The notes beneath the pieces are model-generated. The model was not told where the DNA came from. It ran no database searches and saw nothing but the letters and a program-made list of their open reading frames with translations. A DNA stretch of 64,000 bases, taken from contig NC_089312.1 in assembly GCF_036669915.1 (NCBI RefSeq), positions 13,017,805 to 13,081,804 of the forward strand. The letters run 5' to 3'. A program made the position numbers and the translations under genes. This stretch comes from Pocillopora verrucosa. Its lineage: Eukaryota; Cnidaria; Anthozoa; Scleractinia; Pocilloporidae. Positions 1 through 64,000 of the stretch are shown one piece after another (position 1 is the stretch's first letter; each line of letters begins with the position of its first letter).

Positions 1-240
1 TCTTAGTTTTTCAGTTATGCTCTTGGAGAGGTGCCACACATCAAATTGATGATCAACTTCAGGGAAATTTCTTTTCATGTCAGCCCTAATGCCCACATGA
101 TGATCAGTTGCAACAACCATAATTTTCCTCCCTTTTTCATTGATGTTTTCCATACAGTGTTTGAATCCCTCTCTTTCCATGGCCTAGCTATGATTTACCT
201 CACTGACCTCAACAACCTTGAAGTCAACAATCTTATTTTT
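1..240 (-). pseudogene. DDE-type transposase-like fragment, cut by the window edge
   Basis: Reading the minus strand from 240 to 1 gives a nearly open frame with one stop at about 184-186. It contains the stretches VVEVSEV, MVVATDHHVGIRADM and HQFDVWHLSKSI. The ATDxHVxIR and HQFDVWHL blocks are ones I associate with the core of an RNase-H-fold transposase family that is abundant in cnidarian and other invertebrate genomes, usually annotated only as uncharacterised or THAP-associated. The fragment runs off the left edge, and the next 50 bases upstream on the same strand contain stops in this frame, so it is a broken copy. The family assignment is by recollection of motifs, not by search. Confidence 0.5.
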
Positions 241-627
241 AACCATTATTTAGCTCAAAAGGAATTGAAGTAAATAGAGCAGTGAGGGCTAGTCAATCAT
301 CAAGAACAGATAGAAGAATAAACTCAAACAACTCAAGCTTCTGTATTTGTACATCCTTTCTTGCGTAAGCCAAGAATTTAACCCATTATAGAGAACTTCT
401 AAACCAAAGTTCAAAATGAATTTCAAAATTTTATTTCCTTTTGGACTTCTTGCGTGAGGAACAAGAAAGATTATATAGATTCTTACATGTTCCAAGGGGT
501 CATTCCCAAGGCGGAGGAGTCAGCTTGTGATTTAAAGACAACTGTAAGACATACCAAGAAAGATAAAAACAGGTAAAAGAAATCATCAAAAGCAACAGAG
601 AGCAGAATAAGTGCCACTCTGATATTC

Positions 628-2935
628 TTGACAAGACCACTGAAGACCTTAATGACAACAACAAATACCAATGCACCAGTGGCTCCCAATACACAACACA
701 TGAATGAACAAGATATTGCAGCTAAAACAAAACCAACTGAGTTATTTGAATGTTTCGATCCAGGTACCGACAAACAACACAGTCAATATGATCTATTTCA
801 GGATATGAATATTTTACTGAGGAATAATGATGATGAAGAACTTCTACAAAATCACCCACACAATAGTGATTATCAACAGCTTGTTCGCTCACTAGACAAA
901 AGACAGAGAGAATTCTTTTACTATGTTTTACACTCTATTAAAACTAATGATGACCCACTCAGATTATTCTTAAGTGGAGGCGCTGTAATTGGTAAAAGTA
1001 GTGCCCTCTATGAAGTACCCACAAGGTTCTTAAATAGCATCCCAGGTGAAAATCCAGATGAAGCAAAAGTACTTAAAGTTGCTCCCACAGGCAAAGCAGC
1101 ATTTAACATCAAAGGAAACACACTTCACTCAGCTTTTAAAATACCTACCAACAGGGGATTTCAACATTGCACACTTGACACAGACACACTTCATACAATA
1201 CCAGCACAGTTAAGAAAACTTTAAGTTATATTAATTGATAAGATTGCAATGGTAGGCAATGGAATGTTCAACTTCCTTAACTTATTACTACAGCAAATAA
1301 TGGCAAACAAGTCACCATTTGGAAATCTCAGCTTGATAACAGTTGGAGACTTATTCGAATTAAAACCAGTATTTGATAAATGGATCTTTGAAAATATCAA
1401 TGATTCTTATAGTGCTTTAGCAACCAACATTTGGAGTGAGTATTTTACCTTGGTTGAACTCACTGAAATCATGAGGCAAAAAGATGACAAGACTTTGCAG
1501 AACTATTAAATAGATTTAGAGAAGGAAAACAACCAAAATGATATTATGGCGCTTAAAGAACAAATTGTAAAAATTAACCCTGGAAAGAAAAATTATTCCA
1601 TCAATTAAACACTCTATACTCAAAAAAATCCACAAGTAAATGATCACAACAATGTAATGTATCAAGCTGCACATACTCAAAAAGCTCAAATTAAATGTAT
1701 TGACATCATTGTTGGAGATATGTCTGATGACCTAAAAAACAAAGTCAAAGGAAAAATTCCAGATGATCCCACAAAAACTATGGGCTTATATAATTCTGTT
1801 TCAATTGCTGTGGGAGCAATATATGACTTGAAAACAAATGTCAGTGTAACTGATGGTATGACAAATGGTGCCGAGTGTGTTATAGAGAAAATAGACGACA
1901 GAGTTAAAGACTCCACTAGGCCAAGTATCACCTGGGTATCTTTCCCAGAAGCTAGCATAGGTCAAAACCTTTGCAATGAATTTGTACATTTATTTACCAT
2001 AAATGTGGATAGAACTTGGAAACCAATTTTAGAGATAACTAAACAATTCAAGATATCAAAGCAACATCAATGCCAGATACTTCATAGACAATATCCTTTA
2101 CAGCCAGCTGCAGCTAAGACTTTCCATCATTGCCAAGGTGATACACTTAATGAAGCAGTACTTGATTTACCATCATCAACCACAGAGCACATGCATTACA
2201 TTGCTTTAAGTAGAGTAACAATTAGTTCAACGCTACATATAATCAACCTAAATGAAAAAAAAACCATTAGTCAAAAAGTTCAAGAAAAAATGTCCATACC
2301 ATTTTTATACAACCAGTCTTCTAAAATGAAACTACTGTTTCATAATGTGCGATCTCTTCTTCTTCATTTTGATGATGTTGCACGTGACTACAATGTTCTA
2401 GCAGCTGACTGGCTAGTTTCAAACTTTCTAGAAATGACTTTAACACAAATAGTAATGTCAGAAGTAGTTATATATGGCTATGTGTAATAAATCCAATATA
2501 AACTGTGCAACTACACCATTCAGATCTAACTTTAACAATATAGAACAATATAGAACTAACTGAACGTATACTTAATGATCCAGTTCCAAACTTACATATA
2601 GTAGGCATCTATAGGTCAAAAAGCAAAGCTAACCAACAAACTTAATTGAAACTATAAATCATCTCCTTGATACAATCACTCCTGATGAAGATACATCTAC
2701 TGTGATACTAGGTGACTTCAATGTTAATTTATTGGAAGTTTCCTCAGAACAAAAGGCATTAACAAAATGCTTGTTACCACAAAGAACCTATAAGCAACTG
2801 ATATGTCAGTTTACTACAGACTATCATACACAAACTGACCATATCTATACCAATATACCAAATCATGTACTAACTGCCAGTGTTCTAGAGTCCTATTATA
2901 GTGATAAGCCAATATTTGTTTGCTTAGTATAATAT
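628..2935 (+). pseudogene. Helentron-type Helitron: PIF1-like helicase and endonuclease, decayed
   Basis: Pieces of one protein follow each other in frame 1: 628-1224, 1249-1509 and 1657-2487, separated by stops near 1222, 1507 and 1606. The first piece has a degenerate Walker A (GGAVIGKS, where GGAGTGKS is usual) and VAPTGKAA. The second has a GDLFELKPV block. The third has the PIF1 C-terminal blocks KTFHHCQGDT and HYIALSRVT. It runs directly into an endonuclease start (LFHNVRSLLLHFDDVA), and a frame-2 piece at 2702-2932 has GDFNVNLLE and the terminal SDKPIFV, where the usual His after SD is missing. Helicase followed by an apurinic-like endonuclease is the signature of the Helentron (Helitron2) branch. 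No Rep domain is visible upstream. Confidence 0.8.
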
Positions 2936-3033
2936 CAGTATTTGTTATAATATGAAGATGAAAGTATCCATATTTAAGCAATGTAAAACCAACATCACAT
3001 ATTATTTGCATCTCATTATAGTATTGCTTACTC

Positions 3034-3250
3034 CAGGGTTGCCACCCACCAGGACAAAAAAAAAAACCCTGACTTTTCACTGAGTGTAAAGCAATTTTCA
3101 GTAACCCTGCAGGATAACTATTCTGGCCATGAATCAACAAAAATAAGGATGGCTCTGATAATTTTTAAAAGAAAATTGCCTTTTCCACACAAAAACATCT
3201 AATAAAATAATTTGCAGCAACCTTAAACCCTGCTGACCGTGCCAACCCTG
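3034..3250. mobile_element. Short hAT-like MITE
   Basis: The 217-base block begins CAGGGTTGCCAC and its reverse complement begins CAGGGTTGGCAC, giving near-perfect terminal inverted repeats. The flanks carry the direct repeat TTACTC (3028-3033 and 3251-3256, extendable to TTACTC[C]AG), consistent with a short target duplication. There is no coding capacity. TIRs starting CAGGG are typical of hAT elements, but a hAT duplication should be 8 bp, so the family assignment is tentative. Confidence 0.6.
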
Positions 3251-3465
3251 TTACTCAGTTAGTGGTGAACTAGTTTACAAACAATTTTCCTTCTGGACCA
3301 CTGGTATGGTACCAGTGCTTTACAGGTACCCATCAGCAGACTGTCACCATCATCTGTGTTCAGGTAAGACTGAGAAAGGATTTTAACATTAATTATTCTT
3401 GCCAGATAGACATACTGTAAAGTAAACATGTGAGAGATGACCATCTAAATACCATAGCATAGCAT

Positions 3466-4740
3466 TGATGATCATCTAGACAAAGTAATACAAAGAAATC
3501 AGTGGGGTTTCAGAAAAGGTTTCTCCACAAACTCTCTATGGCTATATATTACAGAGATGTGGAAAAGAATTTTGGATTAAGAGAATGTGGTTGGTACAGT
3601 TATCAACTTTAGGAAAGCATTAGACTCAGTGGATCATTCAATTTTGAGTTATAAGATGGCTGCTTGCAGTTTACATGGAAAATTGAAAGACTAGATTCAA
3701 AGTTACCTCGTTGATCGAAAACAATTTGTTGTAGTAAATGGGAAAGAATCTGGCCTTCAAATAGTGCCCTATGGTGTCCCACAGGGATCCCTCTTGGGAC
3801 CAAAGCTATTTTTGATCTTCGTAAATGACTTGCCTGATTGTATATCAAATGGTGAAATCCACCTCTATGCTGATGATGCCACAGCATTCGCTATTGGAAA
3901 GAATGAAGATGAGGTAGTAACTCTACTTAACATCATATTCTCAGAAATTAGCAAATGGTGCAGTATAAACAGCCTCAAAATTCATCCAAGCAAATGCAAA
4001 GTCATGCTAATCTCAAGAAAGAGCTTCACTGGCCCATTGAAACCTGTCAAATGGGGAAACAAATTTCTAGAGTATACAGATAAAGTAAAAGTACTTGGAA
4101 TATATATTGACAATAAACTGCCTTGGAAACCACATATCAAAGAGCTAACTAAATCATTTAATGCACAACTTAAGTCTCTTAAAAGAATATCCTATCTGTC
4201 AACTAAAGAATTGGAAAGTATCTATTTCAAGTTGATTATACCACACTTAAAGTACTGTATATCTGTATGGGGAAACTGTTCAACCTCTACTTTTGAACCC
4301 ATTGAAGCACTGCATGTAAAAGCTGCGAGATTAATCCACAGACTCCTTCTTGTTTAGAAGACCATGATGTAATAAAGAAGGTACATTGGCAGAACACTAG
4401 CAATATCTATAAAAGATACTTGCTTTAGAAATGTTTCAAATCATAAACTCTGATGGATGTCACAGATTATCTCATATGTTCAATTTAAGTAAACTCTGTT
4501 ACAAAAGGCAAACTAATCGAAATGAATACAACAACTTCAGAGTTTGGTAGACAATCTTTATTCTTCAGAGGTCCAGTTACCTGGAATAATCTGAACAGAG
4601 ACATAAGAAATACAGAAAATATGAAGTCTTTTAGATTAGCTCTAAAAGAGAAATCAAGATTGATGGAAACTATTAGTTACATAAAGGGACAATGCAACAA
4701 TTTAAATAGGAGAACTGAAGAATTTATATACTATTGAAAG
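3466..4740 (+). pseudogene. CR1/L2-like non-LTR retrotransposon, reverse transcriptase relic
   Basis: The upstream part (about 3505-3760) reads QWGFRKG and, further on, FRKALDSVDHSILSYK with interrupting stops: RT blocks 1 to 3. The open segment 3764-4357 has GVPQGSLLGPKLF, the catalytic YADD at about 3866-3877, and the later blocks KVLGIYIDNKLPWKPHI and LKYCISVWGNC. After further stops, 4522-4737 gives the usual C-terminal tail (FRGPVTWNNLNRDIR). The YADD is intact but the frame is broken at several points. The element ends in an AT-rich 3' UTR and a tail at 4899-4970 that matches the end of a second element at 16,160. Confidence 0.82.
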
Positions 4741-4898
4741 TGATCATTTTTTAAAATTTATTACTTATTTATTAGATTCATATTTAAATTTGATTTATCA
4801 ATAATTATTTATTAGATAATCTATATTCTATACTTTATAGAAACTTTTAAAAATGATGCTATTAGGATCTGTTTTTTCAAATATTTTAGCATGTAGTT

Positions 4899-4970
4899 AG
4901 GAGGTCCACATCAGCAAAGGCTGCCCTTATCATGACCTTATTCAAATAAATTATGTATTATGTATGTTTT
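4899..4970 (+). repeat. Conserved 3' end of the 3,466-4,740 retroelement
   Basis: Contains GGTCCACATCAGCAA followed by a GCTGCC block and a degenerate ATGT-rich tail. The same order of blocks is seen at 16,160-16,240 at the end of another RT-bearing element. Confidence 0.7.
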
Positions 4971-5139
4971 CAAACACCCAAAACTACAGTTTGCTCCATT
5001 GCATAGAATATGTAGTAAAATAGATGGAAACTCTTGATTCCTAAATCATCACAAACATCGATCATGTCTTCCAATCCCCCCATCTTTTTTGCAGGAAGAG
5101 TGTTACCCAGTACCATGCGTTTGTTTTTACTTGCCCCAG

Positions 5140-5460
5140 TCCCTAAGATTAAATGAACAAGGACAAACATTGAACAAATATGAGCTGATTGAATTGAATG
5201 AATGTATGTTGTTCCAACTGAATAAAATGTAGTGGAATAAATTGACGAGATATCAGTGACCAAACTAAAAAATATTGGAAACGAGAATTGAACAAATACT
5301 GAGGGATTGAATTGAATAAGTAGCAGTGTTCAGATTGAATGAATTTTAGTAGATTAAATTGAATGATTGCAAATTGAATTGAATGAAAATTGAGGATTAA
5401 GTTGAATAGAAGTAAGCAAATAGCAAAAAAAGGTATTAAATTGAATTACTTTATAAATAT
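5140..5460. repeat. Degenerate minisatellite built on ATTGAATTGAAT
   Basis: The word ATTGAATTGAAT or a close variant recurs at irregular 30-45 base spacing (for example near 5190, 5307, 5350 and 5375). No coding frame is apparent and it has no detectable inverted ends. Confidence 0.5.
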
Positions 5461-5809
5461 TGAATATTGGTACATTTGGCTTGGCATAAAAGATTTCCCA
5501 AAGGAACTAGCCAAAAACAATCCCAATGTCAAGGGCTTAAGGTGAGGAGAAGCCCCTTTTTTGCCCAAAAAACTACATGGTTGCTATGGCTTGGAAAGAT
5601 AAAAAGCAGTCCATTTCATCAACACCCAAAGTAATCCAATTGGAAACAAGACAGTGAACTGTAAAGAATGTGACGGAACAATAATTCAAGTGTGAAGTGA
5701 AAAGCCACAGGAGTATGGGAGGAGCTGATCTGCACAATCGGCTTCACGGTTATTAAGCCACTGGTAACATGTTTAGAAAGAGGTGGTGCTACCTATTCTG
5801 GTTTTGTTT

Positions 5810-6115
5810 GGATGTGAGAATTATGAACTCTTTCATTTTGGAGAAAAAAGCAATTAACCATTTTTCCAGAACACAGCTGGCATTTCGCGTTGAACTCACC
5901 CAAAATCTTATTGGTGAATTCAGCCACCAAAGGAGAACAGCTAGTTTGGGACAATCCAAGGCTGGGCACTGGTCCATTGCTCTCAGTAAAGGGGGATGCA
6001 AACATTGTCTCAACCTAAGAAGACAACATTTTGCAGAATGGACTGCCAGCACTGCAACAAATGCATTTGTTTGGAGTACTTTCCAATCCACATCAGTGAC
6101 CAATCATGAGTGCAC
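5810..6115 (+). pseudogene. piggyBac-like (PGBD) transposase C-terminal fragment
   Basis: A frame covering 5769-6248 contains FRVELTQNLIGEFS and a GCKHC, and a +2 frame within it at about 6017-6109 reads CRMDCQHCNKCICLEYF. The order, a helical TQNLIGEF segment followed by a cysteine-rich C-x2-C...C-x2-C-x2-C-x-C module, matches the tail of PGBD4-type piggyBac transposases. The zinc module lies in a different frame from the upstream part, so a frameshift has occurred. The catalytic core is not visible upstream. I reject the 159-residue open frame itself as a gene. Confidence 0.45.
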
Positions 6116-6489
6116 AAGATTCAATCTAGTAGACCAAGAGATTTTTCATAGATTTCTTTCATGTTTAGGACTTCAGACATTGCTTGACTTTCTGTATATT
6201 TTGTCAAGAAAACCGAGCCTATTGAGCCTACTAAGCAATGAACAATGAAGAGACAATAGAGCAAACATTTTTAGACAAGTATTGTTGAATGACTGACATT
6301 AACATAACGCGGTAAGAATTTTTACAGTCACACAGGAGTTGAACGCGAACACTGTGTCTAAAAGAATCTCGCAGTTTAGAGCCTTTTTTAGGAATAGAAT
6401 TGAGCCTTACTGTAACAGAAAGAATCAAGCCAATTAAAATTATTACATGGTCCTTCAAGCCAGATTTGACACAAAAGAAGAAATCACGC

Positions 6490-8085
6490 CAAGGGCATCA
6501 TGTCTACGCCCAGAAACTTACGGGCAAGGCAAAAGAGATTATCAAGGAGTTCAACCCTTCTCAAGAGAACAAATGAAACATTTGAAGATATCCCTTAAAG
6601 ATTGACTGGAAACGATTTGTGCTTTAGATGCCAAAATCTTGGATGCACTTAAAGGCAAGAAAGGAATTGAAGAAGAAATTGAAGAGGCCAGAGATTTTAG
6701 CAAACAAGTGCTGGAGAACGTAGTTGAAATAGAGTGTTGTCTCAGAAAGATAAAGAAGAAAATGGAAGTGGTTCAGCATTGCCAAAACCCAACAGCAACA
6801 AATGCAACCAGCGTAAACAAATGCGCAAAACTTACTTGACTCGCACTGAAGAGTTTCCTTGGTGATCCAGGCCAGTGGTTAACATTTTGGGATAGCTTTT
6901 GGGGCGATGTTCACAAGAACTCAGAATTGCACTATTTAAGAGTCTTCTAGGTGGGTCTACAGTCACAACAATCACTGGTCTACCTCTAATGAGCGAAATC
7001 TACATCATGGCAATTGAGCTCCTGACAAAGTGATTCGGAAACAAACAAGTAATCATCAGTAGCCATTTGGACAGCCTTCTAAAGCTGATGCCTTTAGGAA
7101 ACACACCTGATGTTCCAAAGCTATGAGGAACCTACGACAAGATAGAAGCCCAAGTAAGAGGCCTATAAGCATTAGATGTGCTTAAAGAAATCTACAGAAG
7201 TCTTTTGGTGCCTGTGCTTATGACCAAAGTTCCCAAAGATATCCGCCTTTTAGTGGACCGTAAAAGTGAAGATAGCAAATGGAACCTCTCCTAAATGTTG
7301 CAACTTCTACAAAACGAAGTGTAAAATAGAGAAAGATGCAAGGGAGTAAATGCTCTTGCCCAAAAAGAGAAAACATACAGTCCAGAAGATTGAAGGAATA
7401 ATTGGAAACTGGAACCGCCTACGCATATCAGGACCATAAAGTTGACTGAAGCAATTGACTGCAAACAGTCCAGCAATGCAACAAAACTATTCAGAGGAAC
7501 TGCTCTCAGCCTAAAGTTTATCAGAGATTTAAAGGCAGCAAGAACCCGGAGAAGAGAGCTGCAAAACACAAAACCAACCCTGACGGTAGAAGAGATCAGT
7601 GAAGCAAGGAGCCAATGGATTTGTAAACTACAGGAGCCTATGAAGCACGAAAAGAATTTTGAGAATCTAAAGCAACAACTTGGTTTGTTCAGGAAAGAAG
7701 GTAACATTCTGATGTGCAAAGGCAGACTGGGGAATGCTCCACTGGACATCACAGCGAGTTACCCTATTCAGTCACCAAGACGACATCATGTGACAAGACA
7801 GATCATGGAAGCCATTTGAAGAAAACGCTTCATCAGTGTGTTATCTGCAAGAAACTAGATTGCCTTACAAGGCCCCCAAAAAAGCTGATCTATCCAAAAC
7901 AAGGGTCACCAATATATCCCTGCATTCACACACGTGGGAGTTGATTTTGCCAACCTATTATTTACAAAGACCACCAGAGGCACAGCCAAAACTTACATCA
8001 GCCTGTTTATATGTGCTACATTCAGAGCAATACACCTTGAACTTCTCCCAGACTGGGTCACCCGGCTGAATGAACAATCCATTAA
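6490..8085 (+). pseudogene. BEL/Pao LTR retrotransposon relic, internally deleted (gag plus integrase)
   Basis: The 5' part has a coiled region (6639-6839) and then FLGDPGQWLTFWDSF, a typical BEL/Pao gag block, with many stops downstream to about 7350. At 7442-7819 the sequence has moved to the end of pol: a segment with QLGLFRKEGNILMCKGRLGN, leading to the integrase zinc region. A frame shift leads to the integrase core start at about 7934 (GVDFANLLF, carrying the first Asp, and FRAIHLELLPD). Protease, reverse transcriptase and RNase H are missing between gag and integrase. The integrase is cut after about 60 residues of its core, where hAT-type sequence begins. No LTR pair is recognisable. 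Confidence 0.7.
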
Positions 8086-10343
8086 TCGTTTTCAACATCA
8101 ATGGATAATGGACGATGATCTAACTTACTCCAGTAATACAGGTATGAACTGGCTGATATACCAGGAGGGACGGGGAATGTTTTGTTTGTTGTGCAGAAGA
8201 CATAGCACATCAGATAACCAAAACAACAGCAAGTATAACCTCGAGCCAGCAATTAGATTTAAATGGAAAGCGGTCGAAGATCATGCCAATTCACAACAAC
8301 ATGCAGCAGCCATTACAGCAAAACTTCTCAGGAGAGTGTCAACTTTTGAAGAAGAAGTGAGAAAAATTGAAGATGCTAAAGATGAAGTTTACTACAAAAC
8401 GTTGCTTACTATGAAATGGATTGCCAAAGAGGAAATCTCCAACAAGAGCAAGTAAGTCTTGAAGATATCAAGTATTTCAAACACTGTTCAGCTGGTTCAG
8501 TCAGAGAGATTTTTCTTCTCATTGGTAGCATTTTGAAAGCACAGTTGGTACATGATATATCAAAAGCCAAATGCTTTGACTTCTGACAGATGAAGTTTTT
8601 GATGTGTCTAACAAAGAGCAGCTTGTCACATTTGTTCAATTCGTCCATCCTGAAACTGGCAAAGCAAATACTGCTTTCCTAGCAGCAAGCAATCTGTTGG
8701 GGAATTTAAGCTCAGCTGATGCTGAAGCACTAACAAACGCTATTGTTGCACAACTAGAGGATGCTGGGATTGATAAAAAGAAGCTTTCAAGTTTTCCTCA
8801 GATGGAGCTTCAGTTATGACAAGGAAAAGAAATGGTGTTGGCAAGATTGCAAGCCGAAAACAAGGCTTTAATAAAAATACACTGCATTTGCCATCACTTG
8901 GCTTTGGCCTGTGGTGATGCCAATGACAGGATTTCCTACATCAAGGAAGTAGAGAAAATTCTCCTTTAGTTGTGGTCTTTCTTTCACCACTCTGCTAAGA
9001 AAAGTGCATCTTATACAAAAGCCATGCAAACCGTCAAGCAGCTTAGTGCTAGCAATGGAGGGAAGAAAAAGCTACAAAAGAGATTCCAGAAGGCATGCAG
9101 AACTAGGTGGTTGTCAACAGAAAAAGCAATAGAAGGCGTGTATGAAGCATTGCTCCAAACACTTAGAGTTTTCCAAGAAAGTAGGGATACAACTGCCACT
9201 GGTCTCTTACAGCAAACATGCAGTTTAAAATTCCTTGGCACAGCATACTTACTGCAAGAAGTGCTTCCAATTCTTAGTCACTTGAGCAAAACTTTTCAAG
9301 AAGGAGAAATTTGTCTGGCATCCATTGCTCCAGTGATTGAGTACACAGTTGATCGTCTCAATGATGTTGGTCATCAGCGTAAACACTTGGCAAGATTGAA
9401 GGACGATTTGTCAGAGAATGGTAGACTTCAAAGATGTGACCTACCAAGCATGACACCCCACATGGAGGAGCAGCTTAACAGTTTAACAACTAAATATGTA
9501 GATGCCTTAAAAGAGAACATTCAGAATCGATTTGATGGAAACCTAAAGGTCCTCACCACCTTCAAGGTCTTTGACCCAACTGCTGTTCCCAAGAGAAGCA
9601 AAGCTGGCTATAAGCAGTATGGTGTGGCAGATGTTGGATTGCTAAGAGACTTCTTCTATCAAGATCAGGAGGATAAGGATTCAAAGAAAGATGAGCTCTT
9701 ATGTGAGTGGGCAAAGTTCAAGTACAATCTTTTAGGTCTATATAGCCAGCTCTCTCCAGAGATAGCATGACCAAACATAGCCAAGACACCTTGCAAATGT
9801 AAAACACCAACTGAGTGGTTACTGGAGCATATGCTCAACATGCAGTTGACTTATCAGCATCTTTGCCCTTGCCTTTTAGAACTGGCAGAGGTATGTCTGT
9901 CACTGCCAGTTAGCAATGCCTGGCCTGAGTGAGGGGCATCTTGTATTGAAAGGCTAAAAACCTGTCTCCACTCAACCCTGAAAAATGACATGCTGGAAGC
10001 TTTGATGCATGTTGCAATCAATGGCCCTGATGTAAGTCAAAGCCAGTCCTTGATTCATGAGGTGGCTAAGTAGTGGCTCACCAAACACCGACGACACTTA
10101 GCAAAAATTCCTGCCAGAGATAAACTGCCAGTGCAGGTTACAACTACTGCAGATGCCTCTGTACAAGTGGACACAGAGAGACTGGATGTGATGAGAGCGT
10201 GGGAGGTGGCTGCTGCTTTAGTGAAGAACATTGACAACATCATAGACCAAGAAGTTGAGCAGGCAGTAGCCTATTTAAAGCTTCCACCCATAGATGCCAC
10301 TTCTGAAGCAGAGGAAAGAAGCAAGTCTCTAAGACAGCGATGA
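8085..10343 (+). pseudogene. hAT-type transposase relic (ZNF862/KIAA1586-like branch)
   Basis: The N-terminal part (to 8455) has a TTF-type zinc finger: GMFCLLCRRH with a distal DHANSQQHAAA. After a shift near 8583 the frame reads DEVFDVSNKEQLVTFVQFV and then a DGASVMTRKRNGVG block near 8806. A long open piece at 8970-9770 gives WSFFHHSAKKS, KACRTRWLSTEKAI and FLGTAYLLQEVLPILSHL. The C-terminal dimerisation region (about 9880-10,343) has SLPVSNAWPE and a charged tail. At least two frameshifts and several stops are present. The order zinc finger, RNase-H fold and hATC is that of hAT transposases related to vertebrate ZNF862 and KIAA1586. It abuts the truncated BEL integrase with no intervening sequence. 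Confidence 0.78.
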
Positions 10344-11160
10344 TGAATAGATTGTTTTAAAAACTCCTGCAGTTCATACATAATCTACTGAGAGCTTTTG
10401 AAGCTTAGTGCTAACTAATTTGTCTTCAAGAGATTTAGCTGTTCAACATAATATTGGACGCGGCTCCTTAAACCCTTCTTTCAAAAACTTTGGTTCTTTA
10501 TTGGGGACAATTTCACCCGTTTGTTCTTATGGCAAGTTAGTGTTGAGTGATGTTGCATTAAAAAAGAATTTATCTTCTCACCTGCAGTTTGTTTTTCTGT
10601 TTGATGCTTTTTCTCTTGGAGAACAACATGCCAAAAACATACAGTGGAAATGTTCAATTTTGTTATATCAGAATCACTAGATGTTATGTATGTTATAAAG
10701 TACAAAATATTTTGCTCATATTTCATTTATAAAGCCCATTCTGGATGAAGCAGTGCTGAGTTCAACGGCATTGTACAGTAACTTGGCAAGCTAAACAGTT
10801 TTTTAGCAGATATTTGTCTCCAGGGTTGCACTTCTCAGTAATTCTGATAATGGCAGGACCCGCTGCTACTAATAATAAAAATGTAGATTCTGTTTAAATG
10901 ACTATAACTAATAGTGTTTTATTGCCTAATTTACATCGGCATTTGAGGGGAAAACACCTGTTGGAAAACGCTGGAAATGCCATTTCCGAGTGTCTGAATT
11001 TCAAAATTTTATGGGGGAGCATGCCCCCAGACCCCCTAGAGGCTCACACCTTCGGTGCTTGTTTCCTCAGCTGCCTACATCTTTTCCTCAGCCTGCTACT
11101 TCAAAACTTACTGAAAGCACTGCAAAGGCTAACTTTAAAAAGTAGCAAATAAATAAGACA
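10344..11160. other. Probable 3' flank of the hAT relic, no gene seen
   Basis: No supported coding frame. A purine/cytosine-rich stretch at 10,960-11,060 (FKILWGSMPPDPLE in frame 2) resembles dispersed-repeat sequence that I associate with hAT relics in cnidarians. The open frames at 10,408-10,680 and 10,898-11,152 lack any recognisable domain. Confidence 0.35.
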
Positions 11161-13500
11161 TCCCTCATGTTGAACACTTCAAGGTGATTATTGTAGTTTT
11201 GGGGATCATTGTACTGATGAGAGAAATTTTAGTGGTTAGAGACACTACTGATCTAGACAGCAGAAATGAGAAGTTCCAGGATCACTAGATATGAATGTCA
11301 TTGGACAGATCCGAAGACAGTCACAAGGTACTTGAGACAGAGTGCTCCACAAGACACAACAGTAGAAGAAGAAGTAGAAGTCTCCATAATCTCTTTGGAC
11401 AAAGCTGTGGTTACCCTGTAGACAAATCTATCCAAAACAGAACTGCCAAAGACAGGCAAATGCCTTGTAGAGCTCACAGACATAAAATGTATCCCTGAAG
11501 AGAAAGAGAAGTTATAGCATATACTCTCATTCAGGATACTGCTAATCTTAACGACAAAGATTCCAACCCTTGAGGATATTACGTTCAGGCAACCCTTCAG
11601 AAAAGTTCCTCCAATGCAATATCAATAAACCTTACTATACATTGGCCAACCTTGAATCAAACCCCCAGAAAACAAACTAATATAGATGTCAACTCAGCAG
11701 TTGTCTCGTTACCACTAACTGGATAATGTAATTGTTCAAGCTAGATTGCAGGAATCCCCTAACAATGTGTCAGCATTTCCAAGTACCTCTGTTCCCATCT
11801 TAACCACGACTAAACTGGTTTTCAACTATGTTGTTTCTCTTTTAGTTTCATATTCAGGGCATGGAATCCTATTCAAAAGAAGAACCTTGAAATAAGATTG
11901 GATAATCATTTGTGCCCAGCCTTTATTTTCGTTTCTGCAATCTTGCTTGTTTTCTACTTGTCAGTGGCATCGAGAGATGCAGATAATACCTTAAAAATGC
12001 CTACAGAGTGGCTGTATCGCCTGCTTTGTCTTGAGTGTTTGTGCTTTGGAGTACACACACCACCCTAGAAAGATTTACCAGGTGTACCCAAGTACAAATC
12101 CTACTCATAAAAAATACTTATCAAGATCATCTTTCCAATAAAGCTCTTGAGAGATCTTAAAAACACTGTGCACCATTGTCTTTTTAGCAGAGAGGTTAGG
12201 TTGAGCACTTCCTACTAAAAAAAAAGCTCAAGCTGCTACAACATGGTAACCTAGCTCCCTAATACATAAACCAGTTTTTATGATATAATGCATACATTAT
12301 GCATCCCTTAGGAAGATGTATAATCAAACAGCAGGATGCTAGGGATATATTTTTGACCAATGTTTTCCAGGCAGCAGAATTTACCGTTATAACTGAAAAC
12401 CACTTTTTCCATCATTCAAAGAGCCTTAGTTAAGTATGACCTTTATATACCACTGGAACTCATTTCCAGAATGAAAACTATTCCCTCACCCACAAATTCG
12501 AGGCAAAAGGTTACCAAGATAGTTGTATCTAACATTTTAGCTTGTGAGTCAAGAAAATGTTTATCTATAACTACTGTAAATTTCAAATAACTCCTTGTAG
12601 TTGGAAATAAATTGCTTGATTGGCAACCATTGCCATTAGCTTTTGATAGCAATGACGATCTTCATAACTTTATAAGGGTAATTCTATTAATATTACTAAT
12701 ACAATAATGCATTGTCATGGTCTCCACACCTCAAGAAATGGACAGGGAAAAATTTCCTCAAAATCACAGAGTAGGAAAAATGGAACAACAAAGGTGTTAT
12801 GGTTGAGACTTAAGATTACTGAATGAACTGAGGCGTTTTTATCAGAAGTTTATAATTTTTACTGTTGACAAAATGGTGGATTCAAACTTGAAAGCATTTT
12901 GTGCAAACAATGTGAACTTCTTTGACAACTCCCAACAGATGAGCTTCAAATTTCAATTATGATTTTTTAGTCTAAAATTCAGTACATTCATTATGTGCTG
13001 AAGGTGCTGTTAAGGCACTGAGTATACCCCTCATGGGTGGTGGCAATTTGGCTATCAGTTAGACAATCGTGAGGCAAATAAACAAAGCCAAAAATTACCT
13101 AAAGTCACCAGAAAGTCAAAGAAGAATATGACTGTATGTGGGCTGACTAGATGAACTTGAAGGTTACAAACACAGCATTCAAAACTACCCATAGGAAGAA
13201 ATACAACACCTTTTAATACTTGAAAAGTCATAGGAACTCCTCAAGTTAATTGGAAACCACGCAAGAGGCCAATCTATACTCCATAGGGCTTGAAATCTTC
13301 ATGCATCAAAAAGAGGTGGAAATGTTCCCTTTGTTCAAACTGGAGTCAGCCAGAGGATGATGCCTGGTGCCTGTAACCCTGGAATTTCCAATGCCAGAGG
13401 ATAACATCATGGTGCCTAATCACCATTTATTTTAATTTAAGCTGTTATGAACCTACAGAGGTTCTCTCAGGAACCTAAAACAAGGCTAATCTTAGACTAT
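11161..13500. other. Intergenic, nothing recognised
   Basis: AT-rich sequence with no long frames. Around 11,285-11,640 the plus strand has a partly open frame with acidic runs (VEEEVEVSIISLDKAVVTL) that could be a very old coding relic, but I cannot assign it. The remainder shows no repeats with clear ends. Confidence 0.3.
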
Positions 13501-13509
13501 AAAGAGTGG

Positions 13510-14040
13510 ACAGAAATGCACTGCAATCTGAGTTTGCATCTGTACCATGGCAGATTTGCAGTATCTTTGATGACATTGATGATACTACCTAGGCTTGGAA
13601 AATGTATAAAGGCCCAGAAGCAAACTGGAGAAACATCTGCTGGGAGTTAAGTTGATGATCCAGACTCCTTAATTAAACCCCTTGGACACTACATTCCACC
13701 AGCAAGGAATTGTTAGTAGTCCCTAGGAATAATCTGGAGTCCTATGGAAAGTGCACTTTTTCAGTCACTGCCTCCTCACTCTGGAACAATTTACTAGACC
13801 AAATGAGAAGTGAGTAATCTTATGAGTAGAGTTAAGACCCTTTTATTTGGCTGTTCCTTTTAGCTTCTGATCATCTCAGATTTGTTCCTATGTTAACAAA
13901 TATTAAACTTACAATGTAATTTTCATGTTTTTAATACTTTGTTTAGCAATTTTGGTTAATTGATAGAAATAGCGATCATCATCATCATTATTATTATTAT
14001 TATTATTATTATTGCTATTATTATTATCATCATCATTAGT
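13510..14040 (+). pseudogene. Non-LTR retrotransposon relic: linker piece, C-terminal tail and (ATT)n end
   Basis: About 13,510-13,640 reads QSEFASVPWQICSIFDDIDD, typical of the linker after the endonuclease of CR1-like elements. Then at about 13,710-13,805 the RT C-terminal tail appears (SYGKCTFSVTASSLWNNL). The catalytic RT in between is deleted. The copy ends in AT-rich sequence and an (ATT)n run at about 13,980-14,052. This simple-repeat tail marks the 3' end, and another element's coding sequence starts immediately after it. Confidence 0.6.
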
Positions 14041-14059
14041 ATTATTATTATGCAACACC

Positions 14060-15960
14060 TGGTACATCAAGAAGGTCATCTTGGTTGGCTTACAGGAAAC
14101 AAAGAAACTACTGTACTAAATTGTTAAGATCAGCTGAAATTTCTTACCGGAGTAACAAACCCGCTAATGCTAAATCCAGTAAAGAATTTTGGTGACTGGT
14201 CAAATCCTTCCAAGGTAACAACAAGTGCTCTACCATCGGCCCTGTGAAATCCCCATCTAATTCACTTCTAACCAATAATCTTTCAAAGGCAAATGAATTC
14301 AACTCCTATTTTGTCAATATATGTTCAACTCTGGTCAATAGTGACAACTCGTCAGCACTGGATCTTTCCACTCAACCAGTAAACCACATTCACAGAATTA
14401 CCTCTACTCTACAGTCATTTCCTGTCAATAAAGAGCTCCTATCCTACTGTTTCAAGAATTACATCAAAGTGGGAAAAGCCTGTGGCAAAAGACTGGCAAA
14501 GAACTGCAAACGTTGGGTGGTCTTCATTCATAACTTTCTTAATTTTGCCAAAAAGAACTTTGATGATTGCATGTTTCCATCACAATGGAAGACAGCACAG
14601 GTTCACTATATTCATAAAAGGGAAGTACTTGAGACTGTGGAAATTACTGTCCTATTTCACTTCTGAGTATACCAGGTAAGTTACAGGAAAGTATTGCATG
14701 CTTTCATCTAGACTCTTTTCTGAATCATCATAACCTAATTACTGACTCCCAATGGGGTTTCAGAAAGGGAAGATCCTCTGAGCTGCTGCTTCGCAGAATG
14801 ACAGAGTAATGGAGACTTGCTTTAGATGAAAGGAAATCAATTGGCATTACTTTTACAGACTTCCAAAAAGCCTTTGAACGTGTGTCTCATCAAATTTTAC
14901 CTCAAAAACTCCAAGCTTCCGATTTATGTGGCGACTCATTTGATTGGACTGTTAATTACCTAAATAATTGACAACATTTTGTATCTGTCAATGGTACTAA
15001 TTCTGAGAAAATAAGACTAACCTCTGGCATGCCCCAAGATTCCTTGTTGGGCCCAAGACCTTTAAGTATCTTTACATATGACCTGCCCTTGACCCTTGAC
15101 TCAAAGTTAAAAATGTTTGCCAACGACTCCACTGCCTATATTTTTGGAAATGCCACTGCCTCCATTTCAATCCAAATTCAAGAACTCTTGCATCAACTAC
15201 TTACCTGGTCTAAACTCAACTCTATGTTCATCCATCCAGTCAAGCCTGAAGTAATGTTCATCTCAAAAACACCATTTATTGGTCCAAACAGACTCATCTC
15301 TATAGATCATAAGCCCATCATTCGTGTCTCCCGTTCATCTTGCTTAGGAGTCAAACTTCATAACAAGCTCAACTGGGCTCCTCACATCAAAATGGTTACT
15401 TCAAACTTCAATGCAAAGATTTCAAAGCTTTAACAGATGAAGACCTTCAAACACTCTACTCCAGAATCTATTTACTTCAAAGGTATTTTGCCAACTGTGA
15501 CTTATTGTATATCCCAGTGGGGATCTTCCAACTTGCTGGCTGACCTCAAGGACTTGCACATCCATGCTGCCAGACTGATTAACAACATAAACATATCTAC
15601 CCCAAAATATGAAGGACTCAGCATGGCAAAATGGACATCTCTTCATTTTATGTACAAGAGAAGACTTGCTTGTATTGCATGCCAGGCTTTCAACAACTTA
15701 GCTCCTGATGACATTAATAATTTATTTACAAAGCACAGAACTCCATATAATTTAAGAGATAATGTATGATTGGAACTTGTCTCTCAAAATCCAAAGCCTT
15801 ACATGATTCCTTCACTCATCATTCTAGTATTGTTTGGAATTGTTTACCTTGCCAGTTAAAGTCCAAGCCTAGTTACTCTTCATTCAAGGCTAACATTAAG
15901 AAATTCTCATAGTGCATTGACCAAATTACTTTTGGCACAACCTCACTGCAACCAATAAAA
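14060..15960 (+). pseudogene. CR1/L2-like non-LTR retrotransposon with inactivated reverse transcriptase
   Basis: The segment starts in the linker (WLAYRKQRNYCTKLLRSAE near 14,085). It continues with an N-terminal RT region (14,244-14,666) and then QWGFRKGRSSE and FTDFQKAFERVSHQI at about 14,750-14,900. The palm reads GMPQDSLLGP, and the catalytic YADD box has become FAND (about 15,116-15,127), losing the first Asp. The remainder (15,029-15,433, 15,437-15,769) carries GVKLHNKLNWAPHIK and CISQWGSS. Several stops and frameshifts are present. The 3' end at 16,160-16,240 matches the tail of the element at 3,466. Confidence 0.78.
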
Positions 15961-16159
15961 AAAGTGATGAGTTTATATATTATTAATGTTTAGTTTATTT
16001 GTCATTTTGATTAGTCTTCCTTTCACCTTTCATTTGCATTGTCTAAATTACATAATTTAATATGAATATTTATTTATAGTCATTTCAAGTTTATCTATTT
16101 ATTTATGTATTATTAGTACTAATAACTATTAATAAAAATTTATTATAGTGTAAAGTAGA

Positions 16160-16240
16160 TAGCAGGTCCACATCAGCAATAGCTGCCATCTAATCAACTT
16201 GCTTTACCAAATAAGGATGTATGTGTGTATGTATGTAAGT
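16160..16240 (+). repeat. Conserved 3' end of the 14,060 retroelement with ATGT-rich tail
   Basis: Carries AGGTCCACATCAGCAATAGC and then GCTGCC, followed by a short degenerate (ATGT)n run. It is the counterpart of 4,899-4,970. Confidence 0.7.
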
Positions 16241-16689
16241 ATGAATTCTGACATTAATCAACCAATCAGTGTATCTAGATCAAAACTAGTTAAATCAGAC
16301 TCTTCATCAAGAAGCTTGTTTAAGAAAGAGATTTTAAAGGAAAAAGATGTAGACTAATAGATCTTGGAGCTGGTCACTATGTTGGATCCAAATAAACCTT
16401 CCAAGTGGTGAATAACTACTGTAAATATATGAAAATCATATGTGTGCACTGCAGTTGAAGAAACGAATATAATGACGCTTGTACAGCTACAAATAGCAAG
16501 AACATCACCCACTCACCATGGCTGCCATAGCAGTAAAAGAAAACAGCATGCACCTGCCTTACTCAATAGCAATTCCAAGCTGGATGGAATATGAAAAAAA
16601 AATTTCCAAAATCATCTAATAAATGAAAGTGGCAAAATACGTAATTTGCATATAAACAAATTAAATATTCAAGTAAAACCTTAACAATG

Positions 16690-17230
16690 CCATCTTCTCA
16701 AAAGACCGAGTTTGCTCCATGTGTTCTATTGGCAAATGTCATATCTTTGGTCCCAAAGGTCAACAAAATTAGCATCCTAACAACCCAAAAGAACTTTGAT
16801 TTGATCTTCTTTATGGAGACCTGGTTACAATAATCCATTGGAGACAATCACTTGACACTAAACAACAACAAGCTTCTTCAGCGTGATTGCTCCCCAGGTA
16901 CACATGGAGGAGTTTGCATGTATATAAAAGAATCTATCTAGACCAAGAGACTACAAGAGCTTGAAGATCCTGCCTTTGAAGTCCTATGGTCCTACATTAA
17001 ACCCCCAAGATTACCAAGAGGGATTAACTGCATCATCACTGCATGTTTTTACCACCCACCTAGTTGTAACGACACTGAAATCTTAGAGTACTTGTCTGAT
17101 GCTATCACGCGCGCTGAAGGTCTACTTCCTGGTTGCAGTATTATTATCCCTGGCAACCTAAATCATACTTTCACCACCCTTTGGCCTATCTGACCATAAT
17201 GCTGTTGCAGTTTGGTCTAGACATTACACA
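16690..17230 (+). pseudogene. APE-type endonuclease domain of a non-LTR retrotransposon, orphan fragment
   Basis: Frame 2 and its neighbours show DLIFFMETWLQ (16,799-16,831) with the catalytic Glu, THGGVCMYIKES at about 16,902, VLWSYIKPPRLPRG near 16,985, and a terminal FGLSDHNAVAVW at about 17,180-17,215. The GDFN block that should precede it is IIIPGNLNHT, with Asp changed to Asn. This is the ORF2 endonuclease of a CR1-like element without its RT. It stands downstream of the 14,060 element and in the same orientation, so it is a separate copy truncated at its 3' side. Confidence 0.68.
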
Positions 17231-17645
17231 GAACATTCTGTCAACCCCAAGTCCATCAGATAGAAATAAATGTAGCTGTTTACATCATGAAAAAGAATAT
17301 TATCGCCATCTTACTCCACTCCATCCAAGCTGAAGATTCAGCAAAGCAACCCACTTTTTGTTTTCCTAACAAGAACTCCTGGTGTAGGATGGCAACAAGA
17401 TCTTGTTACAGGAATGTTGGCCTAGAAAGGGAATGACTGTCTGCCAAAGGTTTTTCTGGAATTCTTGCACTCCACCTTCATACATCAAGTGAACAAAGCT
17501 CTAGGAATGGTGTGCACATGGTGTTACACAGAACTGAAACGAGTGCATCAATATTCTGGTTTGGGTTCAGTGCCCAAAGTATAGACATCATGATGTGAAA
17601 GTAATTCACTGTGCTGTCAATAGCTTTTGCAGTATTACACTTTTA

Positions 17646-17670
17646 GGGCCAAGTCGCACTAGAGGACAAA
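17646..17670 (+). repeat. Left terminal inverted repeat of the Harbinger element
   Basis: Identical over at least 24 bases to the reverse complement of 20,457-20,481. Preceded directly by the TTA target copy. Confidence 0.93.
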
Positions 17671-17935
17671 ACTGTTTATTTATGTCAAAAATCTGTCATC
17701 ACAATGAAAAACCAAGTGCGACTGGTTTGTTCACCAAAGGACAAAATTTGGTCGCGGGCGGACAAACTTCAAAGATGCTGTCAACTACCTCTGGAGCAGG
17801 CCAAATTGAGACAAATTTTGGAAAACAATAGCGAGGGTGTTTTAATTCGGAAATGATTTGACAGGTGATATGTAGCAGAGTCTCTATGCTATAGACTTCG
17901 CGGCAAAATTGGTCACGTTCTCATTTCGCAACAAC

Positions 17936-18834
17936 ATGAATCCAGGCACGGGCAACCAATACTTTCCGTATGAAATGGGGCAACAATATCCTCAATATCC
18001 ACCAGGATGGATATATCCGTTGCCTAGCACTTACAATTTTAATGATCGAGGAACTGCAAGCCCATCTCCTTCAACCGCAAGTTCTGGCTCGTTGTCAGAA
18101 TCCTTTCCGTTCGTCGAAGACGGCTCAATGCCGGAATCATCCCAAACTTCTTCGCGCCGTACATCTTCCGAGAACAAGAAGGCCCAGGAATGATGGACTA
18201 AAGATGAGGAAAAACTGTTAGTCCAACTATGGGCTGAAAAACACGATCAGTTGGAAAGCAGAGAGTGCAGAAAACGTGGGCCTGGATCGCTGAGAAGATT
18301 TCGAAAGCGCTACAGTCCAACAAGACGGCCGACAAATGTATTCGGAAAATGAAGTACATCATAGAAAGATACAAGAATGCAAAAGATTGGAACAAAAACC
18401 AAACAGGAGGAAACCTTAGGAAATCCGTCTACTACGATGAGGTCGATAAGATCCTTGGATGCCACGACCTAGTAACCTTCAATAATGTAGCCAAAGCGGG
18501 GATCAGCGGCGAAAGTGCCCCCCAAGTTGTAGCTGAATCAAGTGATACTACTGGCGAGAACAGTACTTCATCTAGCCCCAATGTGCTACAAACTCCAGCT
18601 GAAAAGAGAAGAGCGTCAAAGAAAGGGAAATGAGCTTTGAAACGCAAAGCTCCTGATAATGACAGCGATGAAGAGTTCAAGATGGCTCTAAAGGATATGA
18701 GGCAGCAGGGGGAGAAAGTTACAGCATTTATGGATTCTTTGCAACAATCACAGATGCAGCAGCTAGCCATGATGAACCAATTTATGGGCTCCATTGTGAA
18801 AATCCTTGGCCAACAGAATGAGAAAGACAACTGA
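17936..18834 (+). pseudogene. Harbinger accessory Myb/SANT-like DNA-binding protein, lightly broken
   Basis: This protein helps bring the Harbinger transposase to the element ends and into the nucleus. The N-terminal part (17,936-18,193) is Pro/Ser-rich and ends at a TGA. Immediately after is a Myb/SANT-like module: WTKDEEKLLVQLWAEK, then after a frame change near 18,262 WAWIAEKISKALQ and KCIRKMKYIIERYKNAK. A middle Ser/Thr-rich region precedes a second TGA (18,631-18,633). The C-terminus (18,637-18,834) is charged and then helical, rich in Gln and Met (MDSLQQSQMQQLAMMNQFMG). Start at 17,936 is chosen as the ATG before the Pro-rich region; an in-frame ATG also lies at 17,909. Two stops and one frameshift make this copy inactive unless read through. 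Confidence 0.75.
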
Positions 18835-19035
18835 ACTTTAATTCAAGACTGTTTTGGACTATTGGGAGACAATCATTATCGACCATTATCAAAAGACATG
18901 TTATTGTTTATGTTGCGAATCGATCAAACGAAATTATGGAAACAATTATGGAATGTACTGCTTGAACTGATTTCTTGTTGTAAATGCAAAAATTATCTTT
19001 ATCACACACTTCTCTTTAAAAAGGGATTTGAAGAA

Positions 19036-20100
19036 TCATAGACTGTTTTTTAGCAACTCTCTTATATCTTCCCCGTCCTGCATTAAGTCATTGTTCTGTT
19101 CGTTTGCGCGGTCATCATCGTCATCGTAAAAATCATCCTCCCATTCGTCCCCAATTTTAATGCAAAAGTTATGCAGCACTGCACAAGCAATGGCAATCTT
19201 CACAGAAAAAGTTATTCTGCTATCCAACCGCTTTTGTAGAATTCACCAACGACTTTTGAGGCAGCCAAAAGCGCACTCGATGGTTACTCGTGCAGACGAC
19301 AGTTCCTTGTTAAATGTTATCTCGCCAGGGTCACGCGTCGCTTCAGGATAAGGCTTCATAAGCCAGGGGGAAATAGGGTATGCGCTGTCTCCTACCAGGT
19401 AAGGCTGAATATCTGTGATGCCGATTCTTTCAATGGGTTCCTTGAGTATATCTCCGTTGCTTGCTCTTAGATAAAGCGAGTTGTTTCGATATACCCTAGC
19501 GTCGTGGATACTTCCCGGATAACCCACTGCAAAGTCAAGAAATAATCCCTTACCGTCAGCAACGGCCTGAATAATGAAATCATGTTGCTGATTTCGACTA
19601 AAATAATCAACAGCACTGTTTCTAGGAGCAACTATTTTGATATGAGTGCCATCTATGGCCCCAACAATGTTTGGAAGTCGTGATTTGTCCGTAAATGTCT
19701 CTATACACCTCATTGTCTCGGCCACTGTTGTTGGGAATTCGATGTACTCATTCCTTAAGTCATAAAGAGCCTCAACCACGTCTTGACAAGCCTCTATTGC
19801 TGTAGTTCTGCCGACGTTTAGCGCAGGTCCTATTGTTTCGTATGAATTTCCGTGTGCAAGGCGAAGCAAACCACAAGCAAGGACCTTTTCAGGAGTGAGG
19901 CAATTTTGCAGAACTGTATTCTGTCTCGTCAGCCGGTTACGAATTACGTTGAGCAACAAATCAAAGCTTTCTCTGTTCATTCGTAAGAGCCTTTGAAAGT
20001 AGTCCCCAGGTATTGTTCGATCAGTATAATGGATCTCGAACCACGATTCGACTGGATGAGGAAGAGTCCAATAGTATGGTGCTCGTCTTCGATAACGATT
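19036..20100 (-). pseudogene. Harbinger DDE transposase (HARBI1-like), one internal stop
   Basis: The frame runs from 20,100 to the stop at 19,036 with a single TGA at 19,240-19,242. The N-terminal part before the first ATG (19,980) reads APYYWTLPHPVESWFEI and DYFQRLLR, as in HARBI1-type proteins, so coding probably starts further upstream than 19,980; an in-frame stop at 20,101-20,103 bounds it. The catalytic region has NIVGAIDGTHIKI, GYPGSIHDARVYRN, LVGDSAYPISPWLM and TIECAFGCLKSRW. The tail after the TGA (CAVLHNFCIKIGDEWEDDFYDDDDD) is the usual acidic end. Length of about 350 residues fits the family. A single Arg-to-stop change is the obvious lesion. Confidence 0.85.
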
Positions 20101-20456
20101 TCATTGTCGGCGAATACATCGTGTCACTAGAATGTTTTGTGCACGTAAATTCTGCATTAATAACAGACAACATATCATTAAATTGATATTGATATTTGCT
20201 TGCTGATGAAGAACCAGAAAATAGAAGAAAAATATTATTGCTAGAATTCTTCGTGGAAACATTTTGAGATCCCTCGTGTCGCGGTTTGTGGATTGAAACA
20301 GCAGGTAAAGCCTGCTTCGCGGGAAATTGCGTGACGCTCACAGCATGGTGTGATGTTTTGTTCACAGATTTTGTTCTCAAGTGTGACTGTAGCTTTCCGG
20401 ACAAATTTTTTGTCACTGGCCGATTTCAAGTCAGATTTGTCCTGGACAAATCTGAA

Positions 20457-20481
20457 ATTGTCCTCTAGTGCGACTTGGCCC
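20457..20481 (-). repeat. Right terminal inverted repeat of the Harbinger element
   Basis: Complement of 17,646-17,670, followed by the TTA target copy at 20,482-20,484. Confidence 0.93.
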
Positions 20482-20484
20482 TTA

Positions 20485-23400
20485 TTATAGAGCTGCTAGC
20501 GGCTAAAAAATCGCATACCACCATACATGTATTTTTTCTCAAACATGTAATTTTTCACTAGTTTGTACACTTGTAGATTTTAAAGCATGTTGTAATATAA
20601 TACATTTTTATTGGTAAATTATTCTATGCTTTCTTGATAATTATGTTAATTAGCTTTTATCCTCATTAATTGTAAATTAACTCAGATTAGACGAGAAGGA
20701 GAGGGAATAAACCACTGTAATTTTACTCATGGATACTGGAAAGAGACAAAGGCAAAGAACTTTCAAGTTAACCAACAAGCAAAGCATATCTAATTCAGAC
20801 CAAGCATGGAGATGAGAAATTAATGCACAGAAGATATCACCTGTGGAAACTGCCAAGTACAACAAATCCAAGTCAGGCTTACAAATTTATGAATATCTTC
20901 GCCTGGTCCTCCCTTTTATTCGCTAAATTCCTCTTTGGAAGAGACTTCATGCATCTGCTTTAAATGCCAAGTTTAATAGTATCACTAAAGCACTAACCAA
21001 AGTGCAGGACAAGGAAAAATCAAACTTTCCAAAGACAACTCACCAGAATTGAAAAATAAAGATGTTTTTTCATACCATCTACATATATGTGTTGATCAAA
21101 GCAAATTCCTAATCTTGAATTGTCATAAACAAGAACACACTGTTTTTACATTTGAAATGAGCATAAATATCAATTTTACATAAAATAAGTCTTAAGTATA
21201 TTAGATACTTATTAGCACAGATTTTATAATTCAAATTTTATTATGAAAAGTCTAAGGACTATGCATAATGTTAAATTTTTTATAAAAATTTAATGTAAAT
21301 ATTATGCAATTGAGCTTACTAGCTGCAATGTAATACTGTGCACATATTGTGTGCCTACACTGTAATAACTCCATTCACATGAAAAGGGTGTTAAAAAAAC
21401 TTGCACACACATGTAATTTTGTCAAACACATAAAAAAAATGAGCATGGAAGAAGCTCATTAATATGTATGAAGCAGTCTATTGTTTTTAGCCTTTGTAAC
21501 TCTGAATGGTGTGTTAGATTTATAAAAAAGAAGGGTGACATTACATGGTTCAGTACCAAAGTGTTCGGTGTCGGTGGCTTGTCTGCATTATGAAGAAAAA
21601 GGAAAAAAGTTTTTGACCTGCTTGGTACCACTTTAGAAAGTGAACAATATCAGGAAATACCAATTTCAATAATTTAAAGTTGTTGTCATAAAAGTTTATG
21701 GCTAGCATCTAACAGCAAAACTTGAATTGTTTGCATTCAGTTATCCATATTACGAGAAATTATTTGCAGTTTGCTGGAACAGGAGACATTATTATGTTTT
21801 ACCAGGATGACTTTAGGTTCATAGAATAAGTGAAGAAAATGAGATTCCATTCTACCCTTTGCAGTTCACGTCTTTAATTATTAATTTATTTACTTATTTA
21901 TTTGTTCATGTGTAAGCAAGACTGCTGCTATTGTTTATGATTTGATTTGTTCTTTTTACTTGAATCTTAAGTGTGAATGTAAAAGAATGACTAAGTGAAA
22001 CCATTTTTCTCTTATCTGAAATGTTGAGCTATTCATTACCAACAAAATTGAACATAATGCCGCTCACTGTCAATAAAACACGGTACCCAACTCTAGCAAA
22101 AGTAAATAAGAATGAGCATCTGTTAAAATTGTCATGAAGATCATCATCACATAATGCTAAGCATGAATAAAAAGTACAAACAAAGCAAAACCACTCTTGT
22201 GAAAGCAATATTTCCTGAAATGTGGCAAGTAATGTTTGTTTTCAGCTTCACTATTTAACATCATTCATAGTGAATCTGTTTGGTGCTGATGGAAGACTCA
22301 TGAAGACTTACCAAAAGCATATTTGTAACTTAGGAGTGAGAATTTCTGTTGTAACTGAACATTGACATTTTGTTTAGTTTTTATGATTTATTATCTTGTT
22401 TGTATGCATTGCATGCCATTGCTTCAACAACCTTGAGGTTGAGAAATGTAAAAATAAATGGTTGAGTTCTAGAAAACAATCCTTATTTTTGTAGTTGAAG
22501 TGCTTTACCTTGCTCACCATTTCACAATGAAAAAATAGTGCGAGAAAATTCAGATATTAAATGAACGAATGTTCCATTGCTTGATTCAATTGTAAACAAA
22601 TATCTCACAGTTTTAACTTCCTCGGTGACTTTTTGTGAAAGATTAAAGTTACTTAATACTGTTTATAGGCTGTGTGTTAACCCATTTAATATGACACATT
22701 TGCTACTACAAATTCGATTCTAACTATATTTTTGTTAGCAACTAAAGTGATTCCAGAGAGAGAAAAGAAAAAATTAATAAGTTATGAATTGGCTTGATTT
22801 CCTTTAAAATACTTTACTTGGAAATATTGCCCAGTGGGCAAAACAAAACATATTTATGAAAAATGGCAATGGAGCTTGGGATATTCTCATTGCCTCATGA
22901 AAGCTTACCGTGCCATGGGCAAAGAAAATTTGTACCACACTTAAAGCCACTCAGATTGCAGGATTTGCTACCATGCCTTGAGAGAATACTCCACTGGAAG
23001 TTAAAGAGCTTGAAAGCCTTAAAAGTGACGTTCACAACAATCACCAATATTGCTAGTTGCATGTTCATATACATCAAATCACTGACCAGGTGAACACCTT
23101 GAAGTAGTCTCTGTCTGAACATGATTGTGAGAAAATTTTCTTGCTTCAGCTTCTTTCAGCTTTATAAGTTGAAAAGGGAGCGTGTCTTGTCCACTGTGGA
23201 GCATCCCATGCAGACAATGCTTTGGGACTTGCAGTAGACACAACTATTTTGCAGCCTCTCCTTCATTTGAAGTAGGAGAAGTCTATCAGGCCTGGGAAAC
23301 AGTCCATTCCAATTCTGTAAAGGGTGACCACAACAGCTTAAAAGTACACACTACTAAGATGCTTACACTGTAGGTTAGCTTAAAAGAGGTGATCACTCAT

Positions 23401-23840
23401 TAAAGGTTAAAATAACAGTAAGAGAAAAAAATTGCAGGACATATCCATCTTTCCAGTAAGAGATGATGACGATTATGTGAATTTAAATGAGGACAATACA
23501 GATAACTTTCAAGAGATGTTTGTTTGTTCCTCAGATGAAGGACTATATTTGAAACACTTCTGAGAGTCAGTGAGCTAAATTCACCTGTTGTTCAAACATT
23601 GGAACTTGCAAAAAGAGGAAAGCTGTAAGAAGAAGGGCTGTATATTCATGCATAATTTGCATTTCATAGAAGGTGAACATGTCCATCAGGGCTATCTGTT
23701 CTATAACTTTTTACAGTCTCTTATTACTTTTAAGTTTGAACATCATATATATCTACTACACAAAGACACAGGATTGTCCATGGAGGGTATTATTGAACAA
23801 GCGGAGTTTATTACACGAATTTACAGCCATTGTTGATTTG
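20485..23840. other. Intergenic, nothing firmly recognised
   Basis: AT-rich sequence. Around 22,860-23,400 the plus strand has short open runs (for example LVHCGASHADNALGLAVDTT near 23,189, with stops on either side) that suggest an old coding relic, but no family can be named. Confidence 0.3.
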
Positions 23841-23844
23841 TATC

Positions 23845-24731
23845 AGTGTTCAGGCAGGTCGGGACTTTACATGTCTTTCAATCCTAACAGTCCTATGGAT
23901 CAAATGAAGGCATTGGAAGCCATGGAGCCATTTACTAGTAACTTACACAAATGGATGTACAGGGACAAATTAAAGATCAATGATGACAACACTCAATTTC
24001 TTGTAATCAGATTGAGACAACAGTTGCTGAAAATTGATCACTGTTCAGTCCATGGATATTAAGCCAGTTTAAGCAGTGCATAATCTCGGTGCCTTGTTTG
24101 ACTCACATTTTTCTATGTCGACCCATATTTCTAAGTCTCGTAGTGCGGCATTTTTCTGGTTATATACCATATTTACCCATATATGCGCCCATGTATAATA
24201 AGCACCCCGATTTTTGACCAAATTTTCATTAAAAAAAGTTTTCATAGCAAAAAACACATTAATTCTTACTACAATATTTATTGAGATAATAATACTTACA
24301 TTACAAAAACTTCAAAATTACTTAAATATGTACCAGTAACTAACTTATTACAAAAGGTTGAAAACGATAACAAACAGCCTTGCAAAAAAACCTTCGAAAT
24401 TGGACTTTGAGTCTGACTGAAAAAGAATTAAGTTTAAAATTTTATTACTTACTTTTAAAGCCCTCCATGGTATGGCACCTAGTTACATTATTGATTTAAT
24501 TAACATTAAGACAAATATGCGGTATTTGCTGCACACAAATGAAGGTGTTTGTTTAAAGCATCCCTCAAGAAAAATGAAAAAGTCATTTAGTGACAGATCT
24601 TTTAGTGTGGCTGCACCCACTTTATGGAATGCTCTTTTTGCTAATCTTCACAGCATCAAATGCATATCAACTTTTAAGTCATGTCTTAAAACTTATCTTT
24701 TTCAATTAGCTTTTAATAGTTCTTAGATCTG

Positions 24732-24769
<38 letters not shown>

Positions 24770-24920
24770 TATAAATGATGTGATTTATTATCTCTGGAAT
24801 TTATTGTGTATGTCTAACAATAGTATAGTTTAGGTAACTTATTGTTGCAATGCGCTTTTGATCACCTGGCATGTTAAAAAGCACACTAGACATTTAACAA
24901 ATTATTATAAATAAATAAAT
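23845..24920 (+). pseudogene. CR1/L2-like non-LTR retrotransposon 3' part, interrupted
   Basis: The first half (23,845-24,164) reads NPNSPMDQMKALEAME, LHKWMYRDKLKINDDNTQFL and, in shifted frame, STHISKS, from the thumb region of a CR1/L2-like RT. The second half (24,425-24,726) resumes with FKILLLTFKALHGMAPSYI and ends in FSVAAPTLWNAL and STFKSCLKTYLFQLAF, the normal C-terminus of such proteins. About 260 bases between them are foreign sequence (see 24,165-24,424) and occupy the place of roughly 80 residues. The 3' end has a (TA)n run at about 24,736-24,766 and an ATAA-rich tail. Confidence 0.68.
24165..24424 (-). mobile_element. pogo/Tigger-like DNA transposon end fragment
   Basis: Begins with ATTTACCCATATATGCGCCC and CACCCCGATTTTTGACC, a terminal style common to pogo-like elements. 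On the minus strand the inner end reads SDSKSNFEGFF, similar to the acidic DFEGF C-terminus of pogo/Tigger transposases. Only one element end is present, embedded in the surrounding non-LTR copy. The assignment is from motif memory. Confidence 0.4.
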
Positions 24921-24925
24921 TATTA

Positions 24926-25310
24926 ACACTTCAAATACCGTCTTCTCTTACAAGCAAAAGTGAAAATAAGCTTGATCCTTGCTCTTCAGAAAGAAGCTTT
25001 GATAAAGCCATGACATCTGCTCTAAACCCTGAGCAATCACTGTTAGACCTTATGAAGGCCAATTTAGCCAAAACTGTTTATTTGAAAAAAGCATTGTTAT
25101 CTAGTGCAGAGGAGGAACTATGCAAAGCTACTCACACAAATGATGCCCTCAAGCCTCTCTCCTCTAAACAGTCCAGGCTCTGTTAAAATTGTCACAAGTC
25201 TGGACATACAAGACCAAAATGTTCTTCCTCTTCTTCCTTCCCATGATGCTTGTGGTTTAAGAAACAGGCACCTGGAGCTGAAACAAAAGACACAGGAGCA
25301 GCAAATATGA
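24926..25310 (+). pseudogene. Gag-like fragment with a CCHC zinc knuckle containing a stop
   Basis: An open frame from about 24,926 reads SSLTSKSENKLDPCSSERSF, then ALNPEQSLLDLMKANLAKTV and LLSSAEEELCKATHTND. It ends in C-*-N-C-H-K-S-G-H-T-R-P-K-C (25,180-25,223), an exact C-x2-C-x4-H-x4-C spacing in which one of the two x positions is a TAA stop. This is a nucleocapsid-type knuckle from a retroelement gag. It adjoins the 3' tail of the preceding non-LTR copy, and I cannot name its clade. Confidence 0.55.
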
Positions 25311-26160
25311 ACCCAATCATAAAAAGAACAGTGTGATGCAGAATCAAAGCTGAAAGTGTTTTGCAGATCCCTCTCAAAGGTGTCCACTTGGTATTTTTGC
25401 AATGATGTCTCCCAGACTAAAAGTCTGCAATTTAATCAAGTAAAGTGACTGCATTTCCATGAAATGGAAAGGTTCCTGGATTTGATGCCAGCAAGGACTG
25501 GCAATTGCCAATTCTGATCAAACAGTACCAAAAAGAAACGTTGATACTTATTTGAATAGCAGTGTAGATCACTGCTCTTCATTGTGTTTGTAACAAAAGA
25601 GCATACTCAACTGCACTGGCATGACTGTCAACCACTGTGTGTATGTTGTATTTCAAATTTGGTCATGCTGTATTATGCAGGGTCTTCTAATGAATTTGTA
25701 CATTTCACATGCTGTTCAACACTGGCATTCAACATTTTGTTATGTAATTTCACAAACATTCTTGAATGGTCTTCTTGAAAACAGATTTTATTTCTCAGTT
25801 TAATCCCAACAACATGGATTAATATTTTCTCCAAATATCTTAATTCATGCAACCTTTTCCATATTTTCTCACAGCTTGAGTTAAAACAGAAACCACATGG
25901 TCTTGCAACAAACAAGTTCATGATTTGCATATTGAATCAAAAAGCCAATAAGTGAAGTAAATTCTTGTTTTACAACGATTGCTATCCCTCCTTCCCTGTC
26001 TTTTTATTTCTACTTATTGTTTAGTTTTACACTAGATAGCCACACTTCTTGTGATATGTACTCTGCTAAGTTTTCTGCCGTGATACTGCAAATCACCTCG
26101 CCAATTTCTACTTCAATTTCATTTATTGCAAACAACTGGTGCTGTTAAAGAAATTGTTGA
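25311..26160. other. Intergenic, nothing recognised
   Basis: No supported frame, no clear repeats. Confidence 0.3.
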
Positions 26161-26167
26161 TCTGATT

Positions 26168-26860
26168 AAAAACAGTACATACATGTATTTAGATGTGGTG
26201 AGTATGGTGGTTGGTAGATCAACTCAATTCTACATCTTTTGAGCATATCTTGCAACAATGGCTCAATGTGACAGGCAGGGTGAAATCCAAAATTATCAAT
26301 CACCACATCCATCAGTTTCTCCCCACTACAGTGTTGTGTCCCATTAGGGAAGCACTTTCATTTGCCCATTCTTCCTGTGAGGCATCACCAACAAAATTAA
26401 ATGATCTAACCAAGTTGATCAACATTGAAGGATATTGAAGTAATCAACCCCAACAATTTGTGATTTCCCTGTTGTTTTGACGACACTTGATTCATCAAAG
26501 AAATGAAGCTTGCTGGCTGGCTGGATATCTCAATACCTTTTGAAGATATTCATTTTGCCTATCTAATGCACCTGGCTTTCCTGCTTCAAGTGGTTGATAT
26601 GTTTCTTTCTGAAATCTACTCTAAGTCATCCATATTGCGAGCAAATCATTATATATAATTTTCAATTTATATAAACTTCAATGTAGTTAAGAACATCTGT
26701 GTCAGTTTTAGGCTCAGCAAAATAAGCTTGTGGTATACAAATTGACAAATTTGCTACATTGAAACTTCTTACAACTCTTCTTACAAATGTATGGCTGGTC
26801 TTAACCTCTCTTGTAATAGTAAGCCTTGGTGTTTCAAATCCAATTACCATTCATGCTCAA
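26168..26860 (-). pseudogene. Tc1/mariner-superfamily transposase relic
   Basis: On the minus strand the helix-turn-helix side reads LTITREVKTSHTFVRRVVRS and FAEPKTDTDVLNYIE (26,850-26,662). After stops comes KLHFFDESSVVKTTG (near 26,500), holding the first catalytic Asp. At 26,310-26,281 VIDNFGFHPACH holds the second. The end (26,235-26,168) reads LIYQPPYSPHLNTCMYCF. In related proteins the residue after NTC is the catalytic Glu; here it is Met, so the copy is dead by active-site loss as well as by stops and frameshifts. Terminal inverted repeats were not identified. Confidence 0.72.
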
Positions 26861-26908
26861 GAGAAGGTTTTGCTCTCCCATTATAACATATAGGCCACCC
26901 AAACATGT

Positions 26909-27241
26909 TTTGATGCTACTCTGGTTTAAAAACTAAGTGAATGTAACCGAAGAAGTTACAATTCATAGACCCATCATAGCCTTCATCAGGGGTGATCTAA
27001 ACACTGCAACAAGAGGTCCTTTCATACAATCACTAATTTGCTGCCTTTTTTCCGATGAGGTGTAAATAGGCAACAGGAAGTAAGCTGCCATCGTCATGAT
27101 TCAAAGGAGCGTGGGCAGAGTTAAAATGCGAAGCTTCCAAACAAAGGTGCTGCATGGTGGTAATGCCAAAATGTTGGATCTATGAACTGTAACTTCTTAG
27201 GTTACATTCATCAAATCTTTAATCCAGAGTAGCATCAAAAC
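26909..27241. mobile_element. MITE with long terminal inverted repeats
   Basis: The left end GTTTTGATGCTACTCTGG and the reverse complement of the right end agree for about 53 bases with 5-6 mismatches, and similarity continues more weakly for another 15 bases. The inner 190 bases are unique and non-coding. The flanks carry CATG on both sides with a 1-base offset, so the target duplication is uncertain. It lies 50 bases beyond the N-terminal side of the mariner-like relic, but its ends do not look like mariner ends. Confidence 0.7.
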
Positions 27242-28744
27242 CATGTCTGATTGTCCACCTGGTTGCCATGTGAACTTTAATATATATAAGCCACTGTTTG
27301 TGTTTTCATGCCACTGTATGTTTAATGCAGATATATAACATATTTTTACCATTCAGAATTTAAATACCTAAAATGTAATGGCTTCACATGGATTACATGT
27401 AATTGATTCTTTTTCACTAACATATTTCCTAAAAATTAATTTCTGGCTGCAATGAACAACTCAGAATTCTTCCTACTTTATTTAAAACAAGGTGTCTAGT
27501 TTGCATGCAGTGATTTCAAATGGTCTTACTTTGCCCTTCACGTGTCAAAAAAGTGTCAAATTTGTCAAAAAATTTTGGTTTGTGGAAACAGTAAAAGCAC
27601 TTTGCACTGTTATAATTTACAGGAAAAAAACATCACAGAAAGTTAAGACAGACACAAAATTTTGACAATGTGCCCAATATTTGTAATTTGCACTAGTTAC
27701 AACTTTGCACTTGTGTGCAAACTTGAACTTGTTTTTAGCCAATCAAAAGAATGTACTTTTTTCATGTACTAGTAAAACTAGTATGAGATCACTTTGACCT
27801 GAAATTAACTTCAAAGTGTACCACTGGTGTGATTCACTTGGAAGCTGAAGTGCTATAATGAGGCAATAGAAAACCTTTCTGTACATACCCTCATCTTAGC
27901 TCAAAGGGAGTTGAGAGAAAGTGCAAAAGTAATGCAAACCAGAGAGACAGTCAGGGATTTGTATTACTTTCAAGAATCCTCCCAGCCCCCCTAGTGCTTG
28001 GATGAGAATATATGAATGTGGAAAAAGTTCTTTATTGCTTTTGTAAACATTTATCTCCAAAACATGACCATTGAAGGAAAATGTTTTCAAACTTGTTAAT
28101 TTACTCCTTGACTGATATAGATTTTCTCAATACATGCTTTTGATGACAGCACTTCCTGTGAGAAAATCAAATTGTGCATATGACTAGACATAAATTAATA
28201 AAAATTCAGGATATAAAAAATCATAGCTAGGTTGAAATTTGTGGCTAGTGCCAGCACTGTATGAACGAAACAATTCCAGCTTTCAATCCTTGTAAATTTG
28301 ACAGAAAAATGCCAAAATGCTTAAAATGTAAGATTCCTAGAGAAGAGAACTTCAAGAGGAGTTTAAATTAAAAATGAATGCCACTATGGTTGATTTTTGT
28401 GCATCCTTTTCTGTCTTTGCATGAGCTCCCCAACAAGGTCAGGTCACAAGAAGGTGCTTTGTGTGGAGGGAAGGGGGGGGGGGGGGAAGGAAAGATAGCT
28501 AAACCCCAAATAAAATTTGCCAAATCTTTCTCCTTATCTGATATTTGTTATTTGTACTTGTACTTACTTTCATGCATCAAAACTGTGTTTACATATTTAC
28601 ATCCAAACTCCATAGATACTAATGAGGGTACTCATATAACTTATCTTCATTATTTCATAAATTGTATCATGGCATTGTTTAAGTATTTTATCTACTCTGT
28701 TGTGATTTGTATGTATCATAAATCTCCTCAAGATCACTTAGGAG
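27242..28744. other. Intergenic, nothing recognised apart from a poly-G run
   Basis: A G-run at about 28,475-28,488 lies in otherwise AT-rich DNA. No coding signal. Confidence 0.35.
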
Positions 28745-29060
28745 GTCCTCATTGACATATAGTAGTTTGGATTTTATAGATTCTCTCAATTTCTGTAAAT
28801 TTGTGGAAAAATTTGAGATTGCTGGTCACATAGTTGATTCAGAACAAGGACCATCAGTGGACCTCACCCAGACTCAAAAGTGTCAACATTCTGAGAAAGC
28901 ATTAACCAAGTGTTACAAATGAAATTTATAAATCCTTCTGAGAGTATAATAGTTTGGATGGTAAAAGATCTCTCAATTTGTCAAATTTTCAGAAAAATAT
29001 CAGACTGCTGGTCATTTAGTCATTTCAAAACTTTGACCAGCTCCTACATAACCAGAGTGA
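28745..29060. repeat. Diverged tandem duplication, about 200-base period
   Basis: The block starting TAGTTTGGATTTTATAGATT (28,763) recurs from TAGTTTGGATGGTAAAAGAT (28,950). Both contain TCTCAATTT, then AAATTT.., then GCTGGTCA and a GACCA about 100 bases along. Similarity is around 70 percent by eye. Confidence 0.45.
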
Positions 29061-30796
29061 ACAGTGAATGCATATTCGACAAAATATAGCTTCAATCTAA
29101 CCTCAATCATTATAAATGTTTTTTTTGAGATACAATTGTTTCCCTTTTGTGCCCATTTCAACTAATTTTTGTGACCTTTAAAGGTTGTGAGATCAAAAGT
29201 TTGTTTTTCTAGCTGAGGTTTTTATAATCTCAATTACAAACTCCATTTCTTTAGATGCTGATTTCCATATTACCACAATCTTTGAATGCTGATTTATCTG
29301 TGAATAGAAAAATTTCAGCCAGAGAAGAAGCAGTTTCACCTATTAGATGTCACCTGAAACATACTTTCGCAGCCATTTTGAATTCTTGCTTACCATTTCA
29401 AAATCATGTGACCACATACATGTAGCTAAAAGGTCTATTACATAAAAAAACTCATAATTCAATGTCTAATTGTTAAAAGGCTATTGAATAACTTCTTTGA
29501 AACCTATTGCACTTTAGTACACTTCTGCAACCATTGAGATCCACTCAGCATACCTTCAAAGTAGACCTATGGTGCAGAATTACTGTTGATATGCAATTTC
29601 ATCTCACACTAGATACACATATGCACTGCGAACCTACTTTTCTTGTAAAAGGCAATCTCAGCAACCATGATTTCTACTCACTAACATTAACCTGTTCAAA
29701 TGGTGATGAAAAAAAAAGGTGCAGTGTACGGCCTTACACCAAAACTGTCACGTTTTCATAATGCAGATGGCTCTCGTGCAGAGCCAGTGATAACTATTAA
29801 GATCATGACAACATGTTCCTTGTCCATCTTTAAGGATGTTGTAAGCTCAAACTGAGCTCTATACCTTTCAACTCCTCAACCTACACTCATAATACACTTG
29901 TGTTCCCTTTGGAAAGACTTCTCACCTCCAATTCAAAATTCCCTAAATCCCGGGCACGGACAACAGATGCACATGCGTGTGAGTGCTAATGTTAAAACAG
30001 CTCATAAGCTCTTCTGTTATGGCAAGAATTAGAATATTTGTGGAGATAAAAATTTAGGTTTATGAAATATAAGATGACTCACCCCGTTTGGCTCACCAGG
30101 TGTCCGAACTTTCCACGAGTTTCGCCTTCGGCCACAAACACCGTAAACAGGAGGGAACTAAGCATTCGATCTCACTCGATATAATTTTCGCTTCGAGATC
30201 TTCGTTCGCTCGTGGTCGTCCCTACTTCATTACGGCCCTACTACCACTAGCTAAAACACTTACGGCATCACATGTTAAATTTAAATGTTCCCTAAGTCAT
30301 CAGTTAACCGAAGCACAAGACTTTCAAGATAAGAGGTGTACACGTTCCATGTGAACAAGCCTCTAACAGTTTTGAAATATGCTGAATTTTTCATAAAAAA
30401 TAGCCCATCCTTCGAGTTAAGATTCCCAGCGTTTCTTTTGCACAATCAATTAGAGATTTATCAAAAGAATACTGCGTACATTGTGCTTATACTACTGTTG
30501 TGACTTATACTAACCTCACAAAACCGCATGTCAGCAACTAGATTCGCACCGGTAAAAAAAGGTAGTTCCCAGACCCCTCTCATCATTTAAAATCAGCAAG
30601 GGCTATTAGGTTTGATTGGGACTCGAGAAACTGAGCGTAAATCTATTCAGTCACAAATTTATATGCCCCCACTTTTAACTCGCTAAAATAAAGAGATCCT
30701 GTTTTAAACATTTACTCTAAAAGCTTTAGCGGGCCTTGTAAGTTTTTATGATTATCAGGAGCTTCAGGTCACACCACAATGCAAAGCTTTAAATAC

Positions 30797-30798
<2 letters not shown>
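29061..30798. other. Intergenic, no gene recognised
   Basis: Around 30,080-30,360 base composition turns more GC-rich and a plus frame stays open (88 codons from 30,088), but no domain, splice pattern or homologue is evident. Confidence 0.3.

Positions 30799-30869
<71 letters not shown>
30799..30869. repeat. (GATA)n microsatellite
   Basis: About 17 tandem ATAG units with no interruption. Confidence 0.95.
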
Positions 30870-33440
30870 CATATATCTATGTAAAAAATTTGAAAATACA
30901 TTGAAACAATAAAAAGTACTTACCAACAAAAAGCTGCTTTCCACGAATACTGTGCCCAAAAGAACTTGTTTTGATGAGCCCTTTAAACAGCCCGAGGGAC
31001 TCTACTTGTCTAAAGTCGCCGGGAAACTGCTCCAAAGTGTGGCGCTACTGTAGGTAAAGCCATTTTTATAATAGGCTTTTTACATTAGTGAAACTGCGAG
31101 TTTGTTGTAAGCAACATAAGTTAGACTTCTCGTCCACCACTTGTTCATCTCTGACGTCGAACTAAATCGTAGCCCAAAGTAGCCTCGTTGTCTCTTACAG
31201 TCTCCTGCTAAGCTTAGTCCTGCTTCTTTGTGCCAGGAAAATTCCAAGCTCTTCTGTATGAATAGTTAGTTCATTAATACTCAAAAAGGCGAAAAGGCTA
31301 ATTAAAAACCACGTTGAGATGGCAACAATGATGTAGGCTCTTTACCGTTTTCATTAGTATACAGGATTCAGTTTTGCTTATAGTGCACTGAGCAGGCGCG
31401 AAATTCGTGGAGAGCGCGTAATTTCAACCATTAGTTGTTTGAAAGTTATTAAATTTTTTCGATTACCTTTAAAATTGAGATACATTCCTCTTCTTTTTTA
31501 GACAATTCTCTGTGATCTTTTGGTGCTGAGCAAGTTTCCGTCCACACTAACGGCAACAGCTCTTTTGATGTTTTTTCGCTTTTTTTACTGCTCCATTATA
31601 GCAAAGGTGGCATCGGATTAGTTTTCGATTTGCCTTTGATCGATTCGACAACTTGCAACGATTTTTAAGTTTGATGTCATTGGTACCATCATGGAGAACA
31701 ACTCGGTCCGGCGAATGCTCCAGGTTGGCTTTGAGGTAGTCCTACATAGATTTTTTAATGGCCCTAGAGAATAGTTTGACCACTATTCTATAGCCGAAGG
31801 TTTTTTCTAGCTTTATTATGGAGTCTCCAATGAACATGGTTACACATGTGACAGCCAAAAACCAATTTCCCTTCCAAATCGACCAAACGAAACGAAGTGA
31901 AGTCATTCAAATCAAAGCGATTGCTATAAATAAATGAAAAGTTATAGGTTATCACGATTATAGCTAAAGAAATCGACAAACGAGGAAAAAAAAACGAACG
32001 GCAAAAGACACTTACAAACGTTGTACGAGATCCGTGTCAACTGGCAAATTAAGGACGATTTACAGCGACGTAAAGCGATCGATGGAGACGGTTAAAACGG
32101 TTAGGTGGTTTACACAGTTACACGGTAGATCCGCGGTGAAGAACTAAAACACGCGACATAAACAAAGGAAAATTATACAGGAAAAAATAACAGAATATTG
32201 ATGAAAGTTATGTGTGTAGAACAAAAGGCCTGAATAAAATGTGACAATTTGTACAGATACACCAATCGAATTTTTGGCGGCAACAGTACTGCAATTATCG
32301 AAGACCTTGTTATTGGACTGTGTCCCATCCTCATTGTTCCTTTCTTTTCGTGTTTTATTCTTTTTGTTGCTAACAACTTTTCATTCGTTGCACATCTATA
32401 CTGCCAGAGGATATTTTTGACTTTTTGTCATTAATTGGATCTGTTTATTCTGCCACTGTTAGATCTGTTTGACGTGTTAGATCGACTGGCACCTGGCATT
32501 TGGTTGACTGCTTCTCTCCAAAAAATTACAAGGCAGATGAAAGGGGATAAAACCTTTCAGCAACTTATCTTTAGTTTGCCTCTCTCAAAGATGAAATTAA
32601 ATCGCGTAGACTGTTCTTCTCGATTTGCTATTCCTACAATTCACCTGAGGACTGCTCCTGAGAGTCTTTAGATGAGCCCAAATACTCTTAACTTTTCCTT
32701 CTGGTGAAGCCAGCTTCTCTTGAATTTTATGTCTTAGCCGTTGAACTTTTCCTGCATGGCCGCGTCCCCCTCAGCTTTATTTGAGGCCTGGCTTTATTCC
32801 AAAAGAACTCTATATGAACAAGATAGTAGCTAGTAAGAAGTAACTCATAATAATGACTTCATACATTCAAAACCTGTAGAGATTTGATTTAAAGATGTTC
32901 TTCGTTTGGAACAAATTTCCAACGGGCACTAAAAGTGCGAATTCTTTTAACACTTTTAGACTTAGGTTGATAAATTTAAGTTGATAAATTTTTTACTTCA
33001 GTTATTCTCTTTAGCATTTGTTTTTTTTATATTATTTGTTTGAAATGTTCCAAAATTGCTGATTTTAAAAGTATACATAGGCAATATGTTTTTTTGTGGA
33101 AACAGCAAAAAACAGAAACTGATTGGAAGATCTCAGTTTTGAAAAGGTATGTGTAGAAAGGTATACTGACTTCTAATAGATCTTTTGTTAAAAAATTTGT
33201 TCACAAAGTGAATTATGATGTGCCCAGCTTACCATCGACATGAAAAATTCGATATAAATATTCAGCGGAAATTTTGGAGAAACATTCCAAGAATGACCTT
33301 TTGACGATGATGATGACTATACTTCGAGCCTTAAAAAGTACATCCGTCTTTGCACAATTATATTTAGTGGAACTGGCCACGGTTAACAGTTTGAGCTGTT
33401 TTGATTGAGTGAGGTCAATATCTGCATTTATAAAAGTCGT
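30870..33440. other. Intergenic, nothing firmly recognised
   Basis: Two stretches look repeat-derived (31,530-31,700 and 32,030-32,130) but lack clear ends. Short open frames at 31,788-31,979, 32,249-32,434 and 32,435-32,671 have no recognisable domain. Confidence 0.3.
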
Positions 33441-34860
33441 CTAAATAAAGCCTCTAATACACAAGAATAATTCATGGAATCCAGTATTTAAGATATACAC
33501 GAATATACTGGCAAGTGATTTATAGAAGCGACGGTATCTATTGTCCAGATACCTTTGATGTGCTGTTGACATGTATGAGTTGAATTCCCTCACGAGCTTA
33601 CAAAACTGCGGTTTTTGGTTGTTGGTTACTTTAAAGGTGAAATGAATATCTCCTGCCATTCCTCATTAATGCGTCTAAACACAAGCAAAAACTTCATCGG
33701 CGACAGTGCAGAGGATGATTATTTTAGAGAATTAAAAATAATGGTTTGGTCTGCAGTTTTAATCTTGATGTATAGATTTCGCCAAGCCTAAAAGCGTGAG
33801 GTGCTCTCTAGTTGCAACCGTTCCTCAATGAGAAGAACATCGTTATTGATGAATATGCATTTTACTTCTCTAGGCATCGTTCCTAAAAAAATACACAGAC
33901 ACACAAACAGCGGAACTGTCGCCCGAAAGGGTTGAAAATGAGAGAATTTCGATGGCCGACCTGCTCCCTGAAAAAATCAACCCTATCCTTCTGCTGTCAA
34001 GGTCCCTAAAAATTATTTCAAGATAACTTCAACTCTTAACAGAATAAGCTCCTTTTGCCTCTGTGTTTTGGTTTCTAGAATCAATAACATCATCATCTAA
34101 AATGAAACAAGTGCATGTTCAAGAGGCAGGAAAAAGTTCATCGACTGACGATAAAATGTTCAAGAAATTAAGACAAGATTTGAATTCGGGGAGGATGCAC
34201 GTAATATTCACGGGAAAGTATCCAGCGTTTAAGAATAGCATATGACTACTTAAATAGACAAAATTAAATGAAAGTGAGGAAATATTCTATTTATATGACA
34301 TTCTGTTTATATGACAAGAAAAAGCGTACAGGGAAATCATCTTTAAAAGTGATTTTCCGCACTCACCTTCGGGAATATGAGATGAACGAAAGCAAGAATC
34401 ATATCATAGTTTGGTCATTACCTGAACTCATCCTCTGCGTATTCTACGACACAGACCATCTTTTCTTGGAAAGAATGGAGTAATTTATTCAATGGTCAAC
34501 ATGTCTACGTGTTCTGATTGTTATGAAAATGAATAAATTAGCATTGAATGTTGTTTTGTTATATTCTTACTACACTGAGTCATTTTTCAAAAATGCTGGT
34601 TGTCCATTTCTATATTTTTGATTTAAGTGACGGCCCTTTACTATAACTATAACTTTACTATAGTGCGTTGGAAAACTATTTTATGTTTAAAAGGCCAGCC
34701 AAATGTTTCAACTCTGTTGTCACGTTAATAAGAACAAGCGACCATCCGGTATAAACAGCTGATCAGTCTGACGAATATTTCTCACTGAGCTCATTAAATT
34801 TTTTAATGTCTCTACGGTCAAATCAGAAGTACTATCATATAAATTTCTTAAGTCTATCTT
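33441..34860 (-). other. Scattered coding-like segments on the minus strand, unassigned
   Basis: Two minus-strand stretches look exon-like. About 34,860-34,720 reads DLRNLYDSTSDLTVETLKNL followed by MSSVRNIR, with an AG just upstream. About 33,620-33,441 follows a CAG and reads FCKLVREFNSYMS and FYKSLASIFVYILNTGFHEL, ending at TAG. Both are rich in amphipathic helix. They may belong to a minus-strand gene, possibly a distant relative of the downstream array, but no splice chain can be built with confidence. Confidence 0.2.
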
Positions 34861-35466
34861 AGAGTGATAATGTAGAACATTTCAAAAGCTAAAGAACAAC
34901 AAAATGAAATAGTAGCTAAAGAAAATTTGGGGGAAGAAAAGAGAAATAAATCATAGTCTTCGATCAATGCTAAAAACATCTGTGATATTCAACATGATCG
35001 ATATCCTTAGGTTGTTTTCTTGCGTAATAATGGCGATTAAGAACTACAGAAAGTGATACATAGGCTACAGGCATAAAAAAGATGCCGTAAAGACTTCGGG
35101 ATCATGCACCTCGCAAAGCCAGAGGAAGTTATTGGCAAAATCTAGTATGATACTAGAATTCACTTGAGCACTTTTTTCCAGGATGAAGGCTCCAATGGTT
35201 AAATATATCGAGATAACACACGAGATGTACTAGATAAAGATTGATGATCGTCCTTGCCGTAAATCCCCTTACACATACTGTCTTTTTCCTTGCGCTGTAA
35301 CACTGCAGGATACTGCCACCGACACGGACAAAAGAGTCTAAAGGAACTCAATTCACCTGTTTAACCGGATCAAAGTTCTCATAACGGAGGGAAATGACCC
35401 ATTTAGTCTCCAAGAACCTGTAGGTAAATAGGGTCTAAATTTAAAATTTTACCAAGACATAATGAG

Positions 35467-35474
35467 TATATAAG
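35467..35474 (+). promoter_or_regulatory. TATA box of gene A
   Basis: TATATAAG 101 bases before the ATG of gene A. Genes B and C have a TATA box at 98 and 101 bases before their ATGs. Confidence 0.7.
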
Positions 35475-35567
35475 ATTGCCTAGCTCGATTTGTCTCAGTA
35501 GAACCTTATTTCACTGACGAATAGAGTTAACTATTAAAGTTTTTGCCAAGGCTTATACCCTCAAACG

Positions 35568-37725
35568 ATGAAAGGTAAGTTTTCGAAATGTTATCGAGGT
35601 ATCATCTTAATATACTGTTTTTAGTTCTACCTTGATTCTGGTTCGGAAGTGGAAATCTGATACTAAAGGAAAGAAACTTGTTGATGCGAAAACACGACGT
35701 TTTGTGGAATTACTTGCCGGTCAAAAATTTATTAATCAAGATCAAGCATATTTTCCGTGGCGACGATCACACAAATTATAGACAAAGTCGACCAAGTATA
35801 TAAAATATAAAATAGACAGTTAATAATCTATTGGTATCTATTGACAACTTGCTTAATCGTTTCATCTACTCTTTTTTTATAGTTTGGCTTGCTTTTTTTC
35901 CCTTCTTGATAACAACGTGTACGGCAATAACTAAGAAGAGATGCCAGTTCGATACGAAAACGAAGACTAAACTGAACAAATTGCTTCCAATGCTGCTAGA
36001 GTTGAGCGTAGATGTATTCAAGACAAAAGAAACGATTGTAAGCATCTTTACTTAAGATCTCTGCAATTGATATTTCATTAAGGATCAATAATGGTGCAAT
36101 TTTCATCTCTCCCTTATGCATGATATTAGCAAACACAATAAGCCGAAGGAACCAATGAAAGATATCTTCAATATAATAAAAAAGGTTCTAACGCACCATG
36201 GAGTCATTTAAGTCTATCCAATGGAATCGAAAATAAGGAAAATCAAGTTCTCTTCCCGTTTGGATAGAGCAGCATTAAAGATTTTGGTGCTAAGGGCTGG
36301 GAGGCAAGTTAGGAATGGACGGGAAATCTTCTTCTTTGAGTTCTAGACTTCTAGAGGACTGGAGTACCACGAACGCGTTCTTCTTAACTGTTTAAAAAGG
36401 GTTGTAAAGGGACAGCCTTCGCTATTTCTACAAAAAGGGGATAAGTACCAAAGTGAAAAAAATTTTAAATTGACCATTTTTTGTAACATTTTACTGTCCT
36501 GCCTCAATTGTAGGAAAAAAGATGGGTAAATGACAACTTCCAGGTGGCTTCCGTAGAGTCAATAGTTACACCTATCCAACAATTACAAGCTACGAAGAAA
36601 ACTACGGTGAGAGACATATCATACTCATTTACTTCTTTGCCAGTGAAACGATGCTCACTTTCAGTCACCTGTTTCTTATTTGTGTAAACCATGTACCCTT
36701 TCCCTCGAGACTCGCCACTAACCAAATTCTGGTTTTGCATCATGAAATTTAGATCGACTTTTTTCTCCGAGGTTTTCATTTGAAACATTTCGTTTTTCTT
36801 CTTACATGGCGAGGGAAAAATCACAATAATATCGGAGACAGGGAATAAAAAACCGGAAAATGAAACAATGGTGAGACACAGATACGAAGTGATGGATGGT
36901 AGCATTTTTATCATTCTTAAATCTTCAGAACACATTAAGGGAAGGCAAACCCCGCAGACGGCTGATCTTCAGTCCCTGGTGCCTGGAGATATTGGGAAAA
37001 ATTTCATAGCGAGAGGCTATCCCCTTCCGGAGCTTGGCCTCTGTTCAACAATTCTAATTTCAGTGTTTTTCCTTTGCAGCCTCAAAGCACTTTAGAAGTG
37101 AACTACCGTATTTTGAAAGTGTTCCTGCCACTCATAAGAACGTTGAAAAGGCAACTCAGCGCTTTCTCAGTGGCTAGAGATGTAACGCATCAGCTTCAGG
37201 AAATTAGGTGGAAAGTTGAAAATACAATGATTTTTGTTCGGGCGATTCAAAATGCATTGAAGGTATGACAATTAAAATCTTGGTTAAAATTATGTATTAA
37301 GGAATTACTTGCAGATAGCGGGCCTGTCCACTCTGTGAAGATGAAGACTTGTCGAGCAAAATGTTCGCTCGGATTCCCGGTTTTCTGTTCTTGTAGTATG
37401 CTGTTTGCACGACTAAATCTTTCAGTGCTAAGAATATGAAGTTGCATTGAGTTTAATGTAAACCAAACTGTTTCCTTCTTTTTTGAAGCCTGGCCAGCCG
37501 CAAACATCAAGTCTTCGCCCCAGCACGACCGCTGTCAGTAACTCATCTCTCAACTCAGTTAATGGTGTTCCGATTGTTGTCCAGACCCCAACAACAGCTG
37601 CACCCTCGGCCATAACACTTTATGGAGTTGCTGTGAAAGCATCCGCTATGCTGGAAGATTTTTACACTGAAATTGTCGTAATGCAAGTGGACCTTGTGAA
37701 AGTAACAAAGATCTTGTGTCCTTAG
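35568..37725 (+). CDS. Gene A: secreted four-helix, class I helical-cytokine-like protein (five exons)
   Basis: Exons: 35,568-35,574, 35,883-36,037, 36,514-36,606, 37,080-37,262, 37,489-37,725; all introns are GT-AG with phases 1-0-0-0; 224 residues. Exon 1 gives ATGAAAG only. Residues 1-17 (MKVWLAFFPFLITTCTA) are a signal peptide. Residues 28-52 form an amphipathic first helix, exon 3 (55-85) is a linker, and exon 4 (86-146) carries two helices (LEVNYRILKVFLPLIRTLKR and a second after HQLQEI). Exon 5 has a Pro/Ser/Thr-rich loop and a last helix (about 190-222). The mature protein has only two cysteines, Cys23 and Cys223, placed to join the two ends as in EPO and TPO. An AATAAA overlaps the region right after the stop. 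The exon-to-helix map and phases match GH, EPO and IL-6 genes; sequence identity to them is not visible. Function as a ligand is inferred; another secreted helical bundle is possible. Confidence 0.72.
36504..36935 (-). other. Antisense 143-codon open frame across gene A exon 3
   Basis: The minus-strand frame has an internal Met (MLPSITSYLCLTIVSFSGFL) followed by a hydrophobic run resembling a signal peptide. It spans exon 3 and part of intron 3 of gene A on the other strand. No homologue is recognised. It could be chance, since a frame of this length is expected about once in a window of this size and composition. Confidence 0.15.
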
Positions 37726-37731
37726 AATAAA
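37726..37731 (+). terminator. Polyadenylation signal of gene A
   Basis: AATAAA immediately after the TAG stop, followed by an A-run. Confidence 0.5.
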
Positions 37732-37867
37732 AAAAAAACACAGGAGCCGATTACAGCTTATTGTAACAATTGTGGCATAATTCAATGAAAATCACAGAAG
37801 TATAGGACTTACAAGAATGCTGTATTGTTTGTTGATCTGTCTTTCGGACGGTAAAAATCCTACAATT

Positions 37868-38705
37868 ATAGGTAATCACATAATTTCGAGTGGAATTTGG
37901 AATAAATAGGCACGAGTAAATTTTTTCATAGACTAACAAAATTGCACGAGCCCTACGGGCCAAAAAATGTACAAGTGCCTTTTTTTCCAGATTGCGCGAG
38001 AAAACTCATGTGATTACGTATTAAAATGTACATGAAATAAATAAGAGATAGCTTATCATAATTATGCAGAAGCAAAGCGCGCATTAAGTGCAAAAATAAT
38101 TTATTTAAACCATGCAAGTGACATCGTGCGTTCGGTCAAAACAACCGCGAACGATCAAAACAATAATATACAATGATATTTTTACATCTTTAAGGCGCAA
38201 AAAAGTTCAAAGTCCGGCTAAACAGTTCAAGGAATTGTTCAGTCTGTGACCGAATCACTTTCGATGAAATGGAATCGTAGTTTGCGAGGTTTAACCACGG
38301 GTAGGATCGCTTGAGCAAAGTGTTAAGCTGGGTCGGCTCGTAATTTTTGATTTCCTTGGCAATTCCCTTCTTTCCAAACCGAAAACTAAAAAGCAGTGCT
38401 TTTTAAAGCTTTCTCGTTGTTAGAGCTGCTTTTCAGCCGCTTTATTGCTGTTGTGGTGGCGAAAGAAACACTACTTACAACGCCGGCCATTGTTTCGCTC
38501 GCAAATTTTCAGCGTATCCAAATGTAGTGACATCCAAAGTTCGCATTTGATTGGCTATCGGTGAGTTTCTTTGATTATTGACCAAGCAGAATGTCTGGTT
38601 TGTTACTTCTTTGCACTGAATTAACCCTCTTCTGCATTGAATTACCTGAAAACTGCTCTAATCTTAACCAATCAGAACTGAGTAATCTTTTCCTGTATAT
38701 AATTA
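37868..38705. mobile_element. Insertion present only in duplication copy 1, with a Crypton-like fragment
   Basis: The duplicated flanks (ATCCTACAATTATA before, GTGTAACATTTACTACG after) are nearly adjacent in the other copy, so about 0.8 kb entered here or was lost there. The block contains GTAATCACATAA at one end and TATATAATTAATA at the other. A minus-strand coding relic lies inside it (38,205-38,490). Confidence 0.5.
38205..38490 (-). pseudogene. Crypton-like (DUF3504-type) protein 5' fragment
   Basis: From an ATG at 38,490-38,488 the minus strand reads MAGVVSSVSFATTTAIKRLK and then KALKSTAF, a stop, and FSVWKEGIAKEIKNYEPTQL with one shift. The STAF.xSVW...KE(I)xNYEP layout resembles the N-terminal region of tyrosine-recombinase-derived Crypton/DUF3504 proteins found widely in corals. 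The catalytic recombinase domain is not present. This is an assignment from motif memory. Confidence 0.4.
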
Positions 38706-39285
38706 ATAGTGTAACATTTACTACGAAGCGTTGCGTTTCAATATATGTCGACGTCTGTGGCGAGGATCTCCACGAGGCTACAAACTGAGATATCTAGTGC
38801 CCTGGGGAAGTAAACTATGATATGGAATATTGCTCCACCGTTTGGCTATTCTGAACCTATTTAATAGCTTTTTTTTATGTATGATGCGTAGAATTGGAAT
38901 CAAGCCTTAGATACACAGCGTTTCGTGGTAATTTGTAATGAAGAATAAGTGACAATTCCGTCAACAAACATCCGAACGGTATATATACTGTAGTTTACTA
39001 AACTCACGATCAGTACATAACTCAAGATGGCACATGGTACTGAACTAACAATAATTCAAAGCATAGATCGTGTTAGACGTTTTGGTGTGTAGTATCGCTA
39101 CAGAAAATTGCAGAACGTTTTTAGGTTTTCGGGTTACCCAGCTCGTTTGGCTTTTAAGTGTTGTCGGTGAACCTTGACACCTTATTAACCCTTGTTAGTT
39201 GAAATGCAACGCTGATGAGGGCTGTAATGAGTTCGCACAGACAAATTTGGAAGTGTTTTTGTTCTCTTCTTTCTTGAGTTGAATG

Positions 39286-40305
39286 AGTAGATAAGGATGA
39301 AAACTTGAACGATTTACATCAAATATACAATCGTCAAAGCCGAGTTAACGAAAATTTACAACTGAGAAACAGTCCTGATTAAATTAGTCATGATTATAAA
39401 TTAATTTTAGTTTATGTTCTATTTATTTTGATGAAGAGTTTAATTTGTGCACTATCAGAAGCTCTGATGAGCTCAAATTGATATGTGTATGAGCAGATAC
39501 CTGGAAACTAGAAATGCTAACTTAGCTTGGTATTTTGTAGATAAGACTTCTGATTACCGATTTTCATCTGGCTTCTTATTTAAAGAAAAATGAAAAGCTG
39601 CTGAGAAGGGGGCCTTTTTGCTGGTCATCCTATTAACTTTGTCACCTTCTCCTTTCTTGTGTCGCTTTTGGTCATGCTGAAAAATACGTCTGTGCCCGCC
39701 AATCGTCTTCGGGATTTGCACGATGTTCGAGATTCTCTGCACTCCACCGCCATTGGCGAAGGTCCACTGGTTTTCTGGTTGTATCATTACGATGTTTGGC
39801 CTATCTGACATCCAGAACATCGACACGCACGGTAAGATGAGCAGGGCTCTCTTTTAAGTGGAAGATGTGGATATGTAACGAGGTGAAAATGTTGTTACAC
39901 ATGTTTTAAAGGAAATTTTAGCGCTTCTTTCAAGCAGGGAAGCATTGTTCAAATCATTAACATACAGGATAAAAAACAAGGGACCAAGATGAAGTTTTCG
40001 TGTTCTGTCTTAACTTTCTTATCAAGTGAATCCAATACGACCTCGACCGACTACGCCATTCGATTTTCACAAATTATTATAACTACATTAAATTTCAAGA
40101 ATACAAAACTGAATGCTCATGCATCACAGCTTGGACTGACAAGTATCCCCTCTCTCGATTGGGAGATGTTAACGCTTTAACATGTACCCCCTATGGTTGA
40201 GAACGGTACTGAGTCTGTTACTCCTCAGGATATTTCCACCTTGGGAACGTTATTACCTTAAGCACCATATAAGCCAGCCTCGATCAAAGTTACCGGTGAA
40301 GCATC
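39286..40305 (+). pseudogene. C': dead paralog of gene C, with start, acceptor and exon 3 lost
   Basis: Aligns with the 5' half of gene C through the duplication. The TATA box is changed (GTAGATAAG instead of GTATATAAG, near 39,288). About 30 bases around the 7-base exon 1 are absent, so the ATG and its donor are gone. The exon 2 acceptor CAG has become CTG (39,629-39,631). Exon 2 (39,632-39,830) keeps the leader-like FLVSLLVML and its GTAAGA donor but is frame-shifted downstream. Sequence corresponding to exon 3 is missing. It cannot make the protein. Confidence 0.78.
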
Positions 40306-40830
40306 TGTTGAAGGCCTAAATGTAATAAATTCCTAAATGTGGTAAGATTTTGTCCTAAATTTAATAAGCCTGCAATGCAATCGCTTAACTGCGATGTTAA
40401 AGTGACAGCTGTTGCGCTAAAGAATCCTCTGACCAGTATTAATGGATTATTGTGGGCTCGCTGATATTAATCAGCGTCTTTTTATTTGCTGATGATGTAG
40501 TTTGAGAAGTATTGGCTACAACCCTTATACTGATGTACTTTTGGCATCAAATTGACGGACATCAAAACAACGAGGAAGCTGACCAATACCTTTCTCTATA
40601 TCATTGGCTCAGACTCTTAAGTGCAACAGATTTTGACGATATACATGTGTGATCAGTGCTGAGGTTAAAACTTCCATGAGCCAAATTATACGGAAAAGGA
40701 AGTCCACCGACCTTAACGCTAGACAAATTCCGGGCTTGGGCCTAATTCCAATTCACCTTCCTATGTCCTGAAAGGAATGTCTTGAAGAAACTGAAGAAAT
40801 GGAGGCTTCACTGAGTATCTTTTCTTACAG

Positions 40831-41079
40831 GGCTCTCCCTCGAATGCAACAGCACTTGTGGGATCTGTGATAAGTGGAAACCATGTATCAGTAGTAATAT
40901 CCTTGCGTACCTCTCAGATCACTTCCCAGGACTCAACAGGACTCCTGAATTCTACCTCACTTACAATTCATGGCGTAGCATTTAGTGTGTCGTTGGTTTT
41001 GAATGGTCTTTATTAGAGCCTTCTTGAAGTGGATGTTGATTTCAAAATGATTCTGAAGACTAAGTGTAGCAAAGACTAA
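40831..41079 (+). pseudogene. E: isolated exon 5 of an A/B-type paralog, with one stop
   Basis: Preceded by a good acceptor (TTTTCTTACAG), it reads a Ser/Thr-rich loop (GSPSNATALVGSVISGN) and then SLTIHGVAFSVSLVLNGLY, a TAG at 41,014-41,016, and SLLEVDVDFKMILKTKC, ending KD at 41,079. It lines up with gene A (AITLYGVAVKASAMLEDFY... to KILCP) and with the IHG...SCY end of gene B, including the conserved last cysteine. Length 83 codons against 79 in A and B. Exons 1-4 were not found upstream, where the end of C' lies. Confidence 0.68.
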
Positions 41080-43540
41080 CAGCCTACAGTTACCATAGTC
41101 TTCGTAGCTGAGTTGTGGAGCGTAAATCCTCATGATAAGTCAGTTTATTAAGTATGGTTTTCTCCTCTAAGTAAATAAATTTACAGAATTGATATCTAAT
41201 GTTTTATTTGCAATGTAATAGGTCCAAATCTAGTAGATTGCAAATAACAAAAAAATTGAACCTAAAAGAGAAGCGTTATCTAAAGAATGTCGAATGGACA
41301 CAAAAATCCTTAATAATGTCTCGGCTCCAGCTGCGTTCGCAGTTTTTTTTTTATGAAAAAATTTCGGTTGTTAGGTTTTGAATATTGACAGCGATATCAA
41401 TAACAGGTCGGACAGTGGAAAGGTGTAAGGCTCAGATTAACAACATAGTATTACAAATTGCTTTCAATGGAGACCTGTGTCTGTCGTTAACAGGGTCTAC
41501 CTTCAGGTGGGAATGATCTGAATAGGGATAGGAAGGGACTATAAGTATTTTACCATATCGTGCATAGTGGGTACTATTTTTGAATCACAAACTGATGTAA
41601 TTTACATGTATATCATCGAGTTGTAAATCATTTGGCCTATTACATAAATATGGTATCGCAGTTTGAATGCTAATGTTAAAACTTTTTAAGGGCACAATGA
41701 AACGAAAGCGTTGTGTTCCTAGACTAACGTGATTTACAGTTATAGGCACACTTCTCTAGGCAAGTAAATTATACTTGTAACCCTTCCACTCTTAATTATT
41801 TACGTCTAAACTCATTTTTTTGTGTTGCTACAGAATCAGAGGTAAAACGATCGTTAATCTCATTCCTAAATTGGTCCCTTCTGTTCATGTCTAGACTTCC
41901 GCTCAGTCCAGCCGGCGGGAAATTAACATGAGAGAGACGAGAGATATCCGCAACTGAGTCAGCATTGAAGCCTTGTAATATTTCCTGCTATGGACAAATA
42001 TTTTCATCTGATTTTATTTATGACAACTTGTATTCAAAGAATTGATTCAATTCCTCTTTGTTACCAGTGTATGACTCTAGTTCAAAACATTCGCCCTTTT
42101 CATCAGCCCAAGCTAAATCCGATTAAGAATATGAGTCGAAGTCTGTTCCTTCGGGAATAATCGTTTGCTTCCGAAACAGAAGCTTTTTTTTTCATCAACA
42201 AACCGCCGCCGCGTTTTTTTTTTCCATATCACACACAATTGAATATACTGTTGTTCCAAAAACTCCTACATCGACTTCAACCACGTAAATCAGTTTTCTG
42301 TCATCTACTTACCGGAAAATTCCCCTCTGCCACTCAACTCCCCGACTTCGTCCTTGCCAAATAATAAAATTCCCCCTATCTATGCTTCCTTGTTTGCCTC
42401 ACGACATGTCAAGGGACATCAGCTGTAAAAATATTCCACGGGAGCTCCCCAGAGAAATAATTTGTTTCCTTCCGAACTGTTTCGTGGTCTTGAGTTTAAA
42501 CAAATATCACAGATTTGTCTTCAAAATGAAATCAATCTAAGAAAATAGCCTCTGTAAAAAGATCTTTGCAACACCGTTTACTGCTAATAACTGATAAGTG
42601 TTGTCCTATCTTTCTTTAAAGAAAGTGCTAAGATGACAGTCATACACTTTTACTTTGACATCCCAGGGAATCCTCTTTCTCTGGACGTTTAAATCGAGTT
42701 GAGTTCACGCCTCTGACAAAATAAATTTGAAATTTTCTTATTTTGGCCTTCAGCACTGAGATAGACAGGTGCATCGTTTTTCCTTGAAAAACATTTCCGA
42801 GAAAAGTTATGCATCTTGCGTGACAATGATAGACTTCCCAGTTCCCTTGGTGACGCAAATCTGGCGCATGTCCGATGAAACATACTCCTTTGTTTGAAGA
42901 TGTTGATCCTTTTGTAACAGCAGGAGCCTTTGACCGCAGTAGGATCAATTTCGCCCTAAACTATACCCTTATTTTTCAAAAAGATCATGGCTGTAGCTTC
43001 AAAATAAATTTACTTGCGTCTTTTGAAAGCCACTAACCTGTTGTATTTGGAGGGTTTAACAATTTTCATCTAACGCTCTATCTCTGAAGAGAATGTATTG
43101 TTTTTCTTGAAAGTTATCTTTTTTATCGTCCGATTTTTACCAAACAAGCCAACTAAAAGATTTTTTTCTCTATTTTCTATTTCATTGTTTTTTTTTGGTC
43201 CTGATGTAGTACGGCTACAACAAGAAGTGGCGATTGATTCTGGAAAATTAGAAATAACGGGAAATCTTCTTGTTGGAGCAGGTGGACGGCAAGAATATTC
43301 CCTATTCCGGTTTCCATACCAAATTCATAATTTAACTACAGAATTTAAATGATCTCATCACTAACCATGATTTTTTAACTAATTACTTCTTTAAAATTCC
43401 AGTTACTACTTTTAGTTTTAATTTCGTTTACTTCTATTGCTTGGTTTAACCATCCAGCCTAGTTGAACAAGTAAACACAAATTTTCGGTATTTTATTTTC
43501 ATTTGCGAAGTTGTAGTTTTTTTCCTGGTGATCACTGCAG
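41080..43540. other. Intergenic, no exon of the family found
   Basis: Contains open minus frames at 42,640-42,948 (102 codons) and 42,689-42,883 with no domain I recognise. Poly-T and poly-A runs occur near 41,340, 42,185 and 42,215. Confidence 0.3.
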
Positions 43541-44327
43541 TAAGTTTTCCCTTTGGCTGTATCTTCAGAGTAATGACCTGTTTTCTCGTTACACGTCCTT
43601 CCCAGACATGGCCATGCAAAAGGGACTTCATTCTGGCGAATGGAGAATCGTGCTCGGTAGCAGCACGATATTATATAGATTTCATAACTGTCAAGATGTC
43701 TGGATTTTCAATCGAAACACAATAATACACACTTTGATATTCGCGGTGATCCGTTTTTCAGTTTTTGTGCGATAGGTGGTGTTGCTCTAATTATGCTGAT
43801 TTGCCTCACAGAAAAGAAATTTGCAAACAGATCCCTATAAGGAAACCAATGTAGACTTCATCGTACATCTCGGAAGGTTCAATAGAAAAGCACATACGGT
43901 AAACACTTATGTAGCAGTTTCTCACTTACTTTTATGTCCTTCAGAATTACTTTGTATGTCAATAAACGCTACTGTCATTCTTAAAGATAGCCTACGATAT
44001 AATGGTTACGATAGTTTATTGGAGGCTGCTTTTCTAATGAACTTGATTAACTGAATAAGTAAACTTCGTCAAGATAGGTAGGTCAACATAAAAGGTATAG
44101 AGTTTATTGAGCCGATTTTAGATACTTTCTTCTATCAATTTTTAGGCTTAAGAAGATTTTCAGAGTAAATTGTCGCGTAATGAAAACCTTTATGTTACTG
44201 ATGAAAAATTGTATGAAACAAATGAACCGTCCCCAAGAAGCCGAAGGACTGGTTCCCCAACGAACTCGGGTTGTAAAGGAACACCAAGGCACTCACAAAT
44301 CATCGGCCATGAATCGCCAAAATCATC
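43541..44327 (+). pseudogene. D: B-like paralog, exons 2 to 4, probably dead
   Basis: Exon 2 follows an acceptor ending at 43,540 and reads, in frame, a hydrophobic leader (FGCIFRVMTCFLV) and then QTWPCKRD, matching HTWPCRRD of gene B. The donor expected after 43,698 is TC instead of GT, and the frame meets TAA at 43,723. Exon 3 is clean: 43,812-43,898, phase 0 at both ends, with PYKETNVDFIVHLGR against LYKASNTHLFGPPRK in B. Exon 4 (about 44,153-44,327) has CRVMKTFMLLMKNCMKQM against IRVVKAFISLTRNSTKQL in B and a GTAAGT donor, but is one base out of phase. No exon 1, TATA or exon 5 was found. Confidence 0.65.
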
Positions 44328-46049
44328 GTAAGTTTTGTTTCCTTGACACAAATTATGAGACGGTTCCTGCAGCAATCCTTTTTCTCATACTTAGGGTAGA
44401 TAAATTAGATCATTTTTACTTGCTTTTGTTCGATGATGGCGATATCAATCATCACTACCATCATCATCAGACCAAAATGAGGTCACTCATAAATAAAGGT
44501 CACTCATAAGTTTTTAAATTCCTTCTTTGAATCCAGAGTAAAATTTTTATTTTCAAAACAGATTTTAAAACTTATAGAATAAATACTTTTGATGTGACTT
44601 ACTGTTTTGCGTCTCCTCACAAATATCTGTAATGAGTATCAATCAAAGCAGTTTGCATCCTTTATTTATACCGTGTACTTGAAGAAAAAAAAAAAGCTTT
44701 AATATCTTCTAATTTACACTTCGATATCTGAACAACTAGGAGATCAAAACTACCAAGTTCAAGAAATGCTTTTGCTAATATAAATCAAAACCGTTAGTCT
44801 GCACTTCTTTAGAGCTTATGAATTGAGGAAAAAAGGATGAGTACCGCTCTACGATTTAGTTAATAAAAAAGATGGGAGCTAATGTTTGTGCTGGACATTG
44901 ATTCAACTAAATTTAACGCTGCTTTGAAGGCTGGCTTTTAGCGTCGTACTATCATTTCAAAACACAACGTTACAGAGGGTTTTGTTATGTGCTCTGCAGG
45001 GCTTAATTTGATTGACATCATCCCAATCGCGTGTCTGAATTCCGGGAAAGTTCTTAATTGTCTAGGCACGTCAAACGACTCGGAGTTCAACAACAACTGA
45101 CGCCTGCTGGGCTCTTCTAACTGTACTTTCTTAAAATAGCCTTCAAAAACATTACAGCAACATCACAACATCATGATGCAAGGAAGCTCTTCGTCGCTAT
45201 AAGTGTCAGATTTTTTAAAAAATGCGGGCATCTTTCCTTCACCATATGATTTTTCTTGTCTAACTTGACGAGGTTTTATGTTAAGGATTTGAAAACCGTT
45301 TGATTTTAACTGAGAGCGCTTTCCTTCAGGCCATAACGGTACATAACAGTATAGAGGAACTGGAATATTAATCTTTAGAATGGTCAAAGAATGTCACTTT
45401 CTTGGAAAATTTATGTTCATTCTATTGTTGATTTGATTTGCTATCCCTCTCTGCTCTTCCTTTGAGGCTATTAGAATAAAGGTTTCCATCTTAGATTTGA
45501 AACATTTATCGACCGTATTCATTCCGCAGGCAAAATCACAATCCTTTTCACAAAACTCTTATCACTAAGTTCACTTTCGTTCAAGTTATGCGTCACGCCT
45601 CACCACTCAAGTTATTTCATACTACTTTCTTCTCCAGATTAGTACTTTGAAGCCATAGCAAGTTGTTACATAACCCCATCCAGGAAAGATATTTTAAGAT
45701 TTCATTTTTTTTTTCAATTAAAAAAAGGTGATAACTGTAACAATATCAACGTTAAACTTTTGGTGTCATTACTAAAGGATTCTTTTGCAAATGCATGCCA
45801 CTTCATGCGCGGTAGGGTACTACTGCATTCACTATTCTGAATACGGAACAAGTCAAGGGGGAACACAACTATTTAAAAATTAACTTTATTACAAGGTGCA
45901 TTCTTACTCCATTACAAAAGAAATGCCTCTTACTGGAAGTTTGAAATGGATAAAAAAAAGCTGGTAATCAAGAGGTTTACCAGTTTTAAATAGAAACAAA
46001 GATATTCAAACTTCCTCTCTCAGCTTGTTAGCGCTCAAAGTAGGATACA
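44328..46049. other. Intergenic, with one unassigned minus-strand frame
   Basis: The minus frame 45,387-45,163 (74 codons) has a protein-like composition (PVPLYCYVPLWPEGKRSQ, then YGEGKMPAFFKKSDTYSDEE). It starts just after an in-frame stop, and no domain or splice partner is seen. Confidence 0.25.
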
Positions 46050-46074
46050 TGACTCAATTGTGTGGGTATAAAAG
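46050..46074 (+). promoter_or_regulatory. Core promoter of gene B: AP-1-type site and TATA box
   Basis: TGACTCA (46,050-46,056, a perfect AP-1 consensus) lies 10 bases before TATAAAAG (46,067-46,074), which is 98 bases before the ATG. Use of the AP-1 site is inferred. Confidence 0.6.
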
Positions 46075-46164
46075 GCCTGTAACCGAGCTGAAGATACTAT
46101 TCTTGTTCTCTCGTGAACCAATTCAGAACGACTTTAAACAGTTCAGTCTTGACCGTTCATAAGG

Positions 46165-48007
46165 ATGAAAGGTATGACTATAATTGCACATCTAAAGAAC
46201 TTGTATACTGACAACTTATTTCTCACGTTTCTTACGTTTTGTGACATAAAAAAGCACTGTGGCTTGAGAATAAGATTTAGATTATACAATTTGAAATAGT
46301 TAAAAAAAAATTGGTAAGTTCCTCCAACTTAATACTTAATAAAAAAATGTAAAAAATTATAAACTGTAAGTAAAAATATCATACTAATCACACTTCTTTC
46401 TTGATTTCAAAGCAGGATATTTCATCGGTAGTTTTGTTATGTACGTCATCATTTCCATTGGTACTAGTTTGCCTGTCAATCAGACGAATCACACGTGGCC
46501 ATGCCGAAGAGATCAAAATGTTCGTCGTGAATTGTCAGAAGCCCAACATAAGTCTCTCGAACTATCAGACATAATCACTGATCTCGGCAAAAACATGGTA
46601 CGCGTTAACAGCTTTATTATCTCTATTAGTCCTGTAATGTTGCAGCTATGGACCTTTATTTGTATTTTAACAATCTACTGAATCAATCTCCTCTGCTTTG
46701 ACAGTCTTCGAGATGGCCAATGAACCTCTATAAAGCCAGCAACACCCATTTATTTGGTCCACCTCGGAAAACTGTCGTAAAGGTATCTATGCTCATCTAT
46801 CAAGATTTTCAATTCTAGTTTATGCTTTAATTAAGAGATAACTCAATTTAATGGAAAACATTCAGTTTAAATGCAATACTGAGTAAATCGGATAATTTAC
46901 TCTATCAACATGTAGTTGCATTGTATTAGGAACGGAAATTCCTTTTTTTAAAGTTCTTCTCAATTCTACAAAAAGCAAAAAGTAATTATTGGGCAATTTT
47001 ATGGATATAGAGGTTTTTAGGTTAAAAGTAACATAGACCTTTCCCAGTGTGACATTTATTAGCCTTTCATCATCCCATAGTGATTACTTTGTTCAGTCGC
47101 CCAAAATAAACTTTTTATCCTTTTCTCTTCAGCCGCAGCAAGTGCTTGACGAAAACATTCGTGTAGTCAAAGCCTTCATCTCACTAACGAGGAATTCCAC
47201 AAAACAGCTTAGCCATCTGAAACTTGGTGAGAAGTTGATGATGCGGGAGGGAATGAATCGAATAAAACGTCTGGCGAACGCATTGGTGCAGCGACGTTTA
47301 CCAAGGATTTTGATCGAAATGAAGGTAAGGGTTAAAAACCCATAGAAATGGAGGAATGATGGGACTATTCGAAATTAAGAGATCCTCGCAGCTAAGAACA
47401 GTACTGAACTAGTTAGCTCAGTTGGTTGAGCGCTGCACCGGTATCGCAGAGGTTATGGGTTCAAATCCCGTACGGGCCTGAATTTTTTTTCAGGTCCTAT
47501 TTTCGACTACTAGTTCAGTAGTGTTCTTAGCTGCGAGGATCTTTTAATTTCGTTTCTTCACCGCAGTGCAAATATATGAATGTCATATATCTAAAATCAT
47601 CAATGGCACTATTGTTTGTCTTTTAATCAGCAATTGAGTGATAAAACAAGTATTGAATTTGATTATGATAAAGTATTGCGATTTTGTCGATGTTTTGTTG
47701 AGAAATTGATATACTCCCTAAGTCTTCAGCTTCTGAAACGTGATTTCACCGTTTTTTTAATATTCAGCAGGGCTCAAGAGGGAAAAGAACTAGTGGATTA
47801 AGAGGAGGCCGGCAGATGAACAATACAGACATCAAACCACAGACACCACTTGCTTTAACCAAACCTCCAAGTGTCACATCGATCCATGGCTCCACAACTG
47901 TTCAGGATTTTGTTTTCCGAACACAACTCATTCTGACCGATTTCAATACGAATATTCTCGATTTGGTGAGTGATTTACGGAATATTGCAAAACAAAGCTG
48001 CTATTGA
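46165..48007 (+). CDS. Gene B: secreted four-helix, class I helical-cytokine-like protein (five exons)
   Basis: Exons: 46,165-46,171, 46,416-46,597 (or from 46,413), 46,705-46,782, 47,133-47,324, 47,771-48,007; all GT-AG; phases 1-0-0-0; 231 residues. Residues 1-22 form a signal peptide (YFIGSFVMYVIISIGTSLP). Two N-glycosylation sites (NQT, NHT) follow, then TWPCRRD and the first helix. Exon 3 (26 codons) is a linker, and exon 4 holds two helices (NIRVVKAFISLTRNSTKQL and GMNRIKRLANALVQRRLP). Exon 5 has a Pro/Thr-rich loop, then FVFRTQLILTDFNTNILDLV to the end SCY. Only Cys32 and Cys230 are present, the same end-to-end pair as in gene A, and exon 5 is 237 bases in both genes. Intron 4 carries a tRNA-like repeat. 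Identity to A is low; the match is in architecture. Confidence 0.75.
47370..47551. repeat. Inverted-repeat element with a tRNA-like core, inside intron 4 of gene B
   Basis: Arms of about 44 bases (47,370-47,413 and 47,506-47,550) are inverted copies with two or three differences. Between them lies a tRNA-like sequence with an A box (TAGCTCAGTTGGTTGAGCG) and a B box (GGTTCAAATCC), followed by a small hairpin around a T-run (GGCCTGAA... TTCAGGTCC). The acceptor stem cannot form on the 5' side, so this is not a functional tRNA gene but a SINE or MITE with pol III promoter elements. Confidence 0.65.
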
Positions 48008-48154
48008 AGATACCTTGTTTACTTGTTACAGGCCAGGATGGACAACATTACAATTAGTTTGATATCAGTCCCGATTTTGAGGGATCTCTGTACTTCCTAT
48101 GGAAGATTAAATATTGCTGTATTACAATAATGTGGCACTTATAAGTAATGATAG

Positions 48155-48160
48155 AATAAA
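48155..48160 (+). terminator. Polyadenylation signal of gene B
   Basis: AATAAA 148 bases after the TGA stop. Confidence 0.5.
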
Positions 48161-48189
48161 AAGCACCTTCAAATCTTGCTTGTTGTCAT

Positions 48190-49200
48190 TAAATGCTCTC
48201 AACTATTCGTCGTTATTTGTTTTTATCACATAAACTGCGGTGTTATACAAGGATTTCCGGCCCTGAGAAAAGCCGTAATAACACAATTGAAAAAATATCG
48301 TATTTTTTCACGTGCGTTGATATAGCCAATCAGCTGCTTACACTTCACTCGCCTTTGGTGCCACTCTGTCAGGTTGATGACCGAACGGCAAACCCTTCAC
48401 GATTCTCAGTACAAGTTGTTTCTCGGAGCTTCCTCGAATTATGCCGGCTAAAATACTGAAAAATCCGTATTGCTGACAGACAGTGAGGTTCAAACTTTTC
48501 TAGAAGGGGTAGAAAACCCATATACTAAAAGAAAAACCGAAAGTTACGTATTCAGTGGCTTTGGTGTAAGCATTTCTCTCGGCTGAGAATGAAATCGACA
48601 ACTGGAAGATTTGTCACCGGCCGATTTTGGCCATTTACCTTTAAGACTTCTGTCTGAAAGGACAAAGTCAATAAATGAGAATTATGTAAATTGAAAATTA
48701 CGACCATTGTTGTTTTTGTAATCATGATTCAACGCATTTTTCCATCTTAAGAGTTAGCGCCAACGCACTCTACGATTGATATTCGGGGATTGTCGTTCAT
48801 TTATTTTCATTTATTAATGAAGTCGGCTTTTCTTCTCAGTAAAGGGCTGTTGTGTTTATATGATAAACAAAATAATACATGGTTGCTTGTGTTAGAAGTA
48901 AATTCTCTAACACTCGTCGTTGGTTTGGTTGATCCTTCTTTAATTTCTTTTCTTCTCAAGTTGTTACAACGAGGACTAGCTTCAATATATCAGGAAAAAA
49001 TTAGAGTCTCCGCTTATAACGGTGACACTGCGGATGACATTTCTAAGCCGTCAATCTTCTTGTGATTAGATTAACTATAATTGTAATTTTATCATTTAAG
49101 ACTGGTAGATATGGAATTTCTCTTCTCGTGTTCAACTCGAAGAGATATTCCATATCTACGCGCGCCCATGTATTATTCTCTATTTATCGCCGTCTTCTCC
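48190..49200. other. Repeat-like stretch, unassigned frame and a short hairpin
   Basis: 48,220-48,480 has the look of a dispersed coral repeat (TTTCCGGCCCTGAGAAAAGC and CGTATTTTTTCACGTG). A plus frame at 48,790-49,065 (91 codons) shows hydrophobic segments (LTLVVGLVDPSLISFLLKLL) but no known domain. At 49,106-49,158, TAGATATGGAAT and its complement form a hairpin. Confidence 0.35.
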
Positions 49201-49743
49201 CCTGAATTCTATCTAGAAAGAGAACTCCTCAACACTTCTGTTTCATCTTCTCACACTTGAATTAAAACGTAAAATTATTTGCAGGCAGATTAGGGAGGAA
49301 ATTAAAGGAGGGACATATGTTACATAAAAAGGAACCCATTACAATTAAATAAAGCAGAAGCACATTACCTACATATCTATGCTTCTGAATACAGCTATGA
49401 TAGAAATTCTTTTATGAAATTATCGACATATGTAAAACTCCAGGGTCATCAGTCGGGCTTTTGGAGCCAGAAAGTAATCAAATAATCAACGAGTTATGCC
49501 AGGCCAATTTATCGAGGGTCAACATTTAACAAACTATAGTTTCTTATACTTATATATCGTATGGAAAGTTTAAAATGTGTTGTTTCACGTGTGCTTCATA
49601 TACGGATTTATCATTCTTAATTACTGATAGAATAACGAGGGTGTGACACAAATAATTCAAAAGAAAATATCCGAGTAGGTTACAGAAATGGTTCTCGAAT
49701 TGTAAACTGATGTGTTAAGAGCGAATTTTTTTTATCACCACGT

Positions 49744-50357
49744 GGGAGGTGGCACATGATCGGAAAAATCACTATCCTCATATTTCGCTCAGAGATACCT
49801 TAGGGTAAGTCTATAAACGTGGTATAATTTTTTTGTTCAGAGCTGTTTTTATTTTCTAGAAAATCACCAAACACTGTATCGAGCCCCAACCGCCATAAAA
49901 TGACCGAAATGAAGTCGACGAGTAGGGCAACAAAACCTTTATTCCTCAAAAGCGCAAAAGAAAGCAAGTCTTTCTGAATTTTACCTATTTGTATACGAGG
50001 TATTAAAAAATGATTTGAATCTAATAACGGGCTTGTTGACATAACTATGAATTATTGGCGAATATTTGAAAATAGCCAAAATTTGATTGATTAAAAATTA
50101 CATTTTGGAGCAGTTTTTCAATAAAAATGTTTCCTACCTGGTATAACTCGGAATCACTTGAGATGAGCATTTTTACAAAGTGGAAAGAATGTTCTTTCCA
50201 TGGATATAAAAATTAATTTGGGGCTCTTAATTACTGCGAAGAAGTAGCCCGGTCTATTTCGTGCAAATCGCAATGCCGCCATGTAAACAACTGCAGATAA
50301 TCCAATTAGGCTTTTTATTATCGAAGCCATAATTCCAACAAAATCTTATCGCTTTGA
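49744..50357 (+). repeat. Left arm of a long inverted repeat
   Basis: Inverted copy of 53,137-53,780. Clear matching stretches are CTTAGGGTAAGTCTATAAAC (near 49,799), GGGCTCTTAATTACTGCGAA (50,221) and TAATCCAATTAGGCTTTTTA (50,299). Identity is around 90 percent in the central part and lower at the outer end. Confidence 0.85.
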
Positions 50358-53136
50358 CCTATACTAGATTGTAAACTGGATTTCTTAGGCTCACCTGGCG
50401 AAAAACACCTTTCTAAGATTGGTTCCTTGCCTCAATCTTGTTATAAAGAGACTTGACAACAGCTTCGATAGTACAGCACTACAGTCGGTGTATACCAAAT
50501 CACAGTGAAAACATCTCACGAAGGTTCCTGCCGGAAACGTCGCATTGCTGGACAGTTATAACCATATTTCAGCTTGGAACACTAACATTTTACATGTCTT
50601 CCTTTCACAATAAGAATGGAAGTTTGTTTTTCATAGAACGAGCCAGAGCATCCTGACAGATGAAATGAATCATTGACGTTCGTTTTTTGCGATGGTGTCA
50701 CGCAATAACATGTCACTCGAAAGGAGGCTCGGTTACCAATACGCTCTTATTTTCTTTCCTTCTTATCCCCTATTTTTTATTTCCGGGAAAAAGTTTTAAA
50801 TCCAGAATTTAAAATTACCGTTGTTTGCATTTTTTAAGCGCGATACCACTCATACGTCACCCTAGACTGCTAAATGAATTAGGTATATGTTACTACAGCA
50901 TAGAGGAAATTTCACTGCATTAATTTTTAACGACGTAAAAAAATGTGTTATCCTATTTTGTAAATTGTGACGGCTTGCAGGGTAGACAGGTGCAGGAGTG
51001 GAAAAATTGCATTGGGAGTAGCTTTCTAAAATACTCAGCGCTAAAAAAATAAATTAGATTAGGCACAGTTTCTAACCATATAATAAGCGTCGCGCCATAA
51101 ATTTTCCAAAGCAAACTAAAATGGTGTTTTCGTTTGGCCGCCGATTTTTTTAAGAATGAGCGTACCAAATGGAAATCAATTGCTCCTTTCAAAGATTAGT
51201 TGGGTGATGCTGCTCCCAAGATAAGCGAAGTCGAGTTGCAGGAAAAGCTTCTCTTATAGTCCCTCTGCGCTTGTGTGAGAAAGACATCTCAGCGCATAAA
51301 CAGGCTGTGGGCGTGAATGATGTTGAATCGGAAGTCGATCTCATTTTAGCACGGGCATCGATATTCACGTTGCCTTCCAATATTTCGGTATCTCGATATC
51401 TCCGTTCATCGTAAGCAGCCTTACGTGAGCAAGATCGAAGCCCTTTGTTTTAGCTGTACCTGTCAGCAGTGACGAACTACATGTAGCTTGAATATTGGTT
51501 TCATTGACCAGGAAAACACCCAAAGTATATGACACTGTATTCTTTTCCTTTCTTTCTTTCTTTCTTTCTTTCTTTTTTTGCTTTATAAAACCCATTCAGT
51601 TAGCTGGTATGGAGGAGCTTCCTGATTTCTTGAATCTCCGAGGGTACGCTGCCTCTGTCTTGTCGAGAATTCGGGATCTCAAAGAATGGCCGATTAATTG
51701 TTTGATTAAGGGACGGGAAACAACTTTTTCCGAGTTCGAGTTTAGAAAACTTTCAAGTTTCTAGCGATGGCCATTATCATCGTAGCAATCAAGGTACAAA
51801 ATCGAAAGGTTTAAATTGATGAGCACGCTATCGTAAGGAAAATTAAAAAACAACAACAACAACAACAAAAACAAAAAACAGAGATTGTGTAAGTCCAAAG
51901 CTTTAAAAAATGTAATTGTAATGACCTACAGTCAGGCGATATCAAATAACACGTAATGTCTCGCGGCCTGATACAAGCAGCCGACTTTGTGACTCGAAGA
52001 TTTACGTTATTAGTGAAGTTTAACGTTCAAAGTGCTTAGATAAAGCACGAAATTGTTAGTCTGTTGTTCTGTTTACATAGTCGGTAGAATTTTTCCAGTG
52101 TCATTAGAAAAGAACGCCTCACCGTGGAACCTGCCTGCCACTGAAGGTCATGGTAGACCTTATCGATCCACTAGGGACACGTAGGTGATGTATATAATCA
52201 CGGAGCACTAGACAATTAACTTCCAGTTGTTTTAGTTAACTGGGAAGTTCGTCATTTGAGAGGTTACGCATGACGTTTGTTTTTCCCGCGAACGTCAAAA
52301 ATTCAATTTCTGTCGTCTGTCTCTAGGCGTGTGTACACGGAATTAAGTAGGTTTGATTTATTTTATTTTATTTTTTGTGCAGGATTTTTTTAAGAATTCC
52401 ATAAATAGGTAACAAAATGAAAGGCAAGCTTGCGTTTGCCGTTTGCCGTTTGCTGTTTGCCGTTAAACGTCATGCTTAAAGTGCCTATTGATAAATAGAA
52501 TCTTTGCAAGCGCGTAGTCGTGGAAATAGAGTCGATAACAACGCATGTATAGTCAGTACCATGGGGTGACTAAATTTACGAAAACGTCAAAAAGTAGTTT
52601 TTCAGAATGGCACTGATTCAAACACTCAAAAGAGATCTACAGCGTTTTTTAAGTGAATTTGTGCAGGTTTTTGTTTAAAACATAACACTGACTAAGAAAT
52701 AAATATTAGTTGGCCCTGCACTCGGTACAGCGATGTCTGCAGACGAATTCCTGTCTGGGTGTCCTGTGCATGTTTAGCGTGATTGCGTGACAAACATGAG
52801 TGATGACACACGACTTCGTTGGTGAACATTGTTGTGCCATTTGGGGAGCCAAACGTTTCTTAACTGAAACTGTAAGTAATCAAAGCATCTTGGTTTATCG
52901 TGCTAAAAAGACTTTTGTATATAATGGAGTTGTATGGAAGCAGAAATAAGTCAAGAGTTGCGATGGTTTGCGATGATTTATGAACAGCTCCGAGTATTGT
53001 AAATGGTCAAGCCGGACCTTGTGAACACTTTTCAAGTGAACATGGCAATTTGAAACAAAAATAATGGAAACATCACTCCTTAATCACTGGTTTCAGAAGG
53101 TAAGGGTAACATATTGAGTTTCTGATAAAGCACAGC
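50358..53136. other. 2.8-kb spacer of the inverted repeat, unassigned coding-like pieces
   Basis: Minus strand 51,595-51,189 has two overlapping open frames (GVFLVNETNIQATCSSSLL, LLTMNGDIEIPKYWK, and after a shift MRSTSDSTSFTPTACLCAEM). Plus strand has a clean acceptor (CATTCAG ending at 51,599) followed by LAGMEELPDFLNLRGYAASV and VLSRIRDLKEWPIN to a stop at 51,764. (TTTC)n lies at 51,551-51,575 and (CAA)n at about 51,852-51,870. I cannot name a transposase or other gene. Confidence 0.3.
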
Positions 53137-53780
53137 TCAAAGCGGTAAGATTTTGAAGAAATTATGGCTTCGATAATAATTTGAAGAAATTATGGCTTCG
53201 ATAATAAAAGAATAATTGGATTATCTGCGGTTGTTTACACGGCGGCGTTGCGATTTGCACGAAATAGATCGGGCTATTTCTTCGCAGTAATTAAGAGCCC
53301 CAAATTAATTTTTATATCCTTGAAAAGAACATCGTTTCCAATTTTCAGAAATGCTCATCTCAAGTGATTCCGAGTTATACCGAGTAGGAAAAATTCTTAT
53401 TGAAAAACTGCTCCAAAATGAAATTTTTAATCAATCAAATTTTGGCGATTTTCAAATATTCGCCAATAATTCATAGTTATGTCAATGATCCCGTTATTAG
53501 ATTCAAATCATTTGTTAATACCTCGTATACAAATAGATAATATTCGGAAAGACTTGCTTTCTTTTGCGCTTTTGAAGAATAAGGTTTTTGTTGCCCTACT
53601 CGTCGGCTTCATTTCGGCCACTGTTATGGCGGTTGGGGCTCGATATAGTGTTTGGTGTTTTTCTAGAAAATAAAAACAGTTCTGAACAAAAAAATTATAC
53701 CACGTTTATAGACTTACCCTAAGGTATCTTTGAGCGAAGTATGAAGGAAGGGCTTTTTCTAGGCATGTGCCACATTTTTT
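53137..53780 (-). repeat. Right arm of a long inverted repeat
   Basis: Complement of 49,744-50,357. It contains a local tandem duplication (GAAATTATGGCTTCGATAAT twice, near 53,159 and 53,185) absent from the left arm. Confidence 0.85.
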
Positions 53781-53839
53781 TGATTTCACGCGGTCTCCAG
53801 AAAAATTCTCTCTTAACAAAACTTCTCGAAATGTGCTAT

Positions 53840-54000
53840 TAATGATGGTGCCGATACAAATTTATGGTTCATAATTACCTAGGAAATTCCTAGATTGTAA
53901 CTCGATGAATTCAACAGAAAATATCCAGGAAGGTTACAGAAACGGACTCGTGAATCCTCAAAAACTCCTCTTGAATTCGAAAACTGTAAGAAACAATTAT
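53840..54000 (+). repeat. Direct repeat of the left flank of the inverted repeat
   Basis: GAAAATATCCAGGAAGGTTACAGAAACGG (first 20 bases at 53,920-53,939) corresponds in the same orientation to GAAAATATCCGAGTAGGTTA at 49,663-49,682. Weaker matches extend 70 bases upstream on both sides. Confidence 0.55.
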
Positions 54001-54670
54001 TTACGCTAACCATGTGCCTATCAGCGTGGTAGTGACCTGAAGTTATCACAGCTCGGACGCTTCTTGCAAAATGTTATTACTATCAGTTTCAGAGATTGAT
54101 TCTTCAGTTTCCAGCATTTGGAAAAAAATCATCGTATCGCAAGAATGTACATCATAACCTAAGCATTAAGTACGCCTCGAGATGTTGAGTGAAGAGAAAG
54201 TGGCGAAATGTTTTGTGAGACAAACCATTTCCTGGAGTTCAAACGAATCGAGTAGAATCATGAAAACATAGCACTGAAAAGTACCATGACCAAACAATAA
54301 AATTCACTCCTTGCAGTAGGACTAACTCCATTTTACTCCTGAGTTTGTTTGCATCACACATTTGCAGTCCGTAATTTTTGATGTGTTCTCACATGACAGT
54401 ATTGTCAAAATCAAACTACCGCCTCAGTGTTAATGAAAACAAGAACATCGCCGACTTAATCTCAATTTATTTTAATTTTGAAAAAGACCATTACTTCGTT
54501 TGTAAGGTACAGCCGTACGATAACTTCTTTTCCCTTAACACCACGACTGTACTAAACATTCCAAACAATAGGACAATAAATAACTTGAGGAATACGAACC
54601 TTTTGATAAAAAAGGGTTTGAATTTTTCTGAGCCTTAGCGTGAGAGATAACCCAGATAAGACACGACTAA
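54001..54670. other. Intergenic, nothing recognised
   Basis: An open plus frame at 54,378-54,638 follows a CAG and contains a GTACAG donor-like site at about 54,507, but no homology to the A/B/C exons is apparent. Confidence 0.25.
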
Positions 54671-54941
54671 CCTCCTCCTCTTTCATGGATCCTTTGTAAT
54701 TCGCTTCTATTTGTTGAAGACCTCTTTTCAGTCTGTTTTCTAGACCTTGTATTTTATTCTCACGTTGCTCTTTGCTAAATTTTCGCCTTCTTACTTGTGC
54801 CTTTTCTTGTTCTCTTTCGCGTTCCTCTTGCCGTACTGTGCCTATATCAGCGTCCTCTCTAACTTTCTTTCGCGTTTTCTCGACTCGCTTTACGCCTCTT
54901 ACTTCTTGCTCTCTTTGGTCGCTCTGTCTCTCTCTTTGCAA
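54671..54941 (-). other. Highly charged coiled-coil open frame, possible exon
   Basis: The minus frame from 54,941 reads almost only Arg, Glu, Lys and Gln (for example REEREREQEKAQVRRRKF-like runs) to KGSMKEEE, where a donor-like GTTAGT follows at 54,670. It lies downstream of the Gypsy pol relic in the same orientation. It could be a host coiled-coil exon or the relic's 3' part. Confidence 0.3.
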
Positions 54942-55049
54942 TCCTTTTTTTACTCAAAATCCTTTCTCCACGAACTTAAATTATAACTATTTTCTCCGGT
55001 TGACAAAGCTTTCGCAAAATACTGAGAATTACTGCTCAACTATAACCTC

Positions 55050-57072
55050 ACCAGTAGGATTTTCAAGTGGTCATCTGCTCTCTCATGTTTGTTCGCTGGT
55101 TCAACCTTTGCCTCTCTAATCTGTGTGTGATTCCTCCGAACTGGTCCCATTAAGGTGCTAACATTGCAAGACCGTGGTGCCGTACTTCCAATAACTTTAC
55201 CATATATTCAAGGTTGGTGCTTATTTGCAGGCCTGGGTTTCACGAACACTTTTCCCCTCTTTAAAAATTCTTTAAGGGGCTGCAAGACCCTCTTGTTGTA
55301 CTGAGGCCACTGATCTTCGCCTTCTTTCTGTAAGTTTTCATACTCCAGACTAGGGGACGCTGCCTGATGGGTGAGTTGGTGGTCTGCCGTATGGATGATA
55401 TCTTGAGTCTTCTTGACATGAGACGCTTAGCTGGTGAGTAGTAGTAACCCTGCTGAGGCGTGTTTCTGTACGCTTGGAGAGCCAGATAAGGAACCTCTTT
55501 GCGAGGTTTCTTCAGGATGTTCTTGGCAATTTTAACTGCTGACTCCACTTTCCCATTTCCCCGGCTGTAATGAGGTGATGATTTGACTATGGTGAAACCA
55601 TATTCTTGAACGAATCTTAAGTACTCGTGAATCTCGAATTGCAGGCCATTGTCTGTTATCAACTCATCTGGGATGCCATGGCGAGTAAACTGTCTCTTCA
55701 TTGCTCTGATCACTGAGTTAGCCGTGGTGTTTCCACTGAGGAAGTCAAGTTCTATGTAATCACTGTAATGGTCGACCATTACGAGGTAGTTATATCCGTT
55801 TAACTGGAAGAGGTCAGCACTTATTTTTGACCACGGTCTAGTTGGTATTGTGTGAGATTTCGGTTCTTGTGGTCTCTCGCTAACGTAGTGGGTAGAAAGT
55901 CCACATGAAAGGCATTTTTCCATGATTGCTGCTTGCATTCCAGGCCGAAAGAGAGACTCGTGCGCTCTTCTTATGCTGTTGTCGACCCCCTAGTGCGCTT
56001 GTGTATTTTCTGCAACATCGCTTCTCGTAACGGAGAAGGGACAATAACTTAATGAGATTGATAGGCTACTCCATCGTAAACAGAAATTTCGTCTCTGAAA
56101 CTCCAATACTGCCTTAGTTGCTCTGGCTTTTCCTTTCTTTCTGCAGGCAACCCATTAGTTTTTAAATTGCACAGGAATACCAGGAAGGGATTTTCACTGG
56201 TCTCAGTCTTGTTTGATTCGTTGCGTGGTTTCAGATGTGAATTTGTTTGGCTCAATATCCATCTCAGCTAATTCCACGCGGAACAGTTCGTATTCTTTCT
56301 TAGCACTGGTTGTTGAAGGATGATCAATGACAGGTGCACAAGATTGAGTGTCGGCGACGTAAAGTTCCTTTCCTTTCTTATATCGAATTGAAAATTGATA
56401 TCTTTGTAGCTTGCGCATCATTCGCTGCAGTCGTTGAGGGGCTTTGCAGAGAGGTTTCTCGAGGATTGTCTCGAGCGGTTGATGATCTGTGTGTACCGTG
56501 ATGTCGTGTCTTCCGTATAAGTACTGGTGCCTGTTTTCCATGCTAGAGACAATTGCGAGGCACTCCTTTTCAGTTTGAGCGTAATTCTTCTCGGTGCTGG
56601 TCAGTGTGTGGGTTGTGAAGCAAACAGGCTGATCGTTTTGTAACAGTGCGCCTCCGATTGCATCTTCAGACGCGTCCACTTGCGGAGTTACGGGAATAAT
56701 AGGGTCGTAGTAGCGTAGTACAGTCGCTGATGCAAGGAGGTTCTTTGCTGAACTGAGTGCATTTTCATGATTCTTCGACCACAGCAATTCAGGGGTCTCT
56801 TTCGCCAAGTCTCTCAGTGGAAGAACTGTTTCCGACAAGTTGTGGCAGAACTTGCTTAGGTACTGGCACATTCCAAGAAAACGCTGTACCCCAGCCTTGT
56901 CAACGGGTGTTGGCATCTTTGTGATTGCGTCTACCTTGCTGGGTCCGGGCGCTTGTGCCCCATGAAAATGACAGAAGGAGATTTTAACTGAAACTTTTTC
57001 GCAGACAGTCGGAGATCATGGTTACTGCACTTCTCTAATAGGCACGTGAGATTTTTATCGTGGTCCACTAGT
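55050..57072 (-). pseudogene. Gypsy (Ty3-like) retrotransposon pol relic
   Basis: On minus from 57,072: the end of the RT palm and thumb (SAKKFQLKSPSVIFM, VDAITKMPTPVDKAGVQRFL), RNase H (TPQVDASEDAIGGALLQ; VHTDHQPLETIL), a connecting piece (56,255-56,049), and the integrase. The integrase HHCC region shows KCLSCG; its core has WSKISADLF, LITDNGLQFE and GNGKVESAVKIAKN, so all three acidic residues are in place. A C-terminal part follows to about 55,050. Stops or shifts separate 57,000/56,916, 56,203/56,049 and 55,938. The 5' half of RT and the protease are missing at the junction near 57,080. Confidence 0.82.
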
Positions 57073-57097
57073 CAAGTTCTCTCCGGTTTAAACCAAG

Positions 57098-57610
57098 ATG
57101 ACTTCGAATACACCGTTTCCAGAATTCAAAACAACAGGAGATGAAAAGCACGACCTAGAAACATTCATCGTAGATTTGATAGATCACTACACTGAAAACG
57201 CAGAATTGGTACGATACATCAAAAGAAAGAGAATAAAACTGATAAAACTATGGCATACATTATCATTATCTCCTGCGGCTAGGACGGTGTACAAATGCAG
57301 TCTGGCACTACGCGAAGCCGATCTGAAGAAATCTCACAGTGTTGTGAGAGAATATTGTGGCGCTAGCATTGGAGTGTCAGGGGAACGACAAAAGTATCTA
57401 CGCCTACTGCAACAAGAAAACAAGTAATTGCGTCATGGGAGACGAGGATATGAAATCAAGAAGCACAATGTGAACACAAGACTTTGCGGACGAACTCATG
57501 ACGGACCAGTTTATCGCCGGCTTAACGTCAGATGCCTTTCGAGTTAATCGGAGAAGGGCATAGACATAACAAGAAAAAGTCAAGTTACGAGAAGTGGTAG
57601 TGAGGTGATA
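57098..57610 (+). pseudogene. Gypsy gag relic, opposite in orientation to the adjoining pol
   Basis: From an ATG at 57,098 the plus strand reads FPEFKTTGDEKHDLETFIVD, SLSPAARTVYKCSLALREAD and GASIGVSGERQKYLRLLQQE, then a TAA. Shifted frames continue with ADELMTDQFIAGLTSDAFRV and EKVKLREVV to about 57,604. This is the capsid part of the same kind of Gypsy element, but it runs away from the pol relic, with only about 25 bases between the two truncated ends. Confidence 0.72.
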
Positions 57611-58055
57611 ATTACATAGTGCAACGCGAGTATGCGCACTTCATTATCAGCTGCCAGTGTTTTCTGGCGCACATTAATGAGGTATCCAAGCTACTTACGC
57701 AATTACGCCTGCGCATTTCCTTCTTCCTCACCTTCTATTACGCAATGGCTAAGTATTGCCCGCAATGCAGTTGGCCGCGCATGCTAATACTAGCACCTTG
57801 TGCAGTCGGTCGTAAGTCCAAATTTTTCCGGCTTGATGGGTTACTACTATTTCCTATAATCATGGGGCTACGCTGCGCACGTGCGAGCTTCGCTATTACT
57901 CGTTGTTTAATAGAGTGGTTTGGTTTGAAGGATTCTATCTGTTAAATTATACCGTTATTAACTATGCTCTGTTCTGTTGTAAAGCTCACAGGAAGCGGCT
58001 AGAGTACGAAAGACTTATAGGGAGAAACAAGAGACGTAGTCGAGTACTTCTAAGG
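57611..58055. other. Unassigned, possibly retroelement flank
   Basis: GC-richer than its surroundings with many GCGCA words; one plus frame (57,619-57,945) is open for 108 codons without a domain. Confidence 0.25.
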
Positions 58056-58217
58056 TAGTAACTCAACTCTCAGCTTAATTCGCGGTGTTCCGATGGTTGT
58101 CCAGATCCCAACAACAGTAGTACCCTCGGCCATAACAATTTATGAAGGAGCTGTACTCACATTGTCGTAATGCAAGTGGACTTTGAGAAAATAATAAAGA
58201 TCTCGTGTCCTTGAATT
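58056..58217 (+). pseudogene. A': exon 5 relic of a gene A copy
   Basis: Matches gene A exon 5 from GTAGTAACTCAACTCTCAGC onward (GGTGTTCCGATGGTTGTCCA, ACCCTCGGCCATAACAATTT). About 30 bases from the start of the last helix are deleted, and the first codons carry changes. Upstream exons are replaced by the Gypsy relic. It ends close to a counterpart of the gene A stop (CTTGA). Confidence 0.75.
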
Positions 58218-58699
58218 TCCTAAGATTTGCTAGTCCGCTAAATATATTAGTTCCCTTCCTAGTGCCTGTTAATAAAAAAAAAATTTTAAGACCAGATTTG
58301 AGATAGAGGAAGAAAACACAAAATTGCAAATAGCGAGGAAACTGCCTCCGTAACCCCTATTCTTTTCGGCTTCTAATGGATTGGCAGGACAATTTCCACA
58401 AATTGTGAAAATTTTGAGATTTCACCGAAACAAATTGAAGAAAATCAAAGGCAAATCCAAATTATAGACGGCAAGCGCCTCCCTTCGTGGAGCCTTAGCT
58501 TAATAACGAAAATCATTTTGATAATATTTACTATAGCAAACGATAGTCCGAACCTTGCTCATTGCCTTTTGATGGCTTTTAGTGACCTTGAAAAGCAAAA
58601 ACGTAAATTTCTTTTAGAAAAACAATACGCCGGTGCGAGCGCCAACAACAGCGCCAACGAACAAAAAACCCTTGAGAGCCTCCTTAAAATGGATAAAGA

Positions 58700-61050
58700 A
58701 AATACAGGATAGAATTACAGCTTAATTTAACGAGTTTGGAATAATTCCATAAAGATCACAAAAAATAGGACTTAAGAAAATGCTGTGTTGTTTGTTGATC
58801 CTTCGTTTGCACGGTAAAAAAATCTTAAAAGTAGTGTAACGCTTACTTCGGATCGTTGCGTTTTGATTTATGTCGACGTCTGTAGTGAAGATCTTCATGA
58901 GGCCTAAGGTTACGGCGCTATCTGGCACTCTAAGGGAAAAAGGAATCCGGTTGGACATGAAAACTATGATTTAGAATAATGCTCCACCGTTTGACTCTTT
59001 TCTGAACCAATTAAATGACTTTTCGTTTCTATTTATAATAAGAACACATGGAATCAAGCCTTAGATGCTCAGCGTTCTGGGTAAACACAGCAGCTTGATT
59101 ATGTCCTCTGGTTCTTTGCTTTATTTTTGTGAACCCAGCAGGCTTAGCAGTTAGATTTGTTCCTGGTATCTGCTCAGACGGCTGGGTTTAATAAGAAAAA
59201 CAGTGCATCAAAGGAACGAGTCTAAGTAGCTATTTTTTTCCTTGTCACTTAAGCTGCACAAATGCTACTTCATTTACTGATATTTGTAATGAAAATAAGT
59301 GACAATTCATTCAACACACATGCAAACGGTATACCTACTGTATTGTCCAGAATCACGATCAGTACATAACACATAATAATACACAATAATTTACTAACAA
59401 TAATCCAATTCACAGATCGTATTAGACGTTTTTTAAAACATTAAAATACATGGTATCACCATAGAAAATATTAAAAGGGTTTTACGGCTGAGTAATTCGC
59501 TTTTTTTAATACTTCCCCCAAGTTGCGAACTGGTCAGGTTATCCAGCTTGTTTGGCTTTTAAATTTTGTCGGTGAACCCTGACACGTTATAACCCTTGTG
59601 AGATGTTGTGCGACTTCAATGAGGGCTACAATTAGTTCGCACAAACAGAATTGAAAGTTTTTTTTAAGTCCACTTCTTTCTTGAAACATTCAGAGTTATC
59701 AGCTCATTAAGTTTCCGGTTTTCATTGTATCAGTATGATGATCCAAATGGGCCGGTGGCTTTTACGGCTAACCGGTTGGGCTATTTTCGCATTTTCAGAC
59801 CTAACGGCTAAATCTTTTGGCCATTTTACGGCTACCAGTTAACCCCTTTGAGACTCTCTTCTATCCCAATGTTTCCCTTGTCTTCCATCTAGCGAATTTT
59901 CTTACAACAGAAGTCTTTTCTATTGTTTATGACAGTCTCCTGTTTACTCCAAATAATGGATACAAGCATAAAGGCGGACTAATCATCTCATTTATCCCTG
60001 AAATCAGATCAAAGGAAGGAATTAATCTTTCAATATCGAATCCCTCAGTTGTACCATCCACTGCTGCCATCCATGCTTTGACTGAACCGATCCAGCGGCG
60101 ATCTATTTGCTTGTCATACATTTAATTCCCTTAACCTGATTTGGATTTTATTTCCCAAGCACGAAATTTTCCTTCAATAGATCGCAGGAGTTAAAATAGA
60201 CTATATTTTTAACTGGTCTACGGCAGCTGGTCTACTGCAGTCTATTACTATAGTCTCCTTAAAGCTAGCTAATGTGTCGATCGTGTAACTAGCGAATAGC
60301 ACGTATGGTCATCGACTTCGTCAATCAGTGGTTCTCAAAGAATCTCGTAAGTGCTTATGCAAAATTGTTGGTTTTCTAAGGCGACTTATGCAAACAGATA
60401 AAAACATGTGTGATAAAAAAGTGCTGTAGGGAAATTTGAAGGATGAAACATCTTGAAACTGTGTTAAATTTTAGCACAGAAGTATTTTACATACCTTGAA
60501 TAATGCCAAGAAAGTAAATTTAGATGTGACTAAGAACATGGAAAGTGAAATTATTCAACAATTGATGTAAACAATCTCATTTGACTCCTCTTGGTTAGAA
60601 CTTAAAAACTCAATCTAGTTCCACAGTCAGAGTCCTGTAAACCAGGATTTTGAAAAGCAGAGAGTCACACAAGCAACACTTATTGTTGTATCGCTGAGAT
60701 TAACATAACCCGAACCACGCCGCTTGAATCCCCTTTAGTGGAAGTGGCTCAGAACAGTAGGAGATATTTCATTATGGTAAGATTAAGCTACATTGGAGAT
60801 TTCTAGTATTTTTAGGCCAGTGAGGTAAGAACGACAAAGGCAATCCTTCCGAAAATAAAAGAAATATTCCTTCGATATATTCCTCTTGAATATATTACCT
60901 AAAAGTTGCTGTCTCCTGCTTGGTGGGGGAAGAATAAAAATCTAAAATAAGATAGGTATTGGCCAAAACTCTTTTTCGTATTATGTCTTCTACTCCCTGT
61001 TGTTCAAGAATAAAAAGTCCTGAATCTACCTTACCCCGGAAGATTGAACT
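58700..61050. other. Intergenic within the duplication, with repeat-like inserts
   Basis: 59,750-59,850 has TTTTACGGCTAACCGG-type words repeated three times (CGGCTAA, CGGCTAAAT, CGGCTACC), a dispersed-repeat style. At 60,121-59,927 the minus strand reads MYDKQIDRRWIGSVKAWMAA and VDGTTEGFDIERLIPSFDL, a coding-like piece with no family that I can name. Confidence 0.3.
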
Positions 61051-61053
61051 GAG

Positions 61054-61061
61054 TATATAAG
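61054..61061 (+). promoter_or_regulatory. TATA box of gene C
   Basis: TATATAAG, 101 bases before the ATG, the same word and distance as in gene A. TTCAAGAA, a short STAT-like palindrome, lies about 48 bases upstream. Confidence 0.7.
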
Positions 61062-61154
61062 GATGGAAACTTGGACTATTTACCTCAAATATACAATTGT
61101 CAAAGCTGAGTTAACGAAAATTTACAAACTGAGAAATAGAGAAGTAGAAGGCTC

Positions 61155-63304
61155 ATGGCAGGTACGCAAAAAAATCCTGATTAAATTATCATGATAATTA
61201 TAAATTTATTATTAGTTTGGTTGTCTGTTTATTTTGATGAAATGTTTAATTTGTGCTCCATCAAAAGGTATGATGAACTCAAATTGATATGTGTTTAAGC
61301 AGATACTTAGAAACCAGAAATTCTTACTGAGCTTGGTATTTTGTAGATAAAACTTTTAATTAGCGAAATTAATTTGGTTTGTATTTAAAAAAATATTTTT
61401 GAAATATTTTCAGGTCATCCAATAAAACTCTTTTCTTTTTCTTGTCTTGTGTTGCTTTTGGTCATGCTGGTCAATACTTCTGTACGCGCCAATTGTCTTC
61501 GGTCGAGACGATGTTCCAGATCCTCCGCACTCCACCGTCATGGGCGAAGGACCATCGACTTTCTGGTTGTATCGTCACAATTTTTGGCCAGTCTGACATC
61601 CAGAACATTGACGTACTCGGTAAGATATACGATACTCTTACTCTGTAAGTTTTCAAGTTTGCAAGTTTTGGTGGTAAAAATGAAACTGCACATAGTTTAA
61701 AAGAAATCATCATGCCTCTTCTGGGTTATTAAAAATGATTCTTACTGACTGAATGACAGAAACTAGAAGTATTTATTTTTCTGCACTATATTTAACTCGT
61801 TCAAAACCATGACGCCTCAACGTTTGCCGTTTCAGAATTTTCAGTCCAAAATCATGGATTCATGTGACTCAGCCTGTGCCCCTTTGTCGCGTGAAGTAAA
61901 AGCAGACTTGAACTTAACTACCTCAAGTTGCACTAATGTCTCGGTAAGCAACGAAGTTGTAGAGTTTTGTCTTAATTTTCTCATCGTGTGAATCCGATAT
62001 GAGCTCGAATGATTGCACTATTCGATTTGAACAAATTATAATGGCTAAATCAAACTTAAAAGAATGCAATTAATTACCAAGCATCACATCGTGGACGGAC
62101 AGGTCTCCCCTCTCTCGGTCGGGAGATGTTAAAGTTTTCACATATACTCCTTGGGGTTGAAAACGGTAGTCTGTTACCTCCCAGGGTATTTCCACCTCAG
62201 GAACGTTATTGCGTTGAGTACCATTTAAGCCAGCCTCAATCAAAGTTGCCAGTAATCAACACTTGTATAATGATTCCTTTGTTTTAGGCCATCTCACACT
62301 ACTGGTTCCTTATACCAAGTTCTCAATAGGACTGAAACCTAACTTGATAATCTGCTTGATCATAAACATAAAGGAAACGATAATCAGTCAACGAGGAGTT
62401 CTCGGAACAGGCTAGGGTTGTCCAGCCACAACATAAGTTTCTGTAGGTTTCCTTTACTCATCTGGCTATCCTGTTATGATATGAATTGCAGTACACGTAA
62501 AATTTGACAGTTTTTTTTGCAATTCCATTTACTCAGACAAGTATAGTTCTGGAATTTCACCGAAGAATGTCTCAAGGGTACAGCCATTTGCTTAGAGAAT
62601 TATTGGGAGAGCTATCACATCTTAAAAACTTGACAACTCCTTTAGCAGACCTCACTTTTCTGCAAGATTATGTGCAGAATACGATAAACAAGTTGGCTAC
62701 AAAGGCAGTTAAAATTGTAAGTCTCATTCATGTGATTCAGAATAATACTTCTTAATGGCTAATACAAGTTAGGAATCATGCTGGGTTTGAAGGTAGGAAC
62801 TTAAACAAGGATTATCGCTACTGCCGTAAAGGTTATTGTCACTTTATTCTTAAAGTAATGAGGCTTTGTAAGGATATTTCAGGCCGTTCTGTTTATGGCT
62901 TTGTTACCTACGAGCCTTTTTTACTTTAGCAGGCAGTAGTCTTTCACAGCATACTCTTGACCTTATGGCATTAAAACAACTTTGAATAATTCCTGAAAGC
63001 AGGAGATAAAATCGTCAAAGATTACTCCAGTTATACCATACCCCGTTAGTCCAGCTCTTTTGTAAAAATGGTTTCCATGTCTTGACAATTTCAACTTCCA
63101 TATCAGGATCGGAGACTCAAGGGTCTTCCACCGCTAAACACTACGGCTTACCAGCAGCAGCTCTCCTCAACCATGCGCAAGAACAGTCTTCACTCTCAGT
63201 CTGCCTACAAAGTGATGCACCTTGCACAGTGTGTATTAGCTGACTTGCATGAAGCATCCACTCAGATGATCATCGATTTCTTTAAAATCAAAAGTGGTTG
63301 GTAA
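61155..63304 (+). CDS. Gene C: secreted, helical-cytokine-like protein, six-cysteine type (five exons)
   Basis: Exons: 61,155-61,161 (ATGGCAG), 61,414-61,619, 61,836-61,943 (or from 61,845), 62,537-62,716, 63,107-63,304; all GT-AG; phases 1-0-0-0; 232 residues. Residues 1-28 are a signal peptide (core CLVLLLVMLVNTSVRA). A basic segment follows, then a first helix (TIDFLVVSSQFLASL). Exon 3 (36 codons) is a Cys-containing linker, exon 4 has two helices (VLEFHRRMSQGYSHLLRELL and FLQDYVQNTINKLATKAV), and exon 5 has a Gln-rich loop and last helix (AYKVMHLAQCVLADL). The mature cysteines are 30, 36, 81, 85, 103 and 209, unlike the two of A and B, so the fold is probably braced differently. Architecture is the same; sequence has diverged strongly. 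Confidence 0.72.
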
Positions 63305-63639
63305 AAGACATTGAAAAGTGGTTGTTGTGTTCCTTCAAACAATGAAATCACATTAAATTGATGTTAATCCGACCCTTTGACTCAAGAAGAGCCCAATATT
63401 CGTTCTGAAATTCACCGAATGGCAAGACATCACACTCTTTTAGACAGCCATATCACACTCACTTTGATTAGTTAAAGGACTCAATTCCTATAACGAGTTA
63501 AATATATCAAGATTTTCTCTTTGCACAGTTTTTTTCTTAGAAAACAAAATATTTTGTTTTATTATTGAGGAAAATCGTCGACTTAAGTTTTACCTTTGAC
63601 TTTAAATTTGCTCCTCGTCAGTAAGATCGAAAAGGCAAT

Positions 63640-63930
63640 AGACAAATGGTTAGTCAGTCAGTCAGTTAGTCCGTCAGACAAACAGGGACGGTCAGGCAGT
63701 CAGAGAGTAAATCGGACAAACGTTCTGTCGGTCAGTCAGCCAGTCAGTCAGACAGACAGTCAATCAGGCAGACAGGCAGTCAGTCTGATGATCGATTGGT
63801 CGGTCAGTCAGTCAGTAAGTCTGTCTGTGTCTGTCTGTCCGTCCGACAGACAATCAGACAGACTGACAGACAAACAGACAAATAAACTATCAGTTAGTAG
63901 ATCAGTCAGTCAGTAGTCGTTCAGTCAGTT
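63640..63930. repeat. Degenerate (CAGT)n / (GACA)n low-complexity tract
   Basis: Long runs of GTCAGTCAGT and GACAGACA-type words on both strands. The open frame inside it (63,596-63,916) is composed of SVSQSVS-type repeats and is not a gene. Confidence 0.9.
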
Positions 63931-64000
63931 GATAAGTTAGCCATTCTTCAATTAATCAGCAGAAACCTAATTATCGTATGTTTAATGTAGTTTTGTGTTT

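Follow-up and report, generated by a model that had tools for sequence, protein, structure and literature searches.

The window, a stretch of 64,000 nucleotides of the coral Pocillopora verrucosa, was found to carry part of a cluster whose genes probably encode long-chain class I helical-cytokine-like ligands, i.e., secreted four-helix proteins in a scleractinian coral. The gene models, their relatives, the family searches and the predicted folds on which this reading draws are given below.

Gene models, relics and cluster

Genes A, B and C were each rebuilt as splice-chain models of five coding exons with intron phases 1-0-0-0 and all 12 introns were GT..AG (Table 1), which bore out an earlier note on this DNA that had described three complete five-exon genes with a 7-base exon 1 and these phases. 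The same five exons and 1-0-0-0 phases were present in D2, a paralogue. The proteins of A, B, C and D2 were 218–232 aa long with an N terminus that was hydrophobic by inspection.

Table 1. Features of the gene cluster located in the window (positions counted from its first nucleotide).
Feature	Positions	Strand	Basis or remark
TATA box of gene A, 101 bp upstream of ATG	35467..35473	+	pattern scan
Gene A	35568-35574, 35883-36037, 36514-36606, 37080-37262, 37489-37725	+	model; 224 aa
A exon 1, 7 coding bases	35568..35574	+	model; first residues as in P0002
A exon 2, leader + helix A	35883..36037	+	model; P0002
A exon 3, AB linker	36514..36606	+	one of two candidates; P0002 decides
A exon 4, helices B and C	37080..37262	+	model; P0002, P0008
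A exon 5, CD linker + helix D + stop	37489..37725	+	model; P0005, P0008
Relic C', C-type gene, exon 2 frame broken	39279..40297	+	DNA blocks; tblastn with C
Relic E', exon 5 of E-type gene with stop	40813..41076	+	tblastn with E, 73%, E 1e-35
Relic D', exon 2-4 pieces of D-type gene, broken frame	43528..44327	+	tblastn with D2, 53-67%
TATA box of gene B, 98 bp upstream of ATG	46067..46073	+	pattern scan
Gene B	46165-46171, 46416-46597, 46705-46782, 47133-47324, 47768-48007	+	model; 232 aa
B exon 1, 7 coding bases	46165..46171	+	model; outside P0001 coverage
B exon 2, leader + helix A	46416..46597	+	model; P0001
B exon 3, AB linker	46705..46782	+	model; P0001
B exon 4, helices B and C	47133..47324	+	model; P0001
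B exon 5, CD linker + helix D + stop	47768..48007	+	model; P0001
Relic A', exon 5 of A-type gene, broken frame	58057..58211	+	tblastn with A, 64% and 68%
TATA box of gene C, 101 bp upstream of ATG	61054..61060	+	pattern scan
Gene C	61155-61161, 61414-61619, 61836-61943, 62537-62716, 63107-63304	+	model; 232 aa
C exon 1, 7 coding bases	61155..61161	+	model alone
C exon 2, leader + first helix region	61414..61619	+	model; part in C3 by inspection
C exon 3, linker with CxxxC	61836..61943	+	model; C3
C exon 4, two putative helix regions	62537..62716	+	model; C3
C exon 5, linker + last helix region + stop	63107..63304	+	model; C3

For gene A, the P. damicornis protein P0002 (LOC113673860), a single annotation that fuses A with part of B, crossed all four junctions and selected one of the two exon 3 candidates, while the Desmophyllum pertusum protein P0008 showed 60% identity to A over 76% of A and covered exons 3-5. 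For gene B, the P. meandrina protein P0001 showed 95% identity over 96% of B and crossed junctions 2/3, 3/4 and 4/5; all B junctions except the first were therefore backed by an annotated Pocillopora protein. Since these junctions recur in P0002, P0001 and P0008, A and B are not chance exon chains, and orthologues exist in Desmophyllum as well as in two further Pocillopora species. These matches also mark the genome as cnidarian. Proteins P0003, P0004 and P0009 run into introns and were excluded as support. A search of the protein collection with gene C produced no homologous protein, and its exons 3-5 were backed by C3, a second C-type gene outside the window, which also agreed with part of exon 2 by inspection. 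On this sequence evidence the five-exon gene structures are confirmed as real, with the splice pattern taken from the models and the related annotations.

Sequence comparison showed that A, B, D, E and F form one family. C and C3 form a second group by sequence, linked to the first by gene structure. The grouping of A, B and C as one fast family was dropped, since C was not recognisable by sequence from A or B. Because A, B, D, E and F are paralogues, their exon plan counts as one observation, and this favours a different explanation in which a coral-specific secreted four-helix family arose independently and resembles class I cytokines by convergence, possibly still as a signal outside that superfamily. 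We regard this as unlikely; the C group has the same exon plan without being recognisably related in sequence, which argues against it.

Beside A, B and C, for which the earlier note had counted at least four relics, four relics (C', E', D' and A') were located in the window, all on the + strand. The DNA blocks of C' showed 75% and 77% identity to positions 61044-61626 and 61953-62253. The window itself is part of a larger cluster in which pieces of an A-C-E-D-B set repeat over 0.35 Mb of the 353 Mb genome, with different copies surviving in different repeats; the cluster is probably tandem and of the birth-and-death type. Evidence of selection was slight, with a dN/dS of 0.47-0.49 between D1 and D2 (88% identical) and of 0.78 or 1.44, depending on the method, between A exon 5 and its broken copy. 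Fast birth-and-death clusters with several broken copies also fit host-defence effectors, and the genes could on that account encode secreted helical proteins that are not ligands. This is improbable, as the gene plan and the D2 match described below point to cytokines and the Pfam matches of the 12 scanned members included no defence-protein family.

Comparison with helical cytokine families

The genes of GH, EPO, IL-6 and G-CSF have five exons, phases 1-0-0-0 and the same helix-per-exon map. The coral genes share the exons and phases with growth hormone and also with the IL-6/G-CSF/IL-11 group, and probably the helix map with growth hormone. EPO likewise has a linker exon and a B-C exon with sizes near the 87 and 183 bases of D2.

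Scanning of 12 members against Pfam showed that D2 matched Hormone_1 (PF00103), the growth hormone/prolactin family, with an E value of 7e-5 and a score of 23.1 bits, where the cut-off is 22.7; its residues 87-159 aligned with profile positions 87-159 across the helix B-C region. D1 matched the same family under the cut-off (E 7.5e-4, 19.7 bits; residues 36-156 on profile 32-159). As controls, D2 was reversed once and shuffled locally eight times; none of these nine sequences matched PF00103, and their best E value with any family was 0.018. D2 also weakly matched unrelated helical families (Cnd1_N, 0.0078), and weak IL11 matches below the cut-off were produced by D1 (0.032) and D2 (0.088). 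The other ten members, as well as both consensus sequences, had no cytokine family match in Pfam, which departs from growth hormone/prolactin and favours convergence, whereas passage of the curated threshold by D2 with clean controls counts against convergence. At E values up to 10 and within HMMER's filters, Erythropoietin/thrombopoietin (PF00758) was matched by none of the 12 members. A search of NCBIfam gave a single weak unrelated match.

A profile of ten members searched against the PDB placed prolactin in seven of 20 rows (E 0.17-0.54, colinear), which ranked below one designed protein (E 0.00096) and two rows of NSP1; with the C group removed from the profile, the prolactin rows disappeared (0 of 8). 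In the PDB sequence search, B alone produced one weak row (Spire) and D2 alone four designed proteins. Comparison of the profile with GH/PRL scored 21.8 against at most 21.3 for the shuffles (of 40), with a probability of 2.4%, barely above the controls, and there was no EPO/TPO or IL-6/G-CSF signal above controls. Sampling from the family profile gave sequences whose divergence was too great for use as controls. Overall, one of 12 members over the PF00103 cut-off is, on sequence, not enough for filing the cluster under growth hormone/prolactin.

Kinship with class II helical cytokines (interferon/IL-10 type) was also considered. These have multi-exon genes with phase-0 introns, and published accounts describe an extra short first coding exon in IFNL2/3 with its intron after codon base one (PMC2654155), four phase-0 introns in fish type I interferon genes (PMC4929537) and four interferon homologues claimed by an automated annotation of Acropora digitifera (PMC3750612). 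However, IFNL2/3 with the short first exon included have one exon more than the coral genes, the Pfam matches of the 12 members contained no interferon or IL-10 family, and the sole match at curated level, that of D2, is class I, which makes class II kinship highly improbable.

Promoters, cysteines and predicted fold

An upstream scan of six genes showed a TATA pattern in A, B, C and E, at about -101, -98, -101 and -113, respectively, and none in D1 and D2. A cysteine directly before helix A and another at the C terminus were found in A, B and D2, and by inspection in F and E. In EPO, an N-terminal Cys before helix A pairs with one located where helix D ends. EPO/TPO is like the coral genes in its five exons and, as far as the A/B/D/E/F family goes, in the layout of these cysteines; it is unlike them in that the coral members lacked an EPO/TPO profile signal and Pfam match. 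The end-to-end tie that the A/B/D/E/F cysteines would make differs from growth hormone/prolactin. The C group, like growth hormone/prolactin, has Cys in the linker exon and the last helix region.

AlphaFold models of B and an A relative, both of low confidence (mean pLDDT 53-55), placed helix A in exon 2, helices B-C in exon 4 and helix D in exon 5, with long-short-long loops of 23, 5 and 55 and of 16, 3 and 44 residues. The proposed helix-per-exon map thus found low-confidence support for these two proteins. With neither model did Foldseek reach a PDB match at an E value of 0.001 or below, and a second comparison with VIA-align listed designed bundles, TIP47, FAT and similar domains, the models being too weak for a decision. 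Structure prediction therefore returned the expected four helices and loop order but from weak models whose best matches were ordinary helical bundles, the latter as convergence would have it. The helix map leans towards cytokines, as do the loop lengths and the Cys layout, which counts against convergence. The class I reading first put forward in the earlier note is thus partly supported; it is kept as the probable one on the exon plan, helix map, loops, cysteines, TATA boxes and D2, and tempered by the unmatched members and consensuses and the generic fold matches.

Proposed signalling and evolutionary depth

As class I cytokine-like ligands, the genes would be transcribed from a TATA promoter about 100 bp upstream into a short mRNA that is probably inducible. 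Cleavage of the leader peptide and secretion would follow, and the protein would probably be glycosylated. The mature protein would fold as four helices, A from exon 2, a B-C hairpin from exon 4 and D from exon 5, and in A/B/D/E/F a disulfide probably joins the Cys before helix A and the C-terminal Cys, tying both ends. The ligand would then join two receptor chains of nearby cells, with the signal passed on via STAT. Two colinear STAT-like pieces below the family cut-off were found on C10 in the genome, and open stretches near them resembled STAT exons by inspection. On the receptor side, CRLF3 is reported to occur from cnidarians to mammals without an identified endogenous ligand (PMC6797617), which makes it a natural candidate partner of the coral ligands, being itself a receptor and not a ligand. 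Another source states that it is without the class I cysteine signature and possibly without a leader (PMC1963337).

It is an evenly balanced possibility that class I helical cytokines predate the cnidarian/bilaterian split and that corals retained them and multiplied them into a fast-evolving cluster. In that case the cluster would hold two or more lineages of deep divergence, A/B/D/E/F and C among them, that have the ancestral five-exon gene in common, and one of these ligands may be of the endogenous type still missing for ancient orphan receptors such as CRLF3. If the kinship is true, class I cytokine signalling proteins are older than the animals in which they are known so far; the ligand side would, given such a gene family in a coral, extend outside Bilateria, and ligands open to testing would be available in an animal that matters for reefs through its immunity and symbiosis.

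According to a review from 2022, GH-like cytokines can be followed back to amphioxus and no further, with none detected in sea squirts or acorn worms; the amphioxus protein is described there as a type-I helical cytokine of an invertebrate, 208 aa long and of low identity to vertebrate GH (PMC9010856). This is a chordate gene and is likened to the coral genes by description. A literature search at the level of titles and abstract beginnings found no report of cnidarian class I helical cytokine genes. One published statement places the four-helix bundle already in cnidarian ancestors, citing others and leaving the genes unnamed (PMC6797617). Finally, the interferon-homologue claim for Acropora (PMC3750612), which is automated, bears on the same point.

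Gene models and protein anatomy

The three complete genes A, B and C proposed in the earlier note were rebuilt base by base and stood as described, each with five coding exons, intron phases 1-0-0-0 and a 7-base exon 1. All 12 introns showed GT..AG borders, and B and C each measured 699 bases including the stop. Model building left two candidates for exon 3 of A (36514-36606), one of which was present in P0002 (P. damicornis LOC113673860) with 1 change in 31 residues. In this public annotation A was joined to exons 4-5 of B, which shows that A and B adjoin in P. damicornis too; P0002 probably merges two genes into one model. The P. meandrina protein P0001 corresponded to B minus the first ten residues, and the Desmophyllum pertusum protein P0008 showed 60% identity to A across exons 3-5. 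A search for relatives of C in the protein collection found none. The five-exon 1-0-0-0 plan is common to the GH, EPO, IL-6 and G-CSF genes.

AlphaFold models built from six-sequence alignments placed helices at residues 20-56, 80-104, 110-132 and 188-221 of P0001 (B), plus a short one at 138-141, and at residues 11-36, 53-86, 90-120 and 165-197 of P0007, a relative of A. Mean pLDDT was 54.5 and 53.2, respectively; the predicted helices are plausible and their packing is not reliable. In these low-confidence models, B and the A relative showed a helix-per-exon map, with helix A in exon 2, B and C in exon 4 and D in exon 5. A, B and D2 had one Cys directly before helix A and another at or adjoining the C terminus, and inspection showed the same layout in F and E. 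In C, the linker exon carried a CxxxC and the last helix region a Cys, both kept in C3. A pattern scan (chance expectation 0.22 per 160 bases) showed TATA boxes in A, B, C and E, about 98-113 bp 5' of the start codon, and none in D1 and D2.

Kinship with class I helical cytokines

Twelve distinct family proteins were scanned with Pfam. D2 matched growth hormone/prolactin (Hormone_1, PF00103) at E 7e-5, slightly above the curated cut-off, and D1 at E 7.5e-4, below it, both colinear with the profile; given 88% identity between D1 and D2, the two matches count as one observation. No cytokine family was matched by the other ten proteins or by two consensus sequences. Among nine D2-derived controls (one reversed, eight local shuffles) none matched growth hormone/prolactin, the best value for any family being 0.018.

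A ten-member profile searched against the PDB gave prolactin in 7 of 20 rows (E 0.17-0.54), ranked after one designed-protein row and two for NSP1, and a nine-member profile with the C group left out gave prolactin in none of 8. Profile comparison with GH/PRL scored 21.8 (probability 2.4%) and aligned helix A with helix A, against 13.6 for the reversed control and at most 21.3 for 40 block shuffles. There was no signal with EPO/TPO (13.3 against 15.1 reversed) or IL-6/G-CSF (14.1, inside the shuffle range of 11.4-19.2). Assigning the whole cluster to the growth hormone/prolactin, EPO or IL-6 family was not justified.

Together, these sequence tests are suggestive of cytokine kinship, short of proof. 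CRLF3 is reported as far down as cnidarians, with no known ligand (PMC6797617), and GH-like cytokines down to amphioxus (PMC9010856). The best single explanation of this coral cluster, and one that we consider somewhat favoured, is a set of ligands resembling class I helical cytokines.

Gene order and turnover

As an observation the coral cluster holds, and it is strengthened by its genomic surroundings. In the assembly (353 Mb, 52 contigs; window at C1:13017805-13081804), exon-level queries covered 12.740-12.975, 13.008-13.018 and 13.082-13.102 Mb of C1 and located further genes and relics. At about 95%, the matches to two Pocillopora species suggest that the assembly comes from a Pocillopora or a close relative. 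By inspection, exon 2 of E was out of frame in this assembly, either because E is a pseudogene or through an assembly error.

Further genes and relics on contig C1, and mobile-element pieces in the window (window positions)
Feature	Position	Strand	Description
D1	C1:12746282-12747735		gene, exon-level search
D2	C1:12910924-12912413		gene, exon-level search
E	about 12741.06-12743.34 kb (C1:12741059-12743343; about 1060-3344 of stretch L009)		five-exon plan kept
F	C1, 13081831 to about 13083346		exons 2-5, directly right of window; exon 1 sought, not found
C3	C1, about 13086.1-13087.7 kb		exons 2-5; exon 1 sought, not found
A2 relic	C1, 12888-12889 kb		out-of-frame exon 4
C relic	C1, 12902.6 kb		
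B relics	C1, 12749.2 and 12913.1 kb		
Retroelement pieces	55261-55989, 56203-57015	minus	located between B and relic A'; integrase core and RT RNase H domains
Mobile-element pieces	577-1224, 3695-4357, 18238-18633, 19243-20100		left of array; PIF1-like helicase, reverse transcriptase, Myb/SANT-like, DDE transposase domains

The order was A, C', E', D', B, A', C in the window (primes marking relics), followed by F and C3 beyond its edge. Two further blocks ran E, D1, B relic (12.74 Mb) and A2, C relic, D2, B relic (12.89-12.91 Mb). The order suggests about four duplications of a set [A-C-E-D-B], each copy having kept different genes and some members being unaccounted for, and points to birth and death of ligand genes. 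Direct repeats at 37.5-40.3 kb and 58.1-62.3 kb of the window are the trace of one duplication. Between D1 and D2 (stretches L009 and L011), intron 4 was 99% identical and exon 2 only 88%, so recent gene conversion may also be at work at the 3' end. The dN/dS was 0.47-0.49 for D1-D2 and, depending on the method, 0.78 or 1.44 for exon 5 of A and A2, values by which selection is not strongly shown.

Repeats, mobile elements and STAT-like exons

In the window ORF scan, 6 of 10 ORFs scored above a family's cut-off. Intron 4 of B held a small element (47370-47552) with 44-base inverted ends (95%) flanking a tRNA-like stretch; it looks like a dispersed repeat, since 43 of 46 matches in a genome search were short and all lay at the query end with this element. 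An inverted repeat of about 600 bases (49749-50351 and 53171-53773, 91% identity) lay between B and relic A'. The genome profile search for STAT_bind, run exon by exon, gave two colinear pieces on C10 at 23.1 and 20.8 bits, both under the cut-off of 27, and on inspection the open stretches beside them resembled STAT exons.
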